Shown: positions 1-64,000 of the stretch, piece after piece
Numbering within the stretch: position 1 is the first letter of the stretch
How the letters are laid out: the number at the start of each line of letters is the position of its first letter
DNA from: Quillaja saponaria
Taxonomy: Eukaryota > Streptophyta > Magnoliopsida > Fabales > Quillajaceae
Reading direction: 5' to 3'
DNA length: 64,000 nt
Assembly: GCA_029379385.1 (NCBI GenBank)
Contig: CM055607.1
Coordinates: 10,292,001-10,356,000, forward strand
Program-made: the position numbers and the translations under genes
Notes under the pieces: generated by a model
Told to the model about the DNA's origin: nothing
The model's input: the letters and a program-made list of their open reading frames with translations, nothing else
Database searches by the model: none

Positions 1-2271
1 GACCATTGTAGCAAAGGAGGATCTGTTTCATTCTGGGTTCGACATCGAAAATTCCCAGTAATTGCTATATGTTCAGTTTATGGAGGTCCTGGAGGATTGG
101 ATACCTACGTTCACTTTGAGGTCTGCTTGTTGATTAATGGTGTCAGAGTCCATGCACATAATGATAGTTTTTCATTAGAATCAAGGCATCACATATGGAT
201 ACATGATCTTCGAGCTCATATGTCCTCCCAGCAATGGCAGACCCTTGACAATTATTTGGAAGAAGATTGGAATCATGTGGAGGTCTCATTTGTAATGTCA
301 ATTGGGACAGTGAAGTGGTGCGGTGTTCATGTATACAAAAAAGAAACAAACATGGATGACATCCAATTCACCATCCCTAACGCTCAGAGTGCCATTGTGC
401 CCTTTGAATCTGAGCATGATGTGGCTGGAGAACAAGAGGATGCAGATTCATATCCAGAAGATGAAAAAATTGACAACTCGTTACAGCTACTAAAATATTT
501 TCGAATTTCGAAAACGACATATAAAGATAAGGCTATAATGGTTTACTACGAGGAATATGAGACTAAAATGTGGGCTAGAGGGACCAACATTGGCAAAGGT
601 AAAGGTTGTGGTGACATTTCTCTCTGACATTTAAAATTTAGTGGAAGTAGCTCTATTTTTGTTTTGGGAGGGGTTATGTGGATCCTTTTATATGCTTCGT
701 TTCTAATCCAATTGATTAATTTCATATTGCCTTTATGATTTAATGATCAGAGATTACAATTAAAGATGACAAACGGACCACTGCTGAGGAAGGTAAGTTC
801 AAATTCTTTATGTTTAAACCATTAATCTATCTTGCATCCTCAATAATTTGTGACGTGTACAAAGTAACAATTGACTTTCCTTTTTGTGTGCAGATGAAGG
901 AGATGCAAAGACAGAGCAGAAGATGACATTAGGAAAAAAAAGCATCAGTTTTGTCTATAGGATGAGTGAGCATGGTCCGTAACTTATTTACTGTATATAT
1001 CCCACCATATTCATATATATATATATATATATACTTAACAAATTAAATTAAATTCCATCAAAATAGTAAGCAAAATAATACACTACATGTTATTGCAGTT
1101 AGACTGCGCTCTAAACTCTCGGACACTGTGTCGAGTACAATGAATTTTGCGGCAGCATTTGTTGTCATGGGTGGAAGAGAAAATATTTTCAAGATTACTT
1201 TTGGGATGAAAGAAGGGGAGGAATTGTTGAAGGCCTCACATTGCTACAAATATACAAAAGCTGCTCCTATTCCAGGAGCCCTTTTTATCTCTACTGAAAA
1301 GGTTGCTTTCAGCAGTGAAGACTTTGATGATAAGGTAATTAACCTTGACATCATACCCCAAACGTATATATCATTTTGTACTAACAATACTACATGCAAA
1401 TTGTTGTGCAGCTTTTGATACTAATAGGAAATATTGAAGACGTCACCCTAAGCAGGAATGTGAAAGAGCCAACTCAAAAGTACATAGAGATTGTGACTAA
1501 AGATAAATCTGAATATCAGTTTAGGGGGTTCTTACGATATGAAAGTGCTTTCAAGAATCTGCGGAAGGCCATTTCAAGGAACACGGAGAAAATGACAATG
1601 AAAATTGACGAAGTTGAAGTTGCAGATGAAGCTGCAGGTGACGTTGCAGATGAAGCTGCACATGAAGTTGCAGATGAATTAGGCAATGCAATTGTAATGG
1701 AACCAGAACAGGAGAATGAATTACAATGCAAAGGAAGGAGTTCTATTAATGCACAGGAGATTTGTGAGCAGGGTAAGTAATTTATATTCACTAATAATGA
1801 TTTACTCACCAAAACACATTGAAGAAAGAAAGAGAAAGGAAAACTTGCAAAAGCAATCAATTCTTATGTCAAAATTACACCGAAAGGATGAATAACCATG
1901 AATTACACATGAATACCAAGTGTGTGTATATATATGTATATATATATATATATAATTATTCACTTATTTCTATTTTTTGTCAATGATGTCTTTGAGTATT
2001 ATCCTTGCACTATATAGGAAAATAAATTAGTTCTGAGTAATTAACTTACGTATGTTTTATGTGGATTATTACAGTAAATCAGGCTCCTAAAATAGCTGAA
2101 AATGAGAGAAGTTCGTTGAGTTTGGGGACAAAAGTTATTAAAGAGAGAGAGAAAATTTCTGATACTATGAAGAGTACATTCAATATGGGGGCAAAAATGA
2201 TTAAACAAAGTGGTAAAGAGAAAATTCCGTTTCTGCCGAAAAAGCTACCTTCTCCATTTAAAAGTTCATGA
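1..2271 (+). CDS. Gene A: 3' part of a TNL resistance gene, C-JID fused to a GEM-like GRAM domain (5' end outside window)
   Basis: Inferred exons are 1-598, 751-792, 894-974, 1099-1334, 1412-1772 and 2075-2271 (stop TGA). They sum to 1515 nt, exactly 505 codons, and every junction has GT-AG and matching phase (1,1,1,0,1). Exon 1 opens inside the TNL C-terminal jelly-roll domain (DHCSKGGSVSFWVRH, then FPVIAICSVYGG). The 894-974 exon (LGKKSISFVYRMSEHG) continues into VRLRSKLSDTV, the segment that precedes GRAM in GEM-like/FIP1 proteins. Exons 1099-1334 and 1412-1772 give the GRAM domain: IFKITFGMKEGEELLKAS, GALFISTEKVAF, KYIEIVTKDKSEYQFRGF. The last exon repeats the GEM-like helix (KISDTMKSTFNMGAKMIKQ). 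If intron 1 is retained, translation stops at 625-627 without GRAM. TNLs are intracellular immune receptors; GRAM domains usually bind phosphoinositides. No lesion is visible in the part shown. The fusion at transcript level is an inference. Confidence 0.82.
1616..1678 (+). repeat. 24-nt in-frame repeat in the acidic linker of gene A
   Basis: About 2.6 copies of a 24-nt unit encode EVADEAAG, DVADEAAH, EVADE just after the GRAM domain. Gene C has only a short acidic stretch (NNEAEEDE) at the same place, so the expansion is specific to gene A. It keeps the frame open. Confidence 0.8.
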
Positions 2272-2690
2272 CCTCTTTCTCCAAACTGGAGAGCTGTTTT
2301 GCAAGGTAATTTTCATTAACTTGCGTACTAGTATTATATTATATATATATACACATACATATATCCAATCAAGGTGATCATCATGATATTTAGCTGCAGG
2401 TTTTGATACCAATGAAGGTAAAGATGGCCATGAATGTGAAGTATATGGAGATAATTGCTGGGTTCAATAAAAGGGATGAGATATTGCGTGTTGTTTGTGT
2501 GTTTAGACATAGCATGAAGTCTTTCTAGACTTGTAATGTGTTTAAGTATAATTGCTTATGTATTCCAATGAACTTGTGCTTGTATGCAGAAGTTGAATAA
2601 TAGCTTATGTATTCCAATGAACTTGTGCTTGTTTTGTAATTCAGATGTAATATATTTTATCGATTCAATAAAAAATAATCCCAATGTGTT
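2272..2690 (+). terminator. 3' UTR and poly(A) region of gene A
   Basis: After the stop, a possible 3' UTR intron runs from a donor near 2306 (GCAAG/GTAATT) to an acceptor near 2400 (CTGCAG). AATAAA motifs lie at about 2465 and 2667-2672. A short direct repeat (AGCTTATGTATTCCAATGAA and its near copy) lies at 2555-2640. Confidence 0.45.
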
Positions 2691-3940
2691 CTTGTATAAT
2701 CTGTGACGTGAGTGATTTTAGCATATGTTATATGAGGCGGGCCAGCTAGAAATCTTTTGCTTTTTTCGTTAACGGTAAGAAAACAGGATTGAAAAAGATG
2801 AGTTGGACTTGGGGTGTGGGGCGGTCTAATAAAAAGTATAAAATCACGGGTGACAAGGAGCAAGCTTAAGCTTGCAAAGTTCGGTTCCGCTCGTCAAGAG
2901 TGTAAGCTCATTCAAGATTTTTGAAGGTATTTTCAAAACTCTAAAAAGATTTTGTAATAAAAAAGAGTTAAATCTATGATCTATTTACTAAGTTTTTGCA
3001 TAATTTATCACCAAACCAAATTGGCTCTTGAAATTTTTTTTAAAATTTTAAAAAAATTTTATAATAGAAGGAGTTGAATCCATGACCTGCTTAATAAATT
3101 TTTACATAACTTATCATCAAACTAAGTTATAATTTATATTTAATTTTTTATAAATTAAATTTATTATAAATTTATATATAAGTAATAAAAAATTTATTAA
3201 ATAATACTAAATTAGCTAGCTCACGAGTTAAGGAACTGAACTTTAAAAAAATTGAATTTGACATATTTTATCAAATAAATTCAAAATAAAATTTAATATA
3301 ACTTATTTAATAAATAAGTGGAGTTCGAATCGAATTTTTACCTAGCTACCTCGGCTCATTACTTTTCCTAAAAACCATCCAAAGTAATGTTTCACTCATG
3401 GAGGACTGAAATAATAATAAATTTTTTTTGACAAGGTGCTGGCATAAAAAAATTATAAATGGTACATGTTTTTTGTAAAAAGAATATAAAAATTCTTTAA
3501 GTAGTTGGCCACACTTCCTATACTCGGGAGAAAGAATTATGCTTTTCGTGTGTACGTGACTGGTGAGAAGTTACACATAAGAGGCTTAATCACAACCTTT
3601 GCTTTTTATTTATTTATTTATTAATTTTATAAGTTTAAATAATTTTAGAAGAATATTAAAATATAAAATTTTAATTTTAATAAGAATGATTTGTTTTTAG
3701 TTGTATATTTGAAAATATTTATTAAAATTATTTAAAAATATAAATTAGTAGAGATATATATACATAAATTAATTTGAATATCATATAATCTCTAAAAAAA
3801 AATTAAAAGTAAATTCAAGAATTTCGATTAACCTATCTCTTCCTATTTTTTATTAAAAAAAAATTATCCCTATATATCTCAACCAGTAAAGATGTGCCCA
3901 CCAATATGAATCACACAAGTGCTTGTAACTTAACATGCTC
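2691..3940. other. AT-rich intergenic spacer
   Basis: No gene is visible. The 2860-3350 part contains runs such as GAGTTCGAATCGAATTTTTACC and CTAGCTCACGAGTTAAGG. They resemble the dispersed repeat found several times right of 41800 and look like a degenerate copy of it. The short reading frames here have no recognisable protein content. Confidence 0.4.
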
Positions 3941-4544
3941 AAAAGTCATTTAGTCAGTACAGACGAAGCTTTGTCAAAAGCTTCTTACAATCCAAGAGAC
4001 CACCACCTGTAAGTGTACACGCATCTGGGACCCACACGAATTTAATGTGAGCAACTTTTCTTTCGTAACAGTTGTAACATTGAATGTAAATAGATATATG
4101 CTGTCCATATTAATGCATCTTTCAGCTTTACTTTGTCAAGCAATAGCAGCAGAGAAAGTGATTAGAGAAGTTGTTTGTGAAAGGAAAGGGGAGACTACCA
4201 ATTCACAGAGTCTCCTACAGATTGGTATGATCTAACAGGCATAACTTTGAGTAATTGATTATTGCCTGCTTCCATGGAGTTTTTCTTGTAATTCGTATTC
4301 CTGGTTCTCCTTCTCTTGCTGCCATGGATTTTTCCTTGCAATTTTCCAAGAAAAACTTTCCAAACTCAATAAATCAGTAACTTATTTTTGAAGAACCAAT
4401 TACTTGAAAAATATGCAAAATAAAAATTTCTTCTGAACAAGAATTTACTTATGCTACTTCCACATAAATTGCTAGCAAAGCAAGACTGATTAACCCACTT
4501 CTAATTTTTCAGGCCTCTACCATAATTTCTCCTCTCATGGTATC
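3941..4544 (+). promoter_or_regulatory. Promoter and 5' leader of TNL gene B, with a P450-start relic
   Basis: This segment aligns with 25210-25980 in front of gene D, so the upstream region was duplicated with the gene. A likely 5' UTR intron ends at TTTTTCAG (4505-4512), 32 bases before the start codon; D and C have an equivalent acceptor. At 4274 the sequence ATGGAGTTTTTCTTG followed by a Leu-rich frame resembles the membrane anchor of the P450 relic at 31601, also in its flanks. In B this frame is closed by TAA after five codons. No clear TATA box was found. Confidence 0.55.
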
Positions 4545-7500
4545 ATGGCACATACAGGGGCTTCCTCCTCCTCTTGCACCCATAAAAATTGGACTTATGA
4601 TGTCTTTCTGAGTTTTAGAGGAGAAGATACCCGATTAAATTTTACAGGCAGTCTTTACAATGCTCTGTGTCAAAAAAGACTACACACATTCCTAGACAAT
4701 GAGGAGCTTAGGAAAGGGGAAAAAAATATCACCTGCCCTTCTCAAAGCAATTGAAGAATCAAGGATTTCAATTGTTATATTCTCTGAAAATTATGCTTGT
4801 TCCTCATGGTGCCTTGATGAACTTGTCAAAATCCTTGAGTGTATGCAAGCAATGGGACAGTTGGTTCGACCTGTTTTTTTCAATGTGGATCCATCAGATG
4901 TAAGACATCAGAAAAGAAGTATTGGAGAAGCAATGGCTAGGCATGAAGAAAGATTCAAGAACGAGATGGACAAGGTGCAAAAGTGGAAGTCTGCTCTGCA
5001 CAATCTGGCCAACTTGTCTGGATGGCATGTCAAATCTGGGTAGACATACATCTCTTTTCCTTTTGTTATGTGCATGCTATTTAATTTATTACAACTTTTT
5101 TTATTTATGAATTAAATTTGATATCTATCTCAGGTATGAATATGATCAGTTTATTCAGGAGATTACTGATGAAGTCTGTAAAAAATTGAACTCAATATTT
5201 ATGCATGTAGTTGATCATCCAGTTGGGTTAGAGTCTCGTGTATCAGAAGTGACTTCACTTTTAGAAATAGATTCTAGTGATGGTGTTCGCATGATTGGGA
5301 TTTTTGGCATTGGTGGAATAGGAAAATCAACAATCGCACGAGCCCTCTATAACTTTGTTGCAGATAAATTTGATTACAAGATTTTCATAGCGAATGTTAG
5401 AGAAAATTCGATTAAACAAGGTTTAGAAGAACTCCAGAAAGAAATTCTTTCCGAGGTGCTTATGGAGAAAGGTTCCAACATACACAATGTTAACCAAGGA
5501 ATAGCTATAACAAAAGATAGACTTCTTCGTAAGAGATTAGTTCTTTTGATTCTTGATGATGTTGACAAACAAGAGCAATTACAAGCATTAGCAGGAGGAT
5601 GTGATTGGTTTGGTTCTGGTAGCAGAGTCATTATTACAACAAGGGATAAACATTTGCTAGATGTTCATGGGGTCGATAAAATATATAATGTGAAGGAATT
5701 CAATGATGATGAAGCCCTTGAATTATTTAGTTGGAAAGCCTTTAAAAGAAGCAAACCAGAAGAAAGTTGGATAGACATTTCAAAGCAGGCAGTGTTTTAT
5801 GGCAAAGGCCTTCCATTGGTGTTGGAAATAATAGGTTCTGAACTATTTGGTAAAACAATTGATGAATGGGAATGCACATTGCAAAAGTACAAAAGCATTC
5901 CAAATAGAAAGATTCAAGAAATCCTAAGAATCAGTTTTGATAATTTGGAGGACAATGAGAAAGCAATTTTCCTTGACATTGCATGCTTTTTCAAAGAAGA
6001 TAAATTGGATCATGTCAAACATATATTAAATGCATGTGGATTCTACCCGAATTCTGGTATCCGAGAACTTACTGACAAATCTTTGATAGCTGTTAAAGAA
6101 AATCGGCTGTGGATGCATGATTTAATTCAAGATATGGGTAGAGAAATTGTTCGGCAAGAATCACCATTAGATCCTGGAAAACGTAGTAGATTATGGTTTC
6201 ATGAGGATATTGTTCGAGTACTAAATGACAATATGGTAAGATCGATATAATGCATATTTTAATATATTCAAGTCCTCTCATATCTATTTTTTTTTATACT
6301 AAATTCTAATGTTGATTGCTGATGCCTTTGTCTTTTTCTGTTTTTTCCAATGGAATTAGGGAACAGAAAAACTTGAAGCCATAGTGTTAGATTTGCCCAG
6401 GCAAGTGTATGAAGTGGAGTGGAACAATGAGGCTTTTGAAAAGATGAAAAATCTTAGAATGCTTAAAGTTGCTGAATATCAAATTGGATGCTTTTCTAAA
6501 GGTCCCAAACATCTCCCAAATAATTTAAGAGTGCTTTTCTGGGATGACTACCCTTCATCATCTTTGCCACCTGATTTTCATCCCAAGAAACTTGTTATAC
6601 TTGAGTTAAGGTACAGTCGTTTTGCATTGGAGCAGCCATTCAAGGTAAAGTCATTATTTGCAGTTTTGCACATGTTTACTTCATTATTAATTTGAGTAAT
6701 TATAGTTGCACAAAAATTTTAAGTGGTCCCCACATGCAAGAGGGAGAAGTGCGTGGAAACAACTCTCTCTTGAAATAGGTTCTCACTAATATTTGTATCA
6801 GCAATGTGCACGAACATTATTCTATTCAATTTGCATGTAAAAACTCTTAATTGAATATAATAATAATTATTTCAATTTTGTTTAATGCAGAAGTATGACT
6901 ATTTGACTCATATGGATCTAAGACATTGTTCTGCCATTAAAGAAATACCTAACATCTCTCAAATTCCAAATTTAGTAGATTTGAGTTTTGATGGATGTAA
7001 GAATTTAGTCAAGGTTCATAATTCTGTTGGGTTTCTAAGTAAGCTTGTTAAGTTGAGTGTCTGGGGATGCACAAGCCTCAAGAGTTTTCCACCTCTTGTG
7101 AAGTTGACAGCTCTTGAACACCTTGATTTCAGGAGTAGTTCAAAACTTGAGAGATTCCCAGATGTTTTGGGGAAAATGGAAAAGATAAGATTCATTGATG
7201 TGGGAGAGACTGCAATAAAGGAACTCCCATCTTCATTTGGCTATCTTATTGGGCTTGAAAAATTATGTTTGACAAAGTGTATATGGCTTAGTGATCTACC
7301 AAGTAGCTTTCTAGCTTTGCAAAATCTTAAGGAGCTTGATATGGGAAATTGTCCCAAAATTCGAAAATGTTTGAGAATGTTCAAGAAACATGGACAAGTA
7401 ATTGAAGGTTTGGTTACTTCAATATTGAACTTGGTTTTACTAAATGTCAAATACTGTGATCTATCAGATGATGATGTTTTCATAATCCTTAGTAGTTTTC

Positions 7501-9138
7501 ACAAATTGGAAAAGCTAAACCTATCTGGAAACAACTTTGTTACTATACCAACATGCATCAAAGAACTTCTGTACTTGGAGACTCTCCAAATGGATTATTG
7601 CAGTTTCCTCCACGAAATTCCAGAGATTCCACCACTTTTACGAGACATAAGTACCGATTTTTGCAGATCATTGACTAAACAGTCATCAAACATATTATTA
7701 AGTCAGGTTGCTCTCTAGCTCTTTCTCTCATTTTCACGCAACCCATAAACTTAAATTGTTAGATGAGGTCGCAAGAATGATCTTTGATATCTTTGTGTAA
7801 CAGGGCTTGAAGGAGGTCAAGAACTTACATGTTCAAGTCCCAGGAAGAGGGATTCCAGATTGGTTTGATCACCGTGTAAAAGGGGGATCCTTGTCTTTCT
7901 GGGTTTGTGGAAATTTCCCAGTGATTACTGTGTGTTCTGTTTTTGGGGGACAGGAAGAGTTATGGTTAGACTTCCAATTCAACTTGTTCATCAACGGCCG
8001 CAGAGTGTATGTGTTTCGCAATACTTATGGGGTAAAACTTGAACATTTTACGTGGCTCCATGATCTAAGAACTGATATGTCCTCCAAGCAGTGGCGAGAT
8101 CTTGACACATACCTACACCATGATTGGAATCAGGTGGAGCTTTCATTTGCATTGTCAAAGGGGACAGTGAATTGGTGCGGAGTTCATGCATACAAGCAAG
8201 AAACAGACATGAAAAATGTTCTGTTCACAAATCCTGATTCTGAGAATTGGAGTATGGCCTCTGATCATTTTGATGAAGAAAGTGAAGGCTACTTTTCATG
8301 TACATCAGATGAAGATGTTGAGGAGACAGAAGTAGAAGCGACCAGCCCACAAACCAAAGAAGGTGCTAAAATCAGTGTCTTGGTTAAGGCTATGATGGCT
8401 TTGATTTCTCCACAAGATGATATTAAAGTAAGGCTATGATTCTGATGCATGCACTTCTTCTTGTCAGTGCAGGTAAAGAAGATGAAATTATGGAGCTCAA
8501 GAAAACATTAGGAAGCTGGAAAATCATCAACTTGGCAAAAAGGATCCATCACCATGGTATGTATTTAATCCACATAGCACCCCATATTGCTCTTTTAAGA
8601 ATTCAAATTCTCACATAGCAGCAAAATAAAATACATTGTAAAGGAAATTAATTGCAGTTAAATTGCGTCCTGGATTCTATGGGAATTCTCGCAACATGTT
8701 GATTATGGGGATCTTCATCATTATATCCGGTGGCAGAGCTAATCTGTTCAAGCACGAGTTTGGGATTAGAGAAGGAGAGAAGCTGTTGAAGGCCTCACAG
8801 TGTTATTTTTGTTCCGCAGCTGGTCTAATTGCAGGAGCCCTTTTTATCTCTACTGAAAAAGTTGCTTTCTGTGATGAATTAGTCCGTAAACATCAGGTAA
8901 CTTTTATGTCATGATCAACCCTAAAAAATAATACTTGGACATTGAAATTAATTAAGGTGAGTTTTTGCAGTTTGTGATACCCATAGAGATGATTAAAAAA
9001 GTCAACCAAGGAAAGAAGATGAACCAGCCAGCTCAGGAGTACATAGAGATTATAACTGAATACGATGGAGAATTTCGGTTTATAGGATTTTTACAATATG
9101 AGAAAGCTTGGTTGAATTTGTTGATGGCCATTTCTTGA
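4545..9138 (+). CDS. Gene B: TIR-NBS-LRR-C-JID-GRAM resistance gene, near complete, one frameshift in the TIR exon
   Basis: Inferred exons are 4545-5039 (TIR), 5134-6235 (NB-ARC), 6360-6644 and 6891-7706 (LRR), 7804-8362 (C-JID), 8473-8556 (GEM-like linker), and 8658-8896 plus 8971-9138 (GRAM). Motifs seen: DVFLSFRGEDTR; SSWCLDEL, whose Glu is the TIR NADase residue; P-loop GIGGIGKST; kinase-2 LLILDDVD; RNBS-B GSRVIITTRD; GLPL; WMHD; WFDHR of the C-JID; GALFISTEKVAF of GRAM. The exons total 1249 codons only if the A run at 4720-4726 is read as six A, as in gene D. With seven A the frame closes shortly after, at 4752-4754. All other exons are open. The protein would act in the cytosol or nucleus as an immune receptor. 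Either this is a recent pseudogene or the seventh A is an assembly error. A competing donor at 8428 exists but would give a frame that stops early in the next exon. Confidence 0.85.
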
Positions 9139-9211
9139 TGAATGAACACCTGGAAAATGTAACTGAAAATTGAAATCTTTATCTGATCAAAATTTTTTTA
9201 GGATTATTTAA

Positions 9212-9253
9212 GCTTTGAAGAATCTCCAGAAGACAATTGCTATGGCCAGGTAA
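9212..9253 (+). other. GRAM C-terminal helix relic behind gene B
   Basis: The sequence reads ALKNLQKTIAMAR then stop, the usual end of a GEM-like GRAM domain. It lies 70 bases after the gene B stop, which itself ends on a second version of the same helix (AWLNLLMAIS). Gene D has the same arrangement at 30716. It may be an unused exon or an alternative last exon. Confidence 0.45.
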
Positions 9254-9289
9254 CTTTAGCTAAAACTACTTTTACATTTTAGACACTTT

Positions 9290-10330
9290 CATTTTTATGA
9301 AATTAATTTACTGCCTTATGAACTCTTTTGACCAATTTCTCTCAAACCATTGTCTGGAAAATATTATGAGAGTAATGACAGACCATATCAGAAAGTTTGA
9401 CCAACTGGGTACAGAACACATCACTACTGAGACTAGAGAAACGGGACGAACATCTGGGCCCAAACGGCCTGCTGCATGGCCTAGCATAGTCCTACGGCCC
9501 CAGCCCGTAGAAGTCCGCCAGAATTCTGTTATGCCTTTTTCCGCTTGTCACCACCTTGTTTACTATTCAACTAGCCTAGGTTCAACTTGTTTTAACCCTT
9601 AACGTGTTATTTATTTTTTGAATTAAAGAGTTCTTAATGACCGAGCTCAAACTTGCTTAAAAATTGATAGCTCTTTTATTCAAGTACTTTTAGCAAGCCG
9701 AACTTGAATCTGCATAGTCCAGTTAGTTTTCATGACTACCAGATGTAAAGGACCTGTCTTTTTTGTATGCTTAATCTGTTTTGAGTGCATTATTGATGGT
9801 GACACAAGGATTTCAAGCTAGCCGCAAAATTTCACTTATTTAAGATTAATTAGGAAGAGAGGCATTTAATTAATTCTTCTTGTGGGGTCGTTTTCATGGA
9901 CTACACTAATGTTAAGTCCAACAATGTCCGGACTTACAATTTGTGTGTTGGATGCTAGGGTGCTTGCAGAGTTGGAACCACATCAACTTGGGCTCGGGAA
10001 CTTGCAAAATATACGAAAGTCAGATGTCGAGGTGTGTCCCTAAAATCATCGATCTGATGGATAAGTTAGAGCTTTCCTTGTATATATGTGAGATAATCAA
10101 TGTAAAAGTGCAAGAAATATATATTTTTCTTCGTTAATTATAGGTTCACATGGGGTTGCCATGTGTCCCAAGGAAGTGGAATTGCTACTAGTGTATTGTA
10201 GGACTATGATCCAATGGAATTGGTTGGAAGGTACTCTCATACTAACATTTCCTTAGTAGGAAGAATTGGTTACCATTCAGACCAATTAATTATATGGAAT
10301 ATAGTAAATTAGAGATATCAGTATGAAAGT
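9290..10330. repeat. Spacer shared with 30830-31060 and 35930-36440
   Basis: The first part (AAAATATTATGAGAGTAATGACAG and following) matches 30930-31040. From about 9510 (AGTCCGCCAGAATTC) to 10320 (TAGTAGGAAGAATTGGTTACC) it matches 35935-36440 in patches. About 4.9 kb lies between these two halves on the gene D side (P450 relic, inverted-repeat element, LINE) and is absent here. A GC-rich patch at 9450-9520 is unlike its surroundings. No gene is supported. Confidence 0.6.
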
Positions 10331-12267
10331 CTTTCCAGACTCATAATTAGTATCAAGTTAAATGTATTTTAGTATCTGTGAGGACGGGTTCTTCATAAAT
10401 TAGTCTGTTGTAGTCTAAGCCTCTAAACGATTTGTGTGTAGCATGAAAGTGCTGCCTAACTTATGTATTTACCACATACAAAATTTGAAGGTTAATGATT
10501 CGACCTAATCTAAAACAACTAAATATTTTTATTTTTATTTCAAACAAAAAAATAATATACTTCTAGCTAGAAACAAAACATTCTTAAAGAAAAAAACATA
10601 ACCATATGTTAAATCATAACTGAAATGAATTTTTATTTTATTAAGTTTAGTTATTTAACTAACAAAAAAATTATACTTTTACACATAATTTTTTTTTTAT
10701 TGAAAAACTCAAATACACCATAAAGAAAAAACAAACAGGAATAACTCTACAATAATTCAATCAAAATATAAATTACAGGATTCATAAAATATATGAAATT
10801 AATTATTAAAATTAAAATCAACAAAGTTGTCAATGTTATAACCCAATATCATGTCAAGTTTTCAGTATAATGTGTAAATCTTAGTTAGTAAATAATTTTT
10901 TTTTATCTTGTATAAATTTTTTTAAGTAATTTATATATGTCAAGTAAATAAATTGGAAAAGTAATAAGTAATGGGTATATATATATATATATATACACCT
11001 AGATTCAATTTTCTCCATAAATTAGTTATACTTTGATCTTAAAGTTACTTTTTTTTTTTTTTTTTTTTTTAACTTTACTTTATTTTCCTTTTTAGCATAG
11101 CCACTGCTCTTCTTTTTTTTGAAAATTCTTGGCCGAGTCTTCTACTTTCCCTCCCCTGTTTTTCCTCTTCTGCTGGATCTTCAATTCACCTCCTTGCAGC
11201 AGCCTAATTTCACCTTCTTTAAAACGGTGCTAGTTGTTCTTCTTGAAGCGTGACAGCAGTGGAGCAGTGGACTGAAGTTGGTTGGGAAATAGCCAGCTGT
11301 GCCCTGTTTTCCTCTTCATCCATCCTTGCTTTGTTTGGCTGCCACCTTGGTTGTCTTTCTTCCTTTTATTTCCGTGATAGCCACCAAACAACCTACAGCA
11401 GCCAAGAATTTTTTTGTGTTTGCTTGTGGGTGCAGCCATGAGAGTTAGGCAGCAAGGGTAAAGAATCCTCCAAGTAGATCGGTTCAATGTTGGGTGGGCT
11501 CTATCTCCTTTACTGTCTTTGTGAGACTCAAGCACTTAAACCTCCTTTCGGAGTTTATCTATCTCTTGGTAAGATGGTCTTCTTGTTTTAGAATTGTCCT
11601 TAGTAATGGGTTTAAATATTTTTATTACGAAATTCAGAAATATAAAGTAAAGTATGGAAAAGAAAATTCATTTCATCTGTAGCTTTAAGATGGTGCAAAA
11701 ACTTAAGAGACCAGTGAACATATTATTACCCTTGATAAGCTTAATAGGATCAAGGAAGTAGTATCTTTTATAAAACAATCACACATCATGACAGTTTTAG
11801 AAGAAAGGATAAAGGAAAGAACATCAATCCAGGGAGCAAAACCTTTAAAGAATAGATGCAATCCATTATTTTCATATTAGATAGCCTAAAAGATGAACAA
11901 TATGTGCAAAAAGTTAAAGAGACATGCCTAATTGTTTCCTTACAATTTTTAGGTGAGACAACTTAACAGATTTTCCTTTATTAAATAAACAAACAAATAT
12001 ATATATGTAGTACATGATAATCAACAAGAGTGTGGATCTCTGTCATAATGTTAAGGTCCATTATATTTTAAATTTCAAAATTTACGCCAAACTAAACAAT
12101 TGCAACTAGGCAATTTAACTCTTAATTATATATATCCATACGATTCCTTAGGAATTTATAAATTTGGAATTCAGGTTAATTAGGATTATTATAATATTAT
12201 AGAATTTTATTATAATTATGTTTACTTTGGCATTAAGCTAGGGTCTTAGTTGCATTTGGATTATTAG

Positions 12268-12316
<49 letters not shown>

Positions 12317-15300
12317 AACTAGAATAAAGCATGTCCTTAAGATATTTGTAAAAATATCTAAATGAAACTAGTTATGATTTTAAGAGTGAAATTTAGTAAA
12401 TATAATTCTAGGTAATTAGTTGTTATTTGAATTTGGATAAGAATTCTTAAACAAGAACAAAGAATGATTAAATATAGGGAAGTTAGAGCATTCGTTAATT
12501 GTAAATCAAAGATTACTATCAAGAAATATATAAAGTAAAGATTATGTTTACAATTATCAGAATTGAAAGCTTAAGGTTTAAGCATGTTAATTTAGAACTT
12601 GTACGTCTTAAAATTTAATGAATTCTAAAATTTAATGAATTCTAAGTAATTAGTTTGATTGGAATTTAATATTTGGAATAGGTGTAATAGGAAATGAAAC
12701 ATATTTTTTGGATATTCGGTGAAATGTTAAGAGCAAAGAACAAATAAATTTTGGTTAAATGGTTGTGAAAGGGAAGGCAGGGGTCAAATTTTATGGTTCA
12801 TATGAATTGGATATTTTGGATATTTTATGGACTGATTTAAATTAAGAGTTCAAAAGAGAAATTGTAGCTTAGGATCTTGAGATGTTATCTACAAAATTTT
12901 ATAACTTGGTCTAAGTAAATTGTTAATTAGAGCTATTAGATTGGGATTAAGTCATGCATGATTTTTTTAATGAATCTCAGTCAATCTAGAAGACTTCATT
13001 AGGTGTTGTGGATGGAATTAGTTTACTGACTTATGAATAAAAGTTGTTCCAAACATCTAGAAACACTAGGCTGGGGAGTTTCGTAATTTAATTTCCAAGT
13101 GTGAGAATTCTATAAATATTGGAATCTAAGGTTGGCAACCAGGAATTTTTCGAGTGCTCTGTTTTTGTTTATATTAATAATCAAGTGAGTTTTAGCTGAT
13201 TTTAGGAAAAGTTTTTAAATAAGAAAGCTAGATAACTTGCTAAAATTAAAGTTTCAATTTGGTTTTATTAAATTTGATAAAGTATGTAAGTAAAAATAAA
13301 CATATATCCAAGAGGGTTGTGAAATACCTAAAAAGAGTAAACTTTAAATAATTAACTAGACTAATATACACATCCAAATAATGCATTTAATACCTATCTA
13401 GAAAGATATATTTGTCTATTAATAAATCCAACAAACGGAATTAGATTTCTTTCTACCCTATGAATGTCAAGACATCTAAAATGTCTCTTCATTATCAACC
13501 TTACCACATAAAGTATAATTCATTCTACTTGACATTTAATGGCTTAATAGATAACTTTCATGAAAAAACTTATGTAAGTTGATATATGTATAAGCTTAGT
13601 AATTAAAAGATTATGACAATAATGTTTATAAATTGAGTATTATTTGGAATTATGAATTTCAATTCTGGACCCTTCAGTGGGCCTGATGCCATACGTGAGT
13701 GCAAAAGGAAGTGATGAACAAAATTTATAAACTGGAGAGTGGTTTATTGTTACCTTTAAGGGCTCGATTATTATTTGTAATTATATGTGTATTTAAATAA
13801 ATGTGCAAGTGCAACGTTTTAGTGAGTTATTTGAATCAAACTTGTTTGAAATTGTTTGCGGTTCATAAGGGTTAACAAATTGAAATTTTTCTAAGAAATG
13901 ATTTTATTTTAGGAACTAAGATCCAAGTGCATCTAGGATATATTGATTTGAAATTCTGAGATATTATGATTATGATAAATATTTTTTAAAAGTTTAAGTG
14001 CTCAACCCCAGTGGGATGAATTATGTACGGAGATTAATTTTTTATGCGGGCATGTAAATGCTTGATGGGGAGTGATACTGTTGTGTAGGGCTGAGTTACT
14101 TGCTGGCCCTTTGTTTGCTCTGTATGCTATGATTGCATTGATTAATTTGTGATCCTATGAATCATTTAAGCTGTGAATTTATGACGATTACAAATGTGTA
14201 TGTGTATTTTAAGTTAAGATATGAACATTGTCACATGACGTTAATTGACTATATATGTTATATACTTGTGTTGAGTTATGCTAGTACCTTTTGGGTACAA
14301 TTTTCTACTCACGGAGTCCGTAAGACTCATCTCACTCTTGTGGATTTTTTTTTTTAGCTATAAGAGTTTTGTATATGGCATCGCTGAGCTAGTGATCTAC
14401 CGACAGAGTATGGCAAGGCATTTTCCAAGATCTTAGATTTGAAGTTAAGAATGAAAGTTTGCAGTCATACTAGAATTGTGAGATGTCTAATTTGTATGAT
14501 GTAAGAGTCTAGTATTTTTCTAGTTTATGATGTGGATTGAGCGGAGCTCCTTGTCATCTTTGTGTTATTGTTGTGTGAAATCATGAATATATGAGTCTAT
14601 ATTTTGACACATGTTCCATAATGCAGTGAACCTTTACCAAAATTTTTAGTAAATTGTTAATGGTTTCATAAAATAAACTTTTACATTGAACTTTAGTTTT
14701 ATAAAAGTTACTTTTATTCTGTAGCTCGATCAAGAGTCATTTTTGTTACTTGATTTTGAAGTCAAGGTTACGGTGATTTGGTTATCCAATCTTTCGGCTA
14801 GTCATGCCTCCGTGAGGTCAAGACTAAAACAAAACCTATAATAAATTTTAAACATCTTAAGATAAAAATTAATTTAAAAATAAGAATAAGAGATCAATAA
14901 CCATTTGGACAAGCTAATTTGTTTTTAGATAATCAAACATTACCTAATAATATTTAAAATAATTCTAAAAATTTTTGTATTTGAGTTAGGGTTTTTGAAG
15001 TTTATAACATGTAGAAAATCAAAATGTTTCAATTTCAAAACCAAATATAACAAATTAAAAAAAATCAAATAATTTTATGATTTGTGTTAATTTGTTAAGT
15101 TCCTAATTGGATGTGTGTGGAGAAAAGAGAATTACAATTTTTAGTCACCAATGATGAAAAAAATTATTTCAATTTTAAAATTACATATAACAAAATAAAT
15201 AATTTTATGGTATGTATAATGATTTGCTTTAATTTATTAAATTCCTAACAAATAGTAAGTTTAAATGGACAAATCAGGAATAAAAAAACAACAAAAACTT

Positions 15301-16040
15301 ATTTTAGGAAAAATATAAAATTATTTTCTTTAACACATAAAAGATAGATAAAAGTAAGAGTTTATAGATTTGAACCATTCACCTATCAAATGAAATAAAA
15401 AATTCATTAACCATTTTAACAAGTCAATTATTTAATACATTAATTACCTCATACAAAACTTAGGCATATGTTAAATCTTAATTTAAAAAAAAAAAAAAAA
15501 AACTGACTAGATTTATGCATTTATGTAATTAACTATTTACTCTTTTACCATAAAGCTTCTTATGAAAAAAAAATATATAAAGAAAAGAAAATCTCATTAA
15601 CATTTATACTATTTTTTAGACTCTCTATTTAAACTCAAAAAATAATAATAGGTAAATAACAAAAAATAAAATCAATAATTTCATTAGTCATATCATGAAA
15701 TAAGAGATCAATAACTGGTTTTGTGAACTCATTATTTGATAAGATAACAAAAAAAGATAGGTATTGAATTTCAAAAGAAAAAATAAAATAAAAAAACATT
15801 GGTAAAAAAATAAAATAATAACTCACATAAAATTTAATATTATAATTTTATTTTTTAGGTTCACTATTGAAACTCAAAATAAAAAAATAATTTGAAATGT
15901 CATTGTTTACAATAATGTAAAAAAACATATAAAACATTTTGGATTTATATATTTTATTCTCACAAATTAAGAATATATAAATTTTAAAGTGCAAATTAAT
16001 AAATAATAGAAAAAAAAAATTAAAATATGTGTGATGCACA
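10331..16040. other. Long AT-rich intergenic region, no gene recognised
   Basis: No convincing gene. A T22 tract sits at 11049-11070. The 11090-11560 part is less AT-rich and C/T-rich, reminiscent of transcribed leader sequence, but has no protein match I can name. The 13650-14800 part has mixed-composition patches that could be decayed retroelement sequence; I could not define ends. From 14830 to 16040 it is simple AT-rich DNA. Confidence 0.4.
12271..12313. repeat. (TA)n microsatellite
   Basis: About 21 uninterrupted TA units. Shorter TA/AT tracts occur near 1015, 1930, 10977, 23190 and 48963. Confidence 0.9.
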
Positions 16041-16049
16041 TATGCAGGT

Positions 16050-16320
16050 TCATGCTAGTATAATATATTTTTAATCAGTATGAGAGTGTGAAATTGGCAA
16101 AAAGGGGAGAAAATTGAAGAAAAATAAATGATTGTCTAGAGACCCAAGGGTCAAGGAGAGAAAGAAGCCTGTGTTCTGTTTCACACCAAAAGTCTGGTAA
16201 GCCACTGTACCACAATTAACAGGCTTATGGTTGTTAGGAACAGCTATTCCCGGCACTTTTATTGACTCGGAGTCAAGTCTTTTTCTGTTTTTCCATGTTT
16301 TGGCTAAAGTTGGAGTCAAG
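16050..16320 (+). promoter_or_regulatory. Distal copy of a duplicated promoter segment with a W-box palindrome
   Basis: The stretch aligns with 17285-17560. Shared blocks include TCTGGTAAGCCA, AACAGGCTTATGGTTGTTAGG and GCTATTCCCGGCACTTTTAT. Both copies end in TTGACT-3 bases-AGTCAA (here 16262-16276), two W-box cores head to head, followed by another AGTCAA at 16314-16319. W-boxes bind WRKY factors in plant immunity. Function is inferred from motif and position only. Confidence 0.55.
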
Positions 16321-17284
16321 TCTTCACCATATTTCTTGGATTTTTTTCAAAATATTTTATATATACATATAATGTTGCTATCAATAATCTACCATATATA
16401 TCTCTCTTTTCTTTAAAAATTAAAATAAAAAAATCAAGCATATCTCATTATAAAAGATCTTGTCTGATACTCACTTTGACCAGAAATAATATACGATTCA
16501 ATCACATTTTTAGTACGTGAAAGTTGAAACAATTATATGTCTTGATGATATTATTGTAAATTCACAATATCATATAAGTTCAAGTCCTATAATAAAAAAA
16601 ACGAAAAGTTCATTTTGATCATCAGCATAAAAGAAAAAACCAAAATTCATTTGCTTGACAACAAGAATCGCACCATCAAAAACCTCATTTCTGAGTTTCA
16701 ATCACATTTTTGCTACGTGAAAGTTAAAGCAAGTCTGTGTCCCGAGGATCAGATGTGAAAACTCCATTTAATTATCCATGTGCTTTCTGTTTACACTGTC
16801 TAAGTCTTTAATTTACTCAAATGTTTTGTACATATAAACTGAGTTTTCTGTGATGATGGACGCATAATTCTTTGTTTTGGAATTGTATTTATCTCTTATA
16901 GTCATTGCCATATATTGTATTAAGCACATAATTTCTTTACTTTGAGATACAGTTAATTAATAATCTCAAAATATCTAAATTAGATGTTAAATTTAACGAC
17001 TTAAGTAACATGTGCAAATCACATGACTGCTCATTTATTGAAGAAATTAAACTATTTTTTGGTTCTCTATGCGTTGCTTTAAAATTTAGGAATTATGCCT
17101 TATATTCAGAATCTAATTTTACTTTCTAATGCTAAGGAAGAAGGGAGTGAATAAAAATAAGTAGTGGATTCTTTCAAATATCACTCAAATTTTTTTGACT
17201 CAAAATTTGAATACAAAATTAAATTTTAAAATACAAAATAATCTTGTAAAAAATAAATAATATATGTGCATTGCACAGATACTG
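16321..17284. other. AT-rich spacer between the two promoter copies
   Basis: No gene seen. Two related stretches (AATCACATTTTTAGTACGTGAAAGTTGAA at about 16500 and a near copy at about 16700) form a further direct repeat. Confidence 0.4.
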
Positions 17285-18047
17285 GATTCATGCTAATATT
17301 GTATATTTTTAATCATTAAGAGAGTGTGAAAAGAAGATGTTTGAAATAGTCAAAAAGGAAAGAAATTAAAGAAGAGAAAGAAGTCTATGTGAATTGGAAC
17401 AACCTGGGTTCCGTTTCACACTAAAAATCTGGTAAGCCAATGTACCCCATTAATTAACAGGCTTATGGTTGTTAGGAACTGCTATTCCCGGCACTTTTAT
17501 TGACTTGGAGTCAAGTCTTTTTCTATTTTTCTTTCTTTTGGCCACAGTCTGAGTCAAGTCATTATCAAAGTTTCAAGACGGCAAGAAACCGTGGGAGAGG
17601 GCTCACGAATGAGATTAGCCCTACTGTTTATTCAAACAGTACAAACAGTACAGCTGTGTAGCTCAGCCTATAAAGTTCTCCTCAGTGCTGCTTCATATTC
17701 CCACACCTCAATTTTCCTCAGTACTAGCATGCAAGATTGAGTGTAATGCTTCGTATTCTTTAGTTTAAACTTGGAACTCTCTCTACCTAGCATTTTTCTA
17801 CGCCTCAAAACTCGATTATTTTTTCCTTTTTTTCTTTTCGACGGTTCTAGTTTGATTCTTTTTCAGTATTTCCCAGATGAAGATTTAGTTTTTTTTTTTT
17901 TTTTTCTTTTATTTATTTATTTATAATTAACGATGTAGCTATAGATTGAAAGTTAAACAACAGATATAAACTGATTACAATTTTCTGTTCATTTCAGGCA
18001 TCTAGCAAAGTTAAACTCAATAGTCTTCATATTTCTTTTGCCACGTC
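17285..18047 (+). promoter_or_regulatory. Proximal promoter and leader of TNL gene C
   Basis: Contains the second copy of the duplicated segment, with the W-box palindrome at 17500-17514 and another AGTCAA at 17552-17557. A TATA-like CCTATAAAG lies at 17668-17676. A pyrimidine-rich stretch ending in ATTTCAG (17991-17997) would close a 5' UTR intron about 50 bases before the start codon, as in B and D. Confidence 0.5.
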
Positions 18048-20439
18048 ATGATCACAAATGAAGAGGATCCCTCCTCCACCTGCAGCCAAACTTGGGTTTA
18101 CGATGTGTTTCCGAGTTTTAGAGGTGAAGATACCCGCGAAGGATTTACTGGAAATCTATATAACACTTTGCATCAACGAGGAGTCCGCACGTTCATTGAT
18201 GATGAGAAGCTTAAAAGAGGAGTTAGAGAAACTTCCACAAAGCAAGGGTTGCTACAGCTTCAAAAGACACTTCTAGGTGATACGCTCGGCGATAAGGACT
18301 TCAGTCTAAGAGATGTCAAGGAAGGAATGGAAAGGATACAACACGGCCTTCTACAGAAGAAAGTTCTAATAGTTCTTGATGATGTGGACCAACTTGAGCA
18401 GTTACAAATGTTGGTTGAAAAAGACTGGTTTGGAACTGGCAGCACAATCATTGTAACAACAAGGGATAAGCATTTGCTAACTGCTCATGATATTGATATA
18501 AAATATGAGATGAAGGTACTTGATGATCATGAGGCCCTTGAATTGTTTTGTTGGAGTGCCTTTAAAAATGAAATACCTGATGAAGGTTTTGAGGAAATTT
18601 CAGCACGTGCAGTACAATACAGCAGCAACCTGCCATATTGGCTTTAAAAATCATTGGTTCTGATTTGATTGGTAAGGGAATGGATGAATGGAAAAGCACA
18701 TTAGAAAAGTATGAAAGAGTTCCAAACAAAGATATTCAAAGTATACTTCGAATAAGCTATGATAATTTGGACGAAAATGAGAAGCAAATTTTCCTTGACG
18801 TTGCGTGTTTCTTCAAAGGAATGCCAGTGGAAACGTGCAAAAAAGTGCTGAAAGGTTTTGGTTTCCACCCGGATTCTGCCATTACTCCACTTTTGGACAA
18901 ATCCATTCTATTACTTAAAGAGAATACACTGTGGATGCATGATCTAATAGAAGAAATGGGCAGGGAAATTGTACGTCAAGAGTCACCAACAGATCCTGGA
19001 AATCGCACTAGATTATGGTTTCATGAGGATGCTCTTCAAGTTTTAAAGGAAAACTCGGCATGATTTTTCATATAAAATAAATTTTTTAATTGCCATAATT
19101 GATTAGTCTTCTGAGCTATGACTTAGAATTAGATGAAAGTGTGTTTTCTCCTTGTTCTATTTTCATTCATTCAAAACAAAGACAAACATAAGGAATTTAT
19201 GAATACATTCCTATATTTTACAAAACCAATATGTAACATTGATACTTTGATTACTGATGGAATTTGTCTTAATTAACAGGGAAGCGAAAAAATTGAAGGC
19301 ATAATGCTTAGCTTGCCCTACGAAGAAACGGTGGAGTGGAGTGGTGAAGTCTTTGAAAAGATGAAAAACCTTAGGTTGTTGGTGATTGAAAATGCAAATT
19401 TTTCCAAAGGTCCCAAACATCTCCAAAGTAGTTTAAGAGTGCTTGGCTGGAAGAATTATCCTTCACAATCTTTGCCTACTGATTTTGATCCGACAAAACT
19501 TGTCATACTGAACTTGCCTCATAGTTCTGATTTTACATTAAATGTTGCAGTAATCAAGGTACCTATAATCGTTGCTCATTATGAATACTTATTTCCTTCA
19601 TATTATTTAATCTGCAATATTTGCTTATATGATTAGGTGCCTTTTTTTATGATACAAATTCTTTCTTTCATGTAAAAATATATGTATCCAAATAAATATG
19701 TATCATAGTTTTTACGATTAGAATTCCCTAACTCCAGAAAGTTATTTCAACTTTGTTTCGCAGACCTTGGAGTCCTTGCGTTTAGCCCTCTTATATCCAG
19801 AGGGCTATTCCAGGTATAGTCATTATTTGTTAATGAACATGTTTACTTCATTTTCTAATCTTGCATATGTGACTAGAATGCTTCATCAGCAGCTAATGTT
19901 TATTATTTCAATTTGTTAATCGCAGAGGTGCGAGCACTTGATCTTTATGGATCTTAGTCACTGTGCATCCCTTACAAATGTACCCAACTTATCTGGAATC
20001 CCAAATTTAGAGGAACTGTATCTTGATTATTGTTCAAAGTTAGAGAATGTTCATCGTTCTGTTGGACGTCTAACTAAGCTTGTTAAGCTGAGTGCAAAAG
20101 GATGCTACAACCTCAAAAGTTTTCCATCTAAAATTTATTTGCCTTCCCTCGAAAGTCTTAATCTGAGGAAATGCTCATCACTAGTAAGGTTTCCAGATGT
20201 TTTGGAGAAGATGGAAAGTATTAGATTCATAGATGTGGGAGATAAGGAAATTGCCAGCTTCTTTTGGCTCTCTTATTGGGCTTGAAAAGTTATGTTTGAG
20301 GAGGTGCATATGTCTTTCTAGTCTACCAAGCAGCATTGTTATGCTGAAAAATCTTAAGGAGCTTGACATGGGAAACTGTCCCAAGCTTCAAAAATGTTTG
20401 AAAATGTTCAAACGTTTTGATGGACAGTCATCTATGTCA

Positions 20440-20751
20440 TTTGAGTCGACTGAAAGTACAGTTTCTTCACATTTGAACTTGATTTCACTAAATGATCAGT
20501 CTATCGAAAGTTACTCTGTTACTGACATGGTTTCACCGAGTCAGTCCCCTGAAAGTTCTTTTAATTCACAGTTGGACTTGGCTTCATTGAGTGAGTCCTC
20601 GGAAAGTTTTTCTGCTAATGCCCAACTGGACTTGGTTTCACTGAGTGATTCCATTGAAAGCTGTTCTGTTTCACAGTTGGACTTGGTTTCACTAAATGAG
20701 TCCACTGAAAGTGTTGTCACTTCACAATATTTAGACTTGGTTTTGCTGAAT
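20440..20751 (+). repeat. Six-unit Ser-rich repeat inside the LRR of gene C
   Basis: 104 codons form six units of 16-18 residues with consensus ESxESxSVxSQLDLVSLS. Examples are DSIESCSVSQLDLVSLN and SPESSFNSQLDLASLS. Genes B and D have a single matching stretch (SILNLVLLN) at this point in the LRR, so the unit was amplified only in C. It is in frame with the second LRR segment. Confidence 0.8.
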
Positions 20752-20781
20752 CTTGAGGATTGTAATCTATCAGATGAAGAC

Positions 20782-21332
20782 TGTAAAATAGTAGTAGCTT
20801 GGATTATACCAAGACTATACCATGATCTTAAATTTACAATAGAACAATTACATAAAACTTACTTATCTAAACAATGTGAGACTTAACACCCAACATAACT
20901 TAATATTAAATATACTCTAACACACCCCCTCAAGCTAGAACATATATATGCTCAAGCTTGTACAAGTATAATCCCAAGTATCAAAACTCTCAACACTCTC
21001 CTATAACAAAAAATTACATCAAGTTCACTCGATTCACTCCGTGCCTAAGAGAACGAGAACGGCACAAACAACATGTGCCTAAAAGAAAATGACACAAACA
21101 ACATGTGTCTAAAACAAGAATTGTTGGTTCACAACCAACATAAAATGCCAAATTGGCAACAACTTCCGCAGAGAAAAAAATTTATATATAGAAAAAAATA
21201 ATAGTAGCTTGGATTATATCAAGACTATACCGGGATCTTAAATTTATAATAGAACAATTACATAAGACTTACTTATCTAAACAATGTGGGACTTAACACC
21301 CAACATAACTTAATATTAAATATACTCTAACA
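20782..21332 (-). mobile_element. TRIM-like LTR retroelement (551 bp) with 5-bp target duplication
   Basis: Two direct repeats of about 141 bp (20782-20922 and about 21191-21332) bound an internal part of about 270 bp with no coding capacity. The element begins TG and ends CA and is flanked by AAGAC on both sides (20777-20781 and 21333-21337). Removing it restores the LRR reading (GATGAAGAC then CTTCTCATAATCC), matching genes B and D. On the minus strand a purine tract (CTTGAGGGGGTG) abuts the LTR start TGTTAGAG, which sets the orientation. The primer-binding site was not identified. LTRs differ at several places, so the insertion is not brand new. Confidence 0.88.
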
Positions 21333-23602
21333 AAGACCTTCTCATAATCCTTGATACTTTTCCGGGATTGACTAAACTAAAACTGTCGAGAAACAAATTT
21401 GTAACTCTCCCGGCATGCATCAAAGAACTCCTCTGTTTGGAGTCTCTTCAGTTGGATTTTTGCAGCCGCCTTCAGGAAATTCAAGCAATTCCAGAGCAAT
21501 TAGAATACATAACTGCAACATTTTGCCAGAAGTTGACGACAGAATCATCAAACATGTTACTGAGACAGGTTTTCTTTTTTTACTCTCTCTATATATATTT
21601 ACGTTTCTTTCTGGTAAATCTAAATTTACTAAGAGGTATATGCATGCTAGGAGAAAGTAACACCAACACCAACGAGAACAGTGTAACTGTTTCATATAAA
21701 ACTTTCTCTAAAATACTTACTTGGTTGTTAATGATTAATTATAATTTTTAACTATGCAACAGGTTTTGTATGAGATTCCGAAACTTGAAGTCAGTGTAGA
21801 TGGACAAGATATTCCAGATTGGTTTGACCATCGTAGCAAAGGAGGATCTCTGTCGTTCTGGGTCGGACGAAAGTTCCCAGTAATAGCTGTATGTTCAGTT
21901 TACGGAGGATCTGATGACGCCTACATTCTCTTTGAGGTCTGCTTGTCCATTAATGGTGTCCAAGTATTTGCACATCAAGATAGTTTTTCAGTAGAATCAA
22001 GGTCACCTCATATATGGCTACACGATCTTCGAGCTCATATGTCCTCTCAGCAATGGCAGAGCCTTGACAAATATCTAGAAGAAGACTGGAATCATGTGGA
22101 GGTCTCATTTGCAATGCCAATTGGGACAGTAAAGTGCTGTGGTGTTCATGTATACAAGAAAGAAACAAACATGGAAGATGTCCAGTTCAAAGACCCTAAT
22201 GCTGAATGTGCGATTGTGCCCTATGAATCTGATCATGATGTCACTGGAGAGCAAGATCAGGGCATGTTTTCAAGTACAGAAGGTGAACAAATTGATAACA
22301 GTACTCAGTCACAGCTATTGAACTATTTTGGAATTCCCAAAACAACAGATAAAGGGAAGTCCATAATGGTAAACAACGATGAAGAGGCTAAATTGTGGGA
22401 CAAAGGGACCAGTACTGGTGGCAAAGGTTATAAAGGTGATGAATGGCTGTGATGACATTCAATCCAATCAACATGCATGCATTTATAAGTAGAAAGTAAC
22501 TATGTAGTGTTTTTGTTTATATATCAATTGGTTAACTTCATAATGCTTATGATTTAATGATCAGATATTGCAATTCAAGACAAATGGACCACTGAAGAGG
22601 ACGACAATGGTAAGTTCTAATTCTTTATGTCTAAACTAATAATTTATCTAGCTAGCTTAAACTAATGGCATTCACAGTGGACTTTCCTTTTTAAGTGCAG
22701 ATAAAGGAGATGCAAAGATCATAGAACAGAAGACTTCAATAGAAAAAGGCATCAGTCTTGCCTATAAGATCAATGACCGGGGTAATTAATCAAATAATAA
22801 TATCGTAAACACATACAATTAGATTCAATGCATCGATTAAAAAAGTAAGCAGATCTTCTAATATTCTAGCTACATGATATGCATGAAATTGCTTGCAGTT
22901 AGAATGCGGTCTAAAGACAAAGACACTGTGAAGGGTGCATTGATTTATGGGGCAGCAATTGTTGCATTGGGTGGAAGAGAAAATATTTTCAACCAAATTT
23001 TTAAGATGAAACAAGGAGAGAAACTTTTGAAGGCCTCACAATGCTTCCGATATACAACAGCTGCTCCTATTCCAGGAGTCCTTTTTATATCTACTGAAAA
23101 GGTTGCTTTCTGCAGTGAAGACTTTGCTGATAAGGTAAATATTAACTTTGACATTAATTGATTGCACGGGGACCCGTTTGGAAACATATATATATATATA
23201 TATATTCATTGATTACGTGCTTAATTATTTTGCAGCTTTTGATACCAATTGGGGATATTAGAGATGCCACCCGAAGAAATTACGTGATGGATCCAACTAA
23301 GAAGTTCATAGATATTGTGACTAAAGATAAATCAAGATATCAGTTTAGGGGCTTCATACGATATGAAACCGCTTTGAGGAATCTGCAGAAGGCCATTTCA
23401 ATGAACAAAGAGAAAATTAATAATGAAGCTGAAGAAGATGAATTAGGCAATGGGATTGTATTGGTACAGAAGCATGAGAAAATTTTACAATTCACAGGCG
23501 CGAGTTCTGTAGCCCCTACGATCTGTCAGCCAGGTAAGTACATATATACATTTCCACAATCACAGAAAAATGAATTAATTCTGAGTAATTAATTACTCAA
23601 AC

Positions 23603-23639
<37 letters not shown>

Positions 23640-23935
23640 ATTTTACTTTTTGTTTGCATGGATTTACAGTACTAAATCAGGGTCCTAATAGAATAGCTGA
23701 GATTGTGACGGGTACATCGAGCTTGGGGGCAAAAGTTATAGAAGAAAAAGAGAAAATTTCTAATACTATGAATAGTAAGTTTTGTTTGGGGGCAAAAGAC
23801 GTTCAAGAAAGTGGCATTTCATCTTCTTCAAGTCTCTATCTTAATAGTTACATTTTTATTATTCGTTTGGATTCTGGATTACTTGTATGTATACTTCCAA
23901 CTTCCAACTCTAGAGTTCAACCCCTGCCAATATGA

Positions 23936-24019
23936 AATTTTTTGGGATGGCTATTGGCGGGTCGTCCAGAAGAGGTGAAGGAGGAGGAGACAAGGGTGAA
24001 GTTGAAAATATTTAATAAA
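23936..24019. other. Short spacer after gene C
   Basis: A purine-rich stretch (GAGGAGGAGACAAGGG) separates the gene C stop from the TNL fragment. No feature was recognised. Confidence 0.4.
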
Positions 24020-25020
24020 ATTTGGGTGAAAAAATATGTTTGAAAATGTTCAAGAAACATGCATGGACAAGTAATTGCAGGTTCAATTACTTCAATATTG
24101 AACTCGGTTTTACTAAATGTCAAATACTGTGATATATCAGATGAAGATGCCTCATAATCCTTAGTTGTTTCACAAATTAGAAAAGCTAAATCTATCTGGA
24201 AACAACTTTGTTACAATACCAACATGCATCAAAGAACTCTTGTGCTTGAAGACTACAAATGGATTATTGTAGGTTCCTCCATGGAATTCTAGAGATTCTA
24301 CCACGCTTGCGAGCCATAACTACCGTTCCGCAGATCATTGACTAAATAGTCATCGAACATATTAGAGTAAATTACACACCCCTTGAGCTTTAGAAAAATA
24401 ACAACATCCAAAATTTAGGGAAATGACACTCCCTCGGTAACATACACCATGATTAGAATCAGGTGGAGCTTTCATTTGCTTTTATTGTTAAAGGGGACAG
24501 TGAATTGGTGTGGAGTTCATGCGTACAAGCAAGAAACAGACATGAAAAATGTTCTGTTCGTAAATCCTGATTATGAGAATTGGGTATGGCCTCTCATCAT
24601 TTTGATGAAGAAAGTGAAGGCTACTTTTCATGTAAATCAGATGAAGATATTGCGGAGACAGAAGTAGAAGCAACCAGCCCACAAACCAAAGAAGTTGCCA
24701 AAATCAGTGTCATCTTTAAGGCTAATATGGCTTTGATTTCTCCACAAGATGATATTAAAGTAAGGCTATGATGCTGATGCATGCACTTTTCTTGTAAGTG
24801 CAGGTAAAGAAGATTTAACTATGGAGCTCAAGAAAACATTGGGAAGCTGGAAAATAATCAACTTGGCAAATAGGATCCATCACCATGGTATGTATGTAAT
24901 CCACATAGCACCGCATATCACTCTTTTAAGAATTCAAATTCTCACATAGCATCAAAATAAAATACATTGCAAAGGAAATCAGTTGCTGTTAAATTGCGTC
25001 TGGATTCTATGAGAATTCTC
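24020..25020 (+). pseudogene. Chimeric fragment of a B/D-type TNL-GRAM gene
   Basis: Three pieces follow in correct order. 24030-24365 matches the 3' part of the LRR exon, with several indels and stops. 24440-24775 matches the end of the C-JID exon (NWCGVHAYKQETDMKNVLF). 24803-24887 and 24983-25020 match the GEM-like linker exon and the first bases of the GRAM exon. The match stops abruptly at AATTCTC, followed by a TAA-rich tract. Part of the C-JID is replaced by unrelated bases (24366-24435). This is a truncated copy between gene C and gene D, not a working gene. Confidence 0.85.
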
Positions 25021-25209
25021 AGAAAAAAAAATAATAATAATAAAATAATTTTTAATTATAAGAAAAATAACATATTTTCGTGCACTTGACAGTGCTAAGC
25101 ACATTTGCTCTGCTATCAATTTTATATTTTATTATTATTATTGTATAGAAAAAAAAGCAGGGTCATTTGTTTAGCGGATGTGCCGCCAAATCAAACGGAT
25201 CGTTAACAA
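25021..25209. other. AT-rich spacer
   Basis: An (ATA)n-like tract at 25030-25050 and unique AT-rich sequence. No gene. Confidence 0.4.
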
Positions 25210-25980
25210 GCTCAAAAGTCAAAAGTCAAAAGCTTTGACAAAAGTTTCTTACAATCCAAGAGACGCACCACTAATAAGTGTACATGCATGTGGGACCGAC
25301 ACGAATTTAATGTGAGCCATTTTTCTTTCCTAACAGTTGTAACATTGAAGGGAAATAAATATACACATCTTTCAGTTTTACTGTGTCAAGCAAAACCAGA
25401 GAAAGTGATTTGAGAAGTTGTTTGTCAAAGGAAAGAGAAGACCACCAATTTACAGAAAAAAAAATAAAAATCCAAATAGATATTTTCCAATTTTATTTCA
25501 TATTAATTCAAAGAAAGTTTCATTTCTTAAATTCAATGAAGTTACACAGTCTTTATTAATTTTAATTTTTATTTTTATATAAAATATTTTAATAAAAAAG
25601 AGTTTCATTATATTAGTTTACTCAACTCAAGAATTGCTCAATGAATCGGTTGGTCTACAGGTTGGTCATGATCTAACAGATGCAGCTTTGAGGAATTGAT
25701 TATTGTCTTCTCCCATGGAGTTTTTCTTGCAATTCGTATTCCTGGTTCTCCTTTTCTTGCTGCCATGGATTTTTCCTTGCAATTTTCATGAAAAACTTTC
25801 CAAACTCAATAAAACAATAACTTATTTGTGAAGTACCAATTACTTGAAAAATATGCAAAATAAAAATTTATTTTGAACAAGAATTTACTTATGCTACTTT
25901 CACATAAATTGCTAGCAAAGCACTGATTAACCCACTTCTAATCTTCAGGCCTCCACCATAATTTCACCTCTCATAGTATC
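25210..25980 (+). promoter_or_regulatory. Promoter and leader of gene D, duplicated from that of gene B
   Basis: Aligns with 3941-4544, with an extra AT-rich insertion around 25455-25640. A likely 5' UTR intron acceptor (CTTCAG) sits at 25943-25948. The P450-start relic at 25715 is in a longer open state here than in front of gene B. Confidence 0.55.
25715..25831 (+). other. Upstream ORF of 38 codons resembling a P450 membrane anchor
   Basis: ATG opens MEFFLQFVFLVLLFLLPW and the frame ends at TGA 25829-25831. The beginning and its flanks (TTGATTATTG.CTTC) match the start of the P450 relic at 31601 (MDFFLPPLLLLFIIFL). In gene B the sixth codon is TAA instead of CAA. If the leader is transcribed this would be an upstream ORF; otherwise it is only a relic. 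Confidence 0.5.
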
Positions 25981-26472
25981 ATGGCACACACGGGGGCTTC
26001 CTCCTCCTCCTTCTGCACCCATAAATATTGGACTGATGTCTTTCTGAGTTTTAGGGGAGAAGATACCCGATTAAATTTTACAGGCAGTCTTTACAATGCT
26101 CTGTGCCAAAAAAGAATACACACATTCCTAGACAATGAGGGGCTTAGGAAAGGGGAAAAAATATCACTTGCCCTTCTCAAAGCAATTGAAGAATCAAGGA
26201 TTTCAATTGTTATATTCTCTGAAAATTATGCTTGTTCCTCATGGTGCCTTGATGAGCTTGTCAAAATCCTTCAGTGTATGGAAGCAATGGGACAGTTGGT
26301 TCGACCTGTTTTTTTCAATGTGGATCCATCAGATGTAAGACGTCGGAAAAGAAGTATTGGAGAAGCAATGGCTAGGCATGAAGAAAGATTCATGAAGGAG
26401 ATGGACAAGGTGCAAAATTGGAAGTCTTCTCTACACAATCTGGCCAACTTGTCTGGATGGCATTTCAAATAA
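25981..26472 (+). CDS. Possible TIR-only protein encoded by the first exon of gene D
   Basis: 163 codons from ATG to TAA give a complete TIR domain: DVFLSFRGEDTR at residues 19-30, SRISIVIFSENYA at 72-84, SSWCLDEL with the putative NADase Glu at residue 92, FFNVDPSDVR and the closing NLSGWHFK. Loss of the intron 1 donor means the transcript would read straight into a stop after the TIR. TIR-only proteins are known in plants and some signal by NAD+ cleavage. Whether this exon is expressed is unknown. Confidence 0.45.
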   Translation: MAHTGASSSSFCTHKYWTDVFLSFRGEDTRLNFTGSLYNALCQKRIHTFLDNEGLRKGEKISLALLKAIEESRISIVIFSENYACSSWCLDELVKILQCMEAMGQLVRPVFFNVDPSDVRRRKRSIGEAMARHEERFMKEMDKVQNWKSSLHNLANLSGWHFK

Positions 26473-29400
26473 GACATACATCTCTTTTCTTTTTGCTATG
26501 TGCATGCTATTTAATTTGTTACAACTCTTTTTATTTTTGAATTAAATTTGATATCGATCTCAGGTATGAATATGATCAGTTTATTCAGGAGGTTACAGAT
26601 GAAGTCTGTAAAAAGTTGAACTCAATATTTATGCATATCAGTTGGGTTACAGTCTCATATATCAGAAGTGACTTCACTTTTAGAAATTAATTCTAGTGAT
26701 GATGTTCGCATGATTGGGATTTTTGGCATTGGTGGAATAGGAAAATCAACAATTGCACGAGCCCTCTATAACTTTGTTGCTGATAAATTTGATTACAAGA
26801 TTTTCATAGCAAACGTTAGAGAAAATTCGATTAAACAAGGTTTAGAAGAACTCCAGAAAGAAATTCTTTCCGAGGTGCTTATGGAGAAAGGTTCCAACAT
26901 ACACAATGTTAGCCAAGGAATAGCTGTAACAAAAGACAGACTTCCTCGTACGAGATCAGTTCTTTTGATTCTTGATGATGTTGACAAACAAGAGCAATTA
27001 CAAGCATTAGCAGGAGGATATGATTAGTTTGGTTCTGGTAGTAGAGTCATTAGTACAACAAGGGATAAACATTTGCTAGATGTTCATGGGGTCGATAAAA
27101 TTTATAATGTGAAGGAATTCAATGATGATGAAGCCCTTGAATTATTCAGTTGGAAAGCCTTTAAAAGAAGCAAACCAGAAGAAAGTTGGATAGACATTTC
27201 AAAGCGGGCAGTGTTTTATGGCAAGGGCCTTTCATTGGTGTTGGAAATAACAGGTTCTGAATTGTTTGGTAAAACAATTGATGAATGCACATTGCAAAAG
27301 TACAAAAGCATTCCAAATAGAAAGATTCAAGAAATCCTAAGAATCAGTTTTGATAATTTGGAGGACAATGAGAAAGCAATTTTCCTTGACATTGCTTGCT
27401 TTTTCAAAGAAGAGAAATTGGATCATGTCAAACATATATTAAATGCATGTAGATTCTACCCGAATTCTGGTATTCGAGAACTTACTGACAAATCTTTGAT
27501 AGTTGTTAAAGAAAATTGGCTGTGGATGCATGATTTAATTCAAGATATGGGTAGAGAAATTGTTCCACAAGAATCACCATTAGATCCTGGAAAACGTAGT
27601 AGATTATGGTTTCATGAGGATATTGTTCGAGTACTAAATGACAATACGGTACGATATAACGCATATTTTATTATATTCAAGTCCTCTCATATCTATGTTT
27701 TTATACTAAATTCTAATGTTGATTGCTGAAGCCTTTGTCTTTTTCTTTTTTTTCGAATGGAATTAGGGAACAGAAAAACTTGAAGCCATAGTGTTAGACT
27801 TTCCCAGGCAAGTGTATGAAGTGGAGTGGAACGATGAAGCTTTTGAAAAGATGAAAAATCTTAGAATGCTTAAAGTTGATGAATATCAAATTGGATGCTT
27901 TTCTAAAGGTCCCAACCATCTCCCAAATAATTTAAGAGTGCTTTTCTGGGATGACTATCCTTCATCATCTTTGCCACCTGATTTTCATCCCAAGAAACTT
28001 GTTATACTCGAGTTAGGGTATAGTCGTTTTGCATTGGAGAAGCCATTCAAGGTAAGGTCATTATTTGCAGTTTTGCACATGTTTACTTCATTATTTAATT
28101 TAGTAATGACAGTTGCACGAAGATTTTATATCATCTAAATTGACATACTGCTTGAAAAATCTTATTTTCATTGGAGAAAAAGCTGCTACATGCAGCCCTC
28201 TTAAGTGGACCTCACATGCAAGAGGGAGGAGTGTAAGAGGGAGGAGTGTGTAAAAACAACTCTCTCTTAAAATAAGGTCTCACTAATATTTATTTATCAA
28301 TTTGCACGAACATTATTCTATTCAATTTTAATGTAGAAACTCTTAATTTAATGTAATAATAATTATTTCAATTTTGTTTAATGCAGAAGTATGACTATTT
28401 GACTCATATGGATCTAAGACATTGTTCTGCCATTAAAGAAATGCCTAATATCTCTCAAATTCCAAATTTAGTAGATTTGAGTTTTGATGGATGTAAGAAT
28501 TTAGTCAAGGTTCATAGTTCTGTTGGGTTTCTAAGTAAGCTTGTTAAGTTGAGTGTCTGGGGATGCACAAGCCTCAAGAGTTTTCCACCTCTTGTGAAGT
28601 TGACAGCTCTTGAACACCTTGATTTCAGGAGTAGTTCAAAACTTGAGAGATTCCCAGATGTTTTGGGGAAAATGGAAAAGGTAAGATTCATTGATGTGGG
28701 AGAGACTGCAATAAAGGAACTGCCATCTTCATTTGGCAACCTTATTGGGCTTGAAAAATTATGTTTGACAAAGTGTATATGGCTTAGTGATCTTCCAAGT
28801 AGCTTTCTAGCTTTGCAAAATCTTAAGGAGCTTGATATGGGAAATTGTCCCAAAATTCGAAGATGTTTGAGAATGTTCAAGAAACATGGACAAATAATTG
28901 AAGGTTCGGTTACTTCAATATTGAACTTGGTTTTACTAAATGTCAAATACTGTGATCTATCAGATGATAATGTTTTCATAATCCTTAGTAGTTTTCACAA
29001 GTTGGAAAAGCTAAACCTTTCAGGAAACAACTTTGTTACTATATCAACATGCATCAAAGAACTTCTGTACTTGGAGACTCTCCAAATGGATTATTGCAGT
29101 TTCCTCCACGAAATTCCAGAGATTCCACCACTTTTAGGAGACATAAGTACTGATTTTTGCAGATCATTGACTAAACAGTCATCAAACATATTATTAAGTC
29201 AGGTTGCTCTCTAGCTCTTTCTCTCATGTTCACGCAACCCATAAACTTAAATTGTTAGATGAGGTCGCAAGAATGATCTTTGATAGCTTTGTGTAACAGG
29301 GCTTGAAGGAGGTCAAGAACTTACAAGCTCAAGTCCCAGGAAGAGGGATTCCAGATTGGTTTGATCACCGTGTAAAAGGGGGATCCTCGTCTTTCTGGGT

Positions 29401-30654
29401 TCGTGGAAATTTCCCAGTGATTACTGTGTTCTGTTTTTGGAGGACAGGAAGAGTTAAGGTTAGACTTCCAATTCAACTTGTTCATCAACGGCCGCAGAGT
29501 GTATGTGTTTCGCAATACTTATGGGGTAAAACTTGAACATTTTACGCGGCTCCATGATCTAAGAACTGATATGTCCTCCAAGCAGTGGCGAGATCTTGAC
29601 ACATACCTACACCATGATTGGAATCAGGTGGAGCTTTCATTTGCATTGTCAAAGGGGACAGTGAATTGGTGCGGAGTTCATGCATACAAGCAAGAAACAG
29701 ACATGAAAAATGTTCTGTTCACAAATCCTGATTCTGAAAATTGGAGTATGGCCTCTGATCATTTTGATGAAGAAAGTGAAGGCTACTTTTCATGTACATC
29801 AGATGAAGATGTCAAGGAGACAGAATTAGAAGCAACCAGCCCACATACCAAAGAAGGTGCCAAAATCAGTGTCATAGATAAGGCTATGATGGTTTTGATT
29901 TCTCCACAAGATGATATTAAAGTAAGGCTATGATGCTGATGCATGCACTTTTCTTGTGAGTGCAGATGAAGAAGATGCAACTATGGAGCTCAAGAAAACA
30001 TTAGGAAGCTGGAAAATCATCAACTTGGCAAAGAGGATCCATCACCATGGTACGTAATTAATCCTCATAGCTCTGCAAATCATTCTTAAGAATTCAAATA
30101 TTGACGTAGCAGCTAATTAAATAAATTGTAAATGAAATCAATTGCAGTTAAATTGCGTCCTGTATTCTATGAGAATTCTCGCAACATGTTGATTATGGAG
30201 ATCTTCATCATTATATCTGGTGGCAGAGCTAATCTGTTCAAGCATGAGTTTGGGATTAGAGAAGGAGAGGAGCTGTTGAAGGCCTCAGAGTGTTATTTTT
30301 GTTCCGCAGCTGGTCTAATTGCAGGAGTCCTTTTTATCTCTACTGAAAAAGTTGCTTTCTGTGATAAATTAGTCCGTAAACATCAGGTAACTTTTATGTC
30401 ATAATCAACCCTTTAAAATCAATACTTGGAGATTTTGATCCAACAGTTACATTAAAATTAATTAAGGTGAGTTTTTGCAGTTTGTGATACCAATAATAGA
30501 GATGATTAAAAAAGTCAACCAAGGAAAGAAGATGAACCAGCCAGCTCAGGAGTACTTAGAGATTAAAACTGAATACAATGCAGAATTTCGGTTTAAAGGA
30601 TTTTTACAATATGATGAAGCTTGGTTGAATTTGATGAAAGCCATTGCTTGGTGA
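25981..30654 (+). pseudogene. Gene D: TNL-C-JID-GRAM paralogue of gene B with multiple lesions
   Basis: Exons correspond one to one with gene B: 25981-26469, 26564-27658, 27767-28051, 28387-29202, 29300-29856, 29966-30049, 30148-30386 and 30481-30654. Lesions: the donor after the TIR exon is lost and replaced by a stop (26470-26472). An 11-base deletion lies near 26637, before the P-loop. A TGG-to-TAG stop lies at 27025-27027, before RNBS-B. RNBS-B itself reads GSRVISTTRD. A 2-base deletion lies near 29430 in the C-JID. P-loop GIGGIGKST and WMHD remain, and the two LRR exons are open and very close to B. The GRAM exons are open (EYLEIKTEYNAEFRFKGF) and end on TGA. A full receptor cannot be made. 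Confidence 0.88.
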
Positions 30655-30715
30655 ATGAACACCGGGAAAATGTAACTGAAAATTGAAATCTTTATTTGTT
30701 CAAATTGTTTCTAGG

Positions 30716-30757
30716 GCTTTGAAGAATCTCCAGAAGGTCATTGCTATGGCCAAATAA
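30716..30757 (+). other. GRAM C-terminal helix relic behind gene D
   Basis: Reads ALKNLQKVIAMAK then TAA, preceded by an acceptor-like TTTCTAG. It is the counterpart of 9212-9253 behind gene B. Its frame has survived in both copies. Confidence 0.45.
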
Positions 30758-31600
30758 CTTTAGCTGAAACTACTTCTACATTTTAGACACTGTCAATTTT
30801 ATGAAGTTAATTTACTATCTTAATTTGATTAGCAGGTGTTCCTAGGATATATCTAACTTTTGTATTGGATTCAAAGCTTTAGCAAACCTTTTATGAATTC
30901 TCTTGACCAATGTCTCCCCAAGAGTCACTGTCTGGAAAATATTATAAGAGTAATAACAGACCATACCAGAAAGCAAAAGGTTATGACTTTCTCTTAGATG
31001 CACTTCTTTTGACCAGCCAGAAACAGAACACATTACTACTAAGAGCAGAGAACCCAGGCATAATTCTAAGTCCCCACCAAAGCTGATTGCATGGAAGCAA
31101 GTATCAATCTGTTGGAAATAGCTAGATTGACCAAAAAAAATGATGACAGAAAGCCAGACAAAATATGCAGAGAAATTTGGAGGAAGTCTTTTGGCCGAAT
31201 GAACAATAATTCACCAAAAAAAGGTACTAAAATTATTGAAATAAGCAAAGGATTAACCAACTTAATTTAATCATTCTATCATAGAAGAAACTTTGCAGTG
31301 TATATTTAGTATTATTAAAGAAAGAAGGGTTTCTTTCATTGTTCATGTTCGAGTGAATGGTATAAATGTATTAGAAATTTGTTAAAGAAGGGTTTCTTTC
31401 ATTGGTCATGTACGAATGAACATTATATATGTATTAGAAATTTATTGAGTCACAACTAGCATTGTAAGTAGACGATGACCATCTATCTAACATTAATCAT
31501 ACAGAGTAGGTATTGAGTGAATGTCATCTATATAACTTGGCAATTCTCCTACAGGTTGGTTATCTGATAAGGTTTGAGAGGTTGATTATTGCCTTCTATC
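30758..31600. other. Spacer behind gene D and upstream of the P450 relic
   Basis: 30830-31060 matches the spacer behind gene B. A 60-bp imperfect direct repeat (AAGAAGGGTTTCTTTCATTG) lies at 31321-31445. The segment just before 31601 (ACAGGTTGGTTATCTGATAAGG) resembles the leaders of genes B and D. No gene. Confidence 0.45.
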
Positions 31601-33199
31601 ATGGATTTCTTCCTGCCACCCTTACTGCTGCTTTTCATAATCTTCCTTGCATCAAGCTTATATTGTGCACCAAAGGAAAACTAGTGCTGCTAAAAATTTC
31701 CACCAGGTAGTTTAGGATGACCTCTCTAGTAGGTGAAGCTCTCCATTTTATTTGTAAGAACTATGAGAGTTTCTTCAGGAAGAGAATAAAGAAGTACTCT
31801 TCAGAAGTCTTCAAGACAAGCATACAAGGAGAGCTAACTGTAGTGTTTTGTGGTCCTGGTGTAAACAAATACATCTCTGCAAATGACCAAAAGCTTTTCA
31901 AAAGTTGGTACCCAAAATCTCATATACACTCTTCAATTTGTACCTACCAAAGGATCAGATTCAGGCCCAAAATCCTTCAACTGAAATGTAAAAAGTGGCA
32001 ACTTCCCTGACTCGTGATGGGGTTCCTCAAACCTGAAAGACTACTAAAGTACATGGGGAAGATTGAATCAATCACACAACAACATATTAGGACACAATGG
32101 GAAAGCCAAGAAGAAGTGCATGTGTTTGTGTTTGTCAAAACCTTCATGTTGAATTTGTCCTTCCAAATCTTCTTCGACCTTAATGATCCGGAACGCATTT
32201 CCAAATTAGCCAGCAAGTTTGCTTTCTTGCAGTTTGGTGTCCAATCAGTACCTGTAAATATCCCAGGTACAACATACTATCGCGCACATAAGGCAGCGGA
32301 ACAAATTCGTAAAGAGATTCAATTGATAATCAGAGAAAAGTGTGATGCTTTATCCAAAGGAGCAGTCATGGAAGACATACTAGCAGACATAATTGTAGCA
32401 GAGCAGGCCGGAAGATATATGTCAAATAATATTGCGGCCTACAACTTGATCATGGGATTGATGCTTGCAAACAACGTATCAGTATCCAATGTCATAACTT
32501 ACATGATCAAACATATTGGAGAGAGGTTAGATCTATACCAAAAAGTCTTCTCTGGTAATCATCCACTATATAACTCCAATTTGTTTAAAAAACAGAACTC
32601 CTTGCTTTAATTGTTTCTCAATATGTTTATTGAATCAGAGCAAATTGAGATTGCTAGATCAAGAGGGCCCTTCAAGTCACTTGACTGGGAAAGCATATAT
32701 AAAATGAAGTATACATGGGCTGTTGCACAAGAGACTATGATACTCCACCCACCATCGCTACGCCATTTAGAGAGGCAGTAAAGGACTTCACCTTTGGGGG
32801 TTTCACCATTCCAAAGGGGTGGAAGTGGAAGTGGAAGGTATTCATAACTGTAATTTTTTTAATTTTATATAACTTTGTAACAGATTCTATGTTTCTGCAG
32901 ATTTTCCGGGCAATAAATGCAACAAACATGAATTCAGAGTATTTTCCTAATCCAGAAAATTTTGATCCCTCGAGGTTTGAAGGAAACGGTTGTGCCCCAT
33001 ACACATTTGTGCCCTTCAGTGTAGGACCAAGAACTTGCCCTGGAAAGGACTATGCAAGATTTGTAATACTCACTTTCATCCACAATCTGGTGACAAAAGT
33101 TCAAGTGGGAAGTTGTATTTCCTGATGAGAAAAACAGTGCCACTATGCTGCCTATCCCTGCAAAAGGACTTTCCGTTCGCCTGCAACCAGTTCAATTAG
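31601..33199 (+). pseudogene. CYP716-like cytochrome P450 pseudogene (CYP85 clan)
   Basis: Reading frames in order give a membrane anchor (MDFFLPPLLLLFIIFL), then LVGEALHF, KYSSEVFKTSIQGE, VFCGPGVNKYISAN, a helical middle part, [34 protein letters not shown], the haem loop [18 protein letters not shown], and PIPAKGLSVRLQP before TAG 33197-33199. This matches CYP716/CYP728-type enzymes, which commonly oxidise triterpenes. A short intron is likely at 32838-32900. Lesions: stops and shifts near 31672-31720, 32010, 32608-32715 and 33090. The I-helix oxygen-binding motif reads LANNVSVS instead of the usual GGxDT type, and the ExxR motif reads ETMI. It is dead as an oxidase. Confidence 0.85.
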
Positions 33200-33298
33200 T
33201 CCGCCTCCAACCATAGTTTTTGGTGATGTTTGCCTGTCTCTGCATGTCAACACGTGTCCCTGCATTAACTAATGAATTGTAAAAGCCCATCCTATAAA
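33200..33298. other. Short spacer
   Basis: Sequence between the P450 relic and the inverted-repeat element. Nothing recognised. Confidence 0.3.
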
Positions 33299-34013
33299 AG
33301 AGATGGATCCATAGAGAGTAAACTCATGGAGAGGTGCATGAACAGGTACCAAACGGTGCCGTTTTGGCTTTTAAAAAAAAATAAAAATTGTTAGGACTTT
33401 ATGCTCTTTCTCTCTCTCCCACGCAGACCTCCATTCTTCCATGAATTTACAATCGCAGAAAACTCAAGCATTTGTACCATCACTACAACTCGTACAGAAG
33501 CATCACGCAATCATGTATACGAATTTAACAGATAATATCAGAGACTCCTTCTAATTCTTGACCTTGGTCTTCATGTCCTTCCTCTATCTGCAACTAGGCC
33601 TGATCGGGTTCTCTCAAAGGGGCTGACAATGCATTAACTCCATTATTGCCATTAGAATTAGCAGCAGCTGCTCCATTTGGTGCTTCGCTGCCTTTCTTTT
33701 TTCCTCCTCCCTTCATTATTATAGCAATAAATGTAAGAAAATGGGAGTTTCTAAGATGAAGTAGAAGTGAAATTTCAAATATTCTCTTTTGCTTTTTTTT
33801 TTTTTTTTTGGTTGAATTTTCCCTCTTCGTCTTCTTTGATTCTTTCTATCAGCTCTAGAGACTGAGTTTAAGATATGGGAATGAAGGTTTGTGTCTAAGA
33901 GAAAGAGAAAGAGAGCATAAAGTGCTAACAAATTTATTTATTTTTAATAAAAAAACCAAAACTGCACCGTTTGGTACCTCTCTATGAGTCTAATCTCCAT
34001 GGTATCCCATCTC
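33299..34013. mobile_element. Inverted-repeat element (about 0.7 kb), MITE or MULE-like
   Basis: Imperfect inverted repeats of about 80-95 bp: left 33299-33393, right 33931-34013. The core GGTACCAAACGGTGC.GTTTTGG is shared on opposite strands, and the outer parts (CATAGAGAGTAAACTCATGGAGAGGT against its partner) also align. The left arm has a 12-base insertion. I could not define target duplications, so the exact ends and superfamily are open. Confidence 0.55.
33594..33716 (-). CDS. Small ORF inside the inverted-repeat element
   Basis: 40 codons from ATG (33716) to TAG (33594-33596). The peptide starts MKGGGKKKGSEAPNGAAAAN, is Lys/Gly rich, then Asn/Ala rich. I do not recognise it. Its composition differs from the AT-rich surroundings, so it may be a captured piece of a host gene. 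Confidence 0.25.
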   Translation of the reverse strand: MKGGGKKKGSEAPNGAAAANSNGNNGVNALSAPLREPDQA

Positions 34014-34284
34014 CTCATCAAATATATGCCGATATCATATGTAACTTATATTATCTCCAAAAAATAATATTATAAAGGGTGTGATAATAAATCATACTTT
34101 CTGTTCTGAATTCTGATGCACCAAATGTGTAAATCAATGGAACAGATTGATTTAAGTCTATTCCTAGTTACTATATGCAATCTTGTGTCCTTTTTGTCTC
34201 TATGTGTAATGAATTAGATAGAATCAATAGAAATTTTTTGTAGGGTCCACTAATGACAAAAGAAAAAAATTCATCTCCTAGCAT
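34014..34284. other. Spacer between inverted-repeat element and LINE remnant
   Basis: No gene or motif recognised. Confidence 0.3.
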
Positions 34285-35875
34285 TGGATAAGGTAACTCA
34301 ATGTAAGAGCAATGGGGGTCTTTGTCTTGAGAAGGCCAGATTAAAAAACCTTACTTTAGTTGCTAAGCTTTCTTAGAGTCTTGTTAAAGATGAACATGGC
34401 TTTTGGGTCAGAATCCTTAAGGCTAAATATATTAAAAGGGGCCATATTAATACTGCTTTTATCAAAAGAAAAATTGTGAAGAGCATTGTTAGCTCTTGGC
34501 CCATCACCACGCAAGGTATGAGATGGGTTGTGAAAAATGGTAATAATGTGAGCTTTCGGTTTGATAACTGGACAGGCCTTGGTCCCATTAGAAACTTTAT
34601 TCAAGGCCCCCTTCAGAGAGGAGAATAGGACATTAGAGTGAACCAGACCTGCCCTGGAGGTCAATGGAATCCTAGTAACATCTCCTTTAATTTTGGTGTT
34701 GATTTAGTTGAAAAAATTAGAGCCATTGCCATCCAAGTTAATCATAATAAGGAGGACAATCTTATTTGGGGGTTCTAGTGATGGTAAGTTTACTACTGCT
34801 TCTGCTTATAACCTTGTTAGCTCTTCTACTGGTTCTGTTATTAATTTTAATTGGATTTGGAGACTCCCTAAACACAATCATTTCAAAACCTTCTTTTGGC
34901 TTACTTGTCATGAAAAAATTCCCATCAAATTTCTACTTTATAACAGGGGCATCAATATTAATAATTCTTGCAACTGGTGTCATAATGTTCATAAAACTCC
35001 TTTTCATATATTAAGAGATTGTGTTACTAGTACGCAGGTTTGGAGCATTTTGGGAATTCCTATAACTCTCGGGTTTCTTTACTCTTGACACTTTTGAATG
35101 GATCCATTCTAATTCTTCCTTCTCTCATTCCCATTCTTATAAAAATTTCAAATTGCCTTGGAATGTCATTTTTGTGCATTTGTGTTGCTATTGGACTAAT
35201 CGTAATTTAAAAATATTTGAGAACTTGGATCACTCTATTGAATTAATACTTTAAGCTGCTTTTCTTAATGCTTCTGAATTTACTGTTCTTGTCCCTAACC
35301 ATAATTTTAAAAATTGTCTCTATTTTTATTAAATGGTCACCACCTCAAACGGGGTTTGTTAAATTGAGTATTGATGGTTCTTGTTTGGGAGAGCGGGGAA
35401 AAATTATAGCAGAAGGTTTGATTATAGATAATTTGGGATGTTTCATTACTAGCTTCATGAGAAACATTGTTCTTGGTAACAGTGTGGAAGTAGAGCTATA
35501 GAGTCTGCGTGATGGCCTTAATTTGGCTATTGAATTGGATTTTCAGAACTTAAAAATTTCTATTGATGCCAAACTTGTAATTGATCTTATTGATTGTGTG
35601 GGTTTAGATTCTCATATGTTGGATTTCTAGTTGATGACTATAAATTCATACTCAGGGACTTTCTTTATTGAGAGATGAATCAAGCTGTTGATTTATTAGT
35701 TAAAGAAACACACACGAGAATCATAAATTTTACTGTTTTATCTGATGTGTCTTTTTTTTTTTTATATTATGTTTTATATTCAGACTTTATGAGACTTTTT
35801 AGCTAGAGACTTGTAATTCTAACTAATCTTATTGCACCTTTATCAGCAAAAAAAGAAAATAAAGAAAAAAAGATA
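34285..35875 (+). mobile_element. LINE (non-LTR) retrotransposon 3' remnant
   Basis: Broken frames carry the end of a plant LINE ORF2: DKVTQCKSNGGLCLEKARL, WVRILKAKY, then a zinc-binding RT region (IWRLPKHNHFKTFFWLTCHE, CNWC...HILRDC) and an RNase H-like stretch (IKWSPPQTGFVKLSIDGSC). Several stops interrupt it (for example at 34373, 34626, 35086 and 35499). The reverse transcriptase core is missing. An A-rich end at 35850-35875 fits a LINE tail. Confidence 0.82.
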
Positions 35876-35929
35876 GAGATAGTAAGCCCATCAAGCTATA
35901 GATAATGGACTGGTTTTGAAGTTTGAAGT

Positions 35930-36440
35930 ACAAGTCCACCAGAATTCCTTCAACGTGCCTTTTTCCCGTTACCACCACCTTGTTTGTTATTCAACTCGCC
36001 TAGGTTCCACTTCCATTAACCCTTGAGGATTTTTTTTTTTTTTTTTTCAGACAAAGGTCCTTACCAAACTGAACTCGAGCCTGTCTAAAAACTGACAGCT
36101 TCAATGTTTGAACTCTTAACAAGTCAAGCTCGTGCATACATCCTAAAAATGACAGCTCAACTCATATTTAGGACTTGTCTTTTTTGCCTTGCTTAAGCTA
36201 TTTTGAATGCATTTTGAGTGCGTTTACACAAGAATTTCTAGCCACAAAGTATTACTTATTTAAGATTAATTAGGATGATAAAGATTGAAATACCATTATA
36301 TGAGATGCAAGTGTCACTTTATATTCTAGAAATAGCTAGGCATTTAATTAATTTTGGGATTCCTCCTTAGTAGGAAGGGTTGGTTACCATTTAGAACAAT
36401 TAATTATAAGGAATATAGTTAATTAGAGATAGTGATTCTC
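35930..36440. repeat. Spacer duplicated from 9505-10330
   Basis: Shared blocks include CCACCAGAATTCC, ACCACCTTGTTTGTTATTCAACTCGCCTAGG, AAGATTAATTAGGA and CCTTAGTAGGAAG.GTTGGTTACCATT. It marks the right edge of the unit duplicated with genes B and D. Confidence 0.65.
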
Positions 36441-36646
36441 ACCAAAAGCTAGCAACATTATTTCTTAATTAATTTATTGAAAATGAAACAAAAGCAAGGA
36501 AAAAAATATATTTGTTTATCTTTTCATTAACAATGAATGTATGCACTATTATTATGTGTATATATAAGTTTGGAATGTGAATCCTAATTTTATTTACATC
36601 AGCAATTCAAAAAAGCTTAAATTAGAAAAGACATGAAATCAAAGGA

Positions 36647-36929
36647 ATGAGTTACATATGTTTGCTAGCGGCTATATTAATTACGCTTTTAGTATACACA
36701 AGCTTGTTCAAGTACAAGCTTATGACTATAATTCCTCCTGTATATGCCCTAATTCCTCATCTACTCACTCCTGCAGCTGTACTACAAAGAAGTGAATGCA
36801 AAAAGCGTGCTCATAAATATGCTGTGGATAGATTCAAGAAGATATTTGAAAAAAATCCCATCAAAATTGAATGAAGAAGAGCAACACTATTTCGACGTTA
36901 TTTTGGAAACAATAGTACAAAAATTGTGA
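36647..36929 (+). pseudogene. Degenerate small secreted-like ORF, copy 1
   Basis: ATG opens a hydrophobic leader (MSYICLLAAILITLLVYTSL), then YKLMTIIPPVYALIP and CKKRAHKYAVDRFKKI. The frame runs to TGA at 36872-36874. After the A7 run at 36849-36855 the next frame reads IPSKLNEEEQHYFDVILETI up to TGA 36927-36929. That part aligns with copy 2, so one A was probably gained. Family not recognised. Confidence 0.4.
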
Positions 36930-37292
36930 CCACTTGCACCCTCTTCAAATTACTACAGATTCTACATAGTTAACGAGTACAAACTTCAAATCCCGTAAAG
37001 TATCTCTAGCTAACTAGCTCCAAAATTAACTTCATATATATTTATCTCTCTATTTCATATATATATATATGTCCTTGGAACTCTTAAATCTATGTAAGGA
37101 GGGATACATCCACCGTGTTATTAAAGATAAAATTAATTAAGTGGATGCATCTACAACACTCCTGAAATTTTTAATATTTTATGGTCGTGATAGCTAAATT
37201 TTCAACATACACTTTTCAATCTATCAATTAAAACTTTTTCTACATTAAGCTGTTGGACTTAGATATTTGTGCTAATGGCTATGTTATAGTGA

Positions 37293-37565
37293 TTGTACAA
37301 GCTCATTGCTTTGATTAATCCTCCTCTGGTTTTGTTAATAAATAATTTACTTGCCACTCATAGTCTCCATCCTGTAGCTGCTGATCAAGTGAAAAGCTTT
37401 CCACAAATAAATAATTGCAGGGAACTTACTTACAATTTTGTTTTGCTTATGTGCATACGTAAGTTTGACAAGCTCCCACATTTGTGGAACAAAGAGGAAG
37501 AAGAATATTTTCATGGTACTTTGAAATCATACTATAAAACTTGTGACCAATTCCACCATCATTAG
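37293..37565 (+). pseudogene. Degenerate small secreted-like ORF, copy 2
   Basis: The open frame lacks an ATG (it starts after TAG-TGA) and reads YKLIALINPPLVLLINNLL, CRELTYNFVLLMCIRKFDKL, WNKEEEEYFHGTLKSYYKTC and ends HHH before TAG. The EEE-YF-L core and the YKL..I.PP leader match copy 1, 0.6 kb upstream. It has four Cys. The start is missing or lies in an unseen exon. Function unknown. Confidence 0.35.
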
Positions 37566-39778
37566 ACTAGTAATTGTGAAAATTTTAAAAGAATTGCAAA
37601 GTATATATCTTTGACTATAATGTTTATATTCATATGTTTCATGATTGTGTCTCTCTATGCTCTTGATTTATGTAGGGAAAGAATGTAAATTATATTTACG
37701 CGACTATCCTAATATGTGTCACTAAAAATAGGTTACCAGAATGCCACTATAACTTTGAAGATTTTTTTTAGCACTTATTAATATTTCTATGATCGTAAAA
37801 GTTCTTCCAGTAATTACGTGTTTTAATTTCTAACTTCTGTATATATAATACCAGTTAATAATTCTGATGTATAATAAAAACTAATTAAAAAAATCTTAAT
37901 AATTACAATTAACTCCCACTCACAAACTTAAAATGACAGCTTTATTTTTAAAAAAAAATTATTTATATAGATACTAAATATAATTATGAAAAATATGTTT
38001 TGGTATTAGTAGATTAGAGTATCTTCGTTATTTTTAATTTTTTTATAATTTTTCCTTTTCAATTTTAGGATAAGAAAACTGTTTGTTTATGTTCATCTTA
38101 TTTAAATAATTGAGATTTAGAATATGAGTATAATTAAATCAATATTCAAAATTAAAAATCTCGAATGTAAATTCTTAATCATCTTTTTCACTTTGGATTC
38201 AGAAAGATTGGGTTTCAAACACTGTCATTTTATTATTGTATCAGAATAAATAATATTTAAATTAACAGATTTTAAATGTTGGTATTTAAAATTGATGGAT
38301 TTAAAATTATTGAATATTAAATCCTTAGATTTCAAATTTTTGATCCAAACAAATTGGCTAAATAAAATTAATTTCACTCCTCATTTTAAGGGTAGATTCC
38401 ACATAAATAAGTAGAGGTACATGTGAGAAATTGAGTTAAGCAAATTTCATTTTTGAGTGGGAAATTCCCTCATTTCATTCCTTTTGAAAATCTAAAAATA
38501 ATTTGAAATTTTAGGACAAAAACAAACTAGTCAATTGGGCCACTTATGGATGAAGAGGTCCCTAAACATACAAAACTCCATTGACACAACTCAATTGGAC
38601 CACTTAAGTATTGAAATGGGCCGGTTCTATGGTCACATCACAATTTTAGTAATTCATTTTTTTTGGTAATTGATTTTAGATGATGTCCGAGTTACTTCAT
38701 AAGTTTGGGTTAAAAAATAAAAAATAAATTTTTTATAATTAGGAGCTCTCACGTTCAAAAATTATAATTAATATATCTGTGAAAATTGTAAGTTGTTCTA
38801 TTTATTTTAGAAATAAAAATTTTATAGAGATTTTATTCTTCACTTAATTCTAATTATCATATTAATTAGCACCCGTTCAATTTCCATCCTTCTTCCACTT
38901 GGTTCCCCTCTGGCCACCCTAATCCCTTTTGTCGTTTACGAGTGATGTTCGAAAATATTCACCAGAGGACTTGGATTTTGGTGCACCCTATATTTGAATT
39001 TGTGTTCATCATCTTTCTTAGATTTCTTCATGTCTATATAGTAGTATATATGAATGAACTCTCATCACCTACCTACCTTGTATTTATAGACTATCTGTAT
39101 GTAACCATCATGACATGTAATTTCATGACTATGGTCCCACAACTTATCACCAAATATATAATTATTCACAAGACAAATTTAGTTTTATCATAAGTATTCT
39201 CTGAGCATTTGATATGTAATTAATATATATGTGATAAATGATTCGTGTATTTTATTTTAATATTGTCAATGAATAAAAAATAACACATATTATTAATATT
39301 AATTCACATTCATAATTTTAGAATAATGGATGATGTGTTATAATTTTGTTAACATATGGTGTATACTAATTCAAATAATAATTTTTTGATAAATTAAATT
39401 GAAATTAAAATATAATGCGTGGGTTAGATTATACTTGTCTTATAAATTAGATGTATTAGGGATAATCCTTTTATTGCTTAAAAATTATAATTTTCGTTTA
39501 TCCTTGTGAAGTTCTAGTTAGTGGTTTAGGTTTTGAAATAAGGTGAGAAAAGTATATGCTTTGTTAAAACTTGAAGAATATTCATTTTCCTGATCTACTC
39601 TCTTCAGATGAAAACAAATAGAAGACGATCAAAATGAGACAGTATAGTCCATATGGGGGACCTGCACACAATAATGTGAACAGCATGACCATTGCCACAT
39701 AAAACTTATCCGTTTGTAGATTTTATCCCTCAGACCGAAGAAAGAGAAAAAAGAAAACCGAACTTGTTTGTAATTAAG
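37566..39778. other. AT-rich intergenic region
   Basis: No gene supported. A stretch at 38930-39000 (GTTCGAAAATATTCACCAGAGGACTTGGATTTTGG) recurs at 63138-63180, so part of it belongs to the repeat families of the right third. Confidence 0.4.
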
Positions 39779-40205
39779 TGTTGGGATCATTTTGATCCAA
39801 ATCTTAATCTTTATTTGGTAGTTTTTTAATTAGTTTATTCTTAATGGACAAGAAAAACTAATCAAATGTTGATTATGATTTTCTAATTAGGTTTACCTTG
39901 GTGTGAAAGTAAATTTAATTAGATGATTGTATAGTTTTCATAAAATAGAGGAAAAGTTTACTTGTTAGGCAAGTCGTACATAGTATAAATATGTAGTGTG
40001 AGAGTTGTAGGTATGGGAAAGAGAGATATAATATTTGTGAAACCCCTCATGGATAGGGTAGGGGTGAGAGAGAGAGAGAGAATGGTGAGAAAACGATGTA
40101 AAAAATAACATGTATAGAGTTTTACTATTTCTATGTAATCTTATTTCAAATATTTTTACAATTTCTCATTGAAGATTTAAGAAAAATTTCATATAATTTC
40201 TAACA
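39779..40205. mobile_element. Possible solo LTR (427 bp)
   Basis: Starts TGTTGGGATC and ends TTTCTAACA, giving TG..CA with a short terminal inverted repeat. Flanks are TTAAG (39774-39778) and GTAAG (40206-40210), a target duplication with one mismatch. A TATAAATA motif lies near 39985. No partner LTR or internal region was found. Confidence 0.4.
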
Positions 40206-41640
40206 GTAAGCAAGTCTTGTTGAGAATCTCGACTGATCTCCCCGCTCAATTTGTGAATAGTAACCACACACCTGAATAGTGATTATATATTTGAACGATC
40301 GTATGAGTCAATAGTACTGTGTAGCCACCAACACAAACCTGTGTTCAAGAATTTGTTGGAATTAGGCAATTTCTAATCTTCAACATGATATGACAAAAGT
40401 ACAAAGGTAACTACGTAAAACATAGAGAAAGAAATACAACAATAACATATAACGTGGTATAGCACCTATTCCCATGTCTACAGATATGAAGAAAAATTTC
40501 ACCAATATGCCAAAAAAAATTAAAATTATATAGGAAGAGTAACATCCTCTCACATATGATGTAAACCTAGACTGGTCATATGGGAAAATGTAGAAGGAGT
40601 ATGAAATTTTAGATGAACTCAAAAGAAAAGGACGATATGGTGATGCTAATTCTGATGGATAACGATGGTTGTGTTGGTGGAGATGTGGATGGGAAGGTTC
40701 TGGTGATTCTTTTTTCATTTTAAAAGACTCATTTATTTATTTCTTTATTTAATTGGATTTTTGTTTTAAAAAATAATAATAATAATCTCATGTCATCTTC
40801 TCTTATTATACCTAATCTTCCATCGGCTCCTCTTAAATTAACTTAAATGGAATGTGATGACAAAGATTAACGTGATTGGTTTTTACAATTATACGAAAAA
40901 CATTAACATTTTTAAACTATAAAAACGTAAGTGATTTTTTGAGTAAACTGTGGAGACGAAAATATAGTTTAGTCTAATTATTTTTCAATTTCTATGTCTT
41001 CAAAAAATCCATCTTTATTTATTTTGATAAAAAGATAAAATGAGTTTTTTATATATCCACATGATAATAGACATTGATTACACATCCACAAACATTGGAG
41101 GATATTATAATTTCCCATACATTTATATATACTAGCATATTCGCATGCATTACTCTGCTTGCTCAAATTTTTTTTCTATTTTAAGATAAATGCTTTAAGT
41201 TATTTTCATTGTAAGGAAAAAACTTAAATCAAATAAGTTATGGGTCAAACTGTTTCCTTCCATTTTCTTGAAAAACCTATTTTCAATAATCTCAATCTTA
41301 TTGAATATAAACAAAATCAAATTAATTTTCTTTTTGATAATTTTTTTTCAAAAGAATAGAAAGTCAACTCAATGATTCAATCATCAAAAACAAAATAAAA
41401 ATTTTTGAACAAAAATTCCATATGCAAATCTGTTTTGATTTTTAAAATGCTTTATAGAAAAGAAAACATCATATTGTAGATCTTTTTTATGAAAAATATT
41501 TTCATGAAAAAAAATTTCTACAAAAGTTCATCCAATACAAATAAATCACGAAATGCTTGATTTCTGTCAAAATAAAATTAGTGATCTTCTTTCCAAATGA
41601 ATAATCCTCAAGAGCAAAAGTTTTTGGTCTTCTTCTGCTT
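40206..41640. other. AT-rich intergenic region
   Basis: No gene recognised. The minus-strand open stretch at 40380-40718 has no recognisable domain. Confidence 0.4.
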
Positions 41641-41810
41641 TCCCCATATATCGACAAGTGGTTGTCGATTGTCCAACATTAAAATGTTGCCACATGATCT
41701 TCATATTAATTAATGTTTCTGGATTTCTTGTATCTTACCAAAAGCAATAGAAAATTGTTTAATATATAACCATGGCCACACAAATTATATTGTGATAAAC
41801 ATACTTTTTA

Positions 41811-42345
41811 TTAGGAGTGACAATGAGTCAAATTAACTTGTAAACAATATGTAATTTATTCATTAAGGGCTCAGATTGAGCTCAAAATGAGTCGATTTTG
41901 TGTTTTATTTTGAATTCGTTTATTAAAATAAGCTGAGTTTAATTTTTTTTAAACTCGGCTCGCAAGTTTGTGAGTCAATTTTTTAAATATTTTTTACTAT
42001 TTATATATAAATTTATAATAAATATATTTATATATAAAAATTAACATAAATTGTAATATGGTTTGGAGATAAATTACTCAAATAGTTCTCAAGTAGTTCA
42101 CGAGTTCAACTTTTCTTGACTACAAAACTTTTTTATAATTTCCAAGAACACTTGACCAGTTGAGCTTGAGTTTAGTTTTAAGCTCGTTAACTCTTAACGA
42201 GCTTAGACCCACGAACTCTTAACAAACTTAGACTCGTGAGCACTTAACGAACACTAGCCGAGCTTAAACTTGTCTAAAATTTGACAAGCTGGGTCTCATT
42301 TTGATAAAGCTCAACTCATACTCGATTCATTGCTACCCATGTCTA
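41811..42345. repeat. Dispersed repeat, hAT-MITE-like, copy 1
   Basis: Begins TTAGGAGTGACAATGAG and ends CATTGCTACCCATGTC, which are imperfect inverted termini (GGGTAGCAATG). The inside has characteristic GAGCTC/CTCGTTAACTCTTAACGAG stretches. Related copies lie at about 42917-43400, 52120-52580, 56347-56833, 57526-57973 and 60440-60890. Target duplications are not clear. Confidence 0.5.
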
Positions 42346-42916
42346 AAATTTTCTTTTTTATATTAATCAATATTTGTTTAAGTTGGTTTGTCATTATATA
42401 TATAAATTATAAACAGAGTCCCAGTCACAATTAACGAGTTTGGTTTGGTAGAAAAGTTACCATTTTTTTGTTGTTGCATGTGTGTGTTTTTGGTAGAGGT
42501 TTTTTTTTTTTTTTTTTTGGGCTAAGAATTTAGCTATAATAGTTGAAAAGTATAAACTAGGTTTGTTTAATGGCAACTTCAAATAAAAACCCATTTGCAA
42601 GTCAACTTCAAGTCTAGTGATATTATGATTTAATATTGTTGTGCGTTACATAGAGTGAGAATGAAAAGAAAGAGGTAGGAGAAGCTAGGGGCAGTGATTT
42701 AATATTGGAGGATAATTTAGTCTATTTACATAATTCTTTTTTAAGTAGTTGGTATAATTTTTTTGATGTGGTAATAATGTCATATTTTGTAAAATATATA
42801 ATAAAACTATGTAACAAATCTTCATATTAATTAATGTTTCTGGATTTCTTGTCTTTTATCAAAAACAATAGAAAATTGTTCTAATATATAACCATGGCCA
42901 CACAAATTATATTGTG

Positions 42917-43400
42917 ATAGTTACTAGGGGAAAAATAAGCCGTATTAGATTTGACCTAGTTAAAAATTTGAATGAGCTTGATTCATTTTTTGAACGGATA
43001 AATATTAAATTTTATTTTAATTTATTTAATAAAACAAGTTAAGCTTAATATTTTTAAAACTCAACTCACAAATTCGTGAGCCGATTTGTTTAATAATTTT
43101 TTATTATTTATAAATAAATTTATAATAAACATGTTTATATGTACAAATTAACATATATTGTAATATAATTTGGTGAGATATTACTCAATTAGTTTTCAGT
43201 AAGTTTCGAGCTCAACTTTTTTAGATTATAAATTATTTTTTATTATTTATAAGAGTACTTGACAAGCCAAGCTTGTACCTTGTATTAGACTCGTTAACTC
43301 TTAACGAGTTTGGACTTGCAAGTTCTTACAAAATACAAGCCAAACTTGAACTTATTCACAACTTGACGAGTCTCAAGCTTACTTCGTTAACATCCCTACT
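42917..43400. repeat. Dispersed repeat, hAT-MITE-like, copy 2
   Basis: Same family as 41811-42345 (CTAGGGGAAAAATAAGCC to CGTTAACATCCCTACTT), more diverged at its ends. Confidence 0.4.
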
Positions 43401-43480
43401 TACTGTCTTCTTTTATATGAATTTGTATTTGTTTGAGTTGGTTTGTATTTATATATATATAAATTATAAATAGATTTCCG

Positions 43481-44850
43481 GTCATAATTGACGTGTTCGG
43501 TTTGGTCCCACCTTATCCCAAGTTCGCTCATAAAGAGATTCCCGTTCATAATTGATGTATTTGATTTGTTCCCACCTTATCACAAGTTCCCTCTGTTTTA
43601 ATCAGTTTATGCAGCATGTGTTGAAATTACATGATAATTTTTGCATTTTTGATGATAATTAATTTAAAGAATAATATCTATCTATTTATATTATATTAAA
43701 AAAAAAAGACATTATTCTCTTAAATTTTGATTTTTTTAAATTAAAATATTATCATTTATTAAAACTACTTATTTTCTCTAAGAAAGAAGAGTTAACGAGA
43801 ACTAAAAAACTAATGTATAGGTATTTTAATTAATTAATTATTTGAAAAACAATAATTGCTTTTTTTTGCTTATGCCAATTAAGTCACCAAACATTGCTTC
43901 TTAGATGCTCAACTAAAATAATGACACGTCTCTTTGTCTTTAAAGATTTCAAAAAAGCTACTTCTAGAGAGTTTTTTTTTGGAACGAAAAAATATTTCAT
44001 TAATTAGAGGACAAAATGTACCTTGCAATATTATATAAAACACACATCTCAATCTCGAAAGAAAACTCCAAGTTTATAGCCACGTCTATATACTACCAAA
44101 ACAATGACCTAAATCTGCATGTGTTCCACGCTTACGTGACTTTGACCTCACAAAGCTTATCCCCCACATAATTAACTAAATATATTGACAAGTGGTATTA
44201 GATTGTCCAACGTTAAAATGTTGCCACATAATCTTCATATTAATTAATAATTCTGGCCTTCTTGTCTTTTATCAAAAAAAGAAAATGTTTAATATATAAT
44301 TTGATATTGAAATTTCTTGTGATCAAGATGACATCTGAGGGTGACAAAAGTTTCATTATTTTTCCAAAAACTTTTCATAATGTCCTTTGGAATCTTTATG
44401 AGGCTGAGCTAATAATTGTACCCTCGCATGAATGTGAACATAGAAAAGTTACCATTTTTTTGTTGTTGCACGTGTGTGTGTTTCGGCAGAAGCCGGAGGC
44501 ATCTGCAACTTAAATGAGAGAATGAATATATATAAGAAATTTTTGGTTTCTAAGATTTTTGACTAATAAATTTTAGCTACAATATTTTTTTTTGGCTAAG
44601 AATTTAGCTATAACTGTTGAAAAATAGAAACTAGGTTTGTTTAATGGCAACTTCAAATAAAAACCCATTTGCAAGTCAACTTCAAGTCTAGTGCTATTAT
44701 GATTTAATATTGTTGTGTGTTGGAGAAGCTAGGGGCAATGATTTAATATTGGAGGATAATTTAGTCTATTTACATAATTATTTTATATTTAATTATTAAG
44801 TAGTTGGTATAATTTTTTTGAAGTGGCAATAATGTCACTCTTTTGTAAAA
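43481..44850. repeat. Spacer block R1, copy 1 of 3
   Basis: Nearly identical to 52670-54030 and recognisably related to 58060-59395. Landmarks in order: CCCACCTTATC.CAAGTTC, GCAGCATGTGTTGAAATTACATG, AACATTGCTTCTTAGATGCTC, CCAAGTTTATAGCCACGTCTA, GCCGGAGGCATCTGCAAC and AATATTGGAGGATAATTTAG. No gene in it. Confidence 0.75.
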
Positions 44851-44869
44851 TATATTATAAAATTAGAGA

Positions 44870-45260
44870 TGATAATAACCTGATCTCACCTAACAAAACA
44901 ACAAGTAGTCATTCCAACTGACTCGATAAATCAAATTGTAGGAATCTTGACCTAACTCAATGTACAAAGCCTATTCATTAAGAGTCAAAAACATCCAATC
45001 TTATATCATAGGATCTGGTAATGGTTCGAAATTCGGCACAATCTGATTCATTTGAAACTATTTTTTTCCTTATAGCTCAACAGAGATAACCTTTTAAATT
45101 CTGGGGAAAGAATCTGAGGAGGTGATGGCCAATTGCAAAAACCAGAAAGATTGGATTAGGCAACAAATAAGAAGAAAACTGAAACCGTTTGAGAAAGAAA
45201 AAGGCAAGGACCAAAATATGAGCAGACGAGGATGTAAGGAGCAGGACCGCATGCAGATGA
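44870..45260. repeat. Spacer block R2, copy 1 of 2
   Basis: Matches 59385-59780 (ACCTGATCTCACCTAACAAAACAAC through AGGACCGCATGCAGATGAG). Both copies keep a short open frame starting MANCKNQKDW, but this is most simply explained by recent duplication. Confidence 0.7.
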
Positions 45261-46014
45261 GCTTGCTTGTTTTCATGCTTAAAACGTACGTACATAACCA
45301 TGGCCACACAAATTATTGTGATAAACGTACGTACTACTGTCTTTTGTATTTTAACTTGTTTGAGTTGGTTTGTCATCATATATATAAACAGATTCCCGGT
45401 TATAGTTGACGTGCTTGGTTTGGTTTGGTTCCCTTATCTCAATTTTCATGTTTTTTAGTCAGTATATACTGCACGTGCTGAAATTATATGACAGCACATA
45501 AGTCCTGCATTTAGATTATAATTTAATTTAAAGAATAATACTTTTTTATTCGGAAAGCATTTTAAAATTCTAATTTTAGTAGATAATAATTAAATATTAA
45601 TTTCATTATTAGTTAAATTAATAATTAATTTGTTGTGAAAAATGTAATTTAATATATTATGAAGTTTTCGTGAGTTAAATATATTTTGAGCTAGAGAATA
45701 TTTTAATACGGTACCACTTCATTTTTATTGAAACTTTGTTTTCTATGTAGAAATAGAGGGCATTAATTCGATTCAATGAAAATAGTTTCACTATGTGAGT
45801 GTGAGAATGAGTCCCATATACACTAGTAGGACTCAGGTATCAAATAATTATTTTCATATTATCTATTAATTCTTTTTTATTTTTTCGAAGTTAATTATGT
45901 AACATATATACTTTTACTTTTTAAATATAATTCTTATTATTATCTCTCCGTTCTTTACTCTATCTTTTTCCACTTATGAAAGGCTCAATAATTTTTTCTA
46001 TTTCTCAATAATTT

Positions 46015-48065
46015 TTCTCATATTTAGAGTTTTGATTGGTATTTTCTTTTAAAAAAATTCCTAGACTAATTAAAATTTTTGAACTTACTCTCTATACTTT
46101 TTAAACAATAATATACCTTAATTTACTCATACTCTTAATTTTTTTCGTATTTTTAAAAATATTTTATTATAATTACTAATTATTTTAATGGTTTCTTCAT
46201 TGTTTATTAGAGGTGATCAATTATTAAAAAAAAAGAAAAAAAATAGAGTAAATTCATGTATAAATCAAGTCAGCAATTAGTATTGGTGGCAAATTTTATA
46301 TTCTTTTAAAAAGATTGCTTGATCAATAAAAAAAAAACATATATATGCATATTCAAAAAACAAAAAACAAAAAATATATGTAACAAAATATTTTTTCAAA
46401 AGTTATAAATTTACAATTTATAATATAATTATCAAAAAAAATAATATACTAATACAATTACACATAACAAGATCAAAATTATCATAGATAGATATGTGCA
46501 CTATTGATGTCAGATCAAAATAATATACTGATCCTATTAAAAATTATTATAATAACTAATTCTTAGAATGATTTCTTCATTGTTTATTAGAGGTGATCAA
46601 TTATTAAAAAAAAAAGAAGAAGAAGAAAGAAAATAGAGTAAATTTGTGTATAAATCAAGTCAGCAATTAATATTGGCAGTAAATTTCAATAAATAAATAA
46701 ATAAATGCTTGATCAATAGAAAAGAAATATGCATAATCAAAATAAATAAATAAACAAAAAATATATATTAAAAAATATTTTTTCAAAAGTAAAAAATTTA
46801 CAATTTAATTATAATATAATCATAATTAAATAATATATTAATACAGTAACACATAACAAGATAAAAATTATCATAAATAGATATATGCACTATTGATGTC
46901 AAGGGATCCTATTAAAATTTTATTATTTTAGGACTTTTTCTTTCTCCAATCAAATGCTTTATCAACAAAACTAACCACTAATTGATATTCTTCAATGATT
47001 TACATGTTTTGGTTTGCATTTTTTTTTTTTTTTCCTTCTTTCTTTTCTCTTTATGCCAATTGCTCAACTAAAATAATGACATATCTCTTTGTCCTTAAAG
47101 ATTTTAAAAAAAGTTGCTTCTAGAGAGAATTTTTTAATTTTTTTAACGAAAAAATTATTTCATTAATTAGAGGAGATGTAGACAGCAATATTATATAAAA
47201 CTCCAAGTTTATAGCCACGTCTATATACTATCAAAACAACAATAATTGTTTCTTGTGTTTGTCGTTTTCTTTGAAGCCTTTGCATTTTTCCAACCAATTG
47301 TTTTTTTTTTCTTTATGCCAATTAAGGCGCAAACTATGCTTCTTAGATGCTCAACTAAAATAATGACATATCTCTTTGTCCTTAAATTTTCAAAAAAGTT
47401 GCTTCTAGATAGAATGTTATTATTTCTGGACGGCCAAAAAATTTCGTTAATACCAATCCAATCTCAAAAGAAAGCACCAAGTTTATGGCCATGCCTATAT
47501 ACTATCAAAAGAGCAATAATTGCTTCTCTTGTTTATTGTTTTGCTTTAATGGAATAACATGCGCCCAAAAATAAATAATATTATGTTTATTTATATTTAT
47601 ACTATATAGAAAAATGGTTTAATTATAATTTTTTTTTATTTCCTTAAATATTTTTATGAGTTTACACTATGACATATGTACTCTTTAGTTATTATTTCAT
47701 AGTATCATAGCATTGTGCTTAAAATAGACTATTAATTTATTTTATTTTTCCTAATTCTTCTTCCTTTATTACTAATAAAATTAAAACTCTTTTTACTATT
47801 AATTTATTAGGAAATTTATATTTACTTACAAATTGTACTATGAAATTTATTTTTAATTATATTTACTTATTCATTTAATTACATTAACAAAGTGTAACAT
47901 TTAGTTATTATTTCTTAGTATTAGAATATTGTGCTTAAAATAGATTAATAATTTATATTTTTTTCTAAATCTTATAATAATTCTTTTCTTAATTCTTTTT
48001 CTATCTTAAGAATTAAAAAATATTATCAATTTAATTTTTTATTATATTTATTTATTTTTGTAATT
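46015..48065. repeat. Spacer block R3, copy 1 of 2
   Basis: Matches 61025-62600. Inside it, 46190-46510 is duplicated in tandem at 46568-46900 (GATTTCTTCATTGTTTATTAGAGG start); the other copy lacks this extra unit. No gene. Open stretches at 47246-47557 and 61974-62168 share sequence only because the block is duplicated. Confidence 0.7.
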
Positions 48066-48984
48066 ATATTAACATAGAGTAACCTTTAGTTATTATTTCA
48101 TAGTATAAAAATAGAGTAACCTTTATTTATTATTTCATAGTATAAAAATATTGTGTTTCAAATAAATTATTAATTTTTTTTCTAACTCTTTCCATTTTAA
48201 TACTAATATGATTGTAATTATTTTGACTATTGATTTCTTGTCCTAATTATTCTAAATTTCATGTACTAATCTTTATTTTTTTTAAAATAAATATGAATTA
48301 AAAGAATTATTTAGGATATTTTTTAATATTAATATATTATTTTCCATCTTAAAATTAAAAGAAAAAAATTTAGAAATTTAAATTAAGAATTTGATATTTA
48401 AATAGATTTTTTTTATTTGTTTAATTACATTAACATAGAGTGATACTTTTTTTATGAATTATAATTATATATATAAGTCAATTCTAGCTAAAAATGTAGT
48501 GTATTATAAAAATAATTTACATGTAATGCGTGTGCCAAACATGCTAGTTAATATAATAAACAAAAGGTAATTTTTTTTTTGGTACTTGAATAAGAGCCAG
48601 ATATATTCCTAGCATCATTGGGCTCCTCACCAGACAGTTAGATTTTATAATGCTTACTTCTCGGTTTGATTTTTTTTTCAAAAAAAATTAATTAAATTCA
48701 TGCATTTCGATTCTGGCTGAGCCTGAACCACGAATTTCGATTACTACTCTAAAATCAATTAAAAATTTATAAGACTTGATCTTTTAGATTTTTATTTCAT
48801 TATGTTAACTTGTATTTTAATTTATTAAGGATTTCTTATGTATTAGATCTTTTATTTATTAAGGTTAATTCTTGATAGAAAAAAAGATCTAAAAATTATT
48901 TGACAAAAAAAAATCACCGATTGCCTCTGATTTTAATAATTTATTGTCTTATTTGAGAATAACATATATATATATATATATTAA
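48066..48984. other. AT-rich spacer
   Basis: Low-complexity AT-rich DNA; small direct repeats of TAGAGTAACCTTTAGTTATTATTTCATAG near 48076 and 48111. No gene. Confidence 0.4.
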
Positions 48985-49815
48985 CACGTTAAATTAATTA
49001 AATAATTGGCCATGAGTAAGTACTATTGTCTTTGTACATTAATCTGTAATTGTTGGAGTTGGTTTGTCATTATATATGTTAATCGATTCCTGGTAATACA
49101 TATGATGTGTTCCCCCTTCCCCTTTGTCGTTTAAGATGGAGCACGTGCTGAAATCACGTGACAGGACGTGGTTGTCACATTTCGAGGATAATTTAATTTG
49201 ACGATAATACCCTTTTATATTTGGAAAGCATTTTAAAATTCAAATTTTAGTTTAGATTATAATTTGATCATTATATAATTATTAGTGAAATTATTATTTG
49301 AATCTTTAAAATATCTTGCTTATTGCATCCAATAATTAGTCCAATTTTATAATTGTACTTGTGTAATTTAGGCTTACTTACAATACTCATCACATCGTTT
49401 ACTACTATGTTAATTACTGCAAACTAATTAAACTGGCACTGGTTTTGATTGAGCCTAACTAAGAATTCGATTATTACTCTAAAACCAAGTAAAAATTTAT
49501 ATGACCTCATCTCCTAGATTTTTTTTATAACTTGTATTTTATTTATTTTTTTTTGCTAAGGATTGCTTCTGTATTGGATACTTTTATGTTTTTATTTATA
49601 TTTAAAGAAAGATTTTAATGCTAATGAATTATTAATTCAACTGATAAATCATAGAGAGTTCTGATTCAATCATATAAATTTAGTATAACAAAATAAATCC
49701 AGATCCCCCATGCTAAAATAGTAATTATGAAACTATTTATGAAGACAAATAACTTTTTAAAATTTTACATTCCACTTTTGATGCAAGCATTGATAAATAC
49801 AGTTTTTTTTTTTTT
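48985..49815. repeat. Spacer block R4, copy 1 of 2
   Basis: Matches 62990-63970 (CGTTAAATTAATTAAATAATTGGCCAT, GGAAAGCATTTTAAAATTCAAATTTTAG and CCTAACTAAGAATTCGATTATTAC). It is the last shared block before the Kunitz gene at 50446. Confidence 0.7.
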
Positions 49816-50370
49816 TTTTCATAGTAGTTACATCGATCACTAATTTAAATTTTACATACAACTTTTAATTACTAGTTGCATGGTTTTAAAGTGGTAATAA
49901 GAGTGGATTGGTAATTGAGGTTGTCTCAAAACATGTATTTTGATTTTGTTGCTGTACTTTATCCTTCTACAATTAAAAAATTTATTCTTGCTGTTAAAAA
50001 AAAAAAAAAAATCTCTCTCATCTCTGTTAAATAATATTATTTAAGCAAATTGTATATTAATTCTCTAACAAATCTCCTACGTTAATTATGTAAAATATAA
50101 ATTTATATTTTTTAATCAAAACTTCTATATCATATCTCTCATTTTTGCTTCATCTTTCCGTACTTACGAAACACTTTAGAGTTTTTTCTATTATCACCTC
50201 AGTAAGGATTGTTGCTTTGTATGGCTTTTCAATAAAAAAAAACTTTACTGTTAAAAAAATGAATTAAATGTGACAGGGATAATCCTCTTATTTCTTCTAA
50301 ATATTAAGAAGCCAAGGTACCTTTTATTTCTTCACAAAACAAAGGTATATGACTAGAGCATAACGTACAA

Positions 50371-50376
50371 TTTATT
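50371..50376 (-). terminator. Poly(A) signal of Kunitz gene 1
   Basis: AATAAA on the minus strand, 70 bases behind the stop codon. Kunitz gene 2 has the same at 54774-54779. Confidence 0.55.
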
Positions 50377-50445
50377 GCTCTGCACATAGGCAGATGTACT
50401 TCTTCATAATTGCTTAACTCACCTTTTGCTTCTTACATAATTTTC

Positions 50446-51087
50446 TTACACCATAGTTTTGATGTAGTTTTGAGTTTGGGATACCTCGGCCTTTTTGAAC
50501 ACAAACCTGAATGGTTCGATATCATCGCCGATAGCCAAGTATCTAGTCCCATCATCATCAATATAAATTCCCAGGCCCTTACACAAAGTTGGGATTGGAG
50601 ACTGAGCTGGACAAAATAATATCTTGTAATAATATGATTCATAATGCTCAATCTTGAAAATACTGGTTGGGAAATTAGAATTTCCATTAGTACTCACGAA
50701 CCACAACCTGGTCGATTCAGGGACAATCTTCCACACTAGTGAAAGCTTGCATGTCGCAGCTGCACCAGTGGTTCTGATGCTCAAATCAGCTGATGAAGTA
50801 ACGAAAGGTAGTCTGGAAATTCTAGGTGAAAATGCTACCGTCAAGCCATTTGAGAGGTCGGAAGGTTCTTGGGTAACATATAATGGGCAGATGCTATTGT
50901 TATGTCTTCCGAGGGTGAGGCCGCCACCCAAAGGTCCCCAAACAAATGGCAAGATATAGTAATTTGTGGACCATTCAACTGGGTTGCCATCAGTGTCAAG
51001 CACTTGAGCTTCAACTACAGATGGATTTGTTGTGGTTAGGGCAAAGAGAACGAATATGGTGAGAGCTGCAAGCAATGAAGTCTTCAT
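50446..51087 (-). CDS. Kunitz-type protease inhibitor / miraculin-like protein, gene 1
   Basis: Intronless, 213 codons. The ATG at 51087 is chosen because it starts a typical signal peptide (MKTSLLAALTIFVLFALTTT, likely cut after VEA at residue 27). The extension upstream to 51126 has only a GTG and would spoil the signal. The Kunitz signature VLDTDGNPVEWSTNYYI (residues 29-45) fits the family pattern exactly. Four Cys at 67, 113, 159 and 169 match the two conserved disulphides. The inhibitory loop should lie near residues 87-95 (FSPRISRLPF); Arg 89 or Arg 92 could be P1, but the alignment is uncertain, so trypsin inhibition is not assured. Secreted or vacuolar defence protein, often wound-induced. 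TATA box at 51148-51156. Confidence 0.93.
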   Translation of the reverse strand: MKTSLLAALTIFVLFALTTTNPSVVEAQVLDTDGNPVEWSTNYYILPFVWGPLGGGLTLGRHNNSICPLYVTQEPSDLSNGLTVAFSPRISRLPFVTSSADLSIRTTGAAATCKLSLVWKIVPESTRLWFVSTNGNSNFPTSIFKIEHYESYYYKILFCPAQSPIPTLCKGLGIYIDDDGTRYLAIGDDIEPFRFVFKKAEVSQTQNYIKTMV

Positions 51088-51147
51088 TTTTTGTTTTTTG
51101 GGAAGGCTTGGTATTTCTTGGTGCACGAATTACTTCTAAGGAGCTCG

Positions 51148-51156
51148 TATTTATAG
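51148..51156 (-). promoter_or_regulatory. TATA box of Kunitz gene 1
   Basis: CTATAAATA on the minus strand, about 60 bases before the ATG, implying a 5' UTR of roughly 30 bases. Identical in gene 2. Confidence 0.7.
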
Positions 51157-51770
51157 TGCATCAATAGGGATGTAAAGTTTGAATTACATGATGCATTACA
51201 TTGGATTATATTTCAAGAATATGCATGTTAATAAAAATGACAGGCATGTCAGCCAAATTTAGAAGAAAAGTTTATATATTCTATTAAACTTTATATATTT
51301 AAGTGGTTCAAAATATTTTATGTGTCAATTTCTTTCCTCATAATAATGCTATTTATGTATCTAATATAAAAAAATATTTATTTCTCTATATATACTAATA
51401 TAATATATTGATTTAAACTCATTTTTTATTAATGAACAGTTGTCTTATTGTCTATCTTATTTAATTTTTATAACATTTAAAGTACTATTTATCATAATTA
51501 ATGATCATTTAATTTGTTTCTATTTGCTCATCAAGGAATTATTTATCTATTTGACATTAAAACTTTGAAAACGAAAAGTTGTTTGTTAATAATAACATTA
51601 AAAATAAATTCAGAAAAGAACACCACAGGCTGATTGCGTTAACTTAATGAGTTACTTGATTTATGTTTCTTGCTTTATTTGTCTTTTAATTAATTAAAAT
51701 AAAATTTCCAGTAGAAGGCAACTTTTGATGCGGAAAATAGAGAAGAAAGATTCGATTTTCCACATATATC
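51157..51770 (-). promoter_or_regulatory. Upstream region of Kunitz gene 1
   Basis: AT-rich. About 600 bp is closely shared with the region upstream of gene 2 (55560-56165) and, diverged, with 59795-60300 where no gene follows. Confidence 0.55.
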
Positions 51771-52119
51771 GACAAGTGGTTGTCGATTGTCCACCGTTAA
51801 AATGTTGCAACATAATCTTCATATTCATTAATGTTTCTGGCTTTGTTGTCTCTTACCAAAAGCAATAGAATATTGTTTAATATATAACCATGGCCACATA
51901 AATTATAATGTGATAAACAGCACGTAATTTACTTTAAATTGAGCTCAGTTTAATTTTTAAATTAGTTGATTTTGAGTTTTATTATAAATTAGTTTTGTAA
52001 GATAAACTGAGTTTAAATTTTTTGAAACTCAAGACTCTTAAGTTCTTAAGTATGTGAGTCAATGTTTTAATAATTTTTTATTATTTATATATAAATTTAT
52101 AATAAATATATTTATATAT

Positions 52120-52580
52120 AATAATTAAACAATAAGCCATATTAGATCGTGACCTACTAGTTAAAAAATTGAATTGAACTTTATTTATTTTTTGAATGAG
52201 TATATTGTAAATTGTATTTTTAACTTATTTCGTAAAATGAGCCAAGCTTAATTTGTTCAAAGCTCAACTCGCCAACTCGTAAGTCGACTCGGTCAATAAT
52301 ATTTTTTTATTTATAAATAAGTATATTTATATGTAAAAATTAATATAAGTTGTAACATGATTTGGTAATATATTATTTCTCAGTAGGTTTCGATTTCCAA
52401 TTTTCTGGACTAAATTTTTTTTAAATAATTTATAATAATACTTAATAAGCTAAGCTTGTGTCTTATATTAGGCTCATTTATTCTTAACGAGCTTAAACTC
52501 GCAAGCATTTTAAAAATACAAGTTAAGCTTTAATTTATTCAAAACTTCACGAGTCTCTGATTAGTTGGTTGCTACCCCTA
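52120..52580. repeat. Dispersed repeat, hAT-MITE-like, copy 3
   Basis: ACAATAAGCCATATTAGATCGTGACC to GGTTGCTACCCCTA. Preceded by another partial copy from about 51920. Confidence 0.45.
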
Positions 52581-52669
52581 TTTATTATTGTATTTTTTTT
52601 ATATTAATTTGTATTTGTTTGAGTTGGTTTGTCATTATATATATTAATTTGTAGTTGGTCATATTTGAC

Positions 52670-54030
52670 GTGTTTGGTTTGGTCCCGCCTTATCCCAAGT
52701 TAGCTCATAAAGAGATTCCCGTTCATAATTGGCGTATTTGATTTGTTCCCACCTTATCACAAGTTCCCTCTGTTTTAATCAGTTTATGCAGCATGTGTTG
52801 AAATTACATGATAATTAATTTAAAGAATAATATCTATCTATTTATATTATATTTAAAAAAGAAGAAGACATTATTCTCTTAAATTTTGATTTTTTTAAAT
52901 TAAAAAATTATCATTTATTAAAACTATTTATTTTCTCTAAAAAAGAAAAGTTAACGAGAACTAAAAAACTAATGTATAGGTATTTTAGTTAATTAATTAT
53001 TTGAAAAACAATAATTGCTTTTTTTTGCTTATGCCAATTAAGTCACCAAACATTGCTTCTTAGATGCTCAACTAAAATAATGACACGTCTCTTTGTCTTT
53101 AAAGATTTCAAAAAAGCTACTTCTAGAGAGTTTGTTTTTTTGGAACGAAAAAATATTTCATTAATTAGAGGACAAAATGTACCTTGCAATATTATATAAA
53201 ACACACATCTCAATCTCGAAAGAAAACTCCAAGTTTATAGCCACGTCTATATACTACCAAAACAATGACCTAAATCTGCATGTGTTCCACGCTTACGTGA
53301 CTTTGACCTCACAAAGCTTATCCCCCACATAATTAACTAAATATATTGACAAGTGGTATTAGATTGTCCAACGTTAAAATGTTGCCACATAATCTTCATA
53401 TTAATTAATAATTCTGGCTTTCTTGTCTTTTATCAAAAAAAAAAAATGTTTAATATATAGTTTGATATTGAAATTTCTTGTGATCAAAATGACATCTGAG
53501 GGTGACAAAAGTTTCATTATTTTTCCAAAAACTTTTCATAATGTCCTTTGGAATCTTTATGAGGCTGAGCTAATAATTGTACCCTCGCATGAATGTGAAC
53601 ATAGAAAAGTTACCATTTTTTTGTTGTTGCACGTGTGTGTGTTTCGGTAGAAGCCGGAGGCATCTGCAACTTAAATGAGAGAATGAATATATATAAGAAA
53701 TTTTTGGTTTCTAAGATTTTTGACTAATAAATTTTAGCTATAATAGTTTTTTTTTTGGCTAAGAATTTAGCTATAACTGTTGAAAAATAGAAACTAGGTT
53801 TGTTTAATGGCAACTTCAAATAAAAACCCATTTGCAAGTCAACTTCAAGTCTAGTGCTATTATGATTTAATATTGTTGTGTGTTGGAGAAGCTAGGGGCA
53901 ATGATTTAATATTGGAGGATAATTTAGTCTATTTACATAATTATTTTATATTTAATTATTAAGTAGTTGGTATAATTTTTTTGAAGTGGCAATAATGTCA
54001 CTCTTTTGTAAAATATATTATAAAATATTA
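52670..54030. repeat. Spacer block R1, copy 2 of 3
   Basis: Nearly identical to 43481-44850. It is followed at 54200-54290 by the end of block R2 and then directly by the Kunitz 3' flank, so about 4.5 kb present in copy 1 is missing here. Confidence 0.75.
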
Positions 54031-54848
54031 TCATTTATTAAAATTATTTATTATCTATTTATATCATTTAAACATTTCAGTATATCCTTTGGAATCTTTA
54101 CGTGGCTGAGCTAACAATCATACCCTCGCATGAATGTGAACATAGAAAAGTTACATACCATTTTTTTGTTGTTGCATGTGTGTTGTTGAGCAGACAAGGA
54201 GCAAGACCGCATGCAGATGAGTTTGCTTGTTTTCATGCTTAAATCGTACGTACATAACCATGGCCACACAAATTATTGTGATATATGTGGTAATAAGAGT
54301 GGATTGGTAATTGAGGTTGTCTCAAAACATGTATTTTGATTTTGTTGCTGCATTGTACTTTATCCTTCTACAATTAAAAAATTTATTCTTGCTGTTAAAA
54401 AAAAATAAAAAATCTCTCTCATCTCTGTTAAATAATATTATTTAAGCAAATTGTATATTAATTCTCTAACAAATCTCCTACGTTAATTATGTAAAATATA
54501 AATTTATATTTTTTAATCAAAACTTCTATATCATATCTCTCATTTTTGCTTTGTCTTTCCGTACTTACGAAACACTTTAGAGTTTTTCCTATTATCACCT
54601 CAGTAAGGATTGTTGCTTTGTATGGCTTTTCAATAAAAAAAAAACTTTACTGTTAAAAAAAATGAATTAAATGTAACAGGGATAATCCTCTTATTTCTTC
54701 TAAATATTAAGAAGCCAAGGTACCTTTTATTTCTTCACAAAACAAAGGTATATGACTAGAGCATAACGTACAATTTATTGCTCTGCACATAGGCAGATGT
54801 ACTTCTTCATAATTGCTTAACTCACCTTTTGCTTCTTACATAATTTTC

Positions 54849-55490
54849 TTACACCATAGTTTTTATGTAGTTTTGAGTTTGGGATACCTCGGCCTTTTTG
54901 AACACAAACCTGAATGGTTCGATATCATCGCCGATAGCCAAGTATCTAGTCCCATCGTCATCAATATAAATTCCCAGGCCCTTACACAAAGTTGGGATTG
55001 GAGACTGAGCTGGACAAAATAATATCTTGTAATAATATGATTCATAATGCTCAATCTTGAAAATACTGGTTGGGGAATTAGAATTTCCATTAGTACTCAC
55101 GAACCACAACCTGGTCGATTCAGGGACAATCTTCCACACTAGTGAAAGCTTGCATGTCGCAGCTGCACCAGTGGTTCTGATGCTCAAATCAGCTGATGAA
55201 GTAACGAAAGATAGTCTGGAAATTCTAGGTGAAAATGCTACCGTCAAGCCATTTGAGAGGTCGGAAGGCTCTTGGGTAACATATAATGGGCAGATGCTAT
55301 TGTTATGTCTTCCGAGGGTGAGGCCACCACCCAAAGGTCCCCAAACAAATGGCAAGATATAGTAATTTGTGGACCATTCAACTGGGTTGCCATCAGTGTC
55401 TAGCACTTGAGCTTCAACTACAGATGGATTTGTTGTGGTTAGGGCAAAGAGAACGAAGGTGGTGAGAGCTGCGAGCAATGAAGTCTTCAT
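54849..55490 (-). CDS. Kunitz-type protease inhibitor / miraculin-like protein, gene 2
   Basis: 213 codons, same structure as the gene at 50446-51087: signal peptide, Kunitz signature, four Cys at the same positions, stop at the same place. Only three residues differ: Ile11 to Thr in the signal peptide, Pro94 to Ser at the edge of the predicted inhibitory loop, and Phe139 to Ser on a surface loop. The flanks (about 49885-51900 against 54285-56340) are almost identical too, so this is a recent tandem duplicate. TATA box CTATAAATA at 55551-55559, poly(A) signal at 54774-54779. Both genes look functional. Confidence 0.93.
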   Translation of the reverse strand: MKTSLLAALTTFVLFALTTTNPSVVEAQVLDTDGNPVEWSTNYYILPFVWGPLGGGLTLGRHNNSICPLYVTQEPSDLSNGLTVAFSPRISRLSFVTSSADLSIRTTGAAATCKLSLVWKIVPESTRLWFVSTNGNSNSPTSIFKIEHYESYYYKILFCPAQSPIPTLCKGLGIYIDDDGTRYLAIGDDIEPFRFVFKKAEVSQTQNYIKTMV

Positions 55491-55550
55491 TTTTTGTTTT
55501 TTGGGAAGGCTTGGTATTTCTTGGTGCACGAATTACTTCTAAGGAGCTTG

Positions 55551-55559
55551 TATTTATAG
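55551..55559 (-). promoter_or_regulatory. TATA box of Kunitz gene 2
   Basis: CTATAAATA on the minus strand, about 60 bases before the ATG, as in gene 1. Confidence 0.7.
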
Positions 55560-56165
55560 TGCATCAATAGGGATGTAAAGTTTGAATTACATGATGCATT
55601 ACATTGGATTATATTTCAAGAATATGCATGTTAATAAAAATGACAGGCACGTCAGCCAAATTTAGAAGAAAAGTTCATATATTATATTAAACTTTATATA
55701 TTTAAGTGGTTCAAAATATTTTATGTGTCAATTTCTTTCCTCATAATAATGCTATTTATGTATCTAATATAAAAAAAATATTTATTCCTCTATATATACT
55801 AATATAATATATTGATTTAAACTCATTTTTTATTAACGAAAAGTTGTCTTATCGTCTATCTTATCTAATTTCCATAACATTTAAAGTACTATTTATCATA
55901 ATTAATGATCATTTAATTTTTTCTATTTTCTCATCAAGGAATTATTTATCTATTTGACATTAAAATTTTGAAAACGAAAAGTTGTTTGTGAATAATAACA
56001 TTAAAAATAAATTCAGAAAAGAACACCACAGGCTGATTGCGTTCACTTAAAAAGTTACTTGATTCATGTTTCTTGCTTTATTTGTCTTTTAATTAATTAA
56101 AATAAAATTTCCAGTTGGAGGCAACTTTTGATGCGGAAAATAGAGAAGAAAGATTCGGTTTTCCA
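55560..56165 (-). promoter_or_regulatory. Upstream region of Kunitz gene 2
   Basis: Counterpart of 51157-51770 with scattered substitutions; ends at GCAACTTTTGATGCGGAAAATAGAG before the repeat landmark TCGACAAGTGGTTGTCGATTG. Confidence 0.55.
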
Positions 56166-56346
56166 CATATATCGACAAGTGGTTGTCGATTGTCCAACGT
56201 TAAAATGTTGCCACATAATCTTCATATTAATTCATGTTTCAGGCTTTCTTGTCTCTTACCAAAAGCAATAGAAGATTGTTTAACATATAATTGTTTAATA
56301 TATAACCATGGCCACACAAATTATATTGTGATAAACATACTTTTTA

Positions 56347-56833
56347 TTAGAGTGACAATTAGTGAAATTTGGGTTCAGATTAAATTTAGTTTATTTTTTA
56401 AATAAGTTAGTTTTGAGTTTGTTTAATAAAATAAGTTGAGTTTAATTTTTCTAAAACTAAACTCATAAATTTGTGAGCTAGTTTTTTAATAAATTTTTAT
56501 TATATATATATAAATTTATAATAAATATATTTATATATAAAAATTAATATAAATTGTAATATGATTTGTAGATAAATTACTCAAATAGTTCTCAAGCAAT
56601 TCACGAGTTCAACTCTTCTTGACTATGAAACTTTTTTATAATTTTCAAGAACACTTGATTAACTGAGCTTGAGCTTAGTGTTAGGCTCGTTAACTCTTAA
56701 CGAGCTTAGACTCGCGAACTCTTAACAAATTTAGACTCGTGAAACACTAACCGAGCTTAAACCTGTTTAAAATTTGACAAACTAAATCTAAGTGTGATAA
56801 AGTTCGACTCATACTCGATTCATTGCTACCCCA
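56347..56833. repeat. Dispersed repeat, hAT-MITE-like, copy 4
   Basis: TTAGAGTGACAATTAGTG to CATTGCTACCCC. Closest to copy 1 (41811-42345). Confidence 0.5.
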
Positions 56834-57103
56834 ACTTACGACTTTCTTTTTTATATTAATCAGTATGTGTTTGAGTTGGTTTGTCATTATATATATAAAA
56901 TATAAAAAGATTCCCAGTCATAATTGACGAGTTTGGTTTGGTGGAAAAGTTACCATATTTTTGTTGTTGCATGTGTGTGTGTTTTGGTAGGGGCCGGAGG
57001 CATCTGCAACTTAAATGAGAAAATGAATATATGTAAGAAATTTTTGGTTTCTAAGATTTTTGACTAATAAATTTTAGCTATAGTAGTTTTTTTTTTTTTT
57101 TTC

Positions 57104-57128
57104 GGGGAGGGGTGGGGGGGGAGGGGGG
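57104..57128 (+). other. G-quadruplex-like G-run
   Basis: GGGG-A-GGGG-T-GGGGGGGG-A-GGGGGG behind a poly-T tract. The related copies of this repeat (near 42520, 44590, 53750 and 59105) have poly-T followed only by GGC or GGGC, so the G-run is an addition in this copy. Confidence 0.75.
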
Positions 57129-57525
57129 CGCGCTAAGAATTTAGTTATAATAGTTGAAAAGTAGAAACTAGGTTTGTTTAATGGCAACTTCAAATAAAAA
57201 CCCATTTGCAAGTCTAGTGATATTATGATTTAATATTGTTGTGCGTCCCATAGAGTGAGAATGAAAATAAAGAGGTAGGAGAAGCTAGGGGCAGCGATTT
57301 AATATTGGAGGATAATTTAGTCTATTTACATAATTCTTTTTTAAGTAGTTGGTATAATTTTTTTGATGTGGTAATATTGCCATCTTTTGTAAAATATATT
57401 ATAAAACTAGTGATATGGTAATAAATCTTCATATTAATTAATGTTTCTGGCTTTCTTGTCTTTTATCAAAAATAATAGAAAATTGTTTTAATATATAACC
57501 ATGGCCACACAAATTATGTTGTGAT

Positions 57526-57973
57526 AGTTAAAGAGGAACAATAAGCTGGATTAGGTTGTGACCTACTTGTCAAAAATTTGAATTAAACTCTATTTATTTT
57601 TAAACGAGCATATTTTGAATCTTATTTTAAATTAATTTAATAAAATGAGTCTAATTTAAGTTTTTTAAAGCTCAACTCACAACTCGTAAGTTAGTTCATT
57701 TAATAATTTTTAATTATTTATAAATAAATATATTTATATGTATAAATTAATATAAATTATAACATGATTTGATAATATATTATTTTTCAATAGATTGCAA
57801 GTTCTAATTTTCTGGACTATAAATTTTTTTATAATTTATAAGAGTATTTGATGAGCCAAGCTTGTGTCTTGTATTAGGCTTGTTTACTCTTAATGAATTT
57901 AGGCTTGCATACTCTTAAAATACGAGTTAAACTTCAACTTGACGAGTCTCAAGATTAGTTGGTTGCTACCCCT
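57526..57973. repeat. Dispersed repeat, hAT-MITE-like, copy 5
   Basis: GTTAAAGAGGAACAATAAGC to GGTTGCTACCCCTA. Closest to copy 3. Confidence 0.45.
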
Positions 57974-58059
57974 ATTTATTATTGTAATTTTTTATATTAA
58001 TTTGTATTTGTTTGAGTTGGTTTGTCATTATATATATGAATTATAAATGGATTCCCGGT

Positions 58060-59395
58060 CATAATTGTTTGGTTTGGTCCCACCTTATCTCAAGTTCTCT
58101 CATAAACGGATTCCGGTTCATAATTGACGTATTTGGTTTGTTCCCACCTTATCAGAAGTTCCCTCTGTTTTAATTAGTATATGTAACACGTGTTGAAATT
58201 ACATGATAATTTTTGCATTTTTGATGATAATTAATTTAAAGAATAATATCTATCTATATATAAATCTATCTATTTATATTATATTAAAAAAAAAAAAGAG
58301 ACATTATTCTCTTAGATTTTGATATTTTTTTAAATTAAAATATTATCATTTATTAAAACTACTTATTTTCTCTAAGAAAAAAAAGTTAACGAGAACTAAA
58401 AAACTCATGTATAGGTATTTTAATTAATTAATTATTTGAAAAACAATAATTGCTTCTTTTTTTTTTTTTTTTTTTTTTTTTGCTTATGCCAATTAAGTCA
58501 CCAAACATTGCTTCTTAGATGCTCAACTAAAATAATGAGTTTTTTTTTTTTTTTCGAACGACAAAAATATTTCATTAATTAGAGGACAAATTGTACCTTG
58601 CAATATTATATAAAACAAAAACACATCTCAATCTCGGAAGAAAACTCCAAGTTTATAGCCACGTCTATATACTATCAAAACTTAGCGCCACATAATTGAG
58701 ACTACGCATATTGACAAGTGGTATTTGATTGTCCAACCACATCATCTTCAAATTAATTAATGATTCTGGCTTTCTTGTCTTTTAGCCAAAAAAAATAAAA
58801 AAATTGTTTAATATATAATTTGATATTGAAAATTCTTATGATCAAAATGACATGTGTGTGACAAAGTTTCATTATTTTTCCAAAAACCTTTCAGAATGTC
58901 CTTTGGAATCTTTATGAGGCTGAGCTAATAATTGTACTCTCGCATGAATGTGAACACAGAAAAGTTACCATTTTTTTGTTGTTGCATGTGTGTGTTCTTT
59001 GGTAGGGGCCGGAGGCATCTGCAACTTAAATGAAAGAATGAATATATATAAGAAAATTTTGGTTTCTAAGATTTTTGACTAATAAATTTTAGCTATAATA
59101 GTTTTTTTTGGCTAAGAATTTAGCCATAACTGTTGAAAAGTAGAAACTAGGTTTGTTTAATGGCAACTTCAAGTCTAGTGAACTTCAAGTCTAGTGCTAT
59201 TATGATTTAATATTGGAGGATAATTTAGTCTATTTACATAATTCTTTTATATTTAATTATTAAGTAGTCATTCCAACTGACTATTAAATCACGCAATTGA
59301 AGGAAACCAACCAAGAAGCCTAACGCTATCGATTTTGATGTGGCAATAATGTCACTCTTTTGTAAAATATATTATAAAACTAGGGATGATAATGA
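58060..59395. repeat. Spacer block R1, copy 3 of 3
   Basis: Same landmark order as 43481-44850 but more diverged, with a T25 tract at 58457-58481 and small deletions. Confidence 0.7.
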
Positions 59396-59780
59396 CCTGA
59401 TCTCACCTAACAAAACAACAAGTAGTCATTCCAACTGACTCGATAAATCAAATTGTAGGAATCGTGACCTAATTCAATGTACAAAGCCTATTCATCAAGA
59501 GTCAAAAACATCCAATCTTATATCATAGGATCTGGTAATGGTTCAAAATTCGGCACAATCTGGTCCATTTGAAACTATTATTTTCCTTATAGCTCAACGG
59601 AGATAACCTTTTAAATTCTGGGGAAAGAATATGAGGAGGTGATGGCCAATTGCAAAAACCAGAAAGATTGGGTTAGGCAACAAATAAGAAGAAAACTGAA
59701 ACAGTTTGAGAAAGAAAAAGACAAGGACCAAAATATGTGCAGCCAAGGATGTAAGGAGCGGGACCGCATGCAGATGAGTT
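59385..59780. repeat. Spacer block R2, copy 2 of 2
   Basis: Matches 44870-45260; ends at GATGAGTTTGCTTA, where the Kunitz-promoter relic begins. Confidence 0.7.
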
Positions 59781-59794
59781 TGCTTATCCTATCT

Positions 59795-60300
59795 TTTTAT
59801 ATATGTAAAATATATATATTCTATAAACATTTTATATTTAAGTGGTTCAAAATATTTTGTGTCAGTTTCTTTCCTCATAATAGTGCTCTTTATGTATCTA
59901 ATATAAAAAAATATTTATTCCTCTATATATAGCACATATAATATTGTTATTTAAATTCATTTTTTAATAATGGAGAGTTGTCTTATTGTTCATCTTACTC
60001 AATTTTCATAACATTTATAAAACTAACTTGTGTTCTAAATATTGATCATAATTAATGATCATTTAATTTATTTCTATTTGCTTATCAAATAATTACTTAT
60101 CTATTTGACAATAAAATTTTGAAAACGAAAAATTGTTTGTAAATAATAACATTAAAAATAAATTCAGAAAAGAACAGGCTGCTCGTGTTCATTTAATAAT
60201 TTACCTGTTCTGGCTTTCTTTGTCTTTTAATTAATTAAAATAAAATTTCCAGTAGAAGACAACTTTTGATGCGTAAAATAAAGAAGAAAGATTCGATTTT
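59795..60300 (-). promoter_or_regulatory. Orphan Kunitz-promoter relic without its gene
   Basis: Aligns through about 500 bp with the upstream regions of both Kunitz genes: TATATTTAAGTGGTTCAAAATATTTT, TTCTTTCCTCATAATA.TGCT, AATTAATGATCATTTAATTT and CAACTTTTGATGCG. The TATA box and coding part that should lie to its left are absent; block R2 comes instead. Confidence 0.75.
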
Positions 60301-60439
60301 CCACATATATTGACAAGTGGTTGTCAATTGTCCAACGTCAAAATAATCTTCTTATTAATTAATGTTTCTGGCTTTCTTGTCTTTTATCAAAAAAATAAAA
60401 AATTATTTCAATATATAATCACGGCCACACAAATTATAC

Positions 60440-60890
60440 TGATAGTTAGAGAAAATAATGAACCGCATTAATTTGTGGGTACTTATTAAAAATTTGGATT
60501 GAATTTAGTTTATTTTCTAAACGTATATATTTTTAATTTATTAATAAAATGTGTCAAATTTAATATTTTTATAACTTAATTTACAAAGTCGTGAGCATGT
60601 TTATTAATAATTTTTTATTATTTATAAATAAATTTATATGTAAAAAATTAACATATAGTGTAATATAATTTGGTAATATATTACTCAAATAGGTTTTGGT
60701 AGATTGAGTTCAATTTTTTTAAATTATAAATTTTTTTTATAATTAGTAAGAACATTTGAAGAGCCAAGCTTGTATCTTGTATTAGGCTTGTTATTTCTTA
60801 ACAAGTTTAAACTTACAAGTTCTAAACAAGTCGAGTTATAACTTATTCAAAACTTGACGAGTGCTGAGGTTAGCTCGTTACCTGTTTTTT
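60440..60890. repeat. Dispersed repeat, hAT-MITE-like, copy 6
   Basis: Diverged copy (GATAGTTAGAGAAAATAATGAACCGC to TTAGCTCGTTACC). Confidence 0.4.
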
Positions 60891-61024
60891 TATATTAGTT
60901 TGTATTTATTTAAGTTGGTTTGTCGTTATATATATATAAATTATAAATAGATTTCTGGTCATAATTGACGTGTTTGGTTTGGTCCCACCTTATCTCAAGT
61001 TCTCTCATAAACAGATTGACGTAT

Positions 61025-62600
61025 TTTTCTCATATTTAGAGTTTTGATTGGTATTTTATTTTTAAAAAATTCCTAGGCTAATTAAAAATAATTTACTCTC
61101 TATACTTTATAAACAATAATATACCTTAATTTACTCATACTCTTAATTTTTTTGATATTTTTAAAAATCATTTTTTATAATTACTAATTATTTTAATGAT
61201 TTCTTCATTGTTTATTAGAGGTGATCAATTATTAAAAAAAGAAAAAGAAAAAAAAAAGAGTAAATTCATGTATAAATCAGCAATTAGTATTGGTGGCAAA
61301 TATATATATATATATTTTTAAAAAGATTGCTTGATCAATAGAAAAGATATATGCATATTCAAAATAAAACAAAAAATATATGTAACAAAATATTTTTTCA
61401 AAAGTTATAAATTTACAATTTACAATATAATTATCAAAATAATAATAATATACTAATACAATTACACATAGCAAGATCAAAATTATCATAGAATTGTGCA
61501 CTATTGATGTCAAGGGATCCAATTAAAATTTTATTATTTTAGGACTTTGTCTTTCTCCAATCAAATGCTTTATCAATAAAACTAACCACTAATTGATATT
61601 CTTCAATGATTTACATGTTTTGGTTTGCGTTTTTTTTTTTTTTTTTCCTTCTTTCTTTTCTCTTTATGCCAATTGCTCAACTAAAATAATGACATATCTC
61701 TTTGTCCTCAAAGATTTTAAAAAAAGTTGCTTCTAGAGAGAATTTTTTAAACCACAAAATTATTTCATTAATTAGAGGACAAGATGTAGACCGCAATATT
61801 ATATAAAACTCCAAGTTTATAGCCACGTCTATATACTATCAAAACAACAATAATTGTTTCTTGTGTTTGTCGTTTTCTTTGAAGCCTTTGCATTTTTCCA
61901 ACCAAATTTTTTTTTTCTTTATGCCAATTGAGGCGCAAACTATGCTTCTTAGATGCTCAACTAAACTAAAATAATGACATATCTCTTTGTCTTTAAATTT
62001 TCAAAAAAGTTGCTTCTAGATAGAATGTTATTATTTTTGAACGGCCAAAAAATTTCGTCAATACCAATCCAATCTCAAAAGAAAGCACCAAGTTTATGGC
62101 CATGCCTATATACTATCAAAAGAGCAATAATTGCTTCTCTTGTTTATTGTTTTGCTTTAACGGAATAACACGTGTCCAAAAAGAAATAATATTATGTTTA
62201 TTTATATTTATACTATATAGAAAAATAGTTTAATTATAATTTCTTTTATTTCTTTAAATATTTTTATGAGTTTACACTATTGCAATTATTAATTTATTTA
62301 TTTATTCCTAATTCTTCTTCCTTTAATACTAATAAAATTATAACTCTTTTTCACTATTAGTTTATATTTACTTACAAATTTGTATTATGAAATTTATTTT
62401 TAGTTAAATTTACTTATTCATTTAATTACACTAACAAAGTGTAACATTTAGTTATTATTTCTTAGTATTAGAATATTGTGCTTAAAATAGATTAATAATT
62501 TATATTTTTTCTAAATCTTATAATAATTATTTTCTTAATTCTTTTTCTATCTTAAGAATTAAAAAATATTATCAATTTAATTTTTTATTATATTTACTTG
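61025..62600. repeat. Spacer block R3, copy 2 of 2
   Basis: Matches 46015-48065 but lacks the internal tandem duplication. 62600-62800 holds a short unique AT-rich insertion with a direct repeat of a TTAGGATAC motif. Confidence 0.7.
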
Positions 62601-62989
62601 TTAAATTTTTTTAACAGGTGTTCTTAGGATACTTGTTAAAATGATAAATAAAAAAATTTTATATAATTTTTTATAGTGATTAGTTACGATTTTAATATTT
62701 TATAATAAATAATTTACTACTTTTAAAATATTTTAAATTTCAAAATTCAAATATATTGTACCGTACCTTTAGGATACTCATTAAAAAACTCTTACTTATT
62801 CTTGTAATTACATTAACATAGAGTAACCTTTAATTATTATTTTATAATATAAAAATATTATGTTTTAAATAGACTATTTTTTTTTTCTAACTCTTTCCAT
62901 TTTAATATTAATATGACTATTGATTTATTTTCCTAATTCTTCTAGATTTCAAATAGATTATTCTAATTATTCTAAATTTCATATACATG

Positions 62990-63970
62990 TTAACACGTTA
63001 AATTAATTAAACAATTGGCCATAAGTAAGTACTATCGTCTTCGTACATTAATCTGTAATTGTTGGAGTTGCTTTGTCATTAATCGATTCCTGGTCCTACA
63101 TATGATGTTCTCCCCCTTATCCCCTTTGTCGTTTACGATGGATGTTTGAAAATATTCACAAGAGGACTTTGGATTTTGGGACAGCCACGTATTTTATTGC
63201 TGATATGGAGCACGTGGTGAAATCACATGACAGGACGTAGTTGTCACATTTTGAGGATAATTTAATTTGATGATAATACCCTTTTATATTTGGAAAGCAT
63301 TTTAAAATTCAAATTTTAGTTTAGATTATAATTTGATCATGATATAATTATTAGTGAAATTATTATTTGAATCTTCAAAATATATTGCTTATTGCACCCA
63401 ATAATTAGTCCAATTTTGTAATTGTACTTTTGTAATTTAGGCTTACTTACAATACTCAGACACATCGTTTACCATGTTAATTACTGCAAACTAATTAAAT
63501 GGGCACTGATTTTGATTGAGCCTAACTAAGAATTCGATTATTACTCTAAAACCAAGTAAAAATTTATAAGACCTCATCTCCTAGATTTTTAATTTCATTA
63601 TATGTTAACTTGCACTTTATTTATTTATTTTTGCTGAGGACTAGATTTTTAATTTCATTATATGTTAACTTGTACTTTATTTATTTATTTTTGCTGAGGA
63701 TTGCTTCTGTATTGGATACTTTCTGTTTTTATGTATGTTGAAAGAAATATTTTAATGCTAACGAATTTTTAATTCAACTGATAAATCTTAGACATATTCA
63801 AGCATGTAAGTTTAGTATATATAAAAAAAAAAACCCATTCTCATGCTAAAATACCAATTACCAATTTTGAAACTACTTATAAAGACAAATAACTATATTA
63901 AATTTTACATACCACTTTTGATTCGATACGATCATGGATAAATAGAGTTTTTTTTTTTTACATAAATAGT
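62990..63970. repeat. Spacer block R4, copy 2 of 2
   Basis: Matches 48985-49815, with a 60-bp tandem duplication at 63583-63704 (CTAGATTTTTAATTTCATTATATGTTAACTTG unit). In copy 1 this block lies about 0.6 kb before a Kunitz gene. Confidence 0.7.
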
Positions 63971-64000
63971 AATTATATCAATCAATTACATTATAATAGG

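Follow-up and report, generated by a model that had tools for sequence, protein, structure and literature searches.

A large family of putative resistance receptors with a GRAM domain in the receptor tail in the soapbark tree Quillaja saponaria

In a 64 000-nt stretch of the 351.8-Mb genome of the soapbark tree Quillaja saponaria (C3:10292001-10356000, hereafter the window), exons encoding the tail of TNL-type resistance receptors are followed by exons for a GEM-like segment and a GRAM domain. Do the two sets of exons form one gene, where did the GRAM part come from and what could it do in a receptor? The sequence strongly suggests that this species has a large resistance-receptor family with GRAM built into the receptor tail. 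We remodelled four genes of the window, A to D, with a purpose-written protein-to-genome aligner and corrected queries (Table 1). At all four places the exon models contain C-JID-type exons and then GEM-like/GRAM exons, in phase. An earlier note on this DNA had counted four TNL-GRAM receptors; the fusion stands at each place and the count does not, one gene being intact (A), one carrying a single lesion (B) and two being pseudogenes (C and D; lesions in Table 1).

Gene A, together with 5 kb upstream of the window, is a 1500-codon open frame with no stops and no frameshifts that ends at a TGA. It starts at C3:10287010, 4991 bases upstream of the window, and its exons inside the window total 504 codons before the TGA. 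The ten exons encode, in this order, TIR, NB-ARC, LRR, a C-JID-like region, a linker and the GEM-like GRAM. TIR, NB-ARC and LRR share one frame, and both the P-loop and the TIR motif WCLDEL are present, which identifies the gene as a TNL. The Pfam scan proposed in the earlier note, for which gene A was entered as an earlier 1425-residue model without the Ser-rich stretch of the LRR exon, placed TIR, NB-ARC, WHD_ROQ1, LRR and GRAM of gene A above cut-off. GRAM scored 45.8 bits in A and 47.0 bits in B (GRAM piece; 44.6 bits for the C-JID-GRAM piece of B) versus a cut-off of 23.6, while C-JID was seen at the expected place with 20.9 (A) and 24.0 (B) bits, just under the cut-off of 24.1. The best PDB match of residues 1-790 of gene A is ROQ1 (E 6e-175). 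The AlphaFold model has a mean pLDDT of 50.7 over the whole and is poor in the TNL part, for which structure matches were mostly LRR proteins. A weak splice donor, GTCCGT, stands behind the 81-nt exon of gene A, and the intron behind its C-JID exon, if retained, would lead to a stop about ten codons on.

Table 1. Features of genes A to D in the window (position 1 is the first base of the window)
Feature	Position	Strand	Basis
Gene A, 3' part of C-JID exon and acidic linker	1..598	+	exon model
Gene A, 42-nt linker exon; both flanking introns phase 1	751..792	+	exon model
Gene A, GEM-like exon, 81 nt; phases as in exon 2 (78 nt) of the stand-alone GEM-like gene	894..974	+	
Gene A, GRAM exon 1, 236 nt (278 nt in the stand-alone gene)	1099..1334	+	Pfam and exon model
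Gene A, GRAM exon 2 and acidic tail	1412..1772	+	exon model
Gene A, last exon; coding to 2268, stop TGA 2269-2271	2075..2271	+	exon model
Gene B, TIR exon; one frameshift	4545..5039	+	
Gene B, NB-ARC/WHD exon	5134..6235	+	exon model
Gene B, first LRR exon	6360..6644	+	exon model
Gene B, second LRR exon	6891..7706	+	exon model
Gene B, C-JID exon; weak donor AAG/GTGCTA	7804..8362	+	Pfam and exon model
Gene B, GEM-like exon	8473..8556	+	exon model
Gene B, GRAM exon 1	8658..8896	+	Pfam and exon model
Gene B, GRAM exon 2 and stop	8971..9138	+	exon model
Gene C, TIR remnant; much of TIR and the start of NB-ARC missing	18072..18221	+	
Gene C, broken NB-ARC, LRR and C-JID exons; two frameshifts	18150..22426	+	
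Gene C, linker, GEM-like, GRAM and tail exons (GRAM exon 1 22899-23134, exon 2 23236-23533)	22565..23815	+	
Relic of a fifth copy between C and D, with fragments of LRR and C-JID	24044..24693	+	
Gene D, TIR through C-JID exons; one stop, three frameshifts	25981..29856	+	
Gene D, GEM-like and GRAM exons (GRAM 30148-30386, 30481-30648)	29966..30648	+	

Gene B encodes 1248 residues when read through its single frameshift. Its near-identical copy B' is open in the TIR exon and has a frameshift in the LRR; since the two frameshifts lie at different places, an assembly error is possible. An alternative donor in gene B (GTAAGG after 8427) was rejected: the 624 bases from 7804 are a multiple of three, which gives the wrong phase.

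A whole-genome search with the GRAM of gene A gave at least 77 exon matches. In the match list, the region C3:10.08-10.70 Mb contains 18 places with GRAM exon 1, namely a stand-alone GEM-like gene (G0) and 17 TNL-type places. We read 15 of the 17, leaving out those at 10600956 and 10698430. Five have open frames (G3, G4, G6, A and A', the first intron of A' being unclear), four have a single frameshift (B, B', G2 and E) and the rest are broken (G1, G5, C, C', D and D'). The A-D block is duplicated ∼93 kb upstream at 96.9-99.2% identity, with structural differences; this repeat is either a recent duplication or an unmerged second haplotype, and A/A' and other pairs may be alleles set in tandem by assembly. 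Over the 271 kb surrounding and preceding the window, all 13 C-JID exons of at least 100 aa have GRAM exon 1 293-701 bases downstream, and the only GRAM exons without a C-JID exon are those of G0 and of D', which carries a deletion. Receptor matches above 35 bits in the same 271 kb are all on one strand, and no divergent adjacent helper lacking GRAM (RRS1/RPS4 type) was found there.

The fusion extends to other contigs. The model at C8:24641726-24647959 is a complete TNL-GRAM gene. It contains no stops or frameshifts, an in-frame ATG closely precedes it, a stop closely follows it, and it has the intron phases of the C3 TNL-GRAM genes. A second place on C8 keeps TIR, NB-ARC, linker and a broken GRAM, and neither LRR nor C-JID was found in the 3.5 kb read; two places on C1 are broken TNLs with GRAM exon 1. 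The sequences of GRAM exon 1 are about half identical between C8 and C3 copies, with the frame kept in both. Since TNL-GRAM occurs also on C8 and C1, the fusion probably predates the C3 cluster. Four fused TNL-GRAM models are already present in public Quillaja protein sets. Public protein searches (with words from two query regions) found such models only in Quillaja; the same searches missed the C8 gene too, so absence from other species cannot be read from them. The other match of these searches was a Salix transporter-GRAM model. The reading of the earlier note, a TNL with a C-terminal integrated GRAM, thus gains from open paralogues on two chromosomes with equal intron phases, from the public fused models and from the selection described below.

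Where did the GRAM part come from? At the left edge of the C3 cluster, ∼16 kb before G1, we find the stand-alone gene G0 (P0014, called GEM-like protein 4 in public data). Its last three introns have phases 1, 1 and 0, and the receptor introns before and between the 81-nt exon, GRAM exon 1 and GRAM exon 2 have the same phases (one stand-alone gene compared). As the introns were kept, the captured piece was genomic DNA and not a processed copy, which rules out capture by retroposition. The first exon of the stand-alone gene is absent from the receptor GRAM part. Introns and trees together indicate that the fused GRAM domain comes from a stand-alone plant gene family. G0 and A share 61% identity across most of GRAM exon 1, whereas no match on a different contig exceeds 51%, but G0 is not the nearest relative of the TNL GRAMs in the trees.

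For the trees, relatives were listed as the best 120 of 719 proteins; P0014 was entered apart, and 61 of the other 119 with an ISTEK-type motif and enough length were included, leaving out 58. L033, P0006, P0115, P0062, D', C', A' and B' were removed before the 12-row tree, and G1, G5, G6 and P0002 were also removed before the tree with ten TNL rows. In the latter, made without the loop columns, one branch splits the 10 TNL GRAMs from 62 stand-alones (support 97/87); in a careful tree with 12 C3-type rows the support was 96/81. Both C8 rows have long branches, which join each other in the tree. In the AU test, nine TNL rows taken as a clade without the second C8 row gave p 0.03, as expected if that row belongs inside the TNL clade. 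The TNL GRAMs are themselves long branches, and long-branch attraction may help the TNL clade. At least 90% of the 62 stand-alones agree at 74 positions. Four of these positions differ in every one of the ten TNL rows, among them one Gly (always Arg) and one Trp (replaced by Lys, Gln or Arg); at a fifth, seven TNL rows are changed and three have a gap. The stand-alone rows shown have a loop between strands 3 and 4. In A, G3, C, B and D this loop is shorter by 12-14 residues, also when the query itself carries the loop, and it is likewise shortened in the public models P0001, P0003 and P0005. We make no claim that the C8 gene shares this loss, since its model depends on the query: a loop-bearing stand-alone query adds a small exon (score 295) and loop-less queries do not (287 and 277). 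Our estimate for one origin is unchanged, as the other signs of it are independent of the C8 loop, and on these sequence characters the TNL-GRAM fusion most likely arose once.

Nei-Gojobori ω of the GRAM part was determined for 14 pairs and some extra pairs, which share branches, so that the P-values are not independent. Values were low for A-E (0.32), G3-G4 (0.34), G2-G4 (0.18), A-G3 (0.46) and E-G3 (0.34), with Fisher p<0.02 in each. Pairs with gene C gave 1.02 (A-C), 1.00 (E-C) and 0.64 (G3-C, p 0.04); B-D gave 1.07 and A-B 0.77 (p 0.14). Versus G0 we obtained 0.38 (A), 0.36 (G3), 0.46 (B) and 0.43 (C), and the extra pairs yielded 0.45 (A-G4) and 1.04 (G4-G6, on 5 changes only). Among the open-open pairs, A-G3, A-G4, G3-G4 and G4-G6, three of four are thus below 0.5, and the codon comparisons show purifying selection on GRAM in most open copies compared. 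For A-G3, ω of GRAM (0.45) is higher than that of NB-ARC (0.33). The dS of GRAM is 0.56 for A-B and 0.76-0.81 for A, G3, B and C versus G0; the lower A-B value fits a capture earlier than the A/B split. Elsewhere in A-B, dS is 0.88 (NB-ARC), 1.09 (first LRR exon) and 1.20 (C-JID exon), and the ratio of GRAM to NB-ARC dS is ∼0.6 in both A-B and A-G3.

We propose that an old Quillaja TNL lineage acquired, as genomic DNA, the three final exons of a GEM-like gene (FIP1/GEM-like 4 type) behind its C-JID exon, and that the fusion, now on contigs C3, C8 and C1, was amplified on C3. On our best reading, the fused GRAM may serve as an integrated decoy in a ROQ1-like TNL, a role to which we give about an even chance. 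ROQ1 and RPP1 form tetramers, their TIR domains act as NADases and they signal through EDS1. If a pathogen effector that targets GEM-like/GRAM proteins bound or modified the fused GRAM, the NB-ARC switch would be released, and the receptor would assemble a ROQ1/RPP1-like tetramer, whose TIR domains would cut NAD+ and lead to EDS1-dependent immunity. Open frames, the intron match, the shared GRAM changes, the loop loss on C3 and selection are seen in the DNA itself; the decoy role, along with translation of the fused form, effector contact and switch release, is what we infer. The MHD motif reads MHN in A, A', G3, G4, G6 and E and LHN in G2, and it is intact in B, B', C, C', D and the C8 gene; changes of MHD can alter the switch in other NLRs.

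Could the GRAM belong to neighbouring genes that are merely adjacent and separately transcribed? A free-standing GEM-like gene does lie at the cluster edge; however, the receptor GRAM exons start in phase 1, continue the C-JID frame and lack the stand-alone first exon, which rules out separate transcription as the main reading, and the public models have GRAM fused to TNL, so that we regard this arrangement as highly improbable. Alternatively, GRAM could be a passenger, fused in the gene and mostly spliced out of the protein, or neutral. The weak donors, the possible stop through intron retention, ω near 1 in three pairs with a broken copy (A-C, E-C and B-D) and the G4-G6 value all point this way, but ω of 0.18-0.46 in five open or one-lesion pairs, the GRAM kept behind every C-JID exon of the 271 kb and the frame kept in C8 and C3 copies so far diverged argue against it, and we find the passenger reading unlikely.

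Nor need the GRAM be bait. It could be a membrane-targeting or regulatory module whose binding to a phosphoinositide or some other lipid positions or restrains the receptor at a membrane, which we think possible though rather doubtful. The retained PH-GRAM fold and purifying selection in most open copies compared are consistent with such a module. After trimming, the GRAM of each of the ten TNL rows carries a positive net charge (+1 to +11), which also fits but does not discriminate, the four stand-alones shown spanning 0 to +10. Against it stand the loop lost in the C3 copies examined and the conserved positions, including the Trp, changed in all ten rows, which suggest that ancestral binding was altered. 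A bolder idea, which we rate as improbable, is that the modified GRAM might couple a pathogen-caused membrane-lipid change directly to TIR activation, the receptor sensing lipid state and not an effector, after a single ancient capture with GRAM fixed. Returning to the integrated decoy, such domains point to host proteins attacked by pathogens. Retention of GRAM throughout a receptor family spread over three contigs would mark out GEM-like proteins, which are little studied and tied to responses to hormones and stress, as probable targets of effectors. Thanks to the introns that were kept, the stand-alone neighbour and the derived changes in common, one fusion can be traced with unusual clarity, and TNL-GRAM would offer a natural way to ask whether a lipid-binding fold can be put to use by a receptor.

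The view of the earlier note that no TNL-GRAM had been characterised agrees with the main texts searched, in which GRAM was not seen among NLR integrated domains. No GRAM domain is named in the main-text passages covered of PMC4759884, PMC5067614 (where the sole 'GRAM' match sits inside 'graminis'), PMC12787737, PMC6709784, PMC7422411, PMC11734081, PMC9528084 and PMC8559963; in the parts of PMC10241880 and PMC5834200 covered, it occurs in reference lists only. According to the passages covered, PMC12787737 reports 1226 distinct integrated domains in 305 genomes, and GRAM may therefore stand in its tables. No TNL-GRAM was seen in literature titles on GRAM and NLRs, and among the papers searched, part of them in excerpt, we found none describing an effector that binds a GEM-like protein. 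The excerpt of PMC10514941 mentions a citrus GRAM gene only as expression-changed in effector-expressing plants, and that of PMC9370732 has a bean GRAM gene, Phvul.004G138600, in an expression table; this gene carries the number of relative P0102 from our best 120 of 719.

How does the family compare with known systems? Like ROQ1 and RPP1, for which structures are solved, the Quillaja receptors have TIR, NB-ARC/WHD and LRR in the same order and then a C-JID-type region; we know of no GRAM behind the C-JID of either. As in NLRs with an integrated domain of the RRS1 type, a non-NLR plant domain stands behind the receptor core and stand-alone relatives are found in the genome. RRS1 itself is, in the main-text passages of PMC9528084, a TNL with a C-terminal WRKY-like domain. 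In contrast to RRS1, the Quillaja domain is a GEM-like GRAM, the receptor matches in the 271 kb run in one direction and no partner gene was identified there. With plant GEM-like/FIP1 proteins the receptors share the GRAM domain, the upstream exon and the intron places and phases; unlike them, they are without the first exon, have four to five otherwise conserved GRAM positions changed and, in the C3 copies examined, have lost the loop between strands 3 and 4.

Sequence comparison revealed that the window block is repeated ∼93 kb upstream, where C3:10193467-10262204 matches window positions 1-63640 at 96.9-99.2% identity, with structural differences between both copies. The repeat is either a recent duplication or an unmerged haplotype.

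The MHD motif of the TNL-GRAM genes has a His-Asn ending (MHN) in A of the window, its upstream copy A′ and the cluster genes G3, G4, G6 and E on C3; G2, also on C3, has LHN at this position. A His-Asp ending is found in B, C and D of the window, in the upstream copies B′ and C′ and in the complete gene on contig C8. The second GRAM place on C8, L040, is a broken copy, with neither LRR nor C-JID in the 3.5 kb covered.

Features of the window, of gene A and of contig C8
Feature	Location	Strand	Bits	Remark
Ser-rich stretch, ∼76 residues	C3:10291178-10291405			gene A, second LRR exon; upstream of window
Cytochrome P450 fragment	window 32703-33122		63	adjoins receptor cluster
zf-RVT fragment	window 34708-35085		52	retroelement
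Kunitz-type protease inhibitor frame	window 50449-51129	minus	139	
Second frame, 227 aa	window 54849-55532	minus		
L040	C8:24651900-24655400	minus		broken TIR-NB-linker-GRAM copy

The LRR of gene B is shorter than that of gene A with its Ser-rich stretch, which is common to the public Quillaja fused TNL-GRAM protein models P0001 and P0003.
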